Source: Oscillospiraceae bacterium
GTDB taxonomy: Bacteria > Bacillota > Clostridia > Oscillospirales > Oscillospiraceae
Reading direction: 5' to 3'
DNA length: 64,000 nt
NCBI GenBank assembly: GCA_902778665.1
Contig: CACYYN010000003.1
Coordinates: forward strand, 50,187-114,186
In this document: in pieces, positions 1 through 64,000 of the stretch
How positions within the stretch are numbered: position 1 is the stretch's first letter
Layout: each line of letters begins with the position of its first letter
The notes under the pieces: generated by a model
Told to the model about the DNA's origin: nothing
Seen by the model: only the letters and a program-made list of their open reading frames with translations
The model's database searches: none
Program-made: the position numbers and the translations under genes

Positions 1-1880
1 ACAAGGTAGCTGTCTTCCGAGAAGCCGCGACCTGCAATCATCGCGCTGACCTTTTCACCGGCTTCCCCGGCCTCTACGGGCAGAATATTGACGATATTTG
101 TCCCCTTTGCTGCCCTTCCGGCTGCAGGAATCGAATATCCCTTCTTAATATAGACTCTGCCGGAATTCATAAAGAAGAGAATATTATCGTGGGTGGAAGC
201 GGTAAAGACCGTCTCTACAAAGTCTTCCTCTTTGGTGGCCATAGCACGGATGCCTTTCCCACCGCGGCCCTGGGCTTTATACTCCGAAAGAGCAAGACGT
301 TTGATATAACCGCCGTGAGTCAGGGTAAAGACGGATAGTTCCTCCTGAATCAGGTCTTCATCTTCCAGTTCTTCCACAACATCCTGAATCTCCGTTCTGC
401 GCTGATCACCGAACTTGTCACGAATGGCGATCAGTTCTTCCTTCAGAACAGCTTTGATCTTCTCCGGATCAGCAAGAAGATCTTTATAATACTGAATTTT
501 TCCCTCCAGCTCTTTGTACTCATTCTCCAGTTTTTCCCGATTCAGGCCCTGAAGCTGAATCAGACGCATATCGCAGACATACTGAGCCTGGATATCATCC
601 AGCTGAAAACGCTCCATCAGGCGCTGTTTCGCATCATCATAGCTGCTTCGGATAATATGGATGACCTCATCTATATTGTCCTGTGCAATGAGCAGGCCTT
701 CCAGCAAATGGGCGCGTTCTTCTGCTTTCCGTAGATCAAATTTTGTACGGCGGACAATCAGCTCTTCCTGGAAGGTGAGATACTCATCAAGAATGTGGCG
801 GAGAGAGAGAATTTTCGGCTGGGTCTGATTGTTGACCAGCGCGAGCATATTGATGGAGAAACCGGACTGAAGCTCCGTCTGTGCAAAAAGACGGTTTAAT
901 ACCACCTGCGGATTTGCATCCCGTTTAAGCTCAATGACAATCCGCATACCGTTCCGGTCGGTCTCATCACGAAGATCTGAGATTCCCTCCAGACGTTTCT
1001 CATGCACCTGGTCCGCAATATTTTTGATCAGTTTGCGTTTGTTGACCTGATAAGGCAATTCCGTGACGATGATACGGATGCGCTTGTCTTTTCCGTATTC
1101 CTCAAACTCCGTTTTTGCCCGGACGACGACTTTTCCGCGTCCCGTGGCATAGGCCTGACGGATACCGGACCGGCCCATAATTACGCCTTTCGTCGGGAAA
1201 TCAGGACCTTTGATGTGCTCCATCAGATCACTGAGCTGAGCATCCGGATTATCCAGAACGCAGACACAGGCATTGATTACTTCCGAGAGATTGTGAGGCG
1301 GTATATTTGTTGCCATGCCGACAGCAATGCCGCTGGAACCGTTCACAAGAAGATTCGGGAATCGGGAAGGGAGCACACGGGGCTCTTTACGAGTCTCGTC
1401 AAAGTTCGGATCCCAATCTACGGTCTCCTTGTCGATATCACGGAGCATTTCGTTGGAGATGCGGGAAAGCCTTGCCTCGGTATAACGGTAAGCTGCAGGT
1501 GGGTCTCCGTCAACGGAACCGAAGTTTCCGTGGCCGTCCACCAACATATAGCGCATAGAGAAATCCTGTGCCAGACGGACCATTGCATCATAGACGGAAG
1601 CATCACCGTGCGGATGGTAGTGACCCAGCACGTCACCGACGCAGGTAGCAGATTTTTTAAAGGGCTTGTCTGAGGTCAGACCGCCTTCATACATGGTATA
1701 AAGAATGCGGCGATGAACCGGTTTCAGACCATCGCGTACATCGGGAAGGGCACGGGCAATGATGACAGACATGGCATAGTCAATGTAGCTCTTCTGCATC
1801 TCATTGACAAGGTCTGACGTGGTAATGACCTGATTCGGGAAAGCAATATCTTCGGGCTTATAGTCTCTTTTATGTGCCAT
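1..1880 (-). CDS. gyrA: DNA gyrase subunit A, C-terminal part cut off by window edge
   Basis: Encodes the breakage-reunion subunit of DNA gyrase, which with GyrB introduces negative supercoils. The minus-strand frame starts at the ATG ending at 1880 ([14 protein letters not shown]) and stays open to base 1, giving about 626 residues, so the C-terminal beta-pinwheel is mostly outside the window. Visible hallmarks are the [20 protein letters not shown] segment and the catalytic-tyrosine region ([14 protein letters not shown] appears intact). It lies 14 bases downstream of gyrB in the same direction, as in most Bacillota. The start is supported by an AAGGAGAATAATCCCT-like stretch just upstream. 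The identification is certain; only completeness is limited. Confidence 0.97.
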
Positions 1881-1894
1881 AGGGATTATTCTCC

Positions 1895-3862
1895 TTAAAC
1901 ATCAAGGTTGACGACATACTTTGCGTTTTCCTCGATCCATTCACGCCGTGGCTCAACCTCTTCTCCCATCAGTACGGTGAAGACCTGGTCTGCTTCAATG
2001 GCGTCAGTAAGCGTAATGCGGCGCAGAGATCTGCGCTCTGGGTCCATGGTGGTTTCCCACAGCTCATGGGGATCCATCTCGCCGAGACCTTTGAACCGGG
2101 AGATGTCGATCTTCTGGTTCGGATTGTCTCCGCGCATTTCAGAGGATATTTTATCCCTCTCCTCATCGGAATAGGCAACGCGCTGCTGTTTGCCACGCAC
2201 CAGTTTATAGAGGGGCGGAACCGCAGAATAGACATAGCCGCATTCGATCAGAGGACGCATATAGCGGAAGAAGAAGGTGAGGAGGAGAGTGCGGATATGA
2301 GAACCGTCCACATCAGCATCCGCCATGATGATGATTTTATGGTAACGGAGCTTTTCCATATTGAACTCATCACCGATGCCGGCACCGAGAGCCACAATCA
2401 GCGGATAGAGCTTGTCGTTGCCATATATTTTATCGGCTCTCGCTTTTTCCACATTCAGCATTTTGCCCCACATGGCGAGAATCGCCTGAAAACGGCTGTC
2501 TCTTCCCTGAATGGCAGAGCCTGCTGCAGAATCACCCTCAACAATATAGATTTCGCAGAGGGATGGGTCTTTTTCATTGCAGTCCTGCAGTTTATCGGGC
2601 ATCTGCCCGCTTTCCAGCCCGGTTTTTCTCCGGACGGACTCTTTCGCCTTTCTTGCCGCTTCTCTTGCACGGCTGGCCATCATTGCCTTTTCCAGAATGA
2701 CTTTTGCCACTGCCGGATGCTCTTCGAAAAATTCACTGAGCTGATCGCTCACCAGATTGTTCACCAGGGTACGGACGTAGGCATTACCCAGTTTCTGCTT
2801 GGTCTGTCCTTCAAACTGCGGTTCCGGAAGCTTCACGGAAATGACAACGGCAATTCCTTCCAGAACATCATCACCGGAGAGCCTGTCAGCATCCGTTTTA
2901 ATGATATTGTTCTTTTTCCCGTAGTCATTGATTACCCTGGTAAGAGCAGTTTTAAAACCGGTCTCATGCATTCCGCCTTCCGGCGTATTGACATCATTGG
3001 CAAAGGAAATAATCTGGGTGGTGTAGCCGTCATTATACTGGAAGGCAGCTTCTGCAAAGGTATCGTCCTTCTCTCCGCCGATATAAATGATGTTTTCCGT
3101 GAGCGGCGTCTTGTTTTTATTCAAAAAAGAGACATATTCCCGGATTCCGCCCTCATAGCAGAGAACGTCACGATGGGTTTCTTCTTCCTTTTTCTTTTCC
3201 GGAAGCCACTCTTCCACAGGCCTTTTATCTTCAATGGTAATCGTGATTCCCGCATTGAGAAAAGCCTGCTGCTGCATTCTGGTATGGAGAATATCATAAT
3301 TATAGACAAGCTCATCAAAGATCTCACCATCCGGTTTAAAACGAACCGTCGTGCCTCGTCTGTCAGCGGTTCCAACTACAGTGATGTGCTGGGTAATCTC
3401 TCCTCTGGCAAAAGACATCTGATAGATTTTCCCGTCACGGTAAACCTGAACTTCCAGCCATTCAGACAATGCATTGACAACAGAAGCTCCCACGCCGTGA
3501 AGACCACCGGAGACTTTATATCCTCCGCCACCAAACTTTCCGCCTGCATGAAGCACCGTAAAGACAACCTCCAGAGCCGATTTACCGGTCTGTTCCTGGG
3601 TGTCTACGGGAATGCCGCGCCCATTGTCACTGACACAGATAATGTTTCCCGGTTCAATGGTGACTTCTATATGGGAACAGTATCCCGCCAAAGCCTCATC
3701 AATCGAGTTATCTACAATTTCGTAGACAAGATGATGCAGACCGGAGGATGAGGTGGAACCAATATACATACCCGGGCGCTTACGCACTGCTTCCAGGCCT
3801 TCCAGAACCTGAATCTGACCGGCATCGTATTCCTGCATTACTTTTTCTGTGAGATCTGCCAT
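1895..3862 (-). CDS. gyrB: DNA gyrase subunit B
   Basis: ATPase subunit of gyrase, 655 residues, a usual length for Gram-positive GyrB. The N-terminal GHKL ATPase shows the DNGRGIPVD motif (about residue 80) and the [14 protein letters not shown] lid region. The TOPRIM domain shows EGDSAAGSA and [14 protein letters not shown], and the C-terminus has the [10 protein letters not shown]-type box (here [19 protein letters not shown]). It is followed after 14 bases by gyrA and preceded by remB. The block is almost certainly transcribed from dnaN or dnaA towards gyrA. Confidence 0.98.
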
Positions 3863-3877
3863 ATAATGTATCCTCTT

Positions 3878-4123
3878 CTAAAGTATTCTCTTAACCAATG
3901 TTGACGTCGCCATCTGACTCAGATAGACAATATTCTTTCCATCTTCTCTGCAGAGAGCAAAGGATTTTGGAATATCATCCGCCGTGTTTACAACATTTCC
4001 TTCTTTTTCCGCACTTCGCAAAAATTTTCTTGTCAGATGAGACTGGGACGTAATATCTAGATCAAAAATCGCTATAATATCATCCGTATTGACATTTTTT
4101 TCTTTGCCTAGGGAAATGTACAT
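3878..4123 (-). CDS. remB: RemB/YaaB-like DUF370 protein
   Basis: An 81-residue protein starting [11 protein letters not shown] with the DDIIAIFDLD segment and a C-terminal STLVKRI stretch, matching the DUF370 family to which RemA and RemB (YaaB) belong. In Bacillus subtilis remB lies between recF and gyrB, exactly as here, and its products affect extracellular matrix genes. Its start codon overlaps the recF stop by one base, indicating translational coupling. Family assignment rests on sequence feel plus invariant gene context. The regulatory role in this organism is inferred; it could simply be the conserved YaaB of unknown function. Confidence 0.85.
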   Translation of the reverse strand: MYISLGKEKNVNTDDIIAIFDLDITSQSHLTRKFLRSAEKEGNVVNTADDIPKSFALCREDGKNIVYLSQMATSTLVKRIL

Positions 4124-5223
4124 TATTTTACCCTTCCCTGTTCCACAAAAATCACTTTTCCTCCGGTTCGTCCGGAAATACCTTCATCTTCGCAGCAGGT
4201 AATTAATGTCTGCCCCCCTCCAATCCGGTTGAGAACAAATTCCTGCCGTTTTCCATCCAGCTCTGAAAGAACATCATCCAGAAGAAGAATCGGGTATTCC
4301 CCCGTTTCTTTCAGGAGAATTTCTCTTTCTGCCAGCTTAATGGAGAGAGCAGCCGTTCTGGACTGACCCTGAGAAGCAAAATTTCTGGCTGCGTTTCCGT
4401 TGATGGATATATCGAGATCATCTTTATGAGCACCCGTCAGACATTGGCCGCTTTCTATTTCTGCTCTGCGGTGACTTTCCTGATGATCGCAAAGCTCATA
4501 ATAAATCTCTTTTTCTGAAGCAAACGGGTTGGAAACCGTACTCACAGTCTTATACAGGATACCAAGTTCTTCTCCGCTCCCGGAAAATTCCCTGTGGACA
4601 GGGATAGAAGCTTCCTGAAGCCTTGCCGTATATGCAGCCCTGTATCGGATCAACTTTGCACTGCAGCGGCATAAACCGTCTGAAAACTCATCCAGTGTTT
4701 CCAAAAGAGACGGCTTTTCCCGCCAGTCCTTCAGAATTCGTGTTTTATGCTCAAAAAGCCGATTGAATTCAGATAAAATCTCATTGTACTGCGGACGAAT
4801 CTGGCCGATGGCAGTATCCAGAAGCCTGCGTCGAACAGCTGCCCCGTCTTTAATCAGATTCAGATCATCCGGACAGAACAAGACAACATTCAATGTACGG
4901 GACAGTTCATTGGCAGTCTTTTTTACACCGTTTACCAGAATTTTTTTTGCTGCTCCAGGACGAATCTGAATATTGACCGTCTGCTCTCTGTCATAACTGG
5001 TGATATCAGCCAGAATATCTGAGGATGAATACTGGAAATGAACCAGTTCCCTGTCAAATCTGGTACGGAAGCTTCTGCCGTAGGCAAGCAGATAAACAGC
5101 TTCGATCAGATTTGTTTTTCCCTGTGCATTACTACCGTAAATTACATTTGTTCCGCTGCCAAAGTCAATAGTTTCCCATTCATAGTTACGAAAACCGGTA
5201 ACTGCAAGGCGGTTAATCTTCAT
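4123..5223 (-). CDS. recF: DNA replication and repair protein RecF
   Basis: SMC-like ATPase that loads RecA at gapped DNA with RecO and RecR. 366 residues, the family's normal length. The Walker A box [13 protein letters not shown] is near residue 30, the ABC signature-like [16 protein letters not shown] is around 295, and Walker B plus D-loop is [11 protein letters not shown]. Its start overlaps the end of yaaA by 11 bases and its stop overlaps remB by one base, so the cluster is tightly coupled. Confidence 0.97.
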
Positions 5224-5428
5224 GAATTACCCTGATTTTCTGCCCTTCAAATTCCACCATGTCACCGGAATGGATTTTTTTCCCTCTCATGGTGCAGACT
5301 TCACCATTTACTGAAACAAGGCCGTCCAGTATCACCTGTTTTGCTTCCCCTCCGGTTCCGGTCAGAGCAGAATATTTCAGCAATGCGTCCAGTTTAATAA
5401 AATCAGTTTTTATATTGATCTCTTCCAT
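5213..5428 (-). CDS. yaaA: S4-domain RNA-binding protein YaaA
   Basis: A 71-residue protein consisting of little more than one S4 fold: [20 protein letters not shown], then the loop [23 protein letters not shown], ending in IRVIHED. Small S4 proteins of this type (YaaA/RlbA) sit between dnaN and recF throughout Bacillota. YaaA has been linked to ribosome assembly in Bacillus subtilis, but no function can be shown from this sequence. It overlaps the recF start by 11 bases. Confidence 0.93.
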
Positions 5429-5442
5429 GCACTCTCACCTCA

Positions 5443-6549
5443 TCAGGCATGAAGACGAACGGGTAGGATCATATAGGTGAAGTTCTCACTGCCGTCAGCG
5501 GCTTTGATAATGCAGGGTGAAGAGGGCGTATTGAGGCAGAAAAGGAGGTTATCTTTCTCAGCTGCTTTCAGAGCATCCAGAAGATATTTATCATTAAAGC
5601 CGACTTCAAGACCATCTCCACTTCCCTCGCACATGCAGATATCTTCTGCCTTTCCGATGGGCGTAACACAGATGCAATCAATCCTTCCGTCTTCAAATAT
5701 CATCCGGACCGGGCTTCCTGTTTTATCACTCAGAACAAGCGCAACACGGTCAATGGCAGAAAGAATTTCCTGTCTGTTCACCTGAACCGTAAAGCGGAAA
5801 TTTTCCGGCACAGATTTCCGGTGATTAAGAAAGTCTCCTTCCAGACGTCGGGTAATTACAACCGTTTTTCCCATTGTAAAGGAAATGTGCTTTTCACCGA
5901 CGGAGATACCTGCAGGATCTTCACTTGATTCACAGATTTTTTCAATATCTGTCAGTGCAAAACCCGGAACAACAAAACTGCAGTTTTCCAATCGTGAACT
6001 CTCTATTTTTTCAACCCTTCTCGCAAGACGATATCCGTCAACCGAGACAAGTGTCAGTTCGTTGCCCTCAATTTCAAATAATGTACCGGTGTAGATCGGA
6101 CGAATTTCTTCTTTTGAAATGGCAAACAATGTGCGGTTGATCATATTTGCCAGAACATTCTGCGGAATTTCAATATTCTGTATCTCGTTGAAACGCGGCA
6201 TTTCCGGGTATTCACTGTAGTCAAGGCCGGGGATGTTGTATTCACTCTTTCCGCATTTAACATTGATACTGTTGTTTGGATCGCAGGTAATGGTAACCAT
6301 TCCATCCGGAAGGCGCCGAATGAGTTCTGTGAAGAATCTGGAATTGACTACCATAACGCCCGGTTCATCAACATCTGCATCGACGGTGGTATAGATTGCT
6401 TTTTTCAGGTCATATCCGGTTACAGTGATTGCCGTTCCGGCTTCAATGAGAAGACCTTCCAGTGCAGAGATCGGACTCTTGGACGGAACTGCTCTGGCTG
6501 AAATCAGCACTGCATTCTGGAGAACAGACTTTTCGATTGTGAATTTCAT
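5443..6549 (-). CDS. dnaN: DNA polymerase III beta sliding clamp
   Basis: Processivity clamp encircling DNA during replication, 368 residues from the start MKFTIEKSVLQNAVLISARA. An upstream in-frame extension to 6759 exists, but it translates AT-rich intergenic DNA. The ATG ending at 6549 is the right start because GGGAGATC precedes it and the residues match the family N-terminus. The C-terminus ends FTYMILPVRLHA, agreeing with the usual LPVR ending. It lies directly downstream of dnaA and the candidate origin segment, and 14 bases before yaaA. Confidence 0.97.
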   Translation of the reverse strand: MKFTIEKSVLQNAVLISARAVPSKSPISALEGLLIEAGTAITVTGYDLKKAIYTTVDADVDEPGVMVVNSRFFTELIRRLPDGMVTITCDPNNSINVKCGKSEYNIPGLDYSEYPEMPRFNEIQNIEIPQNVLANMINRTLFAISKEEIRPIYTGTLFEIEGNELTLVSVDGYRLARRVEKIESSRLENCSFVVPGFALTDIEKICESSEDPAGISVGEKHISFTMGKTVVITRRLEGDFLNHRKSVPENFRFTVQVNRQEILSAIDRVALVLSDKTGSPVRMIFEDGRIDCICVTPIGKAEDICMCEGSGDGLEVGFNDKYLLDALKAAEKDNLLFCLNTPSSPCIIKAADGSENFTYMILPVRLHA

Positions 6550-6786
6550 ATAATGATCTCCCGTTTTTTGTTTTATAAATATATAAATATAATATAATAT
6601 TTTTAGCAGAGGTAGTAGTAGAAAAAGAAAATGTTGAAAAGTGTAAAAAGGCCAGAAATTCTGCGATTTTTGAAAGTGGAAAACCTGTGAAGAGAAATGA
6701 TGATGATTGATGGAAATAGATGATAAAGAATTTTCAACAGAGTAGGATCTGATTTTCAACAGAGTAAATGTTGAAAACTCAAAATT
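6550..6786. other. Candidate oriC segment between dnaA and dnaN
   Basis: This 237-base AT-rich gap carries four exact copies of the 9-mer TTTTCAACA: plus strand at 6731-6739 and 6753-6761, minus strand at 6632-6640 and 6769-6777. A near match (TTTTCCACT on minus) lies near 6675. The 9-mer differs by two bases from the DnaA-box consensus TTATCCACA, so these are plausible DnaA sites in relaxed form. A run of almost pure A/T at 6571-6606 could be the unwinding element. Known: many Bacillota origins flank dnaA. Inferred: origin function here. Confidence 0.6.
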
Positions 6787-8109
6787 TTAAATAGAGTTTA
6801 TATTGGAGCTGATATCCCGTATTTTCGCTGCCATGGCAGGATCGATTTTCAGAATATCCTCAATCTTCCGAATAGAGGAGAGAACAGTTGCATGGTTTCT
6901 TCCAGTGAACTGTTCTCCGATTTCCTTCAGAGAGAGATTGGTCAGTGACCGCATGAGATACATGGCAACCTGTCTTGCTTCGGTAGGAAGTTTGGAACGG
7001 TTCAGACCGCGGATTTCATCTTCACTGATGGAGTAGTATCGGCTGGTTTCTCTCATGATTTTATCCGGTTTCGGAATGTCGCTTCCTGTTCGGATCACAT
7101 CTTCAATGGCCCTTTTCACAGATTCTGTTGTGATGACTTCATTTAGAATCTCTTTGTATGCCGTCAATTTCTTGATTACGCCTTCCAACTGCCTGATGTT
7201 TGCGGTGATGTTATTTGCAATATAAAGAATGGCATCTTCCGAGAGAATAAGACCAAGCTGTGCTGCCTTATTACGGATAATCACCATTCTAGTCTCCAGA
7301 TCAGGCGGTTGAACATCTGCCATAACGCCGCCTTCAAATCGGGTACGAAGTCTGTCGTCCAGGAGGGACATTTCAAGGGGAGGCCGATCCGATGTGATTA
7401 CAATCTGGTTTCCGGCTTCATAGATGGAATTGAAGGTATGGAAAAATTCTTCCTGTGTGGACTGCTTTCCTGCTATAAATTGAATGTCATCCACAAGAAA
7501 AAGATCAACTTTTCTGAATTCATCCCGAAATTCCTGCATTTTTCGGTTCTGAAGAGAATTGATCATCCGGTTGGTGAAGTCATCCCCTTTTACATACGCA
7601 ATTCTTTTTTTGGGGAAGTGTTCATGAATCGACTGACCTATTGCAAAAAGAAGGTGTGTTTTTCCAAGGCCGGAATTGCCGTAGATAAAGAGCGGATTGT
7701 AATCCTGTCCGCCGGGATGTTCTGCAACGGCCTTCGCTGCAGCATAAGCAAATTTATTGGAATTGCCGACAATAAAACGGTCAAAGGTAAAACCCTGCAT
7801 TTCCGGCAGCATATCATTTTTTGATGAGGGAGACTTTGTCTCCAGATATTCCTGAAGGCCTTCTTCTCCGGCGAGAACCGTAACTTCACAGTCGCTGGAA
7901 AAAATATCATATAAGGCAGCCTTTATCACACCGCTGAACCGACTTACAATAATACCCTGGGTAAAATCATTCTGAGCACAGAGAATCAGTCTGGAGTTAT
8001 CCCAGTCAATTGGTTTGCATTCGGAAAACCAGGTCTGAATGGCAGTAGGTGTCAGTTCCTTTGAAAGAATTTTGAGTATTTCATTCCAGATATCCTGAAC
8101 AGAATTCAT
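6787..8109 (-). CDS. dnaA: Chromosomal replication initiator DnaA
   Basis: AAA+ initiator that binds DnaA boxes and opens the origin. 440 residues from MNSVQDIWNEILKILSKEL. Domain I is residues 1-80. Domain III has Walker A GNSGLGKTHLLFAIG, Walker B FLVDDIQFIAG and the sensor region. Domain IV holds the signature TGRNHATVLSSIRKIEDI. An in-frame extension to 8181 was rejected because it overlaps a clear Sigma-A promoter and GAGG precedes the ATG at 8109 with suitable spacing. Unlike the common arrangement, serS, parB and parA lie upstream in the same orientation. Confidence 0.97.
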   Translation of the reverse strand: MNSVQDIWNEILKILSKELTPTAIQTWFSECKPIDWDNSRLILCAQNDFTQGIIVSRFSGVIKAALYDIFSSDCEVTVLAGEEGLQEYLETKSPSSKNDMLPEMQGFTFDRFIVGNSNKFAYAAAKAVAEHPGGQDYNPLFIYGNSGLGKTHLLFAIGQSIHEHFPKKRIAYVKGDDFTNRMINSLQNRKMQEFRDEFRKVDLFLVDDIQFIAGKQSTQEEFFHTFNSIYEAGNQIVITSDRPPLEMSLLDDRLRTRFEGGVMADVQPPDLETRMVIIRNKAAQLGLILSEDAILYIANNITANIRQLEGVIKKLTAYKEILNEVITTESVKRAIEDVIRTGSDIPKPDKIMRETSRYYSISEDEIRGLNRSKLPTEARQVAMYLMRSLTNLSLKEIGEQFTGRNHATVLSSIRKIEDILKIDPAMAAKIRDISSNINSI

Positions 8110-8152
8110 AGGCCAGAACCTCATTTTCAGTTTTTCATCGTATAACTGAGTT

Positions 8153-8181
8153 ATTATATCAAAATTCATGAAATGATGCAA
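8153..8181 (-). promoter_or_regulatory. Sigma-A promoter of dnaA
   Basis: On the minus strand a -35 TTGCAT (8176-8181) is separated by 17 bases from a perfect -10 TATAAT (8153-8158). The start point would fall near 8146, about 37 bases before the chosen dnaA ATG. Confidence 0.8.
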
Positions 8182-8231
8182 GTTTAAATATAATAATGTA
8201 GAATAAAATCAATAAAACAACTTTAGTTTAT

Positions 8232-8268
8232 AAAATAAAGCAATGCCGGCAGAACAATTCTGCCGGCA
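8232..8268 (-). terminator. Intrinsic terminator after serS
   Basis: Perfect 11-bp inverted repeat (TGCCGGCAGAA, loop of 3) at 8244-8268, followed on the minus strand by a weak T-rich tail (CTTTATTTT). It closes the parA-parB-serS unit before the dnaA promoter. Confidence 0.8.
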
Positions 8269-8288
8269 AAGAAAATGAAAAGAAAGGA

Positions 8289-9608
8289 TTATTTTTTGGG
8301 AAGAAGAATTTTTGTTCCGCCCATATAAGGCTGGAGAACTTCCGGGATTGTGACGGATCCGTCTGCCTGAAGATGATTTTCCAGAAGAGCAATCAGCATT
8401 CTCGGAGGGGCAACTACGGTATTATTCAGGGTATGCGGAAGATACATCTTACCGTCTTCTCCGCGAACGCGCATTTTCAGGCGGCGGGCCTGAGCATCAC
8501 CCAGATTGGAGCAGGAGCAGACTTCAAAATATTTCTTCTGTCTGGGAGACCATGCTTCAATATCGCAGGATTTGACTTTGAGATCTGCAAGATCGCCGGA
8601 GCAGCATTCCAGCTGACGGACCGGAATTTCCATGCTTCTGAAAAGCTCAACAGAGAGTCTCCACATCTTTTCATACCATGCCATGGAATCCTCAGGTTTG
8701 CAGACTACAATCATTTCCTGCTTTTCAAACTGATGAATGCGATACACACCGCGCTCTTCAATGCCGTGGGCACCTTTTTCCTTTCGGAAACAGGGAGAGT
8801 AGCTTGTAAGCGTCTGAGGAAGCGTATTTTCCGGAATGATCTGGTCGATAAATTTTCCGATCATAGAGTGCTCCGATGTACCGATCAGATAGAGATCCTC
8901 CCCTTCTATTTTGTACATCATTGCTTCCATATCGGTCTGGCTCATGACGCCTTCTACCACATTACCATGAATCATAAAGGGAGGGATGCAGTATGTGAAC
9001 CCTTTCTGAATCATGAAATCACGGGCATAGGCCAGCACTGCAGAATGAAGCCTTGCCACGTCGCCAAGCAGATAATAAAATCCGTTTCCGGAAACCCGAC
9101 CGGCTGCATCCATATCAATCCCGTTGAGCCGTTCCATTATTTCCGTGTGATAGGGAATTTCAAAATCAGGAACAACAGGATCACCAAAACGCTCTACTTC
9201 CACATTGGCACTGTCATCCGGTCCGATTGGAACGGAAGGATCAATAATATTCGGAATAACAAGCATAATGGAATGGATCCGCTCTGCGTATTCTTTTTCT
9301 TTTTTCTCAAGTTCTGCAAGAGTTTCATTATTTGCTTTTACTTTTGCCATATTCTCATCGATCTGCGCCTGAATCTGCGGTTTATCTTCTTCAGAGGCTT
9401 TTTTCAGCTTTCCAAACAGAGGACCGTTTGCCTTACTGAGATTATTATTCTGAGCGCGCAAATCACTTGCTTCCGTTATGGCAGCACGGTTTTCCACATC
9501 GAGACGAATTACTTCATCTACCAGCGGCAGCTTATCATTCTGAAACTTTTTTTTGATGTTTTCTTTTACCAGATCGGGATTGTCTCTGACAAATTTGATA
9601 TCAAGCAT
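8289..9608 (-). CDS. serS: Seryl-tRNA synthetase
   Basis: Class II synthetase charging tRNA-Ser, 439 residues. The N-terminal coiled-coil arm (about residues 30-110, rich in K/E/N) binds the tRNA. Motif 2 is visible as FRKEKGAHGIEERGVYRIHQ. Motif 3 reads VVAPPRMLIALLENH rather than the common GLAVGRTLVAILEN, keeping the key arginine. No T-box leader is present: the gap to parB is only 28 bases, so it is co-transcribed with the parAB genes. Its position between parB and dnaA is a lineage feature rather than a textbook order. Confidence 0.96.
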   Translation of the reverse strand: MLDIKFVRDNPDLVKENIKKKFQNDKLPLVDEVIRLDVENRAAITEASDLRAQNNNLSKANGPLFGKLKKASEEDKPQIQAQIDENMAKVKANNETLAELEKKEKEYAERIHSIMLVIPNIIDPSVPIGPDDSANVEVERFGDPVVPDFEIPYHTEIMERLNGIDMDAAGRVSGNGFYYLLGDVARLHSAVLAYARDFMIQKGFTYCIPPFMIHGNVVEGVMSQTDMEAMMYKIEGEDLYLIGTSEHSMIGKFIDQIIPENTLPQTLTSYSPCFRKEKGAHGIEERGVYRIHQFEKQEMIVVCKPEDSMAWYEKMWRLSVELFRSMEIPVRQLECCSGDLADLKVKSCDIEAWSPRQKKYFEVCSCSNLGDAQARRLKMRVRGEDGKMYLPHTLNNTVVAPPRMLIALLENHLQADGSVTIPEVLQPYMGGTKILLPKK

Positions 9609-9636
9609 TTTTATACCTTCTTTTATATTAAAATTA

Positions 9637-10506
9637 TTATTTGATCGAGCTTAACTGGGCAATCAGCATTTCTCTGTCATCAGCATCATAGAATTCCAGT
9701 TCAATTTTACCGGAATTTCGTCCTTCTGTCAGAGTGACTTTTCTTCCCAGTTTTTTTGTAAGAAGAGTGGAAATTTCCTTTGCATAATCGATTTCCGTTG
9801 GGTCTGATTTCTGCCGGCTTTCTTCCGACTCTGAAATTTTTTTCAGTGCTTTGGAGGCAAGGGCTTCTGCTTTCCGGACAGAAAGGGCTTTTGCCATAAT
9901 CTCTTTTGCTGCCTGGAGCTGTATTTCCTCGTTCTGAATAGATAAAAGTGCTCTCGCATGTCCGGCAGAGAGGTCTCCTGTTTCAACCAGATGCAGTACT
10001 TCCGGTGAAAGATTGAGAAGGCGTAGGGCATTGCTCACCGCCGGCCGGGATTTGCCGACGCTTTTTGCAGCATCTTCCTGAGTGAGGCCATAATCTTCAA
10101 TTAATGTCTTATACCCTTTTGCCTCTTCAATCGGATTCAGATCTTCCCGTTGAAGATTTTCGACAAGAGCCAGCTCAGCCGTTGTTCTGTCATCTGCTTC
10201 TATAATTCTCACCGGAACTTCTGTCAGGCCAGCCATTCTGGATGCCCTCCAGCGCCGTTCTCCTGCAATAATCTGATAATAACCGGAGTCTAAAAGACGA
10301 ACTGTAATGGGCTGCAGAACTCCGTAGCGGGAAATAGAATCTGCGAGTGTCTGTAAAGCTTCTTCATCAAAAACATTCCGAGGTTGCTCTTCCCTTGGTT
10401 CAATCCGGCTCAACGGGAGAAATGTCATTTCTTCGTCGGGAGAAGAAATGTCTCCGAAAAGGGCACTTAAGCCGGTACCGAGTGCTTTTCTGTCTTTTCC
10501 TGCCAT
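9637..10506 (-). CDS. parB: Chromosome-partitioning protein ParB (Spo0J type)
   Basis: CTP-dependent clamp that loads at parS and organises the origin region, 289 residues. The ParB/Srx-like N-domain contains GERRWRASRMAGLTEVPV (the CTP-binding box, around residue 80) and ALVENLQREDLNPIEEA. The helix-turn-helix is YGLTQEDAAKSVGKSRPAVS, and LSAGHARALLS follows. A short Lys/Glu-rich linker leads to the dimerisation tail (KIELEFYDADDREMLIAQLS). It begins 19 bases after parA, with two perfect parS sites just upstream of that gene, confirming the chromosomal Par system rather than Noc. Confidence 0.96.
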   Translation of the reverse strand: MAGKDRKALGTGLSALFGDISSPDEEMTFLPLSRIEPREEQPRNVFDEEALQTLADSISRYGVLQPITVRLLDSGYYQIIAGERRWRASRMAGLTEVPVRIIEADDRTTAELALVENLQREDLNPIEEAKGYKTLIEDYGLTQEDAAKSVGKSRPAVSNALRLLNLSPEVLHLVETGDLSAGHARALLSIQNEEIQLQAAKEIMAKALSVRKAEALASKALKKISESEESRQKSDPTEIDYAKEISTLLTKKLGRKVTLTEGRNSGKIELEFYDADDREMLIAQLSSIK

Positions 10507-10525
10507 AATGGTTTCCTTATTAAAT

Positions 10526-11284
10526 TCAAGTTATGGATTTGCGCATAAATTCTTCTGCCAGAGAAATATAAGCGCGACTTGCCCTGTTGCCAGAATCATA
10601 AATAACACCCGGTTTTCCATGGCTCGGAGCCTCCGAAAGCCTTACACTGCGTGGAATAACGGTTTCATATACTTTGTGCGGCAGAAAGCGTTTTAATTCA
10701 TTGGCAACCTGAGTAGTTAAATTCATTCGAGAGTCATACATTGTCAGTAGTATGCCTTCTATTTCGAGCCGTCTGTTCAGTTTCTTTTTACAAAGCTTGA
10801 TACTGGTCATCAGATCTACGATTCCTTCCAATGCGTAATATTCGCATTGCATGGGAATAAGAACACTGTCAGCAGCTACAAGCGCATTCACTGTAAGCAT
10901 TTCAAGGGATGGCGGACAATCAATAAAAATATAATCGTAGTCGCTGTAAAGCTGGATCAGAGCGTTGCGAAGAGTTCCTTCACGACTGTCGATTGCGTCC
11001 AATTCTACGGATGCCGCTGCCAGAGAACGGCCGGCGGGAATTACATCCCCGTATGGGGTGTTGCGAACGCAGGAAAAAACATCGGCGCCTTTTATCAGCA
11101 ACTCGTAGGTGCCTGGAATGGAATTTTTATCAACGCCCATGCCTGATGTTGCATTTCCCTGCGGATCACAGTCGGCCAGCAGAACTTTCTTTCCAGCCAT
11201 TGTCAACGCTGCACAAAGATTTACACAGGTCGTTGTTTTTCCAACGCCCCCCTTTTGATTGGCAACTGCAATTATTTTAGCCAT
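10526..11284 (-). CDS. parA: Chromosome-partitioning ATPase ParA (Soj type)
   Basis: Deviant Walker ATPase that works with ParB in origin segregation, 252 residues from MAKIIAVANQKGGVGKTTTC. The deviant Walker A motif KGGVGKTTT is at about residue 10, and DCDPQGNATSGMG and the FIDCPPSLEMLTVNAL Walker B region follow. An upstream extension to 11347 was rejected: AAGGAAG precedes the ATG at 11284 and the extension would run through the promoter. First gene of parA-parB-serS. Confidence 0.97.
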   Translation of the reverse strand: MAKIIAVANQKGGVGKTTTCVNLCAALTMAGKKVLLADCDPQGNATSGMGVDKNSIPGTYELLIKGADVFSCVRNTPYGDVIPAGRSLAAASVELDAIDSREGTLRNALIQLYSDYDYIFIDCPPSLEMLTVNALVAADSVLIPMQCEYYALEGIVDLMTSIKLCKKKLNRRLEIEGILLTMYDSRMNLTTQVANELKRFLPHKVYETVIPRSVRLSEAPSHGKPGVIYDSGNRASRAYISLAEEFMRKSIT

Positions 11285-11318
11285 TGTATTCTTCCTTTGA
11301 TCAATTTGTGCAACGAGC

Positions 11319-11347
11319 ATTATAACAGGTAGTATTTTGAAATGCAA
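11319..11347 (-). promoter_or_regulatory. Sigma-A promoter of parA-parB-serS
   Basis: Minus-strand -35 TTGCAT (11342-11347), a 17-base spacer and -10 TATAAT (11319-11324). Only about 35 bases separate it from the nearer parS site, so ParB spreading could repress it (inference). Confidence 0.8.
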
Positions 11348-11383
11348 TTGTTTTTCTATTCTTACCGCTTCTTTTTACTGTGA

Positions 11384-11399
11384 TGTTTCACGTGAAACA
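11384..11399. promoter_or_regulatory. parS site 1
   Basis: Exact 16-bp ParB-binding palindrome TGTTTCACGTGAAACA, the canonical bacterial chromosomal parS. It is flanked by A and T, giving an 18-bp perfect palindrome. Confidence 0.98.
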
Positions 11400-11429
11400 T
11401 ATCCGTCTGTTTACCAGGCATACAAAGGA

Positions 11430-11445
11430 TGTTTCACGTGAAACA
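11430..11445. promoter_or_regulatory. parS site 2
   Basis: A second exact TGTTTCACGTGAAACA, centred 46 bases from the first. The pair sits at the divergence point between the minus-strand replication genes and the plus-strand rpsT side. Confidence 0.98.
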
Positions 11446-11534
11446 TCCAAAAAATACAATATTTTGTGTTTTAAAAAGAATAAAATACAAGATATCAAAA
11501 CAATAAAAATTTTATGTTTTTTTGAAAAAAAAGC

Positions 11535-11563
11535 TTGCTTTTCGGAACTGTTTTTGCTATAAT
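11535..11563 (+). promoter_or_regulatory. Promoter of rpsT
   Basis: -35 TTGCTT (11535-11540), 17-base spacer, -10 TATAAT (11558-11563) with an extended TGC in front. The transcript would start near 11570, giving a leader of about 46 bases. Confidence 0.8.
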
Positions 11564-11615
11564 TTCAAAACGCGATGTAATTGCGCAATTTTTTAGGAGG
11601 AGGTGCAATCAGAAC

Positions 11616-11876
11616 ATGGCCAATATTAAATCTTCTGCAAAAAGAGATGAAAAGTCCAAGGAGTTACGTGCAAAGAACCGCGCTGAAAAGACGGAGCTCA
11701 AGACCATGATTAAAAAGTTTGATGCAGCTGTTGCTGAGGGCAACAAGGATGCAGCTGCCGATGCCTATAAAGTTGCAGTTAAGACTGTTGATCGCGCTGC
11801 TGGCAAGGGTCTGCTTCACAAGAACAATGCAGCACACAAAAAGTCAGCGTTGACGCAGAAGCTCAACGAGATGTAA
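11616..11876 (+). CDS. rpsT: Ribosomal protein bS20
   Basis: Primary 16S-binding protein of the small subunit, 86 residues: MANIKSSAKRDEKSKELRAK, very rich in K and A, ending KSALTQKLNEM. The ATG at 11616 follows AGGAGGAGGTG with good spacing. An in-frame extension to 11535 covers the promoter and was rejected. Monocistronic, with its own promoter and terminator. Confidence 0.97.
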   Translation: MANIKSSAKRDEKSKELRAKNRAEKTELKTMIKKFDAAVAEGNKDAAADAYKVAVKTVDRAAGKGLLHKNNAAHKKSALTQKLNEM

Positions 11877-11902
11877 TTTATACATCGACAATCGGAAAAT
11901 GA

Positions 11903-11928
11903 GGCGCAGAGATCTGCGCCTTTTTTTT
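11903..11928 (+). terminator. Intrinsic terminator of rpsT
   Basis: GGCGCAGA/TCTGCGCC stem (11903-11920) followed at once by eight T residues. Confidence 0.93.
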
Positions 11929-11944
11929 ATAGAGGAATTACAGA

Positions 11945-12835
11945 ATGAATAAAAAAATGATGCTGATTGTCAATCCGGTAGCCGGAAGGGGCGGTTATTC
12001 CCTAAACTTCGGCGAGGCTATGCGGGTGTTTTCATATGGCGGATATAGCGTCACACTCTATTTCACAAAGGGTAAGAATGATGCTACCAGATTTGCAGAA
12101 GAAAACGGGGCTGATTATGATGTAGTTACCTGCGTCGGCGGAGACGGGACGCTGAGCGAAGTGCTGTCCGGCCTGATGAAGCTGGATAATCCGCCTCCGG
12201 TCGGCTATATCCCCATGGGGACGGCAAATGATGTTGCGACAACCCTGCACATTCCAAAAAATGACACGGTAGGAGCGGCAAATCTGATTTTGAACGGCGA
12301 GCCGCATCCTTATGATGTGGGTGGATTCGGAGACGACGGTTATTTTGCCTACATTGCGGGGTTTGGGGCATTTACTAATGTCAGTTACTCCACACCGCAG
12401 GATCAAAAAAATATGCTGGGACATCTGGCTTATGTTCTTCAGGGTATGGCAGAACTTCCGAATATAGAAACTGTCCGGACAAGGGTGGAATTTGATGACG
12501 GCGTGATTGAGACGGACCTTGTATACGGCAGTATGTCAAATTCAACCTCTGTCGCAGGTATTGTAAAATTAAAAGAGAATATGGTCAGCCTCGGTGACGG
12601 TTATTCAGAGCTGGTTCTGGTAAAGGATCCCAGAGATGTAAACGGTTTTGGGGAAATACTGTCTTCGGTTCTATCCGGTCGCTTTGATGGGGATAAACTG
12701 ATTATTCTGCATACAAAAAAAGCAAAATTTTCTTTTGATCATCCTGTTGCCTGGACGAGAGACGGAGAAGACGGCGGAAGACATCAGGAAATTACCCTGG
12801 TCAATTATCACAGACCAGTACAGTTGATTTTCTGA
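11945..12835 (+). CDS. Diacylglycerol kinase family lipid kinase
   Basis: A 296-residue protein of the DagK/YegS lipid kinase family, expected to phosphorylate diacylglycerol or a related membrane lipid at the cytoplasmic face. It opens MLIVNPVAGRGG (the NPxxG phosphate-binding entry), followed by the family motif CVGGDGTLSEVLSGL near residue 65 and GYIPMGTANDVATTLHI. The C-terminal beta-sandwich half is present (VELVLVKDP-like and WTRDGEDGGRHQEI). It sits between rpsT and asnS with the RBS AGAGGAA. DagK (recycling for lipoteichoic acid synthesis) is one possibility, but substrate cannot be read from sequence. Confidence 0.92.
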   Translation: MNKKMMLIVNPVAGRGGYSLNFGEAMRVFSYGGYSVTLYFTKGKNDATRFAEENGADYDVVTCVGGDGTLSEVLSGLMKLDNPPPVGYIPMGTANDVATTLHIPKNDTVGAANLILNGEPHPYDVGGFGDDGYFAYIAGFGAFTNVSYSTPQDQKNMLGHLAYVLQGMAELPNIETVRTRVEFDDGVIETDLVYGSMSNSTSVAGIVKLKENMVSLGDGYSELVLVKDPRDVNGFGEILSSVLSGRFDGDKLIILHTKKAKFSFDHPVAWTRDGEDGGRHQEITLVNYHRPVQLIF

Positions 12836-12846
12836 GAAAATAAGAA

Positions 12847-12875
12847 TTGAAAAAAGAGACCTGCATGATTATAAT
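12847..12875 (+). promoter_or_regulatory. Promoter of asnS
   Basis: -35 TTGAAA (12847-12852), 17-base spacer, -10 TATAAT (12870-12875). The short leader to 12914 has no T-box features. Confidence 0.75.
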
Positions 12876-12913
12876 AAAAAATTGAAATCAAGAAACAGGA
12901 AAGAGGAAACCAA

Positions 12914-14308
12914 ATGAAGCGTCAGAGAATTTCCGGCATTTATGCCGATGCATCTGCTTTTGAAGGACAGAGAATTACTGTCTGCGGCTGGGCGAGAACC
13001 ATCCGTGATATTAAGAATTTCGGATTTATTGAGTTAAATGACGGGAGCTGCTTTAAATCCCTGCAGGTAGTATTTGAACGGGATACCCTGTCCAACTACG
13101 AAGAAATAGCAAAACAGAATGTGGGTGCAGCGCTGATCTGCTATGGAAAAATCGTTCTCACGCCGGACGCACCGCAGCCCTTTGAAATGAAGGCAGAGGA
13201 AATCTCGGTTGAGGGTATCTCAACCCCGGATTATCCGCTGCAGAAGAAACGTCACAGCGTGGAATTTCTGCGGACGATTCAGCATCTTCGCCCGAGAACA
13301 AACCTTTTTTCCGCTACATTCCGGGTACGTGCTGCTGCGGCCCAGGCAATCCACGAGTTTTTCCGTGAGAGAGGATTTGTATACGTCCATACTCCGATTA
13401 TAACGGGGTCTGACTGTGAAGGTGCGGGAGAGATGTTCCGTGTCACTACGCTTGATCTCAATCACCTTCCTCTGAAAGAGGACGGCACTGTGGATGACAG
13501 CAAGGATTTCTTCGGAAAAGAGACAAACCTTACAGTATCGGGCCAGCTTAACTGTGAAAACTTTGCAATGGCATTCGGTGATGTATATACCTTCGGGCCG
13601 ACATTCCGTGCTGAGGTCTCCTATACACAGCGTCATGCGGCAGAATTCTGGATGATTGAACCGGAAATGGCTTTTGCGGATCTTAACGACGATATGGAAG
13701 TGGCAGAAGCCATGGTGAAGTATATTATTCGCTATGTCTTTGAGCACTGCCCGCAGGAGATGGAATTCTTCAATAAATTTGTGGATAAAGGGCTCATAGA
13801 CCGGCTGAATAATGTCGCGGAGAACGAGTTTGGACGTATCTCCTATACGGAAGCAGTGGACATCCTGATCAAGAGCGGTAAGGAATTCGAATATCCGGTC
13901 GCATGGGGAATTGACCTTCAGACAGAGCATGAGCGTTACCTGACGGAGGAAGTATTCAAAAAACCGATTTTTGTTACCGATTATCCCAAAGAAATCAAAG
14001 CATTCTATATGCGTCTGAATGATGATGGAAAGACTGTTGCCGCAGCAGACTGCCTTGTTCCCGGCATCGGAGAGATCATCGGAGGAAGTCAGCGTGAAGA
14101 GAGGCTGGATGTTCTCACAGCCAGAATGAGAGAACTCGGACTGAAAGAAGAGGATTACTGGTGGTATCTGGACCTTCGGCGCTATGGTTCCTGCCGTCAT
14201 GCCGGATTTGGCCTTGGTTTTGAGAGAATGGTGATGTATCTGACCGGCGTAAGCAACATCCGGGATGTGGAACTGCATCCGCGTACGACCGGCAACGCTG
14301 ATTTCTGA
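12914..14308 (+). CDS. asnS: Asparaginyl-tRNA synthetase
   Basis: Class IIb synthetase, 464 residues. The N-terminal OB-fold anticodon-binding domain spans residues 1-110 ([19 protein letters not shown]). The catalytic domain has motif 2 [20 protein letters not shown] and motif 3 [20 protein letters not shown]. The [14 protein letters not shown] region separates it from aspartyl enzymes. The RBS AAAGAGGAAACCAA lies just upstream. It has its own promoter, and the next gene starts 23 bases after its stop, so read-through into it is likely. Confidence 0.96.
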
Positions 14309-14331
14309 TTTCAGCGGGAAGAGTGGGAAGA

Positions 14332-15993
14332 ATGAAAAAAGAAATACCGATCATTATTGTTCTTCTGCTGGTCATTCTTCTACTGCTGGGCAGTGCCCTG
14401 GCTGCCGTATTCTATGTGCTCAGCCCGGATCCGGCATCCGGGCAACCCGGCGGAAATACCGGGCTTGCCGGGTTTTTCCAGGGTTTCGGGCTGAGAAATG
14501 CTGCACCGCCGGAGAGTGTTGTGGTGGATTATATGAAAACGCTGGACACGGGAGCAAACGGAGAGCCGTTTACCGTGTCGACGGACGGATCGCGTCTTTA
14601 TCTGGATTGTGAGCCCTCAACACCGGAAGGAAGATTTCTTTTCAGCTTTCTGCAGGGTGCCTGGTCTTTTCAGATTGATCGTGCCGAAACGGAAGGTCTG
14701 ACATCAAAAGTAAATGTCTATATTACCTGTCCGGATACGGCTCTTTTTGAAGAGCCTCTGAAAAACAAGACCTCAGAGATTCTGGCACAGAAAGTGGAGA
14801 AAGCAAACAGCATCGAAGAGATCTACGATGAAGCAGGGCAATTCCGCAAGGAAGTCACGGATGAGGCCTTCTGGAGTGCACTTGGAAGTGTCTGTGCCGA
14901 TGCCCGTCAGCTCTACAGTGTGAAGCTGAGTGTGACGCTGAATCTGGAGTTTTACCAGAAGCAATGGCACATCACCAATCCCGCAGGGTTAAACAATACA
15001 CTTGACATGCGGGTTCAGGCACTGCATGCCGCCGCGGTGGATCAGCAGCCATTTATCCAAAAGGAATACAGCATTGAAGAGACCGCCGTAAGAGGTCCGC
15101 TGCCGGATCAGACAAAGTTTGGTGCGACGTACGACCCATCGGAGGTCTCTTCCCTTCTGGAACGGTTTTCCGCCCGGAATCTGATCAAGGGACAGAAGCT
15201 CTGCTGGTCACCGGATGTACCGTATGTAGAAGGTGCTCCGATCCGGTATTATCTGGATGACAGCCTGCTGATGATAGAGTGGCAGGAAGAAGAGGCTGGG
15301 ATGGTCGGAACGTTTTCGGAAATATTTGTAGCAGACGGGTCCCAGTTCCGGCGCAAAATAGCGGGTGATGACTACGAGTACCAGTATTTCTATTATGCAA
15401 CTCAGCTGGCACAGGATGCAAATGCGGTTCTCGCTGTGGGAGGAGACCTCTATCACCACGGCAGAAACTGCGGCATTGTCGTCTATAACCGCACCATTTA
15501 CCGGTTTGATCCCTCTACCTGTGATACCTGTTATATCGATTCTGACGGGGATATGCATTTTTCTTACCGGAATCAGTTTTCCACCATAGATGAAGCACAG
15601 CGTTTCGTGGAGGAAAATGATATTGTCTATTCTCTCTGTTTCGGGCCGGTTATGATTGATAACTCCGTAGATGTGACACCGGATAACTATCAGTGGGGTG
15701 AAATCTGGGACACTTATGCAAGAGCCGCCATCGGTATGCTGGGAGAGCACCATTATCTTACGATGAATCTTAACTGCGGAACAGGTCATCTTTATCACTA
15801 TGCGACGCTGCGCCAGGCGGCGGACGCAATGGTGGAACGGGGCTGTATCAAAGCCTATACGCTCGATGGCGGCCAGACCTGCTGTACGGTAGTAAACGGA
15901 GAACTTGTCAGTCCTGTCCAGTTCGGTAACGAACGCTATACCAGTGATATTATCTATTTTGCTACCGCAATAGCGGGCAATGAAGCTGTGTGA
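14332..15993 (+). CDS. Membrane-anchored NAGPA-type phosphodiester glycosidase family protein
   Basis: A 553-residue protein with an N-terminal membrane segment (about residues 4-27, mostly I/V/L) and a large extracellular part. The C-terminal third carries features of the NAGPA domain (phosphodiester glycosidase family): VNPGF-like FSEIFVADGSQFRRKI, GGDLYHHGRNCGIVVYNRTI and the hallmark AYTLDGGQTCCTVV. The middle (residues 60-230) resembles the small anchored protein at 21143-21688, so this looks like a fused version of that two-gene pair. The ATG at 14332 is preferred over a GTG nine bases earlier because GGGAAG precedes it. Known for the family: cleavage of sugar-phosphodiester bonds, often near exopolysaccharide genes. 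Actual substrate unknown. Confidence 0.8.
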   Translation: MKKEIPIIIVLLLVILLLLGSALAAVFYVLSPDPASGQPGGNTGLAGFFQGFGLRNAAPPESVVVDYMKTLDTGANGEPFTVSTDGSRLYLDCEPSTPEGRFLFSFLQGAWSFQIDRAETEGLTSKVNVYITCPDTALFEEPLKNKTSEILAQKVEKANSIEEIYDEAGQFRKEVTDEAFWSALGSVCADARQLYSVKLSVTLNLEFYQKQWHITNPAGLNNTLDMRVQALHAAAVDQQPFIQKEYSIEETAVRGPLPDQTKFGATYDPSEVSSLLERFSARNLIKGQKLCWSPDVPYVEGAPIRYYLDDSLLMIEWQEEEAGMVGTFSEIFVADGSQFRRKIAGDDYEYQYFYYATQLAQDANAVLAVGGDLYHHGRNCGIVVYNRTIYRFDPSTCDTCYIDSDGDMHFSYRNQFSTIDEAQRFVEENDIVYSLCFGPVMIDNSVDVTPDNYQWGEIWDTYARAAIGMLGEHHYLTMNLNCGTGHLYHYATLRQAADAMVERGCIKAYTLDGGQTCCTVVNGELVSPVQFGNERYTSDIIYFATAIAGNEAV

Positions 15994-16015
15994 AAAAATA
16001 AAATAGAAATGTGCA

Positions 16016-16047
16016 AAAAGCCGGAAGGAACGAACCTTCCGGCTTTT
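16016..16047. terminator. Bidirectional terminator between convergent genes
   Basis: Perfect 13-bp stem AAAAGCCGGAAGG / CCTTCCGGCTTTT with a 6-base loop. It works in both directions, ending the gene at 14332-15993 and the pyrR-uraA unit. Confidence 0.92.
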
Positions 16048-16083
16048 CAGTGGTTTTCTATTATTTCTGCATAGAAGAGAGGA

Positions 16084-17400
16084 TTACTCTTCTTTCTCTC
16101 TGGAGAGCATAACGTTTGTGAGAATACCGAGAATCAGTGCGCAGGCAACCGTACGGATTTCTACTGCACCGAAGGAAACTACCATGCCGCCAACACCGAC
16201 GATGAAGATGACGGATGCTACAAAGAGGTTTCTGTTCTTGTTCAGATCAACCGGCTGCAGCATCTTGAGACCGGAGGATGCGATAAAGCCGTACAGTGCC
16301 ACGCAGACACCGCCCATGACGCAGCTGGGAATTGTCTCGAGGAAGGCAACCAGCGGTGTGATCAGAGAGAAGATCAGGCAGGCGATTGCAGCACCCCAGA
16401 TTGAAACCGTGGAGGCGTTGCGGGTAATAGCCACCGTTGCAATGGATTCACCGTAGGTGGTGTTTGCACAGCCGCCGAAGAATGCACCGACAACTGAGCC
16501 GATACCGTCACCGAGAAGGGTGCGGGTCAGACCGGGTTCTTCCAGAAGGTTGACGCCCACAATGGAGCTGAGGTTTTTGTGGTCTGCAAGATGCTCTGCA
16601 AAGACAACGAAGGCGACAGGTGCATAAGCAACAAAGATTGTCAGCAGGTAGGAGCCTGTAACACCGGACCAGTCTGCTTTGGTGAAGGTGAATTCCGGAA
16701 GGGAGATCACGGAGCCGATATTCTGAAGAGCGGAATAGTTGATGACGACCAGCGCAGGATTGTTGGTTGCTTTACCGATCAGAGCAAAGATACTTGCACA
16801 GACATATCCTGCCAGAATACCGATAATGAACGGAACAAGCTTGACCATTTTTTTGCCGTAGGTGGAGCAGAGCATGGTGACTGCCAGCGTAACAAGACCG
16901 CAGATCAGGCATACATAAACGGAACCGCCTTCCACATTGCTGCGCATCAAATCGCCGATAGCATTACCTGCGAGGGAGAGACCGATAATGGCGACTGTGG
17001 GCCCGATGATTACGGGAGGCATCAGCTTATCAATCCATTTGACGCCGCAGAATTTAACAACGATTGCGATAATCACATACACAAGGCCAGCCATCAGAGC
17101 ACCGATGATCAGACCGGCATAGCCGATGGAGACAGAAGCCGCCCCGCCAAATGCCGAAAACATGGAACCGATAAAGGCAAAGGAGGAACCAAGGAAAACA
17201 GGACTCGCACTTTTGGTGAAGAGAAGATAGACAATGGAGCCGACGCCTGCACCGAAGAGTGCAGCAGAAGCTGTCATGCCGTTGCCGACAACTGCCGGAA
17301 CCGCAATTGTTGCCGCCATAATGGCAAGCAGCTGCTGAAGAGCAAAGAGCACAACTTCACCGAATTTGGGTTTGTCCTTGATACCATAGATCAGATTCAT
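16084..17400 (-). CDS. uraA: Uracil permease, NCS2 family
   Basis: Proton-coupled nucleobase importer of the NCS2 (UraA/PyrP) family, 438 residues with about 12-14 hydrophobic segments. It begins MNLIYGIKDKPKFGEVVLFALQQLL, typical of UraA, and contains VAFVVFAEHLADHKNL (the substrate-site glutamate and histidine region) and the FFGGCANTTYGESIATVAIT motif. It follows pyrR by 78 bases in the same direction, so uracil supply is controlled with pyrimidine sensing. RBS AAAAGGAGAA. Confidence 0.95.
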   Translation of the reverse strand: MNLIYGIKDKPKFGEVVLFALQQLLAIMAATIAVPAVVGNGMTASAALFGAGVGSIVYLLFTKSASPVFLGSSFAFIGSMFSAFGGAASVSIGYAGLIIGALMAGLVYVIIAIVVKFCGVKWIDKLMPPVIIGPTVAIIGLSLAGNAIGDLMRSNVEGGSVYVCLICGLVTLAVTMLCSTYGKKMVKLVPFIIGILAGYVCASIFALIGKATNNPALVVINYSALQNIGSVISLPEFTFTKADWSGVTGSYLLTIFVAYAPVAFVVFAEHLADHKNLSSIVGVNLLEEPGLTRTLLGDGIGSVVGAFFGGCANTTYGESIATVAITRNASTVSIWGAAIACLIFSLITPLVAFLETIPSCVMGGVCVALYGFIASSGLKMLQPVDLNKNRNLFVASVIFIVGVGGMVVSFGAVEIRTVACALILGILTNVMLSREKEE

Positions 17401-17478
17401 TCATTTTCTCCTTTTCTCAGCAACAGGATTTTATATTCATTTCATTTGCTGACTGTTTTAGTTCCGGCTGCGGTAAGG

Positions 17479-18114
<636 letters not shown>

Positions 18115-18229
18115 TTATAAGCGATTTTGCCGGTATCTCTGTACCGCGCTTAAAAATCTATTTTAACCTTATAAATATTATACCGGCCGGGCGGAAATTG
18201 CAAGAGGAAAATGAATTTTTCGGAAAATA

Positions 18230-18261
18230 ATAAACAGGCGGCATGAAGACCGCCTGTTTAT
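18230..18261 (-). terminator. Terminator of the Lgt-like/NAGPA operon
   Basis: Perfect 12-bp stem ATAAACAGGCGG / CCGCCTGTTTAT, loop of 8, followed on the minus strand by TATTTTCC. Confidence 0.88.
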
Positions 18262-18295
18262 CCGGTAAAATCTGTGAGAATGACGGGAATTACCC

Positions 18296-19363
18296 TCAGT
18301 CGTAGTATTCCGGCTCTGGAGCACAGGAATTGTAGAGCAGCCTGCAAAGAATGGCAGAGATCAGCAGAGACACGGTCATGCAGATATATCCGCTCAGCAT
18401 GCGGCCGTAACGCTGAATGCTGTATTCTCCGAAATACCCGAACCCGGCGATGGATGCGAGAAACAGAAGAATTGCCAGTGCATGCTTCCAGTTGAAGCCG
18501 TTGGTCCGGATGGAACAGACATAGTAATAGAAGAATACGTACAGGAGGAATGCAAGGGCCGTCACCTGTGCCAGGCTGAGAAACGCCGAATATGCGTTGA
18601 GTTTCGTAAGAAATGTAAAATGCAGCAGAGGTTTGTCCGTGCGGAGGGAATCTGTGATGATTTCAATTACCGCATAGCAGACCAGAAACATCCTCCATAC
18701 ATTGCCGGCGCTCTTGCAGGGATAATACATTCTCGCAGTTCTGTGGTTATAGAAGAAATACAGTACAATGAAGAATGCTGCGATCATCAGGATAAATTCC
18801 AGGAAAAAGATGGCCGGCCGGTAGGAAACATTCCCGGCAGAGTCAGTCACGGCAACGCAGAAAGGCAGGCGCTGCAGAAAAGAAACACCGGTAACCGGAC
18901 GCTTGCCGATAAAACTGCCGTTAAACAGTGCGCTGAGCCGGATCAGAGCAATGAGCAGGCAGGCTCCGGGAGCTGTAAAGTCGAGCAGCCGCCCTGCTGA
19001 GGTGCAGAATCCCAGAAGGCTTACAATCCACGCTGCGAGCCAGATCCCCAGAATGACACCCGGCAGGCAGTAGCTTCCGATGCTGAAACGGGTGAAAGCA
19101 GCGGAAAAGCTGCTGAAGGCTCCTGCTCCGAAGGAGGAAGAATACTGCTCCATATTAAAATACCAGTGCAGGAATCTGCTCAGGAAGAAGGACAGAAGAA
19201 TTGCCAGTGGAAAGAAAAATCCGAGCGCTGCGGAGCGGGGATTTTTCGGCTTCCAGAGTGCGAGTGTCATGGTGATGAAAGCAAGCGCTCCGCAGAAAAT
19301 CAGGATGGATGACCAGTAGATGACCAAATCATTGAAATAAATTGCTACTGTATTGCCGTTCAT
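18296..19363 (-). CDS. Divergent Lgt-like polytopic membrane protein
   Basis: A 355-residue protein with about eight membrane segments that resembles prolipoprotein diacylglyceryl transferase but lacks several of its key residues. Seen: DFTAPGACLLIALIRLSALF then NGSFIG aligns with the Lgt signature (D..AP...GR.GNF.N.E..G), keeping the Arg and second Asn but losing the Gly-Asn and Glu. ITDSLRTDK aligns with the IE..R.D box. The catalytic HGGL loop is replaced by GSYCLPGVILG. It overlaps the upstream NAGPA gene by four bases (ATGA). It may be an inactive or repurposed Lgt paralog acting with its two operon partners; no function can be assigned. Confidence 0.6.
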   Translation of the reverse strand: MNGNTVAIYFNDLVIYWSSILIFCGALAFITMTLALWKPKNPRSAALGFFFPLAILLSFFLSRFLHWYFNMEQYSSSFGAGAFSSFSAAFTRFSIGSYCLPGVILGIWLAAWIVSLLGFCTSAGRLLDFTAPGACLLIALIRLSALFNGSFIGKRPVTGVSFLQRLPFCVAVTDSAGNVSYRPAIFFLEFILMIAAFFIVLYFFYNHRTARMYYPCKSAGNVWRMFLVCYAVIEIITDSLRTDKPLLHFTFLTKLNAYSAFLSLAQVTALAFLLYVFFYYYVCSIRTNGFNWKHALAILLFLASIAGFGYFGEYSIQRYGRMLSGYICMTVSLLISAILCRLLYNSCAPEPEYYD

Positions 19364-21126
19364 TGCGGAACCTCCTCTCCGTTGACAGCGGAGGCAAAAT
19401 AGATCATATCACTCACCTGGCGGGAGCTTGTGCCGTTTACGTGGTCAACATGGTTGTAGGCTTCATTTCCCTGGAAGACAATTTCACCGGTCTGGCCGCC
19501 GTCGAGATTGTAGGCATTAATGACGCCCTTTTCATAGAAGTGCTGTCCAAACTCTTTCACGTGCCAGCGGGCCTGTTTTTCATCGGAATGGTTGAGGGAC
19601 ATATAGAGATAGTGCAGCTTGCCGACCTGTCCGATCCCGGCTCGGGAATAGCCGGTGTTGACTTCTCCGATGGGATACCACTCCTCCTCAAAGTCGCGGC
19701 TGGTATTGAGCTGGCCGTTTTCCACCAGAATCGGCCCGAAGGCTACGGAAAAGACAATATCATTGTCGAGAATAAACTGCTGCATGGCCTCTGGCGTTGT
19801 TTCCTCATACTGGTGGAAGAACATGAAATCACCGGATGCGGTGATAAACAGTGTGTCAACGCAGTTGTATTTCTTCAGATCCTGTCCGTAGCGGTTGAGA
19901 TAGAGGCTTTCATTAAACCGGTAGAGCTGACGGTTATAGGCGACGATGCCCATATCGCGGAAGCGATAGTAATCTGCATTCATAGACACAACAGCATTGG
20001 TTGCCTTATGCATGGAGGTTGTATACTCCAGTACGTCAGAGCCGAACATGTCTCCCGCAAGTTTTCTGCGAATCTGAGAGCCGTCCTGTGTTTTGACTTC
20101 GCAGAAGGTGCAGGTGTTGCCGTCGATAATCTCCTTCCAGCAGATTACCAGAAGCGTATCATCAATGTAATATTGAATATCCTGATAATAGGAACCCGTG
20201 TTGAACTCCACATTGGGGTCAAAAACGACACGTTCATCCGGTTCCAGCAACCCGCTGTCTCTTGCCTGCTGAATGATGTTCATAATCTCAGAGGCATTTG
20301 CCGTGCTGACCTGACCGAAGCCTGACACCAGCGGATCCGGAGCGACGGTAGCATTTTCGGCGATTCGGTAGATGGGTTTTTTCTTAGCTTCTTCCAGTTC
20401 CAGAAGCTGCTGCTGTTCGGCGAGCTCTTCTGCATAGGCACTGGCAGCAATCGCTGCCTCCCGTGCTTTGTCTGTGGCGTAGCGGTTGATGCCGGCAGAA
20501 ATATCCGCTGTTTGCAGAGTCACTTTTGCAGCCGCTGCAGAACCGGATGCCGGCGCAACCTGGCAGAGGACAACCAGCAGAAGAACGAGTGTCATCACCA
20601 TACCGACAAACCGGACAAGCCAGCGTGGCGTTACATCAGCAAAAGTGATGCGAGGCGGCTTATCGGCACGCCGGGCGGCCTTTTCAGCCTTCAGCGCTTC
20701 TTTTTCAGCCCGTTTCTCCTCTTTTTCCGCTTTCAGTGCTTCCTTTTTTGCTTTTCTGGCCTCTTTCTCGGCCTGACGGGCTTCTGCGTCCTTTTTCCCT
20801 CTTACAGAGGAGGCAGACTCTGCAGATGACCCGGTGCTGAGGCTTCTCCCCTTCTCAGGGGTGTCCGTCCGTTTATATTTATCAGCAAAATGTGTGATTT
20901 TTTCTTCCTGTACGTCGTTGTCTACCGTGGTGAAAACAGCTGTGGGCTCAGAAAGTGCTTCTTCCTCTACCGGAGAATAGGTTGTGGTTGCATCCGGTGC
21001 AGAGACAGCTTCAACTTCCCTCTCTTCCGAGGACTGCTCTGTGTCCGGCTGTGAGGCAGCCGTGCTTTCGGTAAATTCCGTGAGAATATCGTCTATGGAA
21101 AAGTCAAAATCAAAATCGTTGCTCAT
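19360..21126 (-). CDS. Membrane-anchored NAGPA-type protein with long cytoplasmic coiled tail
   Basis: 588 residues from MSNDFDFDFSIDDILTEFTE; GGAGG precedes this ATG, and an in-frame extension to 21180 has no support. Residues 1-110 are acidic and Ser/Thr-rich. Residues 112-157 are a charged Lys/Ala/Glu heptad stretch likely to form a coiled coil. A single membrane segment is at about 171-190. The outer part is the NAGPA-like domain (FCEVKTQDGSQIRRKLAGD, NADYYRFRDMGIVAYNRQLY, NAYNLDGGQTGEIVF), clearly paralogous to the gene at 14332-15993. Middle gene of a three-gene operon. Probably acts on a phosphodiester-linked envelope glycan, by family inference only. Confidence 0.78.
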   Translation of the reverse strand: MSNDFDFDFSIDDILTEFTESTAASQPDTEQSSEEREVEAVSAPDATTTYSPVEEEALSEPTAVFTTVDNDVQEEKITHFADKYKRTDTPEKGRSLSTGSSAESASSVRGKKDAEARQAEKEARKAKKEALKAEKEEKRAEKEALKAEKAARRADKPPRITFADVTPRWLVRFVGMVMTLVLLLVVLCQVAPASGSAAAAKVTLQTADISAGINRYATDKAREAAIAASAYAEELAEQQQLLELEEAKKKPIYRIAENATVAPDPLVSGFGQVSTANASEIMNIIQQARDSGLLEPDERVVFDPNVEFNTGSYYQDIQYYIDDTLLVICWKEIIDGNTCTFCEVKTQDGSQIRRKLAGDMFGSDVLEYTTSMHKATNAVVSMNADYYRFRDMGIVAYNRQLYRFNESLYLNRYGQDLKKYNCVDTLFITASGDFMFFHQYEETTPEAMQQFILDNDIVFSVAFGPILVENGQLNTSRDFEEEWYPIGEVNTGYSRAGIGQVGKLHYLYMSLNHSDEKQARWHVKEFGQHFYEKGVINAYNLDGGQTGEIVFQGNEAYNHVDHVNGTSSRQVSDMIYFASAVNGEEVPQ

Positions 21127-21142
21127 GATATCCTCCGGTCTT

Positions 21143-21688
21143 TCAGCCCCGTCCGCCCTGGAGAGCGGTGAGCAGGTCATGATCCATCACCATCAGCCAG
21201 TTCCCATCGGTATAGGTTACGGTAATATCAAAAAAATCACTGGTGCAGCAGCTCTCACTGTCAGAAAGAATCTGCCGCAGGGCAGTATTGTAATCTACTT
21301 CCGGCATAGCAAGTGCTGCCTCATTGAGCTGGTTCAGATCGAGGTAGCGCAGAAGCACTTTCTGGCTTGCCTTTGTTCCCATCATGACGATATTCCCGGA
21401 GAGAGAGTAATCGTAGCTTTTCTGAAGCCCGGAAAGCATAATCTGTCCCTCTTCACTGTCCGGTACTTTTTCCAGCCCGAGAGAGGAATAGTTTTCCAGA
21501 TAGCTGCAGGCAGATTCATAGTTACCGGCCTTCAGTGCATTGAAAAATCCTGTAACGGCGTTCTGCGGATTGCCGGATGGACGGGCAAACAGAAGTCGAT
21601 CGGTTGAACCGATAAAACACAGCACCACGGCACCGATCACAATGAGAGCTGTGAGCGTAGCCCAGAATGCATTGGTTTTTCTGTCCAT
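21143..21688 (-). CDS. Small membrane-anchored extracytoplasmic protein
   Basis: A 181-residue protein with one N-terminal membrane segment (residues 8-28) and an outer domain of the kind seen in lumazine-binding-like or DUF4878 proteins (NAVTGFFNALKAGNYESACSY near the membrane and ITVTYTDGNWLMVMD at the end). I do not recognise a family with certainty. The layout matches the middle part of the fused protein at 14332-15993. First gene of the operon, 16 bases before the NAGPA gene, RBS AAAGGAG. Confidence 0.7.
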   Translation of the reverse strand: MDRKTNAFWATLTALIVIGAVVLCFIGSTDRLLFARPSGNPQNAVTGFFNALKAGNYESACSYLENYSSLGLEKVPDSEEGQIMLSGLQKSYDYSLSGNIVMMGTKASQKVLLRYLDLNQLNEAALAMPEVDYNTALRQILSDSESCCTSDFFDITVTYTDGNWLMVMDHDLLTALQGGRG

Positions 21689-21788
21689 GCGTCTGATGCT
21701 CCTTTACATGGCGATAATATCAGATTTTATTAGTATAGCACAATTATTCCGTTTCGTCGATAGAAATTGTGCTGCTGCAGGGAAAAGA

Positions 21789-21823
21789 AAAAGCTCACCG
21801 GACAGGAGATCCGGTGGGCTTTT
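21789..21823 (-). terminator. Terminator of the nucleoside ABC transporter operon
   Basis: 14-bp stem with one mismatch (arms 21789-21802 and 21810-21823, loop of 7), with a T-rich tail on the minus strand (CTTTTTCTTTT). Confidence 0.88.
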
Positions 21824-21867
21824 GGAAAATCGGCAGAGCTTGGTTCACCAATTGCTTCCGGAACAAC

Positions 21868-22869
21868 CTATCGTTCTTCCCGGAAGTAGGCAAGCCCCAG
21901 AGAGGCAGGTGGCTGATTTTCGCGCCGGTTGCGCATGCTGGTCAGAATAAGCACCACAACCGTCATCACGTAAGGGATCATCTTGTAGAGTTCCTTGAGC
22001 TCCATGTGTTCCATGGTAGTGGGGAGATAGAGATAGAGGATGTAGAGCCCGCCGAACAGGAAGGAGGACCAGATGCCCGTGCCCGGCCGCCAGATGGCAA
22101 AGATAACAAGTGCGATTGCCAGCCAGCCTCTGTCACCGAAAGCGTCATTGCTCCAGACGCCGCAGGCATAGTCCATCACGTAGTAAAGCCCGCCAAGGCC
22201 TGCAATCATGCACCCGATGCATGTTGCGGCGTATTTGTATTTTGTGATATTGATTCCGGCTGCATCCGCTGTGGCCGGGCTTTCGCCCACGGCACGCAGC
22301 TGTAAGCCCGTTCTGGTTTTTTTCAGCACATAGGAAGAGATCAGTGCTGCCAGAATCGCCACATAAGCGAGAAAGCTGTAGGAGAGGAACATCCGCCCGA
22401 ACCAGCCGAGGGAGTCGGCGAAAGGAAGCGTAGTCTTATACACGAGGCTGGTGCGGGAAAGCACAACGGAGGTCATGGAGGAGTTGGAAAGCTTGATCAG
22501 GGAGCCGCCGAAGAAGTTGCCGAAGCCCACGCCGAAGGTTGTCATGGCAAGGCCGGTGACGTTCTGGTTGGAGCGCAGGGTAACTGTCAGAAAGCAGTAG
22601 AGCAATCCCATCAGAAGTGAGCCGAGCAGGCAGCAAAGAAGCGGAATAATCAGAGCAAGCACATTGCTGAAATGTCCGGAAGCCGTGGCAGACTGCTCAT
22701 AGAAAAAAGATCCGATGACACCGCAGATGCCGCCGACGTACATGACGCCCGGAATTCCGAGGTTCAGATTGCCGGACTTCTCCGTGAGGATTTCTCCGGT
22801 GCAGCCGAAAATCAGAGGGATGCCCTGGACGATGGCACGGGGAATGAACGTAGAAAGAAAACCGAGCAT
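21868..22869 (-). CDS. nupQ: Nucleoside-type ABC transporter permease 2
   Basis: A 333-residue permease of the BMP-associated family (NupQ/YufQ-like) with about nine membrane segments. It starts MLGFLSTFIPRAIVQGIPLIF and holds the typical GCTGEILTEKSGNLNLGIPG motif and VGESPATADAAGINITKYKY. Only three bases separate it from the first permease, and it closes the operon. In Bacillus subtilis the equivalent system imports nucleosides. The guanine riboswitch in front of this operon points to purine nucleosides or bases. Confidence 0.88.
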   Translation of the reverse strand: MLGFLSTFIPRAIVQGIPLIFGCTGEILTEKSGNLNLGIPGVMYVGGICGVIGSFFYEQSATASGHFSNVLALIIPLLCCLLGSLLMGLLYCFLTVTLRSNQNVTGLAMTTFGVGFGNFFGGSLIKLSNSSMTSVVLSRTSLVYKTTLPFADSLGWFGRMFLSYSFLAYVAILAALISSYVLKKTRTGLQLRAVGESPATADAAGINITKYKYAATCIGCMIAGLGGLYYVMDYACGVWSNDAFGDRGWLAIALVIFAIWRPGTGIWSSFLFGGLYILYLYLPTTMEHMELKELYKMIPYVMTVVVLILTSMRNRRENQPPASLGLAYFREER

Positions 22870-22872
22870 GAA

Positions 22873-23961
22873 TTAACCCTCCTTTTTCTTTGCGCTGCGG
22901 AAGCTCACGCGGTAACGGATGAAAAACTCACAGCCGATGATGAAGAAGATAATAATACCGGTCAGAATATCGGAGAAGGAAGTGTTGAGTGAGAACGCCG
23001 TGGCAATTTCGCTGGCACCGCGGTTCAGAAATACCAGAAGGAAGCTGGTCAGAATCATGGTAAACGGATTGAAGTGAGACATCCAGCTCACCATAACACC
23101 TGTGAATCCGCGTCCGCCTGCAAGGGTGGTGGTCAGTGTGTGGTTGATGCCTGCCACCAGAATCAGCCCGACCATACCGCATACACCGCCGGAAACCAGC
23201 AGGGTGCGGATCATAACCCGCTCCACCTTGATGCCGATGTACCGTGCTGTCCGTTCGCTCTCGCCCACCACGGCAATCTCGTAGCCGTGCTTGGTGAAGT
23301 TGAGATATACATAAGTGGCAACGGTCATTATAAGAGCTACGATGATCGGCAGAAGATATTTGTTTCCGATCTGGATCCATCCGAATTCCGAGGCATTGTT
23401 GATGATGCCGATGGTGCCGGAACCCTTCGGATTTTCCCATACAATGGCAAAGCAGGCAACAAGCTGGGTTGCGATGTAGTTCATCATGAGGGTGAAGAGG
23501 GTGTCGTTGGTGTTCCATTTTGCCTTGAAATAAGCGGGGATTGCCGCCCAGAGAGCACCGCAGACAATGCTGGCCACACACATCAGAACAATCAGCACCC
23601 ATTCGGGCACCTTGTCCGTCAGGGTGATCATGCAGGCAGCGGCTGCCCATGCACCCATCAGGATCTGACCTTCCCCGCCGACGTTCCAGAAGCGCATCTT
23701 AAAGGCGGGGGTGAGTGCCAACGCTATGAGCAGAAGCACAGAGGTGTTCTGGGCTGTGACCCAGGTTTTGCGCTTGGAGCCGAAGGCTCCTTTGATCACG
23801 GCGGCAAATACGTCGAGAGGGTTCAGCCGGGTCAGAAGGATCGTGACAATGCTGCACAGAACAAGTGCGAGGAGAATAGCAATCAGCCTGATTCCCCAGA
23901 CTTTCAGCATCGAAAGATCATCCCGCTTGGAGATATGGAAAAGAGGTTCTCTGTTTTTCAT
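22873..23961 (-). CDS. nupP: Nucleoside-type ABC transporter permease 1
   Basis: A 362-residue polytopic permease (NupP/YufP-like). It has the family motif FWNVGGEGQILMGAWAAAA, the EIAVVGESERTARYIGIKVE loop that contacts the ATPase, and GGRGFTGVMVSWMSHFNP near the end. Its start overlaps the ATPase stop by four bases, showing tight coupling. Confidence 0.9.
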   Translation of the reverse strand: MKNREPLFHISKRDDLSMLKVWGIRLIAILLALVLCSIVTILLTRLNPLDVFAAVIKGAFGSKRKTWVTAQNTSVLLLIALALTPAFKMRFWNVGGEGQILMGAWAAAACMITLTDKVPEWVLIVLMCVASIVCGALWAAIPAYFKAKWNTNDTLFTLMMNYIATQLVACFAIVWENPKGSGTIGIINNASEFGWIQIGNKYLLPIIVALIMTVATYVYLNFTKHGYEIAVVGESERTARYIGIKVERVMIRTLLVSGGVCGMVGLILVAGINHTLTTTLAGGRGFTGVMVSWMSHFNPFTMILTSFLLVFLNRGASEIATAFSLNTSFSDILTGIIIFFIIGCEFFIRYRVSFRSAKKKEG

Positions 23962-25490
23962 TTTTCTGTGTTACCTCCCAGGGATGTCATCATCCTGCCG
24001 ATTTCCCGTTTGTCGGCGCCTCTTCCTTCCACAATTCCGCTGACCTTTCCGCCGCACAGAACGAGAATTCTGTCGGAAAGCTCCAGCAGCACGTCCAGGT
24101 CTTCCCCGACGTAGATTACCCCCACGCCGGACATTTTCTGCTTGTTCAGCAGGTCGTAAATCACATAGGATGAGTTCACATCCAGTCCGCGAACGGCATA
24201 GGCTGTCAAAAGAATAGAGGGTGCTGCGGCAATCTCTCTGCCCACAAGAACCTTCTGCACATTGCCGCCGGAGAGCCTGCGTACCGGAGTGGAGATGCTG
24301 GGGGTGACAACCTCCAGTTCCTTCACCACAGTTTCCGCCAGCTCGTGGGGTGCTTTGCGGTCCGTCAGGAAGGAGTGGCCGCGGCGGAAGGAGCGCAGCA
24401 TCATATTGTCTGCCAGATCCATGTTGCCTACAAGCCCCATTCCCAGTCGGTCTTCCGGCACAAAGGAGAGAGAGACTCCTTTTTTGCGGATTTCCAGCGG
24501 ATCCTTGCCGAGCAGCTCGTCACGGCTGCCGTCATCCTCTATATAGCTGATCGAGCCGGTCTCTGCGACCTGCAGCCCGGCGATTGCTTCCAGCAGTTCC
24601 TTCTGCCCGCAGCCGGAGATGCCGGCAATGCCGAGAATTTCTCCGCTGTTAAGAGAGAAGGAAACATGGTCCAGCTTCAGAATGCCGTCCTGAGAGCGGA
24701 CGGTGAGATCCTTCACCTCAAGCCGTGGCTTGGAGTTCACGGGTTCCGGGCGTTCAATGTTCAGCTGCACGGCCCGGCCAACCATCATGTTGGTCATCTC
24801 TTCCGCATTGGTGTTTTTTGTCAGCACATCGCCGACAAACTGCCCCTTCCGGAGAATTGCCACCCGGTCGGAGATTTCCTCCACCTCGTGGAGCTTGTGT
24901 GTGATAATAACGATAGCTTTTCCGTCAGAGCGCATATTGCGCAGCACGGCGAAGAGCCTGTCCGTTTCCTGCGGGGTGAGAACGGCTGTCGGCTCATCGA
25001 GAATCAGAATGTTGGCATTGCGGTAGAGCACCTTGACGATCTCCACCGTCTGCTTCTGGGAGACGGACATGTCATAGATCTTCTGCTCCGGGTTTACATC
25101 AAAGCCGTAGCGGCTGCAGATGTCCCGTATTTTCTCGGTGGCGGCCTTCATGTCAAAAGGCTCCTCCAGCCCGAGGACTATATTCTCGGCGGCAGTGAGC
25201 ACGTCCACCAGCTTAAAGTGCTGGTGCACCATTCCGATGCCCAGCGTGAAAGCATCCTTCGGGGAGCGGATGACAACTTCCTTCCCGTCTACTTCAATGG
25301 TGCCCTCATCCGGAAAGTAGATGCCGGAGAGCATGTTCATCAGAGTGGTCTTCCCGCTTCCGTTTTCTCCGAGAATGGATAGAATCTCCCCCCGGTAGAT
25401 GTCCAGCCAGACCTTATCGTTTGCAATCACCTTGGTGCCGAAGCGCTTGGTGATGTTTCTCATTTTTACAATGGGTTCTTTGTTATCCAA
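23958..25490 (-). CDS. nupO: Nucleoside-type ABC transporter ATPase, two nucleotide-binding domains
   Basis: A 510-residue fused double ABC ATPase typical of this family. Domain 1 has Walker A GENGSGKTTLMNMLSGI and Walker B LILDEPTAVLTPQE. Domain 2 has a degenerate Walker A (GISGCGQKELLEAIAG), signature LSGGNVQKVLVGRE, and a Walker B region reading LTAYAVRGLDV where PTRGLDV is usual. Such a degenerate second site is common in sugar/nucleoside importers. It lies 113 bases downstream of the binding-protein gene, separated by an intercistronic terminator. Confidence 0.93.
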   Translation of the reverse strand: MDNKEPIVKMRNITKRFGTKVIANDKVWLDIYRGEILSILGENGSGKTTLMNMLSGIYFPDEGTIEVDGKEVVIRSPKDAFTLGIGMVHQHFKLVDVLTAAENIVLGLEEPFDMKAATEKIRDICSRYGFDVNPEQKIYDMSVSQKQTVEIVKVLYRNANILILDEPTAVLTPQETDRLFAVLRNMRSDGKAIVIITHKLHEVEEISDRVAILRKGQFVGDVLTKNTNAEEMTNMMVGRAVQLNIERPEPVNSKPRLEVKDLTVRSQDGILKLDHVSFSLNSGEILGIAGISGCGQKELLEAIAGLQVAETGSISYIEDDGSRDELLGKDPLEIRKKGVSLSFVPEDRLGMGLVGNMDLADNMMLRSFRRGHSFLTDRKAPHELAETVVKELEVVTPSISTPVRRLSGGNVQKVLVGREIAAAPSILLTAYAVRGLDVNSSYVIYDLLNKQKMSGVGVIYVGEDLDVLLELSDRILVLCGGKVSGIVEGRGADKREIGRMMTSLGGNTEK

Positions 25491-25544
25491 AAGAATTCCT
25501 CCTGTGCGCGTGGTTGCCTATTGTGTCCCGTCCTGTTTGAACTG

Positions 25545-25579
25545 TAAAAGAAAAGCTCCGGGGGAAAGGCCGGAGCTTT
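25545..25579 (-). terminator. Intercistronic terminator between binding protein and ATPase genes
   Basis: 10-bp stem AAAGCTCCGG / CCGGAGCTTT (25552-25579) with a TTCTTTT tail on the minus strand. Partial read-through would give more binding protein than membrane complex, a common arrangement in ABC operons. Confidence 0.85.
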
Positions 25580-25603
25580 AAAAAACCTGTCTTGCCTGGG
25601 AAT

Positions 25604-26764
25604 TCAGAATACAGTATTGAGAAGGCTGATGCCGTCGATCTGGAGATCAAAGTAAGGAGCGGACTGGGTGGTGGACTCTGCAAAGTAGCCATCCACAACA
25701 TGCTCATTGGTCTCAGCGGTAAGGGTCTCGCCGTTTACGGTGAAGGTGGAGCAGTCAAACACATGGAGCTCGCCGGAGAGGAGCTTTGCCTTGACTTCTT
25801 CAAGAGCTTCTTCCGTGCCTGCAGCGGCTGCAGCGCCGATGCTGCCGACCTGGACGGAATCGGTTGCGAAGGTGCCGACCCAGTCGGTGTCAATGGCAGT
25901 GCCGTCGGTGACGCACTGGATGGCGTACTCAACGTAAGGAGCCCAGTTGATACGGGAGTAGATCACATAGGTGTTGGGGCATGCATCGCCGGTGGGAACG
26001 TTGTAGGTCACGTCGGGAACACCTGCGGTCTCGCAAGCGGTGGGAGCGCCCATGGAGTCAGCATGCTGGGAGAGAAGAGCAGCACCGTCAGCAATCAGAG
26101 TGTTTGCGCCTTCCTTCTCGGCGGTCTCGTCATACCAGGAACCGGTGAAGGTGACCTTCATGGAGGTGTTGGGAACGACGGAGCGAACGCCGAGGAACCA
26201 GGAGGTATAACCGGAGATAACTTCTGCATAGGTGTAAGCGCCGACATAGCCGACCTTCACGTTGCCGTTCTCGTCGTAGTTAGCATCGGTGAGAACGCCG
26301 TTGTCAATCATTTCCTGGAGCTTGAGGCCTGCAGCAACACCTGCGAGGTAACGGCCTTCATAGATGGAAGCAAATGCGTCATGGAAGTTATCGAGATTCA
26401 CAATCTGAGCCTGGTAACCGGTGGCGTGCAGGAACTGAACTTCGGGATATTCCTTTGCGGCGCGGATCATATAGTCTTCATGGCCGAAGCTGTCAGCAAA
26501 AACGATGTCGCAGCCGTCATCGGCCAGGTCGCAGGCGACTTCATAGCAGTCTTCACCTTCGGAAACGCCGGTCTTGATCACGAGCTCAGCGCCCATTTTT
26601 GCGCAGGCTTCCTGGGTAGCAACGATGAAGTTGTTATCATAGGTGGAGTTCTCGTCGTGCAGGGTGATGAGGCCAACTTTAACCGTGCCTTCCGCAGCAG
26701 CGCTGAAAGCGCCCAGGGAAACGACCATAACAAGAACCAGGAGCAGAGAGACAATCTTTTTCAT
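25604..26764 (-). CDS. nupN: BMP-family substrate-binding protein, no lipobox
   Basis: A 386-residue periplasmic-type binding protein of the BMP (basic membrane protein/PnrA) family, expected to bind a nucleoside. Seen: TVKVGLITLHDENSTYDNNF, DIVFADSFGHEDYM, YEGRYLAGVAAGLKLQEM and KVGYVGAYTYAEVISGYTSW. The start MKKIVSLLLVLVMVVSLGAF gives a classic signal peptide ending SAAAEG with no cysteine, so unlike most relatives it is not predicted to be a lipoprotein. A longer frame to 26875 passes through the leader and was rejected. First gene of the operon under the guanine riboswitch. Confidence 0.9.
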   Translation of the reverse strand: MKKIVSLLLVLVMVVSLGAFSAAAEGTVKVGLITLHDENSTYDNNFIVATQEACAKMGAELVIKTGVSEGEDCYEVACDLADDGCDIVFADSFGHEDYMIRAAKEYPEVQFLHATGYQAQIVNLDNFHDAFASIYEGRYLAGVAAGLKLQEMIDNGVLTDANYDENGNVKVGYVGAYTYAEVISGYTSWFLGVRSVVPNTSMKVTFTGSWYDETAEKEGANTLIADGAALLSQHADSMGAPTACETAGVPDVTYNVPTGDACPNTYVIYSRINWAPYVEYAIQCVTDGTAIDTDWVGTFATDSVQVGSIGAAAAAGTEEALEEVKAKLLSGELHVFDCSTFTVNGETLTAETNEHVVDGYFAESTTQSAPYFDLQIDGISLLNTVF

Positions 26765-26792
26765 GTTTGAAGAAATCCCTTTCTTTGTTAGT

Positions 26793-26847
26793 AATACCGC
26801 ACCGGTGCTGCGAAGAGATGTCTCCATGTCTGCACCGATGCGGTAAT
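26793..26847 (-). other. Second strong hairpin in the binding-protein leader
   Basis: Arms TACCGCACCGGTGC (26795-26808) and GCACCGATGCGGTA (26832-26845) pair over about 14-16 bp with one G-T wobble and an apical loop of 23. It lies after the riboswitch terminator and ends about 28 bases before the ATG. There is no T-run, so it is not a terminator. Confidence 0.6.
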
Positions 26848-26852
26848 CCGTA

Positions 26853-26882
26853 CAAAAAGGGGCCCAGCAAAACACTGTGCCC
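26853..26882 (-). terminator. Riboswitch expression-platform terminator
   Basis: Minus-strand stem GGGCACAG / CTGGGCCC (one mismatch) followed by CCTTTTTGT, placed just after the aptamer. Its position fits a ligand-dependent terminator that stops transcription when guanine is plentiful. Confidence 0.75.
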
Positions 26883-26899
26883 TCGTAAAATACTTCCTA

Positions 26900-26968
26900 C
26901 CATACGATAGTCCGGTATTTACGGCACCGGGTAGAGACACAAAACCATATCTTTTGCATATATCGAAG
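26900..26968 (-). ncRNA. Purine riboswitch aptamer, guanine type
   Basis: The minus strand carries the purine-aptamer elements in order: P1 5' arm CGATA, J1/2 TATATG, the L2 loop GATATGG, J2/3 TCTCTACC, L3 CCGTAAAT, then GACTATCG closing P1. The ligand-specifying base in J3/1 is C (GACTA), as in guanine/hypoxanthine aptamers; adenine aptamers have U there. It sits between a consensus promoter and a terminator, ahead of the nupNOPQ-type operon. Confidence 0.93.
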
Positions 26969-26990
26969 GCGATATTCAATTTAGGCCTAT

Positions 26991-27019
26991 ATCATAAACG
27001 ATGGTTTGCTATTTGTCAA
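26991..27019 (-). promoter_or_regulatory. Promoter driving the guanine riboswitch operon
   Basis: Minus-strand -35 TTGACA (27014-27019), 17-base spacer, -10 TATGAT (26991-26996). Transcription would start just before the aptamer. Confidence 0.82.
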
Positions 27020-27085
27020 CCCTAAAATTCAGCGTTTTCCATAAAAAAGTGACGAAAATTTTGTGCAACATGCTGATAAAGAAGC

Positions 27086-27658
27086 TTATTTTTCAAACTC
27101 CAGTCCATTATCCGACATGGAAGCGATTTTTGCCAGCGACTCTACACGCATTCCTTCCTCACGAAGCTTCTTTCCGCCGCCCTGAAAGGCTTTTTCCACT
27201 GCAATTCCCGCGCCGACAACCTCTGCTCCGGCCTGCCGGCAGATCTCCCGCAGACCAAAAAGCGCTGCGCCGGTTGCCAGAAAGTCGTCCACAATCAGCA
27301 CCCGGTCGTTTGCTCCGAGATATTCCTTTGATACGACAATCGTGTTGGTTCCCCCGTGGGTGAATGACTCCACCTCAGCCGACCACACTTCGTCGGAGAT
27401 GTTTTTCGTCTTGCTCTTTTTCGCAAAAACCAGCGGACAGCCGAATACATATCCCGCCATGGCTGCTATGGCAATGCCCGATGCTTCCACAGTGAGAATC
27501 TTGTTGACACGCTCTCCCCCATACAGCCGTTTCAGCTCCTGCGCCATGTCATAGAGCAGCTGCGGGTCAATCTGGTGGTTGAGAAAGTTATCCACCTTCA
27601 GAATTCCGCCGGGTCTGACCTTTCCGTCCTTTTGGATCCGCTCTTCCAGCTTTTTCAT
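27086..27658 (-). CDS. xpt: Xanthine phosphoribosyltransferase
   Basis: Purine salvage enzyme making XMP from xanthine and PRPP, 190 residues. The PRPP-binding loop is VLIVDDFLATGAALFGL, with TVEASGIAIAAMAGYVFG and FAKKSKTKNISDEVW typical of Xpt rather than Apt. The ATG at 27658 is chosen because AAGGAG lies nine bases upstream; an in-frame TTG two codons earlier is less likely. It lies just upstream of the riboswitch promoter, so purine salvage and import genes are adjacent, although the riboswitch itself controls only the transporter. Confidence 0.95.
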   Translation of the reverse strand: MKKLEERIQKDGKVRPGGILKVDNFLNHQIDPQLLYDMAQELKRLYGGERVNKILTVEASGIAIAAMAGYVFGCPLVFAKKSKTKNISDEVWSAEVESFTHGGTNTIVVSKEYLGANDRVLIVDDFLATGAALFGLREICRQAGAEVVGAGIAVEKAFQGGGKKLREEGMRVESLAKIASMSDNGLEFEK

Positions 27659-27681
27659 ATGCAAAATCTCCTTAAATACCG

Positions 27682-27713
27682 AAAAAAGCCCGTCACCAAA
27701 ACTGGACAGGCTT
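27682..27713 (-). terminator. Terminator between rpmB and xpt
   Basis: Minus-strand 9-bp stem AAGCCTGTC / GACGGGCTT with a loop of about 8, followed by TTTTTTCGG. xpt therefore needs read-through or a promoter I could not see. Confidence 0.85.
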
Positions 27714-27733
27714 GTTTCGGGTAATATTGTTGA

Positions 27734-27922
27734 TTACAGCGCGCGCGTTACCTTGCCGCTGCGGAGGCAGCGGGTGCAGACGTAGACATGCTGGGGAGCA
27801 CCGTCCACAATTGCCTTCACGCGCTTCACATTGGGCTTCCAAGTGCGGTTGGAACGTCTGTGGGAATGGCTAACTTTGATGCCGAAGGTGACGCCCTTAT
27901 CGCAGAACTGGCATTTTGCCAT
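27734..27922 (-). CDS. rpmB: Ribosomal protein bL28
   Basis: Large-subunit protein of 62 residues, MAKCQFCDKGVTFGIKVSHS, with the SHRRSNRTWKPNVKRV core and a zinc-ribbon Cys pattern (CQFC near the start, CTRC near the end), i.e. the zinc-binding C+ form. The ATG at 27922 follows GAGGAGGTG. An extension to 27940 was rejected. Confidence 0.97.
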   Translation of the reverse strand: MAKCQFCDKGVTFGIKVSHSHRRSNRTWKPNVKRVKAIVDGAPQHVYVCTRCLRSGKVTRAL

Positions 27923-28058
27923 GCTGAAGCACCTCCTCAATTGGTTTTCGCTGACAGGACAGCTTTGTTATAATAGCAGAACGTTATGTCAATTGCAAGC
28001 AAAATTTTTCCAAATCACGTAAATTTGTCATCTGCAGGAGAAAATTCACGGAAAGACG

Positions 28059-28087
28059 TTGAAAGATGGGGCAAAAAATATTATTAT
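28059..28087 (+). promoter_or_regulatory. Promoter of hprK
   Basis: -35 TTGAAA (28059-28064), 17-base spacer, -10 TATTAT (28082-28087). RBS GGAGG lies just before the hprK ATG. Confidence 0.7.
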
Positions 28088-28129
28088 GTACAATGCCGAT
28101 AAGCAACAATCTGTACCGGAGGAAAAACA

Positions 28130-29065
28130 ATGGGTAAATATACCGTCAGCCTGAAAAAAATTGCGGAAGAGATGAAGCTCAGTCCCCTCAATCTCTCATC
28201 CGATTATGAAACGGCCGTCATCACCACTGCCGACATTAACCGTCCTGCCATGCAGCTCACGGGGTTTTATGATTACTTCGATCCCGCCCGCATCCAGATC
28301 ATCGGCCGCGTGGAGACCACCTATTTGGAAACTCTCACCCTGGAGCAGCGGGAGAAGGCCTTTGAAGACTTTATGTCTTATAACATAGCAGCTCTCGTGA
28401 TCTGCCATGAGTGCGCCCCCTTTGAGGAGTGCCTGGAAGCTGCCAAGAAGTTCGACCGCAACGTCTTCATCACCGAGCAGGACACTTCCGAGTTCTCTGC
28501 CCGTCTGATCGACAGGCTGCACCGCCACCTGGCCCCCCGCATCACCAGACACGGTGTTCTGGTGGAGGTCTACGGTGAAGGCGTTCTGATCACCGGAGAG
28601 AGTGGCATGGGCAAAAGCGAAACCGCCCTCGAGCTGGTCAAACGTGGCCACCGGCTCATAGCCGATGATGCGGTGGAGATCAAAATCATCGGCCGCGATT
28701 CCCTTGTGGGCTCAGCACCTGAAATGATCCGTTATTATATGGAGCTTCGCGGCATCGGCGTCATCAACGTGCGGCATATCTACGGTGTCGGCGCCGTCAA
28801 GCCTGAATCCTCCATCGATGTGGTTGTGCATCTGGAGCCCTGGGACGATAAAAAGGCCTATGACCGTCTCGGCATCATCAACGAAACCGAAAATATCCTC
28901 GGGGTGGATCTGCCCCGTGTCACCATCCCTGTCATGCCCGGCAGAAATCTCGCCGTCATCATGGAGCTGGCAGCCATGAACAACCGCCAGAAAAAGATGG
29001 GCTTCAATGCCGCCGAAACCCTCGTCGGTGCCCACGACGCCGCTGTTGACAGTGGGATATTCTAG
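28130..29065 (+). CDS. hprK: HPr kinase/phosphorylase
   Basis: Phosphorylates and dephosphorylates Ser-46 of HPr, the core of carbon catabolite control in Bacillota. 311 residues. Walker A GESGMGKSETALELVKRG is at about residue 154, the DDAVEIK Asp pair follows, and the family signature region GIGVINVRHIYGVGAVK and PVMPGRNLAVIMELAAMN are present. From this gene onward the plus strand becomes visibly C-rich compared with 11-27 kb. It is followed by a short heptamer-repeat patch and murB. Confidence 0.97.
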   Translation: MGKYTVSLKKIAEEMKLSPLNLSSDYETAVITTADINRPAMQLTGFYDYFDPARIQIIGRVETTYLETLTLEQREKAFEDFMSYNIAALVICHECAPFEECLEAAKKFDRNVFITEQDTSEFSARLIDRLHRHLAPRITRHGVLVEVYGEGVLITGESGMGKSETALELVKRGHRLIADDAVEIKIIGRDSLVGSAPEMIRYYMELRGIGVINVRHIYGVGAVKPESSIDVVVHLEPWDDKKAYDRLGIINETENILGVDLPRVTIPVMPGRNLAVIMELAAMNNRQKKMGFNAAETLVGAHDAAVDSGIF

Positions 29066-29098
29066 GGAATAGGGAGTAGGGAATAGGGAGTAGGGAGC
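29064..29098. repeat. Heptamer repeat patch (G-rich on plus)
   Basis: Tandem degenerate heptamers AGGGAAT/AGGGAGT, about five units, beginning at the hprK stop codon. Same family as the patches near 30.1, 31.1, 34.5, 48.6, 48.8 and 54.5 kb but in the opposite orientation. Confidence 0.9.
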
Positions 29099-29128
29099 AG
29101 AAAAACCTGCTCCGGGAATCCCCTGTTA

Positions 29129-30070
29129 ATGCACATGAACAATAATTCCGCAAGTATAGATCAAATCATACAATCTGTCAGAAATATTTTTCCTTCCGTA
29201 CGACTTCTGGAACATGAGCCGATGCACCTGCACTGCTCTTTTCGTACCGGCGGTCCGGTCCGGGTTCTTGCCCTCCCGCAGGATGAGGAGTCTCTTGTTG
29301 CGCTCTGCACCTATCTCTCCTCTGTAGGCGTCACGCCCTGTCTGCTGGGCAACGGCACCAATGTCGTCTTCCCTGATGAGGGGAATGACAGCCTCTTTGT
29401 CATCTCCACCGGCGATCTGCAGTCTGTCCGGCTCCTGCCTGAAGGGGTGATTTCGGCGTCCGCAGGGCTTCCTCTCTCCCGGCTGGCGGCCTTTGCCTGC
29501 GAGAATGGGCTTGCCGGGCTGGAGTTTGCCTCCGGCATCCCCGGGTCAGTAGGCGGAGGGATTCTCATGAATGCCGGTGCTTACGGCGGAGAGCTGAAAG
29601 ATGTTGTCGTATCCGTGCGCTTTCTGGATCTTTCCACCGGCAAAATCTGGGAATATTCCGGCAGTGAATGCGCTTTCGGCTATCGGCACAGCTGCTTCCA
29701 GACCGGCGGGAAAGTCATTCTGCAGGCGTCATTCCGTCTGCAGCCGGGGGACAAAGCGGAAATCTCCGCCCGCATGAAGGACTTAAACCAGCGTCGCCGC
29801 GATAAGCAGCCTCTGGATCTCCCTTCCTGCGGCAGTGCCTTCCGTCGGCCGGAGGGTTACTTTGCCGCTGCACTGATTGATGAGTGCGGCCTGAAAGGTG
29901 TTTCCGTGGGCGGTGCACAGGTTTCGGAGAAGCATGCCGGCTTCATTGTCAATACCGGCCATGCCACCACGTCAGATCTTCGCAATCTCCTCGCCCTTGT
30001 CCGTTCCGAGGTATACCGTCAGAAGCACATTGACCTCCAACCCGAAATCATCCTCCTCCCTACCCCCTAA
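29129..30070 (+). CDS. murB: UDP-N-acetylenolpyruvoylglucosamine reductase MurB
   Basis: FAD enzyme of peptidoglycan precursor synthesis, 313 residues. Seen: the FAD-binding LGNGTNVVFPDEG and LEFASGIPGSVGGGILMNAG, the conserved YGGELKDVV, and the C-terminal LIDECGLKGVSVGGAQVSEK with HAGFIVN, typical of type II MurB. No strong ribosome binding site is visible before the ATG at 29129, and the one two codons later is equally possible. RapZ and YvcK/GlmR genes, usual next in line, are missing. Confidence 0.96.
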   Translation: MHMNNNSASIDQIIQSVRNIFPSVRLLEHEPMHLHCSFRTGGPVRVLALPQDEESLVALCTYLSSVGVTPCLLGNGTNVVFPDEGNDSLFVISTGDLQSVRLLPEGVISASAGLPLSRLAAFACENGLAGLEFASGIPGSVGGGILMNAGAYGGELKDVVVSVRFLDLSTGKIWEYSGSECAFGYRHSCFQTGGKVILQASFRLQPGDKAEISARMKDLNQRRRDKQPLDLPSCGSAFRRPEGYFAAALIDECGLKGVSVGGAQVSEKHAGFIVNTGHATTSDLRNLLALVRSEVYRQKHIDLQPEIILLPTP

Positions 30071-30114
30071 TATTTCCCTATTCCCTACTCCCTATTCCCT
30101 ATTCCCTACTCCCT
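30071..30114. repeat. Heptamer repeat patch between murB and whiA
   Basis: About six units of ATTCCCT/ACTCCCT in a row, running directly into the whiA ribosome binding site (CCCTGAGGT). Confidence 0.9.
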
Positions 30115-30125
30115 GAGGTACTTCC

Positions 30126-31025
30126 ATGTCCTTTTCCGCTGATGTAAAAGAAGAAATATGCCGTCAGAAGCTTGAGCGCAAATGCTGTGCCCTGGCGGAG
30201 AGCTTCGGTGTGCTGCTGTTCTGCCACACCTTCTCTCCGGATACCATCCGTATCTCCACCGCCAACGCACCCTTCATGGCCCGCTTGCCGAAGCTTTTCA
30301 AAAAAGCCTTCGGCCTGACCTTTGACGTGCTTCCTCCGGAGGCCGCCTCCGGCCGACGCAGCCTTCTCATCTCAGACCGGCAGAAAATATCCGCTGTTTA
30401 CAACGCCTTCGGGTGGGACGCCTCTACAGCTGTCTCCCACCATGTCAATTACGCCGTTCTGGAAGAAGAATGCTGCCGTATCGCATTCCTTCGCGGCGCC
30501 TTTCTTGCCGGCGGCAGTGTGACAGACCCTGATCTTCGCTTCCATCTGGAGCTGGCCACCGTCCACCACAGTGTCGCCCGCGAATGTGTATCTCTCATGC
30601 AGGAGCTCGGCTTTCAGCCCCGCCTTTCCGAGCGCAGCGGCAATACGCTTTTATATTTCAAGCAGAGTGATGCCATTGCCGATCTTCTCACCATCATCGG
30701 CGCTCCGGTCACCTCCATGAGGGTTATGACGGCCAAAGTGGATAAGGAAATGCGCAACACGGTCACCCGCCAGATCAACTGTGACAGCGCCAATGCCGAT
30801 AAAACCGTCTCTGCGGCCCAGGAGCAGCTCTCCGCCATCCGGCGCTATTCTGCCCGTTACGGGCTCGACACGCTGCCGGAGCCCCTCAAAGACGCAGCGC
30901 TTCTTCGCATCACCAACCCGGCTGCAAGCCTTGCAGATCTTGCCCGGCTCTCCAGCCCGCCCGTGACAAAGAGCTGCCTTTCCCACCGCCTGAAAAAAAT
31001 CATATCTCTCGCTGATGAGAAATAA
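30126..31025 (+). CDS. whiA: WhiA family DNA-binding protein
   Basis: LAGLIDADG-homing-endonuclease-like plus HTH protein, 299 residues, involved in sporulation control in actinobacteria and cell division/chromosome functions in Bacillota. It opens MSFSADVKEEICRQ, the standard WhiA start. The middle has AFLRGAFLAGGSVTDPDLRF and HLE. The C-terminus carries TRQINCDSANADKT and the HTH LADLARLSSPPVTKSCLSHR. The RBS GAGGT abuts the repeat patch. Confidence 0.96.
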   Translation: MSFSADVKEEICRQKLERKCCALAESFGVLLFCHTFSPDTIRISTANAPFMARLPKLFKKAFGLTFDVLPPEAASGRRSLLISDRQKISAVYNAFGWDASTAVSHHVNYAVLEEECCRIAFLRGAFLAGGSVTDPDLRFHLELATVHHSVARECVSLMQELGFQPRLSERSGNTLLYFKQSDAIADLLTIIGAPVTSMRVMTAKVDKEMRNTVTRQINCDSANADKTVSAAQEQLSAIRRYSARYGLDTLPEPLKDAALLRITNPAASLADLARLSSPPVTKSCLSHRLKKIISLADEK

Positions 31026-31047
31026 AAACCTTATATAACCCTCCCCT

Positions 31048-31148
31048 CAGGCGCATTCCCCATTCCCTATGCCCTACTCCCTATTCCCTAATCTCCCCTG
31101 CGCCCGCAGGCGCATTCCCCATTCCCTATGCCCTACTCCCTATTCCCT
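31048..31148. repeat. Duplicated 42-bp composite repeat between whiA and dnaE
   Basis: Two identical 42-bp copies (31048-31089 and 31107-31148), each made of CAGGCGCATTCCCC followed by heptamers ATTCCCT, ATGCCCT, ACTCCCT, ATTCCCT. The second is preceded by the half that completes a hairpin TGCGCC-CGCA-GGCGCA (about 31099-31114). The same hairpin plus heptamers recurs near 48.8 kb. Confidence 0.93.
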
Positions 31149-31158
31149 GAGGTGCATC

Positions 31159-34100
31159 ATGAGCTTCGTCCATCTCCATGTCCATACCGAGTATTCCCTG
31201 CTCGACGGCGCCTGCCGCATCGACAAGGTTGCTGAGCGCGCGAAAGAGCTGAACATGCCCGCTCTCGCCGTGACGGATCATGGCGTCATGTACGGAGCTG
31301 TGGCTTTCTATAAAGCCTGCCGAAAGGCCGGCATCAAGCCGATTATCGGCTGCGAGGTCTATGTGGCACCCCGCTCTCTTCACGACAAGGAGCATCTTTT
31401 AGACCGGGACTATTCCCATCTCATCCTCCTCTGCCGCAATGAGGAGGGCTACCACAACCTCTGCCGTCTTGTGAGCACCTCCTTTATCGACGGGTTCTAT
31501 GTCAAGCCCCGTATCGACTGGGCGTTGCTGCATCAGCATGCCGAAGGGCTCCTCTGTCTCTCTGGCTGTGTGCGGGGGTACATTGCCCAGTGCATTGTTC
31601 GCGGCGACTATGACGAGGCAAAGCGCAAGGCGCTGGAGCTGAGAGACCTCTTCGGCGAAGAGAATTTTTATCTTGAAATCCAGAACCACGGCATCCCGGA
31701 TGAGGAGCGAGCTGCTGCCGGCCTGATCCGGATCCACAAAGAAACCGGCATTCCCCTTGTCCTCACCAACGATGCCCACTATATAAATAAGGAAGACGCC
31801 TACTATCAGGATGTCCTTATGGCCATCCAGACCGGCAAGAGTGTTTCTGACCCTTCCCGTATGAAGATGGAGACGCAGGAGCTCTACCTGAAAACCGAGG
31901 AAGAGATGCGACAGCTCTTTCCCGACCGGGAGGATGCTCTTGCCAACACCCTGAAAATTGCCGACCGCTGCAATTTCGACTTTGAGTTCGGCAATTATCA
32001 CCTGCCCCGCTTCAAGCTCCCTTCTGGCGAGACGGACAGCTATGCCTATCTCTGCAAGCTCTGTGATGCCGGCTTTGCCGAGCGCTTCCCGGACCGGCCG
32101 GAGGTCCGCAAACAGCTGGAGTATGAGCTGGAAATGATCCGTAAAATGGGCTTTGTGGACTATTTTCTCATCGTGTCAGACTTCATCGGCTATGCCAAAC
32201 GCAGCGGCATTCCTGTCGGCCCCGGTCGAGGCAGCGCAGCGGGCAGCGTTGTGTCCTACTGCCTGAAGATCACCGACGTTGACCCCATCAAATACAGCCT
32301 CTTTTTCGAGCGGTTCCTGAATCCCGAGCGTGTCTCCATGCCGGATATCGACGTTGACTTCTGCGTCAACCGCCGCGGCGAGGTCATCGACTATGTCCAT
32401 CGCCTCTACGGGGATGACCATGTTGCCCAGATTGTCACCTTCGGCACCATGGCTGCCCGCATGGCCATCCGCGACGTCGGCCGTGTGCTGGATGTCAGCT
32501 ATGCCGATACCGACCGGGTTGCCAAGCAGATCCCCGCCGCTCTGAACATGACCATTGACGAGGCCCTTTCCCTCTCCAAACCCCTGCGTGAGCTCTATGA
32601 CGGGGACGAAACCGTCCGCCGCCTGCTGGATGTCTCCCGTGCCCTGGAGGGTATGCCCCGCCACGCATCCACCCACGCTGCCGGCGTCGTCATCACGGAA
32701 AAGCCGGTCAGTGAATATGTCCCCCTCTCCACCAACGACGGGGTTCCTGTCTGTCAGTACCAGATGACCACGCTGGAGGAGCTGGGCCTGCTGAAGATGG
32801 ACTTTCTCGGCCTGCGCAACCTCACCGTTCTGGAGGATGCTGCCCGCCTCGTGCGCAAGGAGGATCCCACCTTCCGCGTGGAGGATGTGCCGGAGGACGA
32901 CCCTGCCACCTTCGAAATGCTGGCCCAGGGCAGAACCATGGGCGTCTTCCAGCTGGAAAGTGCCGGCATGACCTCCGTCTGCACCGGCATCCGGGCCCGC
33001 AGCATTGAAGACATCACTGCTATCATTGCCCTCTACCGCCCCGGCCCCATGGACTCCATCCCCCGCTTTATCGAGTGCTCCCAGCACCCGGAAAAAATCA
33101 CCTACAAGCACGAGCTGCTCCGCCCCATTCTCGAGGTCACCTACGGCTGCATCGTTTATCAGGAGCAGGTCATTCAGATCTTCCGCCAGCTGGCGGGCTT
33201 CTCCCTCGGCCAGGCGGATATGATCCGCCGTGCCATGAGTAAGAAAAAGCATGCCGTCATCGATGCCGAGCGTGTTGCCTTTGTCCATGGCGATCCGGAG
33301 CGTAATATCCCCGGTGCGGTTGCCCACGGTGTGCCGGAGAAGGTTGCCAACAGCATCTATGACGAGATTCTGGACTTCGCCAGCTACGCCTTCAATAAAG
33401 CCCACGCCGTGAGCTATGCCATCGTCTGCTACCGCACAGCCTACATGAAGCGGCACTATCCCCAGCAGTACATGGCCGCCCTCCTCACCTCTGTGCTGGA
33501 CAGCAGCTCCAAAATCGCCGTCTATATCGCCGAGTGCCGCGACATGGGCATCAAACTCCTCCCACCGGATGTGAACGAGTCGGAGGCCGACTTTGCCGTC
33601 TCCGGCACCAACATCCGCTTCGGCCTTGCGGCCATCAAGGGTGTGGGTCGTTCGGCCGTTGCCGACCTCACTGCCGAGCGGGATCGCTCCGGCCCCTTCC
33701 GCGATTTTGAAGACTTCCTCCGCCGCATGTCCGGGCGCGATCTCAACCGCCGTGCCATTGAAAATATGATCCTCGCCGGCTGCTTTGATGCCATGGGCTA
33801 TACCCGCCGTGCCCTCACCGAAGCTGCGGGCCCCGCTCTGGAGAGCATTGCCCGCTCCCGCCGTGATAATTTCGAGGGCCAGATGGATCTTTTCGCCTCC
33901 CTGGATGACGGCTTCTCATCTCCCTCCTCCGGCATCTCCATTCCTCCCAGGCCGGAATATACCCGCCAGGAGGTTATGGCCAAGGAGAAGGACGTCACAG
34001 GTCTTTATTTAAGCGGCCACCCCATGGATGAATACCGCGAGGCTGTCCGCAAGGCGGGCGTCACTCCCATCGGTTTCCTGATGGAGGACTTCTCCTCTGA

Positions 34101-34743
34101 CGACGGTCCCCACACCTATTCCGACGGCCAGCTTCTCACCCTTGCCGGCATTGTGGACACCGTCAAAACCAAAACCACCAAGAGCAGCTCTCTCATGAGC
34201 TATGTCCGCCTGGAGGATGATACCGGCGGCATCGAGCTCATCGTCTTTCAGCGTGCGCTGGATCAGGGCGGAAAATACCTCATCCCCAACACCGGCATCG
34301 TGGTTCGCGGCCGTGTCTCCGTCCGGGATGAGAAGGAGCCCCAGCTCATGGTCGACACCATCCTCCCCCTCGCCTCACTTACAGAAGCTGAATCTTCCAC
34401 GGAGTATCAGCTCCCCGTCCCCCCTCTTCAGACGTCCTATCCCATGTCGGCCAATCCCCAGCATTCCCCTCGTTCCCCGTCCCCTCCACCCACAGACAAT
34501 TCCCTAATCCCTAATCCCTATTCCCTATCCCCTAACCAAACCCTCTGGGTCAAGCTCCCCTCCGAGCAGCATCCACTCTTCGGGCACATTCAGCTCCTGC
34601 TCACCATGTTCCCCGGTCCGGGGCGCATGATCCTCTACTGTGAAAAAGAAAAAAAGCGCATCGGCACCCATTGCGTCCTGCACGAAGCGCTTATCGCCGA
34701 ACTCCATGAACTCTGCGGAGAGAAAAACGTGGTTCTAAAATAA
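31159..34743 (+). CDS. dnaE: DNA polymerase III alpha subunit DnaE
   Basis: Replicative polymerase of the DnaE type, 1194 residues from MSFVHLHVHTEYSLLDGACR. A longer in-frame start at 31069 only translates repeats (PYSLFP-like) and was rejected; GAGGTG precedes the ATG at 31159. In order: PHP domain (HLHVHTEYS), catalytic core with GPGRGSAAGSVVSY and PDIDVDFC, the HhH region, the OB fold (LLTLAGIVDTVKTK), and a short C-terminal domain. Between the OB fold and the C-terminal domain lies a Pro/Ser-rich linker, part of which (NSLIPNPYSLSPNQ) is encoded by heptamer repeats inserted in frame. Confidence 0.97.
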   Translation: MSFVHLHVHTEYSLLDGACRIDKVAERAKELNMPALAVTDHGVMYGAVAFYKACRKAGIKPIIGCEVYVAPRSLHDKEHLLDRDYSHLILLCRNEEGYHNLCRLVSTSFIDGFYVKPRIDWALLHQHAEGLLCLSGCVRGYIAQCIVRGDYDEAKRKALELRDLFGEENFYLEIQNHGIPDEERAAAGLIRIHKETGIPLVLTNDAHYINKEDAYYQDVLMAIQTGKSVSDPSRMKMETQELYLKTEEEMRQLFPDREDALANTLKIADRCNFDFEFGNYHLPRFKLPSGETDSYAYLCKLCDAGFAERFPDRPEVRKQLEYELEMIRKMGFVDYFLIVSDFIGYAKRSGIPVGPGRGSAAGSVVSYCLKITDVDPIKYSLFFERFLNPERVSMPDIDVDFCVNRRGEVIDYVHRLYGDDHVAQIVTFGTMAARMAIRDVGRVLDVSYADTDRVAKQIPAALNMTIDEALSLSKPLRELYDGDETVRRLLDVSRALEGMPRHASTHAAGVVITEKPVSEYVPLSTNDGVPVCQYQMTTLEELGLLKMDFLGLRNLTVLEDAARLVRKEDPTFRVEDVPEDDPATFEMLAQGRTMGVFQLESAGMTSVCTGIRARSIEDITAIIALYRPGPMDSIPRFIECSQHPEKITYKHELLRPILEVTYGCIVYQEQVIQIFRQLAGFSLGQADMIRRAMSKKKHAVIDAERVAFVHGDPERNIPGAVAHGVPEKVANSIYDEILDFASYAFNKAHAVSYAIVCYRTAYMKRHYPQQYMAALLTSVLDSSSKIAVYIAECRDMGIKLLPPDVNESEADFAVSGTNIRFGLAAIKGVGRSAVADLTAERDRSGPFRDFEDFLRRMSGRDLNRRAIENMILAGCFDAMGYTRRALTEAAGPALESIARSRRDNFEGQMDLFASLDDGFSSPSSGISIPPRPEYTRQEVMAKEKDVTGLYLSGHPMDEYREAVRKAGVTPIGFLMEDFSSDDGPHTYSDGQLLTLAGIVDTVKTKTTKSSSLMSYVRLEDDTGGIELIVFQRALDQGGKYLIPNTGIVVRGRVSVRDEKEPQLMVDTILPLASLTEAESSTEYQLPVPPLQTSYPMSANPQHSPRSPSPPPTDNSLIPNPYSLSPNQTLWVKLPSEQHPLFGHIQLLLTMFPGPGRMILYCEKEKKRIGTHCVLHEALIAELHELCGEKNVVLK
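34499..34540. repeat. Heptamer repeats inside dnaE
   Basis: Five or so TTCCCTA/ATCCCTA units lying in frame in the dnaE linker, coding for LIPNPYSLSPN. Same family as the intergenic patches. Confidence 0.9.
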
Positions 34744-34784
34744 ACCGCAGCATATCAGAGTATTACCCGGTTTTCCCTTATAAA

Positions 34785-34831
34785 GCTCGCGATAGAGCAT
34801 AAACCACGAGGTATCATGATGTCTCGCGAGC
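34785..34831 (+). repeat. 47-nt dyad element, copy C, upstream of nth
   Basis: Outer arms GCTCGCGA and TCGCGAGC (perfect 8-bp stem) enclose 31 bases. The copies at 50170 and 50272 have the same 8-31-8 geometry with different arms that still pair perfectly, and 18 of 31 inner bases agree. It lies 59 bases before the nth start and is followed by GCAGTGCAC, also found after copy B. Confidence 0.7.
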
Positions 34832-34890
34832 AGTATGCAGTGCACTGATACCGAGGTGCCCTCAAAAACTCATTTAAAGGAGTTCTCACT

Positions 34891-35550
34891 ATGCGAACCC
34901 AACCCCAAATTAATGAAATCGTCCGCCTCCTCCTCGCGGAATACCCGGAGGCCGACTGTACCCTCGATTATGCCAAACCCCACGAGCTCCTATTTTCCGT
35001 TCGTCTCGCCGCCCAGTGTACGGATGAGCGTGTCAACCAGGTCACCCCAGCTCTCTTTTCCCGCTATCCCACCCTGGAAGATTTCGCAGCTGCCGACGTC
35101 TCTGAGGTGGAGCAGTATGTTCATTCCTGCGGCTTCTATCATGCCAAAGCACGGGATATTGTGGCGTGTTCTAAAGTCCTGCTGGAGAAGTATAACGGTC
35201 AGGTCCCTTCCACTATGGAAGAGCTTACTGCCCTTCCCGGCGTAGGCCGCAAGACCGCCAATCTGATCCTCGGCGATGTGTTCCATATCCCCGGCAGTAC
35301 CGTTGTGGATACCCACTGCATCCGCATCTCCAACCGCCTCGGCCTGGTGGACAACCTGAAGGAGCCGGAAAAAATCGAGCGGGAGCTTCGCAAAGTTCTC
35401 CCTCCCGAGTCCTCCTCCACCTTCTGCCACTGCATCGTTCTCCACGGCCGTGCCGTCTGCGATGCCCGCAAACCCCTCTGTGAAAACTGTTGTGTCAAAC
35501 ATCTCTGCCAGTATTATGAATCCCTTACTCCAAAGGAGGAAATATCTTGA
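34891..35550 (+). CDS. nth: Endonuclease III
   Basis: Base-excision glycosylase/AP lyase for oxidised pyrimidines, 219 residues. The HhH motif with catalytic Lys is LPGVGRKTANLIL (about residue 112), the catalytic Asp lies in VVDTHCIRISNRLG, and the [4Fe-4S] cluster cysteines follow C-x6-C-x2-C-x5-C (CDARKPLCENC then CVKHLC). RBS AAAGGAG. Its stop overlaps the TTG start of the next gene, so the two are translationally coupled. Confidence 0.96.
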   Translation: MRTQPQINEIVRLLLAEYPEADCTLDYAKPHELLFSVRLAAQCTDERVNQVTPALFSRYPTLEDFAAADVSEVEQYVHSCGFYHAKARDIVACSKVLLEKYNGQVPSTMEELTALPGVGRKTANLILGDVFHIPGSTVVDTHCIRISNRLGLVDNLKEPEKIERELRKVLPPESSSTFCHCIVLHGRAVCDARKPLCENCCVKHLCQYYESLTPKEEIS

Positions 35551-36263
35551 ATACAAAAATGAAAGTCCGTGCAGTAGTCTTCGTCATCTTCTTCCTGCTG
35601 CTTGCTGCCGCTATTGTCTATATCATGACGTCCACCGCTGATCGCGAAATCGTCCCTTACAGCCCCGAGTTCTCCATCCGTGAGCAAAACCAGCCGGAAT
35701 CGGCATCTCAGTCCTCCGGCAATGCTCCCGATACTGTCTCTACACCGGCTCCGGCCGCTCAGCCGACTGAAGCGGTCCCAACGCCGACGCCTTATGTGCC
35801 TACCCCAACTCCTTATGTTCCGACGCCCACCCCCTACGTTCCAACTCCCGAGCCTGCCGGCCTGCCTCTCGGCAGCGGTACCATCTCCTCCGGCATGCCC
35901 TGGCTCCTTAACATCCATGCCGACTGGTCAGCTGTCACGGCCACCAACAGCCGTGTCGAGGTAACGGTCATTGTCTATGCCGACCACTATTCCTTACATT
36001 ATAATTCCTTTGAGAATCTGGCCATCCGCCTCGGGGAGGAGTCTCACCGACTGTACGCCAATGAGATTCAATCGGACATCAACCAGCCCCAGAGCACTGA
36101 GCTCGGCCGCTACACCTATTCTGTTCCTCTCGCCAAGGGCGAGACCGTCTCTCTCCCCCTCTCCGCTGTCTGGGAGTTCGGCGGCACCTACGGTGACGGC
36201 TACGGCCACACGGTTGATATCCCCAGTCTCCGTTGTGAGGGCACAGTAACCCTTACTCGTTGA
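35547..36263 (+). CDS. Membrane-anchored protein with PTPYVPTP repeats
   Basis: A 238-residue protein with one N-terminal membrane segment (residues 8-30), a spacer of PTPTPYVP repeats (three units, about residues 82-108) likely spanning the wall, and a beta-rich outer domain (SAVTATNSRVEVTVIVYADH ... YSVPLAKGETVSLPL). The start is set by AAAGGAGG eight bases before a TTG that overlaps the nth stop. The ATG 12 bases later is too far from that site. Family not recognised; probably an extracytoplasmic binding or structural domain. Confidence 0.75.
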   Translation: MNTKMKVRAVVFVIFFLLLAAAIVYIMTSTADREIVPYSPEFSIREQNQPESASQSSGNAPDTVSTPAPAAQPTEAVPTPTPYVPTPTPYVPTPTPYVPTPEPAGLPLGSGTISSGMPWLLNIHADWSAVTATNSRVEVTVIVYADHYSLHYNSFENLAIRLGEESHRLYANEIQSDINQPQSTELGRYTYSVPLAKGETVSLPLSAVWEFGGTYGDGYGHTVDIPSLRCEGTVTLTR

Positions 36264-36296
36264 CCCTTCATCAAAACGCAACAAAACCCTTTTAAT

Positions 36297-36326
36297 GACC
36301 TCCTTCCGGTGCTTCGGAAGGAGGTC
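36297..36326. other. Strong inverted repeat after the PTPYVP protein gene
   Basis: Perfect 12-bp stem GACCTCCTTCCG / CGGAAGGAGGTC, loop of 6. It is followed on plus by AAAAAA rather than T, so it is not a textbook terminator in either direction, but it probably ends or protects the upstream transcript. Confidence 0.6.
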
Positions 36327-36356
36327 AAAAAATTTCAAAAAGATTACAAAAAAGTA

Positions 36357-36385
36357 TTGCATTTGTTTTATAATTGTGGTAACAT
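36357..36385 (+). promoter_or_regulatory. Promoter of the secreted ADLS-motif protein (copy 1)
   Basis: -35 TTGCAT (36357-36362), 17-base spacer, -10 TAACAT (36380-36385). Alternative hexamers (TATAAT at 36370) exist in this AT-rich stretch. Confidence 0.5.
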
Positions 36386-36461
36386 AATTTCATACCTGTA
36401 ATATGTTATTACATAATTGCAACTTTTCACTTGTATATCTCTATTCTAGGAGGTTGCCCCA

Positions 36462-38018
36462 ATGAAACTCAAAGTGATGACTCTAAAGCATTTTCTTGCA
36501 GTAATTTGTATTCTTGCCCTGTTTGTAAGCATAGTGCCGTCTTCAGCATTTGCTGCAGATGTTGACCTGGAAGCCATTTACCGCCAGGTTGCAGAAGCAC
36601 AGGCTCAGGCACAGGCCCAGGCGCAGCAGATGCAGGAAGCCTATGCAGCAGCACAGGCCCACGCACAACAGGTGATGGAGGCAGCCCAACAGTTCGACGT
36701 AGAGGCGGCTTTTAAACACCTTTCCTCCCTGAAAACCGGAGAGGAGAAGGAGGCTTTCTTCAACTCTCTTACTGAGGTACAACAGAAGCTGCTGGTGGAA
36801 TATGTCAAAAAACTGATCGAGGAAGACAAATTCCACGGCTTTGACGATTTTGACTTCCCGACTGATCTTCTCCCTGTCTCTGAAGAGAAATCCGTGGCAG
36901 AAGAAGCAGAGAATGAAGGGATAGCAGACGAGACTGAGCCAGAATCTGTTATAGAAACAGAAGCAGAAGCTGCTCCCGTCGAGGAGAAATCCTCTGATTC
37001 CGTGCTCCCTGCTGAAGAGACTTCAAAAGAGGAAGCCAAAACTGAAGAATCTTCTGAAGAGAAAAAAGGCTTTTTTGGCGGCTTCATAGACTTCCTTTTC
37101 GGTAAATCCTCTTCGGAAGAGGAAGATCCTGCCGTTGAAGAAGCCTCGGAAGAACCCGTCGAAGCTCCCGCTGACGAAGTCACGGAAGACCCCGCTGACG
37201 AAGTCACAGAGGAACCCGTCGAAGCTCCCGCTGACGAAGTTACGGAAGAACCCACCGAAGCACCTGCTGCTGAAGTTGCAGAGGAGACCGCCGAAGCTCC
37301 CGCTGACGAAATCACGGAAAAACCCGTCGAAACCCCCTCAGAAGAAGTTATAGAAGAACCCGCAGAGCCCGAGATTCCTGTCCTCACTGAGGAGCAGATG
37401 TTCTATAATGACTATGAGCATTATATCAATCTCTATAAGGAATTTGGCTCCTATGCCGATCTCAGCGGTGTTTCCTATGATGTCCAGCAGAGAATCAAAG
37501 CTTTGGTCGATGCCCCTTCAGCTGATGAAGTCACGGAAGACGCGGATGCTGCAGCTCTCGTAGAAACAGAAATGGGATCTGTAATTGACGAAGCGTCTGC
37601 TCTTCCTGAAGATGGATCGGAAGAATCAGCGGAATCTGAAGAAACGGAAGAAACTTCCTTCGCAGAAGATGCTGAACTGCTTACAGAATCAATCGCAGCT
37701 GAACTGGAAGGAGTCGCAGAAAATCTGGAAGCTGTCCTGAACCCTGACCTGGGTGTTCAGGTTCCCGATGCCACGCCTGTTTCGGTTTCTATTACCTCTT
37801 CACGTACCGACACCATGGCACTCGGCGAGCCGGTTGTCCTCACTGCGGTTCTGGATGATGCTGCTGCAGAGTATTCCGACATTATCTATGTCTGGGAAGT
37901 TGATAAAGGTACAGGGGTCTATGAAGCTGTTCCTGATGCCGAAGGTCCCACCTACACCTTCCCCGCTTCTGCCGATACCCTTCGTTGGAATTGGCGTCTC
38001 TCTGTTTTCTATCGCTGA
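36462..38018 (+). CDS. Secreted acidic-repeat protein, ADLS-motif family copy 1
   Basis: A 518-residue secreted protein of no family I recognise. Signal peptide residues 1-31 (ending SSAFAAD). Residues 32-75 are an Ala/Gln coiled stretch (QAQAQAQAQQM). An alpha region FDVEAAFKHLSSLKTGEEKE follows. Residues about 220-300 are acidic Pro repeats (PVEAPADEVTEE variants). Then a 40-residue motif MFYNDYEHYINLYKEFGSYA-DLS, and a C-terminal Ig-like domain ending LRWNWRLSVFYR. It is clearly paralogous to 55605-56843, with near-identical DNA across the ADLS motif. RBS CTAGGAGG. A structural or adhesive surface role is inferred. Confidence 0.75.
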   Translation: MKLKVMTLKHFLAVICILALFVSIVPSSAFAADVDLEAIYRQVAEAQAQAQAQAQQMQEAYAAAQAHAQQVMEAAQQFDVEAAFKHLSSLKTGEEKEAFFNSLTEVQQKLLVEYVKKLIEEDKFHGFDDFDFPTDLLPVSEEKSVAEEAENEGIADETEPESVIETEAEAAPVEEKSSDSVLPAEETSKEEAKTEESSEEKKGFFGGFIDFLFGKSSSEEEDPAVEEASEEPVEAPADEVTEDPADEVTEEPVEAPADEVTEEPTEAPAAEVAEETAEAPADEITEKPVETPSEEVIEEPAEPEIPVLTEEQMFYNDYEHYINLYKEFGSYADLSGVSYDVQQRIKALVDAPSADEVTEDADAAALVETEMGSVIDEASALPEDGSEESAESEETEETSFAEDAELLTESIAAELEGVAENLEAVLNPDLGVQVPDATPVSVSITSSRTDTMALGEPVVLTAVLDDAAAEYSDIIYVWEVDKGTGVYEAVPDAEGPTYTFPASADTLRWNWRLSVFYR

Positions 38019-38035
38019 AGTTTTTGATATAATAT

Positions 38036-38068
38036 GGCAGTCGTCTCGTTTTGAGACGGCTGCCTTTT
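38036..38068 (+). terminator. Terminator of ADLS-motif protein copy 1
   Basis: 12-bp stem GGCAGTCGTCTC / GAGACGGCTGCC (one G-T pair), loop of 5, then TTTTCT. Confidence 0.9.
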
Positions 38069-38102
38069 CTAGGCAGAATTGCACGAGAAAAGAAGAAAAC
38101 TA

Positions 38103-38132
38103 TTGCAAATCCTCCTTCCAGGGATATATTAT
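38103..38132 (+). promoter_or_regulatory. Promoter of the BTAD regulator gene
   Basis: -35 TTGCAA (38103-38108), 18-base spacer, -10 TATTAT (38127-38132). Confidence 0.65.
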
Positions 38133-38169
38133 TATAGTTAATTAATATGTGTAAGGAAGGTACAGAAAA

Positions 38170-39390
38170 ATGCCTGATCCTGCAAAAAAAACTGATACCG
38201 AGAAAAATGCTGTTAATATCCGCATGATGGGGCTTTTCACCATTGAAACTGATGGAGAAGTCCATGAAGAACTCATGACGAAATCCCGCAAGGGCATCAG
38301 CCTTATCCAGTATCTGATTTTGGAACGTGGCCGTCCGGTGTCCAGCCAACGCCTGATCCGGGAGCTCTGGGCAGACCGCCGCAGTGACAATCCGGAAGGT
38401 GCTCTGAAAACCATGGTCAGTCGGGTGCGCTCCACGCTTAATGAGATTTCGCCAAAGCTTGGCACCTGCATTGTTTCCGGTCAGGGGACTTATCGCTGGC
38501 AGAGTCTTCCCCATGTCCATGTGGATGTGCTGGAGATAATCGACCTTCTCAATTCCCTCCGTCACGAGCCGCCCGATCCCGGGCATATGGGAAAAACAGA
38601 GCGTCTCATGGAGCTCTTTCAGGGGGATCTCTACCTCACCGGAGATATTCTCAACGGCCAGGCCACCTTCAACTGGCTTCATAATGAATATCTCAGCGCT
38701 GTCTATCGCTATATTGAGCTCCTGAAAATCCATGATGAATACACAAAAATCTGTGATGTCTGCCGCCGTGCCTCCCGTATCGACGATCTGGATGAGCAGC
38801 TCCATATTGAGCTCATGCAGGCAATGGTCAACCTCAATCGCAGCGATGAGGCAGCTGCAGAATATCGCCGCCTTGCAAAACAGAGCCGGGAGTATCTTGA
38901 TGCTGAACCGGGCGAAGAGCTTCAGGCCTGCTACGACAGTCTTGCCGAGGCCGGAAAAACACTTCGCATCAATCTCGACACCATCCGCAATGAGCTCATT
39001 GAGAAGGAAGGCGGTACCAAAGGCCCCTTCTTCTGTGAGTATCATGTCTTTAAAGAAGTCTACAACATTTATATGCGCAATCTGGAGCGTCTCGGTTCCA
39101 GCATGTTCCTGGGCATCATTATGCTCGGTGATATAGGCGATAAAAGCAGCGATGTCCGCCGTGAGAGCTGCATGGCAGGCCTTCAGCAGATTCTGAAATC
39201 CAATATGCGCAAAGGCGACATCATCACACGTTTTTCCGATAATACCTACGCTATGCTCCTTCCAACCGTGAACTATTCCACCGGCAATATGGTTATGGAT
39301 CGTATTGAAAATCTCTATTATCAGGAGTATTCCTCCCTTGCCATCAATTTCTTTGCCCGCATCAGCCCCCTCGGTACTGCTTCTCCCTGA
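38170..39390 (+). CDS. Winged-helix/BTAD transcriptional regulator with degenerate GGDEF-like tail
   Basis: A 406-residue one-component regulator. Residues 15-100 form an OmpR/SARP-type winged helix (GISLIQYLILERGRPVSSQR, then VSRVRSTLNEI). Residues 105-260 are the helical BTAD repeat domain (LFQGDLYLTGD, LDEQLHIELMQAMVNLNRSD). Residues 280-400 look like a GGDEF fold in which the active-site line reads GDIITRFSDNTYAMLLP where an enzyme has RxGGDEF, so no cyclase activity is expected. It has its own promoter and terminator and sits between secreted-protein genes, some with a shared GTAACCG promoter element; it is the best local candidate for their regulator. RBS AAGGAAGG. Confidence 0.82.
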   Translation: MPDPAKKTDTEKNAVNIRMMGLFTIETDGEVHEELMTKSRKGISLIQYLILERGRPVSSQRLIRELWADRRSDNPEGALKTMVSRVRSTLNEISPKLGTCIVSGQGTYRWQSLPHVHVDVLEIIDLLNSLRHEPPDPGHMGKTERLMELFQGDLYLTGDILNGQATFNWLHNEYLSAVYRYIELLKIHDEYTKICDVCRRASRIDDLDEQLHIELMQAMVNLNRSDEAAAEYRRLAKQSREYLDAEPGEELQACYDSLAEAGKTLRINLDTIRNELIEKEGGTKGPFFCEYHVFKEVYNIYMRNLERLGSSMFLGIIMLGDIGDKSSDVRRESCMAGLQQILKSNMRKGDIITRFSDNTYAMLLPTVNYSTGNMVMDRIENLYYQEYSSLAINFFARISPLGTASP

Positions 39391-39423
39391 AAAACAAATA
39401 TCAAAATATTCTATTTAACTTTG

Positions 39424-39449
39424 AAAGCCGCCTCCGGGCGGCTTTTTTT
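39424..39449 (+). terminator. Terminator of the BTAD regulator gene
   Basis: 9-bp stem AAAGCCGCC / GGCGGCTTT, tetraloop TCCG, then a T tract. Confidence 0.93.
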
Positions 39450-39491
39450 GTTGCCCGAGTACCTTCCCTGTGAAGACTATCGTTCCTGAGG

Positions 39492-39531
39492 GAAAGAGGT
39501 GAAGAGGTGAAGAGGTGAAGAGGTGAAGAGG
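39492..39531. repeat. Tandem octamer repeat GAAGAGGT
   Basis: Four to five tandem GAAGAGGT units within the 39391-39697 gap. The rest of that gap holds the regulator terminator and the GTAACCG promoter; no gene was seen in it. Confidence 0.85.
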
Positions 39532-39594
39532 GAAAGAAGGGAAAGTGGGAAAGTAGAACTTTAAATCATTAAAGTGATAAGAAAATATTTTCAA

Positions 39595-39658
39595 GTAACT
39601 AAAATATTTCTCAAGTAACCGACATATTACCCTCCTTGAAACTCAAATCTGCTAAAAT
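39595..39658 (+). promoter_or_regulatory. GTAACCG-type extended -10 promoter of the VVEAAP-repeat protein
   Basis: Extended -10 TGC-TAAAAT (TAAAAT at 39653-39658) with no recognisable -35. GTAACCG starts 38 bases upstream of the -10 (39615) and a variant GTAACTA starts 58 bases upstream (39595), each within TCAAGTAAC. Confidence 0.7.
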
Positions 39659-39697
39659 GCGGGCATAAAATAAAGATTCATGTCGGAGGAGATAGAG

Positions 39698-42600
39698 ATG
39701 AAAAATTATATCAACATGAAGAGATGGATAGCAGTGCTCTGCATCCTTGCGATGATTCATTCCTTTGCTCCCACGGCGATGGGGGATGAAAGTGCGGAAA
39801 ACCCGGTTGTGGAGGCAGCTCCGGTTGTGGAGGCAGCTCCGGTTGTGGAGGCAGCTCCGGTTGTGGAGGCAGCTCCGGTTGTAGAAGCAGCCCCGGTCGT
39901 GGAGGCAGCCCCGGTCGTGGAGGCAGCTCCGGTTGTGGAGGCAGCTCCCGTCGTAGAAGCAGCCCCGGTTGTGGAGGCAGCTCCGGTTGTGGAGGCAGCC
40001 CCGGTTGTGGAGGCAGCTCCGGTTGTGGAGGCAGCTCCCGTCGTAGAAGCAGCCCCGGTTGTGGAGGCAGCTCCAGTTGTGGAGGCCGCCCCGGTTGTGG
40101 AGGCCGCCCCGGTTGTGGAGGCAGCCCCGGTCGTGGAGGCAGCCCCGGTTGTGGAGGCAGCTCCCGTCGTAGAAGCAGCCCCGGTTGTGGAGGCAGCTCC
40201 CGTCGTAGAAGCAGCCCCGGTTGTGGAGGCAGCTCCGGTTGTGGAAGCAGCCCCGGTTGTGGAAGCAACTCCTGTCATTGAAACGCTCAGTGAGGTTGAG
40301 GAGCCTCAGCAGATAGAACAGGCTGAAGCGGAAGTTCCTGCAGCAGAAGTGTACATCGAAAAATCTGAAGAATCTGTATCTGATGAATCTGCAGCAGGGA
40401 ACCGTACAGCAGAAATCCTTGCCGGTGACCGTCTGATCACCGTAACAGGCAATCTTCCGGAAGGTGCAGTCATCCAGGCTGTTGAGATTCCGGCTGATGC
40501 AGCGGCAGATCTTTCCGGGAAAGATCCTCTCTTTGCCCCTCAATTCGCTTATGACATCCGCCTTGTTGTCGACGGTGAAGTCTGGCAGCCGGAAGAGCAT
40601 GGTGAAGAGGTTGAGGTTTCCATCCGTGATGCCGAAGGGCAGAACCTCTCCGACAGCGGGAACGCCTCCATTCTTCATGTCAAAACAGATCTTATGGACG
40701 AAAGCGGAGCCCTCTCCGAAGAGGCTGTAAAAGAAGCCTCTGATGCTGTTGCGGTAGGCACCGTGGAGACTGAATACCTTGATGCCCGGCAGACAACTGA
40801 CAGCCTTTCCTTCAATACAACCGGTTTCTCCGCCTTTATGGAAAATGTTGTGACCACGGTAAAAGACTTTTTCGGTCTCAAGGTGGAATATGACGAAAAT
40901 AAAGTCGAAGTAACGAAAGACGAAAGCAGACAGGAGATTACCCTTGCAAGCAAAGAAGGCATCGAGGGAGATGCCGGCGTAGTTGTAACGAATGAAGAAA
41001 ATACAGAAACCGCAACTGGCAGTATTCACGTTGCCAGCACCAATATCATCCTCAAACTGAAAAATCTGATCATCAATGCGGTCAACAATTCGGCTGTTTC
41101 TTTTGCCCAGCCTGAAGATACCGATTCCCGCAGCTCCTACAGCCTCATCATTGACGGGGAAGTTGACCTGAGCAGCAAAAAGAATGCCATTGAGGTCAAA
41201 AGCGGCGTTGATCTTGATATCTCCGGTGCCTCCGGCAAAGACGGTGAAGACAACCTTACCGCAACCGGTGTTGGTTCACATGGTGCCGCCATTGGCTTCT
41301 TTGATAAATCAAATGATGCCGGCAACATTATCATTCATGATATTCACGCAGTTTCCGCAACCGGCGGCACGGGTGACGAAGGCGGCATTGCCATTGGTGG
41401 CGGGCGTCACTATGACGAGGCAAACGGCCATGTTGTCATTGAAAATGTTGGCTCTGTCAACGCAGTCAGCGGTGGCAAGGCAGCCGGTATCGGCAGTGGC
41501 TTCTGGCGTGGTACAGATGTTGTCATCAGCAATGTGGACGAGGTCTACGCTGTCGGCGGCAAAACCGCAGCAGCCATCGGTTCCTCCCGCAATGCCATAG
41601 AAGGGGATGAGGCCAACCCGCTGAATCCTGCCCTTGTAACCCGTATTCATATTACAGATTCCAATGTAACCGCCATCGGTGGTGAAAACGGTGCCGCCAT
41701 CGGTACCGGTGCATCCGATCGTGTCTATGCCGACTATTCCCGTGTCGATAAAAACAAAGCCACAGGCGAGCAGTTCCTGGGCTCCGATGTTGCTCTGCCC
41801 GAAACCAGCATTATCATAGACGGTAATTCCGTGGTTGAGGCATGGGGCGGCAAATACGCCTCTGCCATCGGCGGCGGCTACAAAGTCTACTCTCCCGATA
41901 TCACCATTGGCTCCGGCGCAGTGGTTACTGCTTATGCCGGTGCCAACGGTGGAGATACAGCCAAATCCTCCAGTGCTATCGGCTCCGGGGCAGACGGTAG
42001 CAGCATCTATTCCTCCAAAACAGCAGTCATTACCATTGAAGATGGTGCCGTTGTCAGAGGTTTTTCCAACGGCTTTGATCTGATTGAAGGTCAGTCCGAT
42101 GCCAAAAAGAGCGCTCTGAGCAATCGCTGGGCAATCGTCCGCGAGGCGGAAGACCATTCCGGTGCAGCAGTTCTCCAGGGGCGTTTTCTCAAGTCCGATC
42201 AGCTTAGCGAAACCGGGAAGGAAGAAGCCGGAGAAATGAGCTTCTTCGATGAAAAGGGCAACGATTTTAACCGTACCCTCACCTTCATCAGTCTTGCTGA
42301 TGGCAGTGAAGAGAGCGTCGTGATCCCCGCCGGATACACCTCCTTTGCTCTGAGTGTCAATCCCGGCAGTTACCAGATTCTTCTGGATGGACAGCCCCTC
42401 AGCTTCCTCGGCACTGAAGGCTGGCAGGCTCTTACTGCCGGCAATCCTTCTGGTAATGCGGTTCCGTATAAGGCCCAGGTGGTCTATGGCGATGAAACGG
42501 TCGATTCCGGTTCTTATGCCGACTATGTGCATGAATACAATCCTTACGGCAGCAAAAGTGATGCGGTGTCCCTTCACTATGCCTACAGTGCTCCGAGCGC

Positions 42601-43321
42601 AAACTTCAATGTGTCTTCCGGTGTCAACAGCCTTGATGCCATCGCTGTGCGTACGCATGCCCTCCCGTTCGGCACGGTGACTGTCCGTTACAGCACGGAA
42701 GACGGAACACTCCTTCGCGAAGACTATGTCAGTGAAAAAATTCTCCTTGGCAACGAATTCGATGTTGCTGAAGAATCCGGCGTTTCCATCGAAGGCTACG
42801 ATTACCTTCGCACAGACGGTGATCTCTCCGGCATCCTTAATCATAACCATGTCGTCACCGTTTACTACAATGCCCTTCCTTCCGCAGACCCCGAAGATAT
42901 TCCCTCTGAAGACCCCTCCGAGACCCCTGCTGAAGAGCCCTCCGAAGCCCCGGTTGAAGACCCTTCCGAGTTCCCAGCTGAAGACCCTTCCGAGACCCCG
43001 GCCGAAGAGTCTTCTGAAGTCCCCGCAAAGAAACCCGCTGAAATTTCGAATCTGAAACCCGCAGAAGTTCCTGCTGAGAAGCCGGCTGAAGTCCTCACTG
43101 AAGAGCCTGTTGAAGACAAAACAGAGGGTCTCGACGATATTCCTGCTGAAAATCCCGTAGATATTCCGGCTGCCGGAACTGTGGGTAATTCCGCTGAGAG
43201 AGTTGTAGAGGCACCTGCGGAAGTCCCCGCTGCCCAGCCTGAAAACTTCTTCCGGATAGATGACCATGCCACACCTCTTGCTGGCGCAATCGGAATCTGT
43301 GAAGGGGACTGCCTGAACTGA
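39698..43321 (+). CDS. Large secreted repeat protein with VVEAAP array and TPLAG/EGDCLN tail
   Basis: 1207 residues from [15 protein letters not shown], preceded by CGGAGGAG. A frame start 18 bases earlier would swallow that site. Order: signal peptide (to about residue 30); 26 tandem VVEAAP units (residues 37-192); a mixed domain; a beta-helix-like region with recurring GAAIG/AGIGSG turns (about 450-800); a MucBP-like domain ([18 protein letters not shown]); and Glu/Pro repeats of the SETPAEEP type. It ends [11 protein letters not shown] then EGDCLN. There is no LPXTG motif or C-terminal membrane segment. The tail is shared with the next gene. Probably a surface adhesin or matrix protein. 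Confidence 0.8.
39806..40273 (+). repeat. 26 tandem 18-bp repeats (VVEAAP)
   Basis: 468 bases of in-frame 18-mers of the form GTTGTGGAGGCAGCTCCG with synonymous changes (GTCGTAGAAGCAGCCCCG and others). The alternating pattern of variants implies duplication of multi-unit blocks. Likely length-variable. Confidence 0.97.
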
Positions 43322-43386
43322 TTGTTCACTTGTCAGACGTCATAAACGTTTCCGCCGCTGACGGAGGAGAGAGATATTTTTCGTAT

Positions 43387-43450
43387 GTAACCGAAAAATT
43401 TTTTGAGTAACCGTCAAATGACTGCTCATGCAACACATGTTTGCTAAAAT
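43387..43450 (+). promoter_or_regulatory. GTAACCG-type extended -10 promoter of the DPAPAAAAP-repeat protein
   Basis: Extended -10 TGC-TAAAAT (43445-43450). GTAACCG starts 38 (43407) and 58 (43387) bases upstream of the -10, the same geometry as at 39595-39658. Confidence 0.72.
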
Positions 43451-43483
43451 ACGTCCATAAAATCTATTGATCAGGAGGATAAT

Positions 43484-45928
43484 ATGAAAATGAAAATCAG
43501 AAGTACAGTCAAAAAGTGGATAGCCATGCTATGTGTCTTTGCCTTAGTCTTTTCCTTCGTCCCGTCTGCGTTTGCGGATGGTGAAAGCGAAAGTAACGAA
43601 GTCCCTGCCACAACAGAAGCTACCCAGACCCCACAGTCAGATTCTACCCCACCGTCAGATTCAGCTCCAGCAGCTGCACCTGATCCCGCACCCGCAGCAG
43701 CTGCACCTGATCCCGCACCCGCAGCAGCTGCACCTGATCCCGCACCCGCAGCAGCTGCACCTGATCCTGATCCCGCACCCGCAGCAGCTGCACCTGATCC
43801 TGCACCCGCAGCAGCTGCACCTGATCCTGCACCCGCAGCAGCTGCACCTGATCCTGCACCCGCAGCGAACACAGCACCTGCACAGGATGCAGCTCCCGCT
43901 CCCGCAGCGGATCCCGCACCGTCCGCTCCCACCCAGGAAGCTGCTTCAAATTCTGTAGCAGAACCTATCCAGGTATCTACTGTCGAGGAGTACCAGTCGC
44001 TTGATCCTTTGCCTACAGAGCCTGTTATCACCCAGACGGGAGAGACAATTGAAACAAAAACTGATACTATCGAGACAACAACACCTGTTTCTGAGACGGT
44101 AGCAGTGGAGCAGAAAACAGATACTGTAACAAATGAAGATGGCAGCACCACCGTCACTACCGAAACCACAACTACCACTACAACAGAAACCGAAACAACC
44201 ACAACAACGGAGACTACCACAACTACCACCGATACCTATGAGGTAAAATCCGAAGGTTCTTATGTTACAGATTCTGAAGAAGTTGCTGACTATATCGCAG
44301 CCCAGGAAAAAGAAAAGCAGAAAGAAATCAAAGCTGATGTAGAAGAAAAAGGCGGCTCATATGAGTACAATGTTGAAATAACAGATAAGCCTTCTACCGA
44401 GCATATAGTTGATGAAGAAACTTATGATACTCGTACCGACGCAGAGACTCGTGTTCAGAAACTGGAAGAAACAGCAAATGTAGATGATCAGAGCATCGTA
44501 ATTGTGCCTACAAAAACAGAAAAACAGAGACAGACTGATCTGACCACCCTGGTGGATGCTGCCACTGAGCTCGGCGGAACAATTAACGAGGATGTAACAA
44601 AAGTCGAGCAGGAGAGCACGGTCATCGAGGCAACTTTCGACTCCTTGGAAAAAGCGCAGGAGTTTCTTAACAAGGCATCAGAAGTATACAAGGATCAAAC
44701 ACTAGCAGACAAAGACAATATTACCGTGGAGGATCTAAAAGGAAAGCCGCAAAATGAAGAGGATAAAGGTTATACGTGTGAAATAACAGATTATGTTTTA
44801 GACACTAAAACGTGGACATATCATCAGACATTAACAATTACTATTACCGGCGCAGGCCTTGATGAAATAAAAGTAGATTTTCCTGAATATTCAATATCAG
44901 GTGTAGAACCAGGTGATGCATTTGAATTGACAGTTGTCATTATTGATAAAACAGAAACGGAAGATGAATATGTATTAGAAGACTATTCTTTAAAGCATGG
45001 AGGCCCCTTTTTTACTACCTATGCATCTTTATATGATGCAAGAGTAGAAGAGTATGGAGACGAGGTTGGCATAAAATATGGCGAAGTAGTAGATAGATCG
45101 GAAGATGGCAGATATGTGCGAATAAAGCCAAATTCTGTAGATGTGTATCTGGATCGCTATGGAAAAAACTTCATGGTTAACTGGGGCTCAGACAATTATA
45201 TGAAGTATTATTGTGAGCAAAATGGCCTAGATTATTACAGTTATAACCACGGTTTTGCCACTAGATCCGAATATGAAAAAGTAGCCAAGTCAATAGATGC
45301 AGAAAAAATGCTGGAATTTTATAATATAAAGTATGGAACAAACTATACAAATTATTACGATGCATTTCAGGCAAATTTATGGAATTCCTGGACGGAATAC
45401 TATGGAGAGAATGAAGATCCGGAAACCTTTTGGAAGGGAAAAGAGCAAACCAAATTATCAGATCTGGCAAAGGAAAACATCATGAAATATCAAAAGCTTG
45501 ATGGAGAAATAGATAATCTGTATATGTTAAATTCGTTTGGTTGGTCGGAGTATCTGGTTTTTAAAGCAGTTCGTAACTACAAAGCAAACCTTGAAATCGA
45601 TGATGTCAACTATAAAGTCGAGTATGATGAAATCAACCATACTTATGAGGTCGAGGTCGCAGGTCTCGGTACTTATACCGTAAAAGAAGAAGAAACCGAA
45701 ACCGAAGAGACCAAACTCACCGTGGTTGATGTAAAAACCGAAACCGTAGTCGAGAAGGAAACTGTTCCTCCCACTCCCGATCAGCCCGTCGTTCCGGTGA
45801 TTCCGAACATCCCCTTCTTCCCTGCAGAAATTGGCAACAACCCCCAGGGAGATCTCCTGGAGATCGATGACTTCATGACGCCTCTTGCCGGTTCCCTCAT
45901 CATGAACGAAGGCGACTGCATCAACTGA
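43484..45928 (+). CDS. Secreted repeat protein with DPAPAAAAP array and TPLAG/EGDCIN tail
   Basis: 814 residues. Signal peptide to about residue 28 (PSAFADG). Pro/Ala repeats with six full DPAPAAAAP units (residues 67-122). A Thr/Glu-rich stretch (about 185-255). An alpha-rich region follows, and then a domain of no family I recognise (about 400-710) rich in Tyr and Asn. A final Pro linker ends EIDDFMTPLAG then EGDCIN. Roughly 44690-45620 is much more AT-rich than its flanks (13 G/C in 60 at 45301-45360), suggesting a recently acquired module. RBS AGGAGGATAAT. It shares promoter layout and tail with the preceding gene. Surface role inferred. Confidence 0.75.
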   Translation: MKMKIRSTVKKWIAMLCVFALVFSFVPSAFADGESESNEVPATTEATQTPQSDSTPPSDSAPAAAPDPAPAAAAPDPAPAAAAPDPAPAAAAPDPDPAPAAAAPDPAPAAAAPDPAPAAAAPDPAPAANTAPAQDAAPAPAADPAPSAPTQEAASNSVAEPIQVSTVEEYQSLDPLPTEPVITQTGETIETKTDTIETTTPVSETVAVEQKTDTVTNEDGSTTVTTETTTTTTTETETTTTTETTTTTTDTYEVKSEGSYVTDSEEVADYIAAQEKEKQKEIKADVEEKGGSYEYNVEITDKPSTEHIVDEETYDTRTDAETRVQKLEETANVDDQSIVIVPTKTEKQRQTDLTTLVDAATELGGTINEDVTKVEQESTVIEATFDSLEKAQEFLNKASEVYKDQTLADKDNITVEDLKGKPQNEEDKGYTCEITDYVLDTKTWTYHQTLTITITGAGLDEIKVDFPEYSISGVEPGDAFELTVVIIDKTETEDEYVLEDYSLKHGGPFFTTYASLYDARVEEYGDEVGIKYGEVVDRSEDGRYVRIKPNSVDVYLDRYGKNFMVNWGSDNYMKYYCEQNGLDYYSYNHGFATRSEYEKVAKSIDAEKMLEFYNIKYGTNYTNYYDAFQANLWNSWTEYYGENEDPETFWKGKEQTKLSDLAKENIMKYQKLDGEIDNLYMLNSFGWSEYLVFKAVRNYKANLEIDDVNYKVEYDEINHTYEVEVAGLGTYTVKEEETETEETKLTVVDVKTETVVEKETVPPTPDQPVVPVIPNIPFFPAEIGNNPQGDLLEIDDFMTPLAGSLIMNEGDCIN
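43682..43849 (+). repeat. Tandem 27-bp repeats (DPAPAAAAP)
   Basis: Six near-identical 27-mers, interrupted once by an extra 6 bases (GATCCT) after the third, followed by a degenerate unit. Confidence 0.93.
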
Positions 45929-45987
45929 TTGATCCTATCTCGCGCTCCCTGCAAAATAAAATCTAAAAAAACGTAAAAATTTCTTAA

Positions 45988-46031
45988 GTAACCGTTAAGT
46001 AATACGGGCAGTAACCGCCATCTGCTATAAT
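45988..46031 (+). promoter_or_regulatory. GTAACCG-type extended -10 promoter of the orphan binding protein
   Basis: Extended -10 TGC-TATAAT (46026-46031). GTAACCG starts 38 (45988) and 15 (46011) bases upstream, and GTAATAC starts 27 bases upstream (45999). Confidence 0.72.
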
Positions 46032-46049
46032 TCAGCCATAAAACAAAAC

Positions 46050-46083
46050 CCGCTCCTGCGGGCTGACGAAAACGCAGGAGCGG
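46050..46083 (+). other. 5' leader hairpin of the orphan binding protein mRNA
   Basis: Perfect 11-bp stem CCGCTCCTGCG / CGCAGGAGCGG, loop of 12, beginning about 12 bases after the expected start point and ending just before AAAGGAG. There is no T tail, so it is more likely a stabilising 5' hairpin than a terminator. Confidence 0.7.
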
Positions 46084-46106
46084 AAAAAACAAAGGAGTAA
46101 AAGAAC

Positions 46107-48560
46107 ATGAAAAAAACAATATCCATCCTTTTAGCCCTTCTGATGATGTTCAGTCTCATGCCCTTTGCAATGGCTGATGACATCGCAGATCAGGACGCAG
46201 AAGACACCGTCATCCTTACCCCGTTGGAAATCGCTCTTACGGCACGTCCTGTCAGCAGCGAACCGACTCACATCACCATCGGCAACCCGACAAAGGTGAA
46301 AGGCAGCTTCTTCACCTCCTATTTCGGCAACAACACCAGCGATATCGATGTGCGCACCATGCTCCACGGTTACAGCCCTGTTGTGTGGGATAACCAGTTA
46401 CAGTTTATTGTTGATCCCATGGTAGCCGAGCGTGTTGACAAAACCACCGGCCCGAACGGCACCACCTTCACTGTCACCCTTGCCCGCGATCTTCTCTATA
46501 ATGACGGTGTCACCCCTGTCACTGCTCAGGATTATGTCTTTGCCTGGCTCCTCTCCTGCTGCCCCCAGATTGCAGAAATCGGTGCCAATGCGCCGAAAGT
46601 AGATGTCCTGGGTTATGAGGACTTCCATTCCGGAACCTCTCAGGTGCTCTCCGGTGTCCGCCTTCTCAGTGATCATGCATTCAGCGTTACTCTCGCTCCC
46701 GAGTTTGATCCCTACTTCTACGACTATTCCCGCATTGCTGTCAACCCCTGCCCCGTCAGCGTCATTGCCCCGGGCTGCACCGTGCGTGACAGCGGCATGG
46801 GAGCCTATATGGAAGGCGAATTCACCTCAGATCTTCTTCAGTCTACCATTCTTGATCCCGAAACCGGTTACTCTTCCCACCCTATGCTCACCTGCGGTCC
46901 CTACAGCCTTGTCTCCTATGATGCTGAAACCGGTGTGGTGGAGTTTGCTCTCAATCCTTATTATAAAGGCAACTGCGACGGCGTAAAACCCGTTATCGAT
47001 ACCGTTACTCTCGTCCCTGTCACAACGGAAAACATGATTTCCAAGCTGGAAAGCGGAGAAGTGGATGCCCTCAACAAGTGTGTTGATCAGAGTGTCATCA
47101 TGGCAGGCATGCAGCTTGCAGCCGGCGGCGATTTTGAAATGACCAACTATGCTCGTCTGGGTTATGGCTTCTGTGCCTTCAGCTGCGAGCAGGGTCCCCA
47201 GCAGTTCCCGGCTGTCCGTCAGGCTCTCAACTACGCCTTTGACAGTGACTCCTTCATCCGTGATTTCCTCGGCGGTTTCGGTCTCCCGGTTTATGGGTAT
47301 TACGGCATCGGCCAGTGGATGGTAGGTGCAGCCAACGGCTCCGCCCGTCCCGAAGATCTCACTGAAGAGGAAGAGGCGGCCTGGGATGAACTCTCCCTTG
47401 ATACCCTCAACACCTATCCTCTCGACCTTGACGAGGCCAACCGCCTCCTGGATGAAGATGGCTGGGTTCTCAACGAAAACGGTGAAGCCTATAACCCGGA
47501 AAACGATTCTCTCCGCTATAAACTGGTAGATGGCTCTCTTATGCCCCTGTCTCTGCGCTTTGCCAAGAGCCGGGATAACCCCTCCGCTGACATGGTCGTG
47601 GCTATGTATGCCGAAACCCTTCCCTCTATCGGTGCCCGCCTTGAGGTGGAAGAGGTCGACTTCAATGATCTCCTTGCCGACTACTACCGTGATAACGGCG
47701 AGCGTAGATATGACATGAACTTCATGGCCACCAACTTCGTCTCCACCTTTGATCCTTACCTGGTTTTCAGCGGCAGAAGCGATATGCAGGGCGCCGTCAA
47801 CACCAGCGGTATTGTGGATGAAGAGCTGGTCAACCGGGCTTTCGAAATGCGTTCCACCGAACCCGGTGATCTCCTCACCTTCGTTCAGCGCTGGATCTCC
47901 ATGCAGGAGCGCTATAATGAAATTCTCCCCACCATGCCCATCTACTCCAACGTCTACTTCGATTTTCATACCGACTGGCTCCAAAATTATTACCCCAATG
48001 CCGAATACAGCTGGCCCGTCGCCCTCCTCTACGCATTCTACGGTGAGCCGCCTGTGGAAGCAGAGCCCGCAGCCGAAGAGATCTCTCCCGATGCTTTTGA
48101 TATCGATTTTGATGAAGCAGCAACCCTCACCTATGCCTCTCCTGCTGTCCCTGAATCCGTCGCAGAAGAGGCTGCAGCACCGGCACAGACAGCTGACCCT
48201 GTCTCGCAGGATGCCCCTCTCAGTGGGCACATCACCCTCAGCATCAATCCTACCCGGTCTCCGAAAAACGGCGTTGCCTATCAGCCCGGCGAAGTGATTA
48301 CCTTCCTCATCCATGTGCTGAATGACAGCAGCGTGAATCTCTGGAACCTCTCCCTTGATGAGTCCCTGACCGGAACACAGCCTTTCCGCAGCAGGCTCAA
48401 TCACGGTGGCAGCACAGATGCTCTTGTGGGATACCGTGTTACGGAAGAGGATGCACAGCGTGGTTTTGTTCAGATGGACGTCACCGCCGTTGCTGAAGAT
48501 GCCCATGGCGTTGCTGCTGATATCTCCCCTGTCTCCGTCACACTCCCCTGCCAGGGATAA
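46107..48560 (+). CDS. Family 5 solute-binding protein with C-terminal extension
   Basis: 817 residues, longer than the usual 500-600. A signal peptide ends AMADD with no lipobox cysteine. The SBP_bac_5 (OppA/DppA-like) fold follows: FTVTLARDLLYNDGVTPVTA, DYVFAWLLSCCPQ, LTCGPYSLVSYDAETG, ALNPYYKG, QALNYAFDSDSFIRDFLGG. About residues 650-710 are an acidic linker, and the last 100 residues form a beta-sandwich domain (ITLSINPTRSP ... YQPGEVITFLIHVLNDSSVN) like those used in cell-wall proteins. No permease or ATPase genes are nearby, so it is an orphan. Peptide binding is the family expectation; a surface-displayed receptor or scavenger is possible. Confidence 0.85.
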   Translation: MKKTISILLALLMMFSLMPFAMADDIADQDAEDTVILTPLEIALTARPVSSEPTHITIGNPTKVKGSFFTSYFGNNTSDIDVRTMLHGYSPVVWDNQLQFIVDPMVAERVDKTTGPNGTTFTVTLARDLLYNDGVTPVTAQDYVFAWLLSCCPQIAEIGANAPKVDVLGYEDFHSGTSQVLSGVRLLSDHAFSVTLAPEFDPYFYDYSRIAVNPCPVSVIAPGCTVRDSGMGAYMEGEFTSDLLQSTILDPETGYSSHPMLTCGPYSLVSYDAETGVVEFALNPYYKGNCDGVKPVIDTVTLVPVTTENMISKLESGEVDALNKCVDQSVIMAGMQLAAGGDFEMTNYARLGYGFCAFSCEQGPQQFPAVRQALNYAFDSDSFIRDFLGGFGLPVYGYYGIGQWMVGAANGSARPEDLTEEEEAAWDELSLDTLNTYPLDLDEANRLLDEDGWVLNENGEAYNPENDSLRYKLVDGSLMPLSLRFAKSRDNPSADMVVAMYAETLPSIGARLEVEEVDFNDLLADYYRDNGERRYDMNFMATNFVSTFDPYLVFSGRSDMQGAVNTSGIVDEELVNRAFEMRSTEPGDLLTFVQRWISMQERYNEILPTMPIYSNVYFDFHTDWLQNYYPNAEYSWPVALLYAFYGEPPVEAEPAAEEISPDAFDIDFDEAATLTYASPAVPESVAEEAAAPAQTADPVSQDAPLSGHITLSINPTRSPKNGVAYQPGEVITFLIHVLNDSSVNLWNLSLDESLTGTQPFRSRLNHGGSTDALVGYRVTEEDAQRGFVQMDVTAVAEDAHGVAADISPVSVTLPCQG

Positions 48561-48584
48561 AGATCAGCGATACGCTTTCCAACA

Positions 48585-48620
48585 CCCCCTATTCCCTATG
48601 CCCTATTCCCTACTCCCTAA
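48585..48620. repeat. Heptamer repeat patch before terminator
   Basis: Units ATTCCCT, ATGCCCT, ATTCCCT, ACTCCCT directly ahead of the terminator hairpin. Confidence 0.9.
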
Positions 48621-48622
48621 TT

Positions 48623-48654
48623 CGGCCCCGGGCTTTGCTCGCGGGCCGTTTTTT
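48623..48654 (+). terminator. Terminator after the orphan binding protein gene
   Basis: GC-rich stem CGGCCC / GGGCCG with a loop of about 14 that may pair further, then six T residues. Confidence 0.85.
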
Positions 48655-48765
48655 CATACTGGAATTCTTGATTTCCCCATTGCCACCGTCTCCTGATTTG
48701 TGTATAATATTTAATGAAGCAATAGATTTAAAGGGGGCCAGGGGATCGTTTCTTGTGACAGCTTC

Positions 48766-48877
48766 TCTCCCTATACCCTGTCTCTTATTCACAAGTCTCT
48801 CCTGCGCCCGCAGGCGCATACCCCTATTCCCTACTCCCTATACCCTATACCCTATGATCTACTCCCTATTCCCTATC
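48766..48877. repeat. Hairpin plus heptamer repeat patch upstream of the HPt gene
   Basis: Contains the palindrome TGCGCCCGCAGGCGCA seen also at 31.1 kb, then about seven heptamer units (ATTCCCT, ACTCCCT, ATACCCT, ATACCCT). The 48561-48892 gap holds only this, the previous patch and the terminator. Confidence 0.9.
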
Positions 48878-48892
48878 AGAAAGGAGCTCCCC

Positions 48893-49267
48893 ATGACAAT
48901 TGACCAGCTCACCGCCTACGGTGCCGATACAAAAAAAGCTCTTGTCCGGTGCATGAATATGCCGGATTTGTATCTCCGTCTCGTCGGCATGATGGCGCAG
49001 GACGAGCATCTTGCCAAACTGCGTTCCGCGCTCGACGCACGTGACATCAACATGGCCTTTGAAGAGGCCCACGCTCTGAAGGGTGTTCTTGCAAACCTGG
49101 AGCTGACACCTGTTCTCACCCCTGTCTCCGAAATTACGGAACTTCTCCGTCCTCGGGGCGGTGTTTTGCCTGCCCTCACGCCGGAGGACGAGCAGAATAT
49201 TCTGACCCGTCTTCTCCCGGAGGCCGAGCGGGCAATGGCAGGGCTTCTTGCCCTGATCAACGGATGA
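48893..49267 (+). CDS. Stand-alone HPt (histidine phosphotransfer) protein
   Basis: A 124-residue all-alpha protein with the HPt motif FEEAHALKGVLANLELTPL; the phosphorylatable His is residue 60. Such proteins relay phosphoryl groups from hybrid histidine kinases to response regulators. No kinase or receiver protein is in the window, so its partners are elsewhere. The ATG at 48893 follows AAAGGAG; a much longer in-frame start at 48635 only translates repeats and terminator and was rejected. Confidence 0.85.
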   Translation: MTIDQLTAYGADTKKALVRCMNMPDLYLRLVGMMAQDEHLAKLRSALDARDINMAFEEAHALKGVLANLELTPVLTPVSEITELLRPRGGVLPALTPEDEQNILTRLLPEAERAMAGLLALING

Positions 49268-49310
49268 GAAATCCCTCATATAGGATAATCCGGAAAGGAG
49301 GGAATGCTGT

Positions 49311-50135
49311 ATGAGATTAAAAATCGGGCACCTCGGGCTTATGCTTGTCATCCTGATCTGTCTGTTTTTCTGTTTTGCCGTCTCAGCCTCGGCTGACAGT
49401 ACGTCGGCCATCTGGCCGCAGCAGACTGCGGTTACCAATAGTGGCGGTTCTCTTCTGGTGGATGCTTCCGGTGCACCCAACGGTTACTTTTTTGCAGCCG
49501 TCAGCTATAATACCAACCACCGCCTGAAGCTCCGTGTCATCAAAGACGGCACCACCTTCACCTACGACCTGAAAACCGATACCTCCTACGAGCTTTTCCC
49601 GCTCCAGCTGGGCACCGGTTATTACGAGATCCACCTCTATGAAAATGTCTCCGGCAAGAAGTATGCCATGGCTGGCTCCATTGGTCTCTATGTGACTATG
49701 GAAAATCAGGAGGCGGCATTCCTTGTGCCCAATCAGTATATCAGCTATACCAAAGCTTCTGAGGCGGTTGCCAAGGCGGATGAGATCTGTGCCGGCAAGG
49801 GCGAGAAGGATGCCTATGATGCGGTCTGCAAATTCATGTCCACTTCATTTGTGTATGACTTTATCAAGGCTGTCACCATCAAGCCCGGCATGCTCCCGGA
49901 TATTGACGGGTCTTACGCGAAAAAAATGGGCGTCTGCCAGGATCTCTCCGCCATCACCTGTGCCATGCTTCGCACCCAGGGCATTCCCGCCCGTATGATC
50001 ATCGGCTATGCCGACAGTCAGTACCATGCCTGGACTACCGCGAAGGTCAACGGCAAAGACATCTTCTTTGATCCCACCGCAGCCATCTCAGCCATCAGCT
50101 CTGTAAAAGAATATTCCATGGAACGCTATTACTGA
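49311..50135 (+). CDS. Secreted transglutaminase-like protein
   Basis: 274 residues with an N-terminal signal or anchor segment (residues 8-28). An N-terminal beta domain (about 30-135) precedes a transglutaminase-like cysteine-peptidase fold. The Cys is in KKMGVCQDLSAITCAMLRTQ, the His in YHAWTTAKVNG, and the Asp in IFFDPTAA, so the triad is complete. Family members cross-link or cleave proteins at the cell surface. RBS AAAGGAGG. Located between the HPt gene and the pilus-like operon. Confidence 0.88.
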   Translation: MRLKIGHLGLMLVILICLFFCFAVSASADSTSAIWPQQTAVTNSGGSLLVDASGAPNGYFFAAVSYNTNHRLKLRVIKDGTTFTYDLKTDTSYELFPLQLGTGYYEIHLYENVSGKKYAMAGSIGLYVTMENQEAAFLVPNQYISYTKASEAVAKADEICAGKGEKDAYDAVCKFMSTSFVYDFIKAVTIKPGMLPDIDGSYAKKMGVCQDLSAITCAMLRTQGIPARMIIGYADSQYHAWTTAKVNGKDIFFDPTAAISAISSVKEYSMERYY

Positions 50136-50169
50136 CTGTCGGGGAGATATGGTTCCCCTTTCATTTTAA

Positions 50170-50216
50170 GCGCGTGACAGAGCACCAAAATCGTGGCACT
50201 GTGTCGTCTCACGCGC
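50170..50216 (+). repeat. 47-nt dyad element, copy A
   Basis: Outer arms GCGCGTGA / TCACGCGC around 31 bases; identical to copy B except one base (G/A at the 29th inner position), within a 56-bp duplicated block (50164-50219). Confidence 0.85.
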
Positions 50217-50271
50217 AACCTGCAATATCACTTCATCACAACGGATGAAAAATGGTATCCTTCCTTTTTAA

Positions 50272-50318
50272 GCGCGTGACAGAGCACCAAAATCGTGGCA
50301 CTGTGTCATCTCACGCGC
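50272..50318 (+). repeat. 47-nt dyad element, copy B, upstream of pilC
   Basis: Second copy in the block 50266-50321, 102 bases after copy A. It ends 63 bases before the pilC ATG and is followed by GCAGTGCAC, as is copy C. Confidence 0.85.
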
Positions 50319-50381
50319 AACAAGCAGTGCACATATTGCGAGTATACATACATTATATAAGGAATATAAGGAGTGAATGTA

Positions 50382-51428
50382 ATGGCAAATAAAAAAACCG
50401 GCCTGTCCCCCGCCGAGCTCAGCATGTTCTGCGGTCAGGTTGCCCTGATTCTCGAAGCCGGTCTCCCGCTTTATGACGGCATGGAGACCCTCGCCGAGGG
50501 TGAGAAGAATGATTCCCATGCCGATATCTATCAGGCTGCCAGCCGTGGCGTCACGGAGACCGGCTCCCTTTATGATTCCCTAAAAAATGACGGCCGCTGG
50601 CCCGATTATCTTGTGGAAATGGTCGGCATCGGCGAGCGCTCCGGCCACCTGGAGAGTGTCATGCGTGGGCTCGAACGTTTCTACGCCCGGGAGGACCGTA
50701 TTCGCTCCTCCGTCACCTCTGCCATCACCTATCCCCTGGTGCTCGGTGCCATGCTGGTGGTCATTGTCTTCATCCTTCTCTGGAAGGTCATGCCCGTCTT
50801 CCGCCGCGTCCTGAACTCCATGGGTGTTGCCATGTCTGAGTCCGGCACGGCTCTCATGCGTCTCGGCACGGCCGTGGGCTGGATTGTCCTTGTGCTGGTG
50901 GCTCTCATTGTTCTGGCGGTGGTGGTGCTTGCCGTGCTAAGCCGCACCGGCAAACGCGAGCAGGTCCTTTCCTTCCTTTATCGTGTTTTCCCGCCTCTCG
51001 CGTCTCTTAACCGCAAGCTCTCCGCTTCTCGTGTTTCCGGTGTTCTGTCCATGATGCTCTCCTCCGGCTTCCCCATGGAGGATGCTCTTGATATGACCTC
51101 CAAAGTCCTCTCGGATAAAGAGGCTGCCTCCAAGGTTGCCTCCATCCGCGACGGGCTCAATAACGGCAAAACCTTTGCCGACTCCGTGGCCGACACCGGC
51201 CTCTTTGATGAGCTTCACAACAGCATGGTTCGCATGGGCTCTGCCACCGGCCATGAAGACCAGGTCCTCTCCAGGCTCTCCGGGCTCTATGAAGAGCAGG
51301 TGGAAGACGGCATCTCCCAGCTCATCTCCATCATCGAGCCTACCCTCGTGGCCCTTCTGGCCGTTGTCATCGGGGCGGTGCTCCTCTCCGTGATGCTGCC
51401 CATGGCCGGCATCCTCACCAGCCTCTGA
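50382..51428 (+). CDS. pilC: Type II secretion/type IV pilus inner-membrane protein PilC/GspF
   Basis: 348 residues with two T2SSF repeats: ELSMFCGQVALILEAGLPLY near the start, LVEMVGIGERSGHLESVMRG, then after two central membrane segments the second copy (SRVSGVLSMMLSSGFPMEDA, NSMVRMGSATGHEDQVLSRL) and a C-terminal membrane segment. It forms the platform on which pilin-like filaments are assembled. The ATG at 50382 is eight bases after AAGGAG; a GTG at 50373 overlaps that site and was rejected. First gene of a six-gene operon. Confidence 0.93.
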   Translation: MANKKTGLSPAELSMFCGQVALILEAGLPLYDGMETLAEGEKNDSHADIYQAASRGVTETGSLYDSLKNDGRWPDYLVEMVGIGERSGHLESVMRGLERFYAREDRIRSSVTSAITYPLVLGAMLVVIVFILLWKVMPVFRRVLNSMGVAMSESGTALMRLGTAVGWIVLVLVALIVLAVVVLAVLSRTGKREQVLSFLYRVFPPLASLNRKLSASRVSGVLSMMLSSGFPMEDALDMTSKVLSDKEAASKVASIRDGLNNGKTFADSVADTGLFDELHNSMVRMGSATGHEDQVLSRLSGLYEEQVEDGISQLISIIEPTLVALLAVVIGAVLLSVMLPMAGILTSL

Positions 51429-51443
51429 GCGGGAGGCATCCCC

Positions 51444-51752
51444 ATGAATCGGCGTGATATTATAAAACTCATCCTCCTTGCTGCGGTTCTTGTTTTGGCG
51501 GTTGTGCTTGTCAACCGGATTGACGTTGCTCAGAACACTGCCGAAACCGACCTCGTGCGTGACGCCGTGCGTAATGCTGCCGTCACCTGCTATGCCGTGG
51601 AGGGTGCTTATCCTGATTCGGTGGATTATCTCCGCGAGCATTACCATCTCGCCTATGACGAGACCCGTTATTTTGTCACCTATGAGGCCTTTGCCTCCAA
51701 CCGTATTCCTGACATCTATGTCACCGAGAGAGGGGCGGTGCTGCCTTCATGA
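51444..51752 (+). CDS. Small pseudopilin-like protein
   Basis: 102 residues: one N-terminal membrane helix (residues 7-24) and a short outer part with AVEGAYPDSVDYLREHYHL, reminiscent of the A.....G.YP.....L stretch in pseudopilins. No prepilin cleavage motif is visible. Its stop overlaps the next start by four bases (ATGA). Role in the pilus-like operon inferred from position. Confidence 0.7.
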   Translation: MNRRDIIKLILLAAVLVLAVVLVNRIDVAQNTAETDLVRDAVRNAAVTCYAVEGAYPDSVDYLREHYHLAYDETRYFVTYEAFASNRIPDIYVTERGAVLPS

Positions 51753-52258
51753 AAAAGAAGCTATCCTCCCATGCTGTCTCCGGCCTTTTTGTCTTTCTGC
51801 TGCTGGGCGTCTTTGCCGTGTTCTCCACGGTCATGGTTCTCCTCGGCGTCAAGGCCTATCGCGGTGCGGTGGAACGTACCGAGGCCCACAATGCCTCCCG
51901 CATCAGCTCTGCCTACATCCGCTCCATGCTCCGTGCCGATGATGAAGCCGGCGCCTTCTCCGTTGAGTCCTGTGAGGGCCTTGTGGGCGACCCCGGCTCG
52001 GAAGAAACCGTCTCCGTCAATTCCCTTACCCTCCGCAATGACTATGGTGAAGAATACATCACCCGCATCTATGTCTATGACGGCTCCCTGCGTGAGTGGT
52101 TCACCCGTGCCTCCGAGCCCTTCCATCCTGACCGGGGTGAAGTCGTCTGCCCGGCGGATGAGCTGACGGCAGAGCTCACCGGCTCCCTTCTCACCGTGCA
52201 CCTCCGCACCGGTGACCAAACGCAGGACGTTCTCCTCTCTCTCCGCACGAAAGCCTGA
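51749..52258 (+). CDS. Pilus-operon membrane protein, DUF4860-like
   Basis: 169 residues with one N-terminal membrane segment (SGLFVFLLLGVFAVFSTVMV) and an outer beta-rich domain containing ITRIYVYDGSLREWF. It resembles DUF4860 proteins found beside pilC/pilT in clostridia, though I cannot confirm this. Overlaps the preceding gene by four bases and is followed after nine bases by the next pseudopilin. Confidence 0.65.
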   Translation: MKKKLSSHAVSGLFVFLLLGVFAVFSTVMVLLGVKAYRGAVERTEAHNASRISSAYIRSMLRADDEAGAFSVESCEGLVGDPGSEETVSVNSLTLRNDYGEEYITRIYVYDGSLREWFTRASEPFHPDRGEVVCPADELTAELTGSLLTVHLRTGDQTQDVLLSLRTKA

Positions 52259-52267
52259 GGTGATCCT

Positions 52268-52648
52268 ATGAAAAATCATTCTCACAGCAATGCCCTTCTG
52301 GTGGAGCTCCTCATCGTGGTGCTCTTCTTCATGTTGGCTTCCACGGTGCTTCTGCAGCTTTTCACAGCCGCCCGCACCCAGAGTCTCAGGGCCGAAGAGC
52401 TCTCCGAGGCCACCCACCTTGCCCAGAATCTCGCTGAAAGTTGTCAAGGGGACGGTTCTCTTGACAGCTTCCCGGTCTCTTCCGACGGCCGCATTTCCTT
52501 CCCCGGCTCCTCCCTCACCGCCTCTGTTGAGAGCACTTTGCAGCAGTCGGAGTCAGGCACCCTCACTTACTACACTGTTAACATCTATTCCGGGGATGAT
52601 CTCATCTACACCCTCCCCTCTGCACGCTATGAGGAGGTGGCCTCATGA
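52268..52648 (+). CDS. Pilin-like protein with class III N-terminal motif
   Basis: 126 residues. The N-terminus NALLVELLIVVLFFMLAST matches the pilin GFTLIELLIVV motif, including Glu at +5, but the residue before the expected cleavage point is Asn instead of Gly or Ala. This is followed by a pilin-type amphipathic helix (TAARTQSLRAEELSEATHLA). Overlaps the next gene by four bases. Likely a minor pilin or pseudopilin. Confidence 0.75.
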   Translation: MKNHSHSNALLVELLIVVLFFMLASTVLLQLFTAARTQSLRAEELSEATHLAQNLAESCQGDGSLDSFPVSSDGRISFPGSSLTASVESTLQQSESGTLTYYTVNIYSGDDLIYTLPSARYEEVAS

Positions 52649-53091
52649 ATCGGAAGAAATCCTTCATCACCCTCGGCCCCGGTGCCTCCTCTCTTATTCT
52701 CATCTTTGTGGTCCTGAGCCTTGCATCTCTCGGCATGCTCTCCCTCCTGACCGCCAGGAATGACTTTCGCCTTGCCGAGCGCAGCGCCTCCGTCACCCGG
52801 TCGGTCTACGCCCTCAATGTCCGGGCGGAAGAGCGCCGTGCCGAGCTGGATGCGCTTCTTCTCTCCTGCATCAAAGATGCATCCTCTGATGCTGAGGCGC
52901 TCTCCCTGTTGGAATCCTGCCTTCCTGAGGACGTCACCCTCGAAGATGACCTGCTCCTCTTCACCGTCGAGGATGATTCCCGTGTTCTTGACTGCGCCCT
53001 GCGCATTGATCCATTCAACACATCACAGCGTACCTCCTGGGTGCGTTATAATCTCACTTCAGAAACGGGGGATGACTCATGGGATTGGTAG
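52645..53091 (+). CDS. Pseudopilin-like membrane protein
   Basis: 148 residues with a hydrophobic N-terminal helix after GPGA (SSLILIFVVLSLASLGMLS), then a charged helix (RLAERSASVTRSVYALNVRA) and a small domain. It lacks the Glu at +5, like the GspK/ComGG type of minor component. Its end overlaps the pilT start by 13 bases. Confidence 0.68.
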   Translation: MNRKKSFITLGPGASSLILIFVVLSLASLGMLSLLTARNDFRLAERSASVTRSVYALNVRAEERRAELDALLLSCIKDASSDAEALSLLESCLPEDVTLEDDLLLFTVEDDSRVLDCALRIDPFNTSQRTSWVRYNLTSETGDDSWDW

Positions 53092-54131
53092 AGCTTCTTC
53101 GCAAAGCTGTTTCTCTCGGCGGTTCTGACATTTTCATCATTCCCGGCTCCGGGGTCATGGTAAAGGTCAATAACTCCATGCAGCCCCTGTCTGAGGGTAA
53201 ATTGATGCCCGCCGAAATTGAAGAACTGGTCCACGGCATCTATGACCTTGCCGATCGTGACTTTGACCATCTCATCCGGGACGGCGATGATGACTTTTCC
53301 TTTGCCATCAAAGATGTCAGCCGCTTCCGCTGCAATGCTTACAAACAGCGTGGCACGGTTGCAGCCATCTGCCGCATTGTCAATTTCGCCCTGCCGGATG
53401 CCTCCGCCATGCATATCCCGCCCCAGGTCATGGAGCTTGCCAACCTTCGCAGCGGCATGGTGCTTGTCACCGGCCCTGCGGGCAGCGGCAAGAGCACCAG
53501 CCTTGCCTGCATTGTAGATAAAATCAATTCCGAGCGCGAGGCTCACATTATCACCATTGAAGACCCCATTGAATATCTCCACCGCCATAAAAAGTCTCTG
53601 GTTTCCCAGCGCGAAGTTCCCAATGACGCTGCCACCTTCTCCCGCGCTCTCCGTGCGGCTTTAAGGCAGGCGCCTGACGTTGTCCTTCTCGGTGAAATGC
53701 GTGATCTTGACACCATCCGCACCGCCATCACAGCCGCTGAGACCGGCCATCTCCTCCTCTCCACCCTGCATACCATCGGGGCGGCCAAAACGGTCGATCG
53801 CATTGTGGACACCTTCCCTGCCGAGCAGCAGGCTCAGATTCGTGTCCAGCTCTCCATGGTGCTCAGGGCAGTGGTCTCTCAGCGTCTTGTCCCCACAAAA
53901 GATGGCGGCCGTGTCCCCGTTTTCGAGCTCATGACGGTCAACCCCGCCATCCAGAATATGATCCGTGACGGTCGCACCCACCAGATTGATAACGTCATCT
54001 TCGGCGGCAGCGACAAATCCATGATCTCCATGGATGCCGAGCTGCAGCGTCTCGTGCGTGAGGGCACCATCACCCGCGACATGGCCCTCCTCCACGCCGT
54101 CAACCCCGAAACCCTCGCGAAACGTATCTAA
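53079..54131 (+). CDS. pilT: PilT-type retraction ATPase
   Basis: 350-residue hexameric ATPase of the PilT/VirB11 superfamily. Walker A GPAGSGKSTSLACIVD is at about residue 132, the Asp box is IITIEDPIEYLHRHKKS, Walker B is VVLLGEMRDLDTIRTAITAA and the His box is LLLSTLHTIGAAKTVDR. Length and the missing N-terminal GspE domain point to PilT (retraction), not PilB (extension). No PilB, prepilin peptidase or PilM/N/O is in the window. It may be the sole motor of this compact system, or PilB may lie elsewhere. Confidence 0.93.
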   Translation: MGLVELLRKAVSLGGSDIFIIPGSGVMVKVNNSMQPLSEGKLMPAEIEELVHGIYDLADRDFDHLIRDGDDDFSFAIKDVSRFRCNAYKQRGTVAAICRIVNFALPDASAMHIPPQVMELANLRSGMVLVTGPAGSGKSTSLACIVDKINSEREAHIITIEDPIEYLHRHKKSLVSQREVPNDAATFSRALRAALRQAPDVVLLGEMRDLDTIRTAITAAETGHLLLSTLHTIGAAKTVDRIVDTFPAEQQAQIRVQLSMVLRAVVSQRLVPTKDGGRVPVFELMTVNPAIQNMIRDGRTHQIDNVIFGGSDKSMISMDAELQRLVREGTITRDMALLHAVNPETLAKRI

Positions 54132-54142
54132 GAGGTATAGTT

Positions 54143-54943
54143 ATGGAACTCGACAGAAACTATTTCAATTCAATCCGCCTCAACACCCGCCGCGGCAAGT
54201 TTTATGACATCGAAGCCGTCGATCGCCTCCTGGTCGATATCCGCTCCCGTGCCGACTCTATGAATCGTGAATATGCCGCAGCCTGTCAAAAGCTCGCCGA
54301 GGCTGTCCAGACGGCCGAATCTCTCCGTGAGGAGAATACCGAGCTCTTCATGAAGGGCCAGGCTCTCAGTCAGGAGGTCCTCGCCCTGCGTGACGAGCTC
54401 AAGGCCGCCCAGTCCGGCGAAGCCTTCGTCATTCCCGAAAATGACGATTCTTCCGTCCCTGCTGAATCAGAAACCCGGGAACCCCTTCCTTCTGCTGAAC
54501 TGCAAACAGAAAAGGCAGAAGGAGAAGACTCCTCGTCCTCCCCTATTCCCTATTCCCTATGCCCTACTCCCTCCACCGACGACCCCCTCATGCCTCCCGA
54601 ACTCGTGACATCTTCCGCACCTGCCGCAATTGAAAAGGAAGCAGACGACTACGTCATCTCTTCCTCCTCCCCCCGTGAAGAGGCAGATAAAATCCTCGCC
54701 GCCGCTTATGCTGAAGCGGCCGCTATCCGCAATTCAGCTCAGCAGCTTTGGGACAGCACTGTTTCCAGGCTTGATTCCGTCTTCTCCATGATTCGCGAAA
54801 TCAACACCTACTCCATTGAGAAAACCGATCGTATCCGTCAGGAGTTTCTCGATCAGATCCCGTCTGAAGAACCCACTCCCCCTGACCTTTCCGAAAAAAT
54901 CGGCCGTATCGCCGAGCAGCTCAGTGAGATTGAGGACGAGTAA
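54143..54943 (+). CDS. DivIVA-like coiled-coil protein
   Basis: 266 residues. The start MELDRNYFNSIRLNTRRGKF-YDIEAVDRLL resembles the DivIVA N-terminal hook and coil, with coiled coil to about residue 95. An acidic Ser/Pro linker (95-180) includes SSSSPIPYSLCPTPST, encoded by heptamer repeats. A second coiled coil (about 175-235: REEADKILAAAYAEAAAIRN) is typical of DivIVA/GpsB-family helices. Last gene of the pilus-like operon, 11 bases after pilT, so it may place the pilus machine at a pole or division site (inference). Confidence 0.7.
   Translation: MELDRNYFNSIRLNTRRGKFYDIEAVDRLLVDIRSRADSMNREYAAACQKLAEAVQTAESLREENTELFMKGQALSQEVLALRDELKAAQSGEAFVIPENDDSSVPAESETREPLPSAELQTEKAEGEDSSSSPIPYSLCPTPSTDDPLMPPELVTSSAPAAIEKEADDYVISSSSPREEADKILAAAYAEAAAIRNSAQQLWDSTVSRLDSVFSMIREINTYSIEKTDRIRQEFLDQIPSEEPTPPDLSEKIGRIAEQLSEIEDE
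54539..54572. repeat. Heptamer repeats inside the DivIVA-like gene
   Basis: Four in-frame units (ATTCCCT, ATTCCCT, ATGCCCT, ACTCCCT) encoding IPYSLCPTP; same family as in dnaE. Confidence 0.9.
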
Positions 54944-54975
54944 CCGCAGTTACCCCTTATACAGAATATTTTCTC

Positions 54976-55004
54976 TTGTGCCTGCCGGGTCCCGGCAGGC
55001 ACAA
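54976..55004 (+). terminator. Long palindrome ending the pilus-like operon
   Basis: 14-bp arms TTGTGCCTGCCGGG / CCCGGCAGGCACAA around a single T. A very stable hairpin but without a T tract, so termination is likely rather than certain. Confidence 0.65.
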
Positions 55005-55091
55005 TATCTTGTATTTGTTTTAAAAACCTTAAAAAATCTTGAAAAACCACGCCTTTTCCCCGAAAAAATTTCAGGCATTTGCAAAAAAGTG

Positions 55092-55120
55092 TTGAATTTT
55101 TATACACAAGGGTCTATAAT
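55092..55120 (+). promoter_or_regulatory. Promoter P1 in the 55-kb gap
   Basis: -35 TTGAAT (55092-55097), 17-base spacer, perfect -10 TATAAT (55115-55120). It points into a 480-base non-coding region before the ADLS protein copy 2. Confidence 0.7.
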
Positions 55121-55214
55121 GACCATAAGTTTACTGTTAACATAAAATGACTATACCCCGATTTACCGTTTATTCTGCGCCAGAGGGTTTGATCTTTTTC
55201 CCCAAAAAATTCAT

Positions 55215-55247
55215 GTAACCGCTGGTGTAACCGGTCCGTGTTATAAT
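55215..55247 (+). promoter_or_regulatory. Promoter P2, GTAACCG-type extended -10
   Basis: Extended -10 TGT-TATAAT (55242-55247) with GTAACCG starting 27 (55215) and 15 (55227) bases upstream, matching two of the three positions used at 45988-46031. P2 is flanked by a long inverted repeat (CCAGAGGGTTT at 55180 and AAACCCTCTCTGG at 55267). Confidence 0.65.
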
Positions 55248-55336
55248 GCCGTTATGTGTTGATGTGAAACCCTCTCTGGAGCCGCTAGAATAGCAAACAA
55301 TAGTTGCATAAAATCGGGGAGGGGGTAGACAATCTG

Positions 55337-55364
55337 TTGACAATAGACAAAAGTACATTAAAAT
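55337..55364 (+). promoter_or_regulatory. Promoter P3 in the 55-kb gap
   Basis: Consensus -35 TTGACA (55337-55342), 16-base spacer, -10 TAAAAT (55359-55364). Confidence 0.6.
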
Positions 55365-55427
55365 TTCTTGAAAGTTAACGAAAACCTGAGAAAAACCAAA
55401 AAATATTCTGAAAAATTGCTAAAACTC

Positions 55428-55457
55428 TTGCAATTCCCTTACAGATTGTGTTATATT
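55428..55457 (+). promoter_or_regulatory. Promoter P4 of ADLS-motif protein copy 2
   Basis: -35 TTGCAA (55428-55433), 18-base spacer, -10 TATATT (55452-55457) with TGT extension. Transcription would begin just before the structured leader. Confidence 0.65.
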
Positions 55458-55465
55458 ACGAAGTA

Positions 55466-55523
55466 GCATCTAATGAGCACCTGTCAGAAACCGGGCAATT
55501 AGCCCGAAATAACCGGCAGATGC
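55466..55523 (+). other. Possible structured 5' leader RNA
   Basis: Closing stem GCATCT / AGATGC (55466-55471 with 55518-55523), an inner hairpin CGGGC-AATTA-GCCCG (55492-55506) and a possible third pairing CTGTC / GGCAG. It lies right after promoter P4, about 80 bases before the ATG. It matches no riboswitch class I know. Confidence 0.45.
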
Positions 55524-55604
55524 GTTTATGTGCCTTTTCGTCGTCCCGCACTGTCATGTGCATTGCGCATGATTGTATAAACTCTTAGTTGGGGGGTTAC
55601 CAAC

Positions 55605-56843
55605 ATGAAAAAAATGAAACACACCCTGGCAATCCTGTGTGTTCTGGCCCTGTTTGCAGGCATTCTTCCTGCCTCTGCCTTCGCCATGGAGTTTGACTTC
55701 TCCGGGCTCAACGCTCAGATGCAGGCCAATCTCGATGCCCAGATGCAGGCCCAGGCCCAGATGCAGGCCCAGTCTCAGGAGTGGCTCGAGTCCTTCTTCT
55801 TTGACGTCGAGGCCGCCTACCGGCAGATGATGTCTTATAAGACGCCTGCAGAAAAAGAGAAGTACTTCTTCTCTCTCAATGTCTATCAGCGTGCAAAGCT
55901 GGTGGAATACCTGCAGTATAAAGCCTCCATCGGTGAGTTCACCGGTTTTGATGAGCCGGACAAAGCTCTTGAAGCTCAGATTAAGGCCGAGGGTGAAGAA
56001 AAGACCCTTACCGATCTTGAGAAGGAAGCCCTTGCCGAGCAGGAGTTCGTCGCCTTCTACGCCAATGAGATTGAGCTCTACCGTCAGTATGGTGACTTTG
56101 CTGATCTCAGCAATGTCGGCTATGATGTCCAGCTGAAGATCAAGCGCTACGTCGCTGACGAAAAGGCCGGCACCACTGCTGCCGATCGTCTTGCGGAAGA
56201 AAACGCCAAGGCTGAAGAAGCAGCCAAAGCCGAATCTTCCGAAGTACCTGACGAAACCGTTCCTGCAGAAGATGACAAAGCAAAAGCTGCAGACGCCACT
56301 GTCGCTGATGCCACGACTGCTGCTACTGAGACCCCGGCCCTCACCGAAGAGCAGATGTTCTATAATGACTATGAGCATTACATCAACCTCTATCGTGAGT
56401 TCGGTTCCTATGCAGACCTCAGCGGTGTCCCCTACGACGTCCAGCTGAAGATCAAAGCTTTGGTAGACGGCGAAGCCGTTGAAGCAGACAAGAAGATCGA
56501 GGAAGATGCAAAAGAGGAAGACGAAACAGAGACAGACGCACAGTCTTCTGAAGCAGCTTCTCTGCTCTCCGTTCCCGCTGCTCTGCCTACTGACGCTACG
56601 CCCATTACCGTTTCCCTCCTCACCTCTCGCACTGATGTCATTGCCATCAACGAGCCCGTCACCCTCACCGGTGTTCTGGCCAACGTCGAGAATTATACGG
56701 ATATCCAGTACATCTGGGAAGTAGATAAGCATGACGGCAATGGCTTCGTCAGAGTTGAAGATGCCACCGGCAGTTCTTACACCTATCCGGCTACAAAAGA
56801 GTCTCTCAGCTGGAGCTGGCAACTCTCTGTTCTCTATAAATAA
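55605..56843 (+). CDS. Secreted protein, ADLS-motif family copy 2
   Basis: 412 residues. Signal peptide to about residue 27 (ASAFAMEF), Gln/Met/Ala coiled repeats (QMQAQAQMQAQSQEW), the shared alpha region FDVEAAYRQMMSYKTPAEKE, two copies of the ADLS motif (QYGDFADLSNVGYDVQLKIK and EFGSYADLSGVPYDVQLKIK), Ala/Glu linkers, and a C-terminal Ig-like domain ending LSWSWQLSVLYK. Paralog of 36462-38018, which has one motif copy and longer acidic repeats. Four candidate promoters precede it, implying strong or multiply controlled expression. Unrecognised family; surface structure role inferred. Confidence 0.75.
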   Translation: MKKMKHTLAILCVLALFAGILPASAFAMEFDFSGLNAQMQANLDAQMQAQAQMQAQSQEWLESFFFDVEAAYRQMMSYKTPAEKEKYFFSLNVYQRAKLVEYLQYKASIGEFTGFDEPDKALEAQIKAEGEEKTLTDLEKEALAEQEFVAFYANEIELYRQYGDFADLSNVGYDVQLKIKRYVADEKAGTTAADRLAEENAKAEEAAKAESSEVPDETVPAEDDKAKAADATVADATTAATETPALTEEQMFYNDYEHYINLYREFGSYADLSGVPYDVQLKIKALVDGEAVEADKKIEEDAKEEDETETDAQSSEAASLLSVPAALPTDATPITVSLLTSRTDVIAINEPVTLTGVLANVENYTDIQYIWEVDKHDGNGFVRVEDATGSSYTYPATKESLSWSWQLSVLYK

Positions 56844-56868
56844 TTTTCAACTCGCAATGAAAAATAGT

Positions 56869-56896
56869 CCTGCGGCCACCCAAAAGGTGCCGCAGG
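56869..56896 (+). terminator. Terminator-like hairpin after ADLS protein copy 2
   Basis: Stem CCTGCGGC(C)ACC / GGTGCCGCAGG with a single bulged C, loop CAAAA, followed by AATTTAAA; the T tract is weak. Confidence 0.7.
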
Positions 56897-57121
56897 AATT
56901 TAAAGACTTAGCAAAAAACTTATGTAAACTACAAAAGAGTTGCGAAAAGTAACAACTAGTAACAGCAATTCAACTCATAAACCCCTTGCTAATAACTACT
57001 AACTACCAACTATTAAATCATTTATATTTGTAATTAATAATTTTGAAATAGTTTTTCCCCTGCTGCAGGTGGCCTAACAGTCCCCTGTAAACCTGTATCC
57101 TGAAATATGGAGGAATTCAAG

Positions 57122-60100
57122 ATGAAAACCAAACGAACCCTCGCTCTCTTCCTGGCACTCCTTATGGCGTTCCAGATGCTGCCCACCTCGGCCCTTGCCG
57201 AGGAACTCGGCGCTTCCGGAGCTCCCGTACAGCAGGAGTACCAGATTTCTTCTCAGAGCCAGCCCGGTGCTGAGTACTATGAAGTCACCTTTGTCGGTGC
57301 AGATGGTACCTCACAGACCCAGCTGGTCCGTGCAGGCTCATCCCTGCAACTTCCTGCAGCAGCTGCGCAGGATCAGTCTGCCACGTTTGATGGCTGGTTC
57401 ACGGCTGCCGGAGAAGATGCCGGACAGGCAGAAGCAGCCTTCACGCCTTCCGGGGATGTAACGCTTTATGCGCAGTTCTCTACCGGCTCTATGACGAATA
57501 CCGTCTCCGGCACAACTGCAATCGGCTCCGTGGAATACTCTGCACCCAGAGGTATCTTCGGCTGGGGCCGTGGCGCTCTTCCTGAGGGTTCTGTTGCTAC
57601 CGGTTCCTGGGCAGATGCAGATGCATTGGAAGCTTCTGCTTCTTCTGCAGTCGCAGCTCCCGAGGGCATGGCGAACAGTGCCGTGGCCGCTTTCACACTC
57701 GGCGTTTCCAGTCAGACCTGGGAGCCGGACGGCGGTCGCATCAGCGTGCGTGTGGATCTTTCCAGCCCCATTGAGCTCGGCGAAAATGAGACGCTCACGC
57801 TTGTCCGTGTCGATAACGGTGCACAGGTCGTCCCCTGCGAGTTCACCTCAGGCAACGGCGTTGTGACCGGCCTGTCCTTTGATGAGGTCTCCCTCGGCAC
57901 CTATGTTCTCGTTGTCACTTCCGAAGCAAAAGCAGAGGAAGAGGCAGAGCCCGAGCAGGAGGAAGAAGCTGAAGAGGCAGAGATCTTCACCGTTACCTTT
58001 GTTGACGGTGAAACCGTGGTCGAGACCCGTGAGATCGCCGCAGGCGAGGTTCTCGGTGCACTTCCCTCCTACACCAATGCCGATGGCAAGACGGCCGGCT
58101 GGATGAATGAGGCAGGCGTTGTCTCTGCCGACACCGTTGTCACTGCCGATATGACGCTCACCGCTTTCTTCAACACCGTCATCATCACCTTTGAAGCTGA
58201 CGGCAAGGTTGTCGAGAAGCGTGAAGTGCCCGCCGGCAGCGTCATCGGTTCCTTCCCTGCAATCTATTCCGGCAATATGCCTGTTTACGGCTGGCACAAC
58301 GGCAGTGAGTACATTGCTCCCAATACCGTTGTCACATCCGACATTACCCTCTGGGCAAACTTTGCTGACTATTCAGCTGTGCAGTCCAGCGCTGTTGTCA
58401 AGGGCATGTCAGTCTACGTCTATGCTCCTGCCGGTGCATTCCCTGCAAACACCTTCCCCATCACAAATGAAGTTGCAGATATGAATGCTGTCCGTCAGGC
58501 AGTCTCTGCTGCAGCCGGCACTGAGGTGGAAGATGTCTATGCCATTGACATTGCCTTCCGTCAGTATATGCCCTTCCGTGCAATGCTCGAGCCGGCAGTT
58601 CCTGTAACAATCAAGGTCTCTGTTGCTGAGCCTCTGGACGAAGGCGAGTCTCTCTCCGTTTACCACATCAGCAATAACGCTGCCGAGCTCGTTACCTCCG
58701 GCATTACGGATACCGAGTTTGAATTTGCAGCGAGTGCCTTCTCAGCCTATGCCGTTGCAAAGACCAGCAAGGTTAATGCAGGCGAGGATGGCAACTTCAC
58801 AATCAACTACGTTGCCGGAACAAATGGTTCAGTCTCTCCTGCGAGTGAAAAAGTCAATATCAATAATACTCCGATTACAACAACGGGTTCCACCGCAACA
58901 CCCAATGAAAACTATAGTTTCGTCAACTGGACGGATGCCGACGGAAATGTGGTTTCAACTGACGCGACTTTTGTTCCACAGGTAACCTATAACGCAAGTG
59001 CGGAATCTGCCGCAACAGAAGTTACCTTTACAGCAAACTTCGAGATCACCGATGGTTGGACGGTAACCTTCTATGACCGTGATGCTCAGGTAGTAGAAAC
59101 GAGAAAGGTTGCTGATGGTGGAGAAATCGGCTCCTTGCCTGCTACTATTTCGCGTGACGACTTTACGGCTTACTGGGCACTTGGTGAGATTATTACCGGC
59201 GGGCAAGGCAAAGAAATTTCTGTCACAACACCAGTGACAAAGATTGAGTCTTCAACCTATGAGGTAACAAGTGACCTTACAATCGTCCCATATTATGAAG
59301 AAATCGCTTATACTATAAGCTTCTATCAGGAAAATAAAACAACTCCGATAACAGACGGGGAAGGAAATCCTGTTGTCAAAACGGTCACAGCAGCGACCTC
59401 TTACTGCCTCAATGACGTGCCAACCGTGCCGGCAAAATCCGGCTACACCGGATTATGGGCTTACAGTGAAGGCCGCTTTAACAACAATGTCGCTGTTACT
59501 GAAAACACAGATGTCTGGGCGGAATATTCACAGAATGTCTTTACAGTCACCTATGAAGTTGAAGATGAAACATATCAGACGGATACTTACTTCTTAAATG
59601 ATACCCTCACTCTACCGGCAGAACCGGTTGTTGAGGGTAAGGAGTTCGTAAAATGGGTTGATGAAGCCGGTAACGAGTACACCAGTGAAAGCGGTGAAGT
59701 AAAAGTTACCTCTGACCTCAAGCTCACCGCCGTATTCAACGATGAATATGCAGTTGCCTTTATTGTAAAGAAAGAAGATTCCGGAGCGACTGACGATGAG
59801 CGGCTGTCCCAGTATTTTCGTGTTGGAGGGGATCCTATCGGCACACTACCGCAGGATCCGTTCGTTGCAGGCAAGACATTCGAGAGATGGGTTACGACAA
59901 TCGACGGAGAAGAAGTGACCGTCACTGCGAATACCATTGTCACCGGCAATATGACCATCTATGCTGTCTTCAGCACCATCGAAGTTCACAACATTACAGT
60001 TCATTATTTCTACAAGACAGATGCCGGGGAGAATCATACCTTTGAAACACAGATTTTCGAAGTGGAAGACCACGATCTGCCATACACTATCACGGTTCCG

Positions 60101-63100
60101 TCGTCTACACAGACAGAGTCTGAGTATGTTTCGGGTAGTCCGAAGTATTATGCGACTGTCTCATCTGTAACGGTTCCCTCTGAAACATATTCGTTTGATG
60201 ACGAAGGAAACTGCGAGTTAAGCATCGAATATGTGAAGTATACAGCGGAATATGACTTTGTTTATCTCCTCAAAGATCTTACAGGTGATGGATACACAGA
60301 AATTGAGAGAACGCATGAATATGGCGTTCTGGGCAATTTTGTCACCCCGACTGTAAAAACCTATGATTACGCTGTATTGGAGAGCGCTGAAGGAGTTAAC
60401 ATTGAGCAGGCCAGCGGTCAGGAACTGGAAGTAAAATATACCCGCAAGAACTTCACACTGTCCTATGAAACCAATGGTGGCAGTTATGTCAGCGGTACTA
60501 CTGCTCCTTACGGCAGTTCTGTGGCACTCACTTCTAACTCGCCTACCCGCACAGGTTATACCTTTGCCGGCTGGTATCTGGATGAAGATTGTACCGAGGC
60601 AGCAGGCACAGCAGTGACGCTGGAAAAAGATACAACCGTTTATGCCAAGTGGAATGGTAATACCGTCAATTATACTATCCTCTATATGAAGGAGCAGTAT
60701 CATGCGGGTGGTAATACCTGGGTATATGAGAATAGCAGAAGCGCTAGTGGGACAGTTGGAACTGAAGTTCTTGCCGGATCTGCTCAGGATCTTGCTTCTG
60801 TTCCCAATGGTTATGAGCGTTATAATGACTGGAATGGAACAGAAACTGAAGCGGAGAAAAACGGCACAAAGGTTACAATTGCTGCTGATGGAAGTACAGT
60901 CCTGAAGGTATACTATAGTCTGATCCGTTATACGTTGGTATTTAATATCAACTTAGATTCTGGTCGCATTAGAATAGGTGGTCAAACATATTCTGGGTCA
61001 AATTATAGAATAGAAAATGTGGTTCTAGGACAGGATGTTTCAACTGTTTGGCCTTCCTCATCTGATGAGATATACGATACATCTACATATTATACGCAGC
61101 ATTTTACAAACTGGACAGGAGCTACTGGAAGTTATGTCACAAAAAGATATGAATTGGTTTGGGACAATGTAACTGGGGCAGATTCCAACCATGTTCAGAG
61201 ATATACTGGTCATTGGAGTTATAATGATAATAGCCGTTATGCGGTGTACTGGCTCCAGCAGACGGATGGTACTTATAAGGCAGAAAAGGCATATACTCAG
61301 ATCGGCCTAAATACTACTTCTCTTAGTGCTAAAAATATAGATGGTTTTACAAAAAATGGAGGAGATGGCAGAAGACCAAGCAATAATTATCCTGAGTCAG
61401 GCGATACAAGGTATGTCCCGGATAACAACGGTTCCTATATTTATAATGGTGGTTGGAGCAACGTTGGAACATCTGCCTACCCGGATTATCAGCACTATCG
61501 CTATACAAATAATAGTGGTTCGCGCCATGTGTATAACTTCTACTATAACCGTGCGCAGTATTCGATAATCTACAAATATGGTAATACTACTCTGAGAACA
61601 ACTCCAAATGTTTATTTTGAGGCAGATATCAGTGGTAGTACCTATAATTACGAACCGACAAGACCTTCGGGCGTCGATTCAGATTACACCTGGGACGGTT
61701 GGTATGCTGATGAAAAATTCGGGGAGAAGTATACCTTCACAACCATGCCGGGGAACGACCTTGTCCTTTACACAAGATGGGTTGCACCTGAGTTCACGGT
61801 TTCTTTTGATCTTGACGGTGGCTCAGGCGCTGGCGATTACAGTGATCAGACTGTAAAGAAGTATGATAAGGCAGAGAAACCCGCTAACAACCCAACCAAG
61901 ACAGGTTATACATTTGAAGGTTGGTTTGATGTAGACGGCGAACTCTATGACTGGCAGAAACCAATCACTGCAGACACAACGATTTATGCCCACTGGACAC
62001 AGGATCCACTGAGCTACACCGTTCACTATGTGGATGGTGACGGAAACACGCTTGCGGATGATAAGGTTGTCACCAACCCAAATTTTGTTGTCGGGCAGGA
62101 AGTTACAGAAAATGCAATCACGGTCGCCGGTTATCGCCCGGATCAGGGCAGCAAGTCTGTAACGTTGCAGCTTGGTACAAATGAAATTACGTTTGTTTAT
62201 GGCGAAAAGGCTTCCAGGACAACCTATCGTGTGTATTATTACATCGATGATACGGAGATCTCTGTAGCAGAGGCAGAGACCAAAGAAGTCGACGGAGATA
62301 TCCTCTCTGTCATTGAAACCGCAAAAGCGGTAGATTATGATACGCTGTATGCGGCACATCCGGAATATGAAGGACAGGAGTTCTTCCCGGATGAAACCAA
62401 GAAAGAACTGGTTCTCGGTGCCGATGAAGACAGCAATGTTATCACCTTCTGGTATTCGCAGTTTAGAAGTGTAAAGGTCACTGTGAACTTCGTCGATATG
62501 GACAGCAATCCTATCAGTGATTCGGATACCCAGATCCTGAAAGTCGGCAAGACGTTTACGCTAGCGCGTACACCGATCTCCGGATGGGAACTGAATAAAG
62601 CTGTTGAAGGCACAGCATATAGTGGTACTGCGGCTGGCGCGTCTTACAAGATCACAGAGGAAGTTGCTGCAGCAGGTGACCTGACATTCACGCTGTTCTA
62701 TCAGAAAAAGGTTACAATTACTGCAAACAGCCTGAGTAAGCAGTATAACGGCACTGAGTTAAAGCTGCCGGATGACATTGCCGGTCAGGTAGTTGTAGAA
62801 GGCCTTCCGACTGGTGAGACTCTGACGAGTATAGCCTTTACTTATACGGACACCGACAATACTACAAATGATGGCCGTATCAATGCGGGCACAGCAGTTG
62901 TTACACCGAAGGGTGCGGTTACGGATGCAGCGCATGCGGATAATTACTACGCCTTCCGTTACATCAGTGGTACGCTGGAAGTGACAAAAATCAACGTCAC
63001 CATCCGCATTGAACCGGACCGTTGGGTGGGCGCATCTTATAAGGGAGAGGCTTATCTGACAGGCTTTACAAACCCGACCAAGAAAACACCGAGTGCATAC

Positions 63101-64000
63101 ATTTCCATCAGTAATGACGATTATGCCAGTGAGTATCTGGATGATGTCTGGGAAAAAGTCATAGCCCTTGATAATGTAAAACCTGGTGCAACTGAGGGTA
63201 CAGGTTATTATGTTGAGGACAAAGCTGATGCAGGTGACTATACTTACAATCTTGCTTTGACATCTGCTGATGTTACCTTTGATGATAACTATAGTGTCAG
63301 CCTATATGTTCGTCAGGGCCGCCTGCAGATTCTGCCAGCAGAACTCACCGTCACGACCGGTAGTGCAAGCAAACAGTATGATGGCGATCCATTAACCAAC
63401 ACTGATATCACGGTTACAGGATTGACCGATGCAGATGCAGCAATAGTAGAATACGAAACAAATGGGTCACAGACAGAGAGCGGCAGTGCAGATAATACAT
63501 ATGTCATCAATTGGGGCACTGTTAATCCGGATAACTATAGTATTACAGAAGAACTCGGAACGTTGACTGTATTCGATGCAGAGCTGACGGTAACGAAGAG
63601 CGCAGCACTGCCTGAAGGAAAGACGACGTACTCCGCCGGAGATACGATCACCTACACGGTGGTAGTGACGAACAGTGGAAACGCAACAATTACCGACTTA
63701 CAGCTTTCTGATGACCATGGCACACCGACTGGCTATGCAACAGAGCTTGCGGCAGGTGCTGAAACGGGTAACATAATCTACACGTACAAAGCAACGCAGG
63801 CAGATGTAGACACAGGCAGCATCAAGAATACTGTTACTGCAACCGCAAAGAACCCGGCAGATGGTACTATTAGCAAGACAGCAGAAGCAACGGTCACAGC
63901 AGAAGAAGCAGCAGCAGCTCTGACGGTCACGAAGAGTGCAAGCCCGACAAGCGGCGTGAAGGTTGGCGACACTGTGACGTACACCGTAAAGGTGACGAAC
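57122..64000 (+). CDS. Giant secreted multi-domain adhesin-like protein, C-terminus beyond window
   Basis: Open from ATG 57122 to the window end: 2293 codons without a stop. RBS TGGAGG. Signal peptide to about residue 27 (PTSALAEE). Many beta-domains follow: repeated FTVTFVDGETVVETREI-type modules; InlB B-repeats (Listeria-Bacteroides type), e.g. LSYETNGGSYVSGTTAPYGS near residue 1112 and VSFDLDGGSGAGDYSDQTVK near 1558, each ending in GYTF.GW...Y..W; MBG-type domains near 1863 and 2075 (SKQYNGTEL, SKQYDGDPL); and DUF7507/DUF11-like domains from about 2154 (LTVTKSAALPEGKTTYSAGD, TYTVVVTNSGN). About 60940-61620 is AT-richer. A wall-associated adhesin or matrix protein is likely. Whether it ends in a sortase signal or the TPLAG/EGDC tail is unknown. 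Confidence 0.88.
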   Translation, partial: MKTKRTLALFLALLMAFQMLPTSALAEELGASGAPVQQEYQISSQSQPGAEYYEVTFVGADGTSQTQLVRAGSSLQLPAAAAQDQSATFDGWFTAAGEDAGQAEAAFTPSGDVTLYAQFSTGSMTNTVSGTTAIGSVEYSAPRGIFGWGRGALPEGSVATGSWADADALEASASSAVAAPEGMANSAVAAFTLGVSSQTWEPDGGRISVRVDLSSPIELGENETLTLVRVDNGAQVVPCEFTSGNGVVTGLSFDEVSLGTYVLVVTSEAKAEEEAEPEQEEEAEEAEIFTVTFVDGETVVETREIAAGEVLGALPSYTNADGKTAGWMNEAGVVSADTVVTADMTLTAFFNTVIITFEADGKVVEKREVPAGSVIGSFPAIYSGNMPVYGWHNGSEYIAPNTVVTSDITLWANFADYSAVQSSAVVKGMSVYVYAPAGAFPANTFPITNEVADMNAVRQAVSAAAGTEVEDVYAIDIAFRQYMPFRAMLEPAVPVTIKVSVAEPLDEGESLSVYHISNNAAELVTSGITDTEFEFAASAFSAYAVAKTSKVNAGEDGNFTINYVAGTNGSVSPASEKVNINNTPITTTGSTATPNENYSFVNWTDADGNVVSTDATFVPQVTYNASAESAATEVTFTANFEITDGWTVTFYDRDAQVVETRKVADGGEIGSLPATISRDDFTAYWALGEIITGGQGKEISVTTPVTKIESSTYEVTSDLTIVPYYEEIAYTISFYQENKTTPITDGEGNPVVKTVTAATSYCLNDVPTVPAKSGYTGLWAYSEGRFNNNVAVTENTDVWAEYSQNVFTVTYEVEDETYQTDTYFLNDTLTLPAEPVVEGKEFVKWVDEAGNEYTSESGEVKVTSDLKLTAVFNDEYAVAFIVKKEDSGATDDERLSQYFRVGGDPIGTLPQDPFVAGKTFERWVTTIDGEEVTVTANTIVTGNMTIYAVFSTIEVHNITVHYFYKTDAGENHTFETQIFEVEDHDLPYTITVPSSTQTESEYVSGSPKYYATVSSVTVPSETYSFDDEGNCELSIEYVKYTAEYDFVYLLKDLTGDGYTEIERTHEYGVLGNFVTPTVKTYDYAVLESAEGVNIEQASGQELEVKYTRKNFTLSYETNGGSYVSGTTAPYGSSVALTSNSPTRTGYTFAGWYLDEDCTEAAGTAVTLEKDTTVYAKWNGNTVNYTILYMKEQYHAGGNTWVYENSRSASGTVGTEVLAGSAQDLASVPNGYERYNDWNGTETEAEKNGTKVTIAADGSTVLKVYYSLIRYTLVFNINLDSGRIRIGGQTYSGSNYRIENVVLGQDVSTVWPSSSDEIYDTSTYYTQHFTNWTGATGSYVTKRYELVWDNVTGADSNHVQRYTGHWSYNDNSRYAVYWLQQTDGTYKAEKAYTQIGLNTTSLSAKNIDGFTKNGGDGRRPSNNYPESGDTRYVPDNNGSYIYNGGWSNVGTSAYPDYQHYRYTNNSGSRHVYNFYYNRAQYSIIYKYGNTTLRTTPNVYFEADISGSTYNYEPTRPSGVDSDYTWDGWYADEKFGEKYTFTTMPGNDLVLYTRWVAPEFTVSFDLDGGSGAGDYSDQTVKKYDKAEKPANNPTKTGYTFEGWFDVDGELYDWQKPITADTTIYAHWTQDPLSYTVHYVDGDGNTLADDKVVTNPNFVVGQEVTENAITVAGYRPDQGSKSVTLQLGTNEITFVYGEKASRTTYRVYYYIDDTEISVAEAETKEVDGDILSVIETAKAVDYDTLYAAHPEYEGQEFFPDETKKELVLGADEDSNVITFWYSQFRSVKVTVNFVDMDSNPISDSDTQILKVGKTFTLARTPISGWELNKAVEGTAYSGTAAGASYKITEEVAAAGDLTFTLFYQKKVTITANSLSKQYNGTELKLPDDIAGQVVVEGLPTGETLTSIAFTYTDTDNTTNDGRINAGTAVVTPKGAVTDAAHADNYYAFRYISGTLEVTKINVTIRIEPDRWVGASYKGEAYLTGFTNPTKKTPSAYISISNDDYASEYLDDVWEKVIALDNVKPGATEGTGYYVEDKADAGDYTYNLALTSADVTFDDNYSVSLYVRQGRLQILPAELTVTTGSASKQYDGDPLTNTDITVTGLTDADAAIVEYETNGSQTESGSADNTYVINWGTVNPDNYSITEELGTLTVFDAELTVTKSAALPEGKTTYSAGDTITYTVVVTNSGNATITDLQLSDDHGTPTGYATELAAGAETGNIIYTYKATQADVDTGSIKNTVTATAKNPADGTISKTAEATVTAEEAAAALTVTKSASPTSGVKVGDTVTYTVKVTN

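Follow-up and report, generated by a model that had tools for sequence, protein, structure and literature searches.

The promoters P1 to P4 of the window (the whole 64,000-nucleotide stretch of Oscillospiraceae DNA that was analysed) are most probably controlled by the SARP-type regulator whose gene lies at 38170..39390 on the forward strand and which is predicted to bind them and to activate the adjoining genes for secreted proteins. The 406-aa regulator comprises an OmpR-type wHTH (residues ~15-110 of the model), a BTAD/TPR region (~119-265) and a degenerate GGDEF-like domain (~287-401), and its gene ends ~200 bp upstream of the first repeat array, that of P1. Pfam matches were obtained to Trans_reg_C (2e-7) and BTAD (8e-12), with GGDEF (4e-4) under its cut-off, and the domain order, with an OmpR-type wHTH at the N-terminus and a BTA domain next, is that of SARPs. 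AfsR is the best PDB match by sequence profile (E 5e-17) and also the best fold match (Foldseek 5e-10) of the AlphaFold model (pLDDT 85.6), and Foldseek additionally matches GGDEF domains. In the regulator alignment of 77 rows, from which three of 79 named loci (taken from the best 80 of 212 regulator homologue matches) were left out because of in-frame stops, the DNA contacts R87, R92 and R94 of AfsR correspond, by HMM alignment, to K80, R85 and R87 in every row. The equivalent of AfsR T88 is T81 in 49 of the 77 rows, N in 19 and V in 9, and the equivalents of S91 and K95 are not conserved among them.

All four promoters lie on the forward strand, and their repeats are located here by how far the first base of each lies from that of the -10 hexamer. 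P1 comprises GTAACTA (39595..39601, at 58, sharing five of the seven letters of GTAACCG), GTAACCG (39615..39621, at 38), the degenerate repeats ATTACCC (39626..39632, at 27) and GAAACTC (39638..39644, at 15), and the extended -10 TGCTAAAAT (39650..39658, hexamer TAAAAT at 39653). P2 repeats this order with GTAACCG at 58 (43387..43393) and at 38 (43407..43413), degenerate ATGACTG at 27 (43418..43424) and GCAACAC at 15 (43430..43436), and the same extended -10 TGCTAAAAT (43442..43450, hexamer TAAAAT at 43445). In P3, GTAACCG at 38 (45988..45994) is followed by the degenerate GTAATAC at 27 (45999..46005, four of seven letters), GTAACCG at 15 (46011..46017) and TGCTATAAT (46023..46031, hexamer TATAAT at 46026), and P4 consists of GTAACCG at 27 (55215..55221) and at 15 (55227..55233) ahead of TGTTATAAT (55239..55247, hexamer TATAAT at 55242). 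The coordinates and distances that the earlier note had given (58 and 38 in P1 and P2; 38, 27 and 15 in P3; 27 and 15 in P4) were all correct on recount, and the extended -10 boxes were likewise confirmed, with the absence of a visible -35 at the four promoters judged by eye. The word GTAACCG itself is exact at seven of the nine sites named there, the exceptions being GTAACTA of P1 and GTAATAC of P3. The division into two distance classes (38/58 versus 15/27) gave way to a single array: when the matches of P1 and P2 to GTAACCG were summed over 72 offsets, 38 scored 14 of 14, 58 scored 12, and 15 and 27 scored 8 each, with no remaining offset above 5, and therefore the degenerate repeats of P1 and P2 share the P3 and P4 register and the four form one promoter class.

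The spacers between repeats are 5 nt in P4 and 4 and 5 in P3, and in P1 and P2 the strong repeats are 13 nt apart; the upstream pair of P3 has an 11-bp step and P4 a step of 12. The gap between the 3' repeat and the -10 hexamer is exactly 8 bp in P3 and P4, and P1 and P2 have it only through the degenerate repeats at 15. The missing -35 and the shared word would also be expected if GTAACCG itself served an alternative sigma factor as its -35, but a tandem array that ends 8 bp before a sigma-70-like -10 and has further copies at 27, 38 and 58 does not fit -35 spacing, and this reading is almost certainly wrong.

The class is far from chance within the window. GTAACCG occurs 18 times against 3.1 expected, a number reached in none of 100 shuffles, and TGnTAwAAT with GTAACCG no more than 65 bases upstream occurs four times, whereas 200 shuffles contained 0.005 on average and never more than 1. 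In the source genome (an assembly of 2.73 Mb, 84% complete), GTAACCG-N5-30-TGNTAWAAT gave seven matches at five promoters and none in the reversed control; a -10 pattern lacking TG gave 12 matches against 4. Without a -10, the 12-bp GTAACCG tandem was not in excess (26 against 46 in the control) and the 20-bp pair was slightly so (14 against 9). The fifth promoter, C50, was not counted, as it precedes a gene that appears by eye to be HU-like. From these searches, P1 to P4 are the sole promoters of the class found in this assembly.

As the earlier note had claimed, all four promoters lie upstream of genes whose products start with what looks like a signal peptide, called by rule for P3 and P4 and by eye for P1 and P2. 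The P1 gene (39698..43321) encodes a secreted protein that contains a long stretch of repeats and matches MucBP weakly, under the Pfam cut-off; its start was placed at ATG 39698 rather than at the listed ORF start 39680 because GGAGGAG stands ahead of the ATG. The P2 gene (43484..45928) encodes a secreted 814-aa protein that has no Pfam match and whose C-terminus is similar to that of the P1 product, and the P3 gene (46107..48560) a secreted protein with an SBP_bac_5 domain and a weak C-terminal DUF7507 match under the cut-off. The forward-strand gene at 55605..56843, encoding a secreted 412-aa protein with no Pfam match, lies 357 bp downstream of P4 and is probably under its control, a less sure link than the others. 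The sole Rfam match at the gathering cut-off was a purine riboswitch, and for a small partner protein no convincing Pfam family and no fold match (best E 0.57) were found.

The layout of these promoters resembles that of known SARP targets. In the available passages of PMC10972967, SARPs are described as binding heptameric direct repeats 4-15 nt apart that replace a good -35, and the window promoters follow this spacing. AfsR of Streptomyces coelicolor, according to part of PMC10936776, activates from direct repeats in tandem, the 3' one of which ends 8 bp short of the -10, at promoters whose -35 is poor; it shares with the clostridial regulator the wHTH and BTA domains and with the window the 8-bp gap. 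The two differ in that AfsR carries NOD and TPR domains instead of a degenerate GGDEF domain, that the afs repeat is CGTT(T/C)ATCGNN (PMC10972967, in part) rather than TGTRAC as in relatives of the window, that the afs period is 11 and that of the window 11-12, and that AfsR targets antibiotic genes whereas the genes here encode secreted surface proteins. The three-heptamer arrays of PimR, DnrI and ActII-ORF4, as given in the same passages, are matched by P3, and by P1 and P2 if degenerate copies are counted, with PimR spacers of 4 nt compared with 4-5 (and 13) here; the targets of these three are actinobacterial, and a GGDEF domain is not mentioned in those passages. EmbR of Mycobacterium tuberculosis likewise joins a wHTH-BTA core to a C-terminal signal domain, which is FHA in EmbR and GGDEF-like here.

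In the proposed mechanism, N-terminal wHTH/BTAD protomers may sit side by side on the GTAACCG heptamers along one face of the DNA. The heptamer at 15, with its 8-bp gap, and its neighbour 11-12 bases further upstream would place a dimer over the absent -35, where a dimer of AfsR engages region 4 of sigma together with the RNA polymerase core, and the extended -10 could then complete recruitment. The extra repeats of P1 to P3 at 38 and 58 may load additional protomers where the proximal repeats are weak. The outcome would be coordinated activation of the secreted proteins encoded beside the regulator gene, and related regulators in other Clostridia would act through a TGTRAC-N5/6-TGTRAC-N10 -10 box.

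That box was obtained from relatives of the regulator. GTAACCG alone was rejected as the general motif, since its strict tandem occurs in only 5 of the 79 named loci; a de novo scan of these loci, which also yielded poly-T and coding repeats, gave the TGTRAC box. The claim of GTAACCG as the shared element stands for the window promoters, and TGTRAC is the core in relatives. TGTRAC pairs in the 79 loci number 20 at period 11, 3 at period 12 and 0-3 at every other period from 6 to 59, a peak that is not an independent test because TGTRAC was picked from matches in the same loci, whereas the order search described below is independent. In all 20 period-11 pairs, a [TC]A...T hexamer lies exactly 10 bp downstream. 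An exact pair at period 11 or 12 is present in 17 of the 79 loci, and in the other 62 none was found in the flanks examined. Extra repeats at 38 and 58 showed no peak among 68 boxes from relatives.

In the family search, restricted to period 12, the GTAACCG tandem with a -10 at up to three mismatches gave 26 matches against 1 in the reversed control, the period-12 consensus being partly selected because the set was gathered largely with the GTAACCG pattern. The tandem box was found in 18 of 300 family genomes, including that of the window; all 18 fall within the 90 genomes with a regulator match, one of them weak (p = 1e-10), and 17 within the 61 with a regulator at E <= 1e-25. The genome with the weak match (G219) has two near-identical box matches, at which no ORF was found. 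Five congeners of the window's genome in the sample possess neither the regulator nor the tandem box. The order search, restricted to period 11, used TGTRAC-N5-TGTRAC-N10-TATAMT at one mismatch and gave 83 matches in 53 of 384 genomes against 6 in the reversed control. GTAACCG at random distances, which according to the earlier note would speak against the class, was borne out in part: a single repeat at any of 26 distances was unspecific in the family (83 against 44 in the control), but the phased tandem with a -10 and the general box were specific, at the counts given above.

Of the order genomes, 69 have a near-full-length regulator, as chosen by the analyst from the regulator matches, and 31 of these carry the general box, compared with 22 of the 315 others (p = 3e-13, kinship ignored); conversely, such a regulator is present in 31 of the 53 box genomes and 38 of the 331 others. 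The remaining 38 of the 69 regulator genomes, the window's own with its period of 12 among them, lack a period-11 box at one mismatch. Ten genomes carry an exact box: eight have a near-full-length regulator, one (G514) a regulator gene cut by the contig end and one (G572) a C-terminal match only. These distributions bear on the idea that P1 to P3 are copies of one duplicated promoter whose shared words reflect ancestry and bind no protein. CATAAAA follows the -10 in P1, P2 and P3, as duplication would leave it, but P4 keeps the register without that similarity, and other genomes carry general boxes too (7 in G566 and 5 in G373, both of one genus, and 7 in G327), which makes this explanation very improbable.

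Boxes also lie beside the regulator gene. Of 61 boxes in regulator genomes, 17, from 10 genera, were found within 10 kb of it, against 0.5 expected, with G514 and its cut gene included in the count. Twelve boxes lie within 520 bp, and these linked boxes are non-independent, six of the 12 nearest coming from one genus and two from another. The helically phased activator proposed in the earlier note, possibly the BTAD protein of 38170, is accordingly favoured at the level of sequence by the SARP architecture, the co-occurrence and this linkage. A different reader of the boxes, an OmpR-family response regulator such as WalR/YycF or PhoP, is unlikely. The WalR/YycF consensus, TGTWAH-N5-TGTWAH, has an equal layout of 11-bp direct repeats of TGT-A-, regulators of the WalR/PhoP type also govern cell-surface genes, and 22 of the 53 box genomes, above the 6 reversed-control matches, have no near-full-length SARP-type match. 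Many boxes in several lineages are, however, TGTGAC, which TGTWAH forbids, the P4 box has period 12, and the boxes both adjoin and co-occur with the SARP-type gene. Repression or dual action by the SARP-type protein, whose repeats cover the -35 region, is similarly improbable. Box position alone fits activation and repression equally, many boxes are divergent beside the regulator gene, where autoregulation is common, and in two loci (L101 and L108) TGTGAC repeats surround TTGACT/TTGACG, 17 bp from TATAAT; against this, no -35 is visible in the four window promoters, and AfsR activates from the same position.

For SARP-type activation, the targets in relatives and the recognition helix were also compared. 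Among genes downstream of boxes, 22 of 39 look secreted by a simple hydrophobicity rule (43 boxes in 40 stretches, four without an ORF, two genes counted twice and a few ORFs perhaps not genes), and the targets scanned include adhesion and biofilm-matrix-type proteins. Residue 81 and the box base paired in the named loci as N81-G 7, T81-A 5 and T81-G 1, with four T81 ties, and in the order genomes as T-A 17, N-G 4, T-G 2 and N-A 1, with four ties and two other residues. For most genomes the comparison took a single regulator, also for G354 and G074, which have two, and two two-regulator genomes were left out. An independent-pairs test cannot reach significance here because the tree, built with the recognition-helix columns included, has only two residue and three box changes.

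SARPs are described as "exclusively found in actinobacteria" in the available part of PMC10972967. SARP-type regulators in Clostridia depart from that statement, which concerns distribution and not mechanism, and which was already contradicted by GSU1771 of Geobacter sulfurreducens (PMC10599522, in part). GSU1771 is SARP-type and biofilm-linked; it has a receiver domain instead of a GGDEF-like one, and no box is described for it in the accessible portion of that paper. A 2024 review, in the passages available, presents SARPs as actinobacterial activators of antibiotic clusters, and a similar promoter layout is found here next to clostridial SARP-type genes. Neither a clostridial SARP-type box nor a clostridial fusion of SARP and GGDEF domains was recognised in a full-text literature search, seen mostly as titles and abstract starts. 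The predicted SARP regulation of clostridial surface genes is read as a new form of known SARP control, and with the box, surface regulons could be predicted from the genomes of clostridia.

The C-terminal domain of the regulator has a GGDEF fold (matched to 6khu by Foldseek at 2.7 A over 118 columns) without the GG[DE]EF active site, in place of which an SxxQ[YF]-type signature stands in the 77 rows, SDNTY in the window protein. By analogy with PleD, R347, D350 and R378 presumably form the inhibitory site; R347 and D350 are kept in 77 of 77 rows and R378 in 75. In 40 ordinary GGDEF domains (from 21 regulator genomes, mostly picked for boxes, and 20 others in listing order), RxxD occurs at the same spacing in 25 and the downstream R in 9, a comparison that rests on these two features, the secondary-site Arg (R307 or R303) being unalignable there. 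PelD and BcsE also have a GGDEF-type fold without the active site and bind c-di-GMP at the inhibitory site; they serve exopolysaccharide systems, whereas here the degenerate domain shares one protein with the DNA-binding core of a SARP. Judged from sequence features, this GGDEF domain of the clostridial regulators, catalytically dead, may sense c-di-GMP at the inhibitory site, and the regulator would in response turn on adhesins, pilus-tip proteins and SipW/BsaA-type matrix proteins by way of the TGTRAC-N5/6-TGTRAC-N10 -10 box, a tentative proposal whose prospects fall just short of even. The retained residues suggest a testable signal for the regulator, and if the proposal is true, a c-di-GMP-gated SARP would be a transcriptional route from c-di-GMP to attachment, beside riboswitches.

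A repeat at distance 38 was set aside as a diagnostic in its own right, as C50 at the HU-like gene and a GTAACCGCC...TGCTATAAT element in relatives argue against it. This element recurs at 38-39 in relatives, including some that have no strong match to the regulator, and the gene after it encodes, as judged by eye, a secreted D-Ala-D-Ala carboxypeptidase-like protein.

The four promoters, at 39595-39658 (P1), 43387-43450 (P2), 45988-46031 (P3) and 55215-55247 (P4), were confirmed in the sequence, and seven of the nine GTAACCG elements named in the earlier note are exact, the exceptions being the P1 element at 58 (GTAACTA) and the P3 element at 27 (GTAATAC), counted in bases before the start of the -10 hexamer. 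The two sets of distances described there are real, but P1 and P2 also carry the 15/27/38 register of P3 and P4: over 72 offsets, their summed match to GTAACCG is 14 at 38, 12 at 58 and 8 at both 15 and 27, and at most 5 at every other offset. Because these scores peak in the common register, P1-P4 are one promoter class, each member having between two and four repeats in its array. In the window, GTAACCG occurs 18 times versus 3.1 expected, and an extended -10 with GTAACCG within 65 bp occurs four times versus 0.005 in shuffles. The genome as a whole contains 7 matches to GTAACCG with the extended -10, TG included (0 in the reversed control), and 12 without the TG (4 in the control), and no further tandem stands out in this 84% complete assembly. 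Two GTAAC words 10 bp apart, with no -10 in the P1-P4 register, lie at 56949-56965 upstream of a giant secreted ORF with Listeria-Bacteroides repeats at 57107.

Upstream of P1, the gene at 38170-39390 (+) encodes a 406-aa regulator composed of an OmpR-type winged helix-turn-helix, a BTAD domain and a weak match to GGDEF. A 27-row profile of this regulator matched AfsR in the PDB (E 5e-17), with EmbR and diguanylate cyclases among the other matches. Its AlphaFold model (pLDDT 85.6, pTM 0.59) likewise matches AfsR in fold (E 5e-10), and its last ~120 residues match GGDEF domains, for example 6khu (2.7 A over 118 columns). PMC10936776 describes the boxes of SARP activators as having the 3' repeat 8 bp from the -10 and a repeat spacing of 11 or 22 bp, and the target of AfsR itself as having a poor -35. 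P3 and P4 match this layout: their gap is 8 bp, and their steps measure 11 and 12. Architecture and box geometry both agree with SARP membership, and P1-P4 and their relatives probably constitute a clostridial regulon of SARP type for genes of secreted surface proteins, with binding and activation predicted. Confidence in this reading is slightly reduced because the regulator-linked boxes cluster by genus and the period peak described below is not independent.

Of 300 family genomes, 18 carry the 12-bp GTAACCG tandem followed by a -10 (26 matches, including P3 and P4, and 1 control match). All 18 fall among the 90 genomes with a regulator match (p = 1e-10), and 17 within the 61 with a match at E <= 1e-25; the five congeners sampled contained neither regulator nor tandem. 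Random spacing of GTAACCG, which the earlier note set as a refutation, was seen only in part: single copies are unspecific before an extended -10 in the family (83 versus 44 control matches), whereas the phased tandem with a -10 is specific. Since the strict tandem flanks only 5 of 79 loci around homologous regulators (from the best 80 of 212 matches), these flanks were searched without a preset word and then for TGTRAC pairs. Twenty pairs have period 11 and three period 12, versus 0-3 at each other period from 6 to 59, although this is no independent test, since the word TGTRAC itself came from these 79 loci. Pairs of these two periods occupy 17 of the 79 loci, and each period-11 pair has a -10-like hexamer 10 bp downstream. 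The collected period-12 boxes (n = 20; partly selected by the search pattern) have the consensus AAAATGTAACCG.TTTTGTAACCG.C..ATG.TATA.T, with the extended TG in 19 of 20, and the period-11 boxes (n = 48) TGTGAC.....TGTGAC........G.TATA.T, with the TG in 20 of 48; neither set shows a peak of extra repeats at 38 or 58.

In 384 genomes of the order, the general box TGTRAC-N5-TGTRAC-N10-TATAMT (<=1 mismatch) gave 83 matches in 53 genomes versus 6 control matches, and none in the window's own genome, whose boxes have period 12. A profile of 77 regulators matched in 83 genomes, 69 of which were taken, by our choice, as near full length. Near-full-length regulators occur in 31 of the 53 box genomes and in 38 of the remaining 331 (p = 3e-13). 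The fit is incomplete: such a match is absent from 22 box genomes, and 38 of the 69 regulator genomes have no general box. Of 61 boxes in regulator genomes, 17, drawn from 10 genera, lie within 10 kb of the regulator gene versus 0.5 expected, and 12 within 520 bp, 10 of them divergently. One genus contributes six of these 12 and another two, which makes the linkage p-value too low, but the excess persists over the 10 genera. Nothing else argues as strongly as this linkage to a SARP-type gene against recognition of the boxes by a WalR- or PhoP-type regulator; a WalR-type reader is improbable, if marginally less so after checking. Downstream of the regulator gene in two loci (L101:9732 and L108:9725), TGTGAC repeats 23 bp apart flank TTGACT/TTGACG with 17-bp spacing to TATAAT, possibly as a different type of operator.

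PMC10936776 describes contacts of the AfsR recognition helix with the repeat through R87, T88, S91, R92, R94 and K95. The equivalents of R87, R92 and R94 (K80, R85 and R87) are each present in 77/77 regulators, the S91 equivalent (residue 84) is mostly Y or H, and the K95 equivalent (residue 88) is variable. The T88 equivalent is T81 in 49, N in 19 and V in 9. N81 regulators pair with TGTGAC boxes in 7/7 named loci, and T81 regulators with TGTAAC in five and TGTGAC in one, with four ties; in order genomes with one regulator read, the counts are T-A 17, N-G 4, T-G 2, N-A 1 and ties 4. This apparent pairing is suggestive only, because the tree shows only two residue and three box changes. The window regulator has T81, and the window words are GTAAC.

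The C-terminal domain lacks the GG[DE]EF signature and in most cases has SxxQ[YF] in its place. R347 and D350, aligned to the RxxD of diguanylate cyclases, are invariant (77/77), and R378, 31 residues beyond, is kept in 75/77; in a non-random sample of 40 ordinary GGDEF domains of the order, taken from a listing, RxxD occurs in 25 and Arg at the R378 spacing in 9. At least one GGDEF protein was found in 21/21 regulator genomes versus 9/20 without the regulator (p = 5e-5, kinship ignored). Such conservation and co-occurrence would be the pattern expected of a putative c-di-GMP receptor.

Of 39 box-gene pairs in 40 genomic stretches, 22 have a signal-peptide-like start. Among 17 box-linked proteins, Pfam matches over the cut-off include VWA, GBS104 pilus-tip, BspA leucine-rich repeats, LPXTG anchor, SLH, Listeria-Bacteroides repeats and camelysin (Peptidase_M73), matches below it SpaA, thioester and a second camelysin, and five proteins have no Pfam match. 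In NCBIfam, one camelysin-like protein has an above-cut-off match to the SipW-dependent signal peptide and a below-cut-off match to BsaA. Targets of a second class encode a small cytoplasmic protein (~140-160 aa) that belongs to no Pfam family and often lies near the regulator gene, with two similar beta-beta-alpha halves and an invariant W-Q-G (alignment A4). It has 54 ORF matches, in many of the 79 loci and under a box in several cases (e.g., L162:2151-2618, L142:1135-1554 and L115:14684-15127), and searches gave no convincing Pfam family, PDB fold match or match in the window; it is a possible partner or effector of the regulator. The review PMC10972967 confines SARPs to actinobacteria, and the proposed clostridial regulon falls outside that host range. 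Full-text literature searches, mostly of titles and abstract starts, returned no SARP with a GGDEF-type signal domain or a secreted-surface target class, and relative to this literature the regulon would add both to the SARP type.

An element GTAACCGCC...CGTTGC or similar...TGnTATAAT recurs at 38-39 bp in several genera (L017, L022, L025 and L030), ahead of a secreted gene resembling D-Ala-D-Ala carboxypeptidase, and perhaps represents another regulon. In the window, the P1 (39680-43321) and P2 (43484-45928) products have similar C-termini (ID-D--TPLAG------GDC-N), a possible signal for surface retention or processing. The secreted products of 36462-38018, directly preceding the regulator gene, and 55605-56843, following P4, share a related C-terminal IWEVDK...LSV-Y- stretch. 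The region from P3 to P4 includes type IV pilus or secretion genes (50373-54131; T2SSF at 50373, T2SSE at 53079), and a purine riboswitch aptamer (Rfam RF00167) is located at 26888-26985 on the minus strand.
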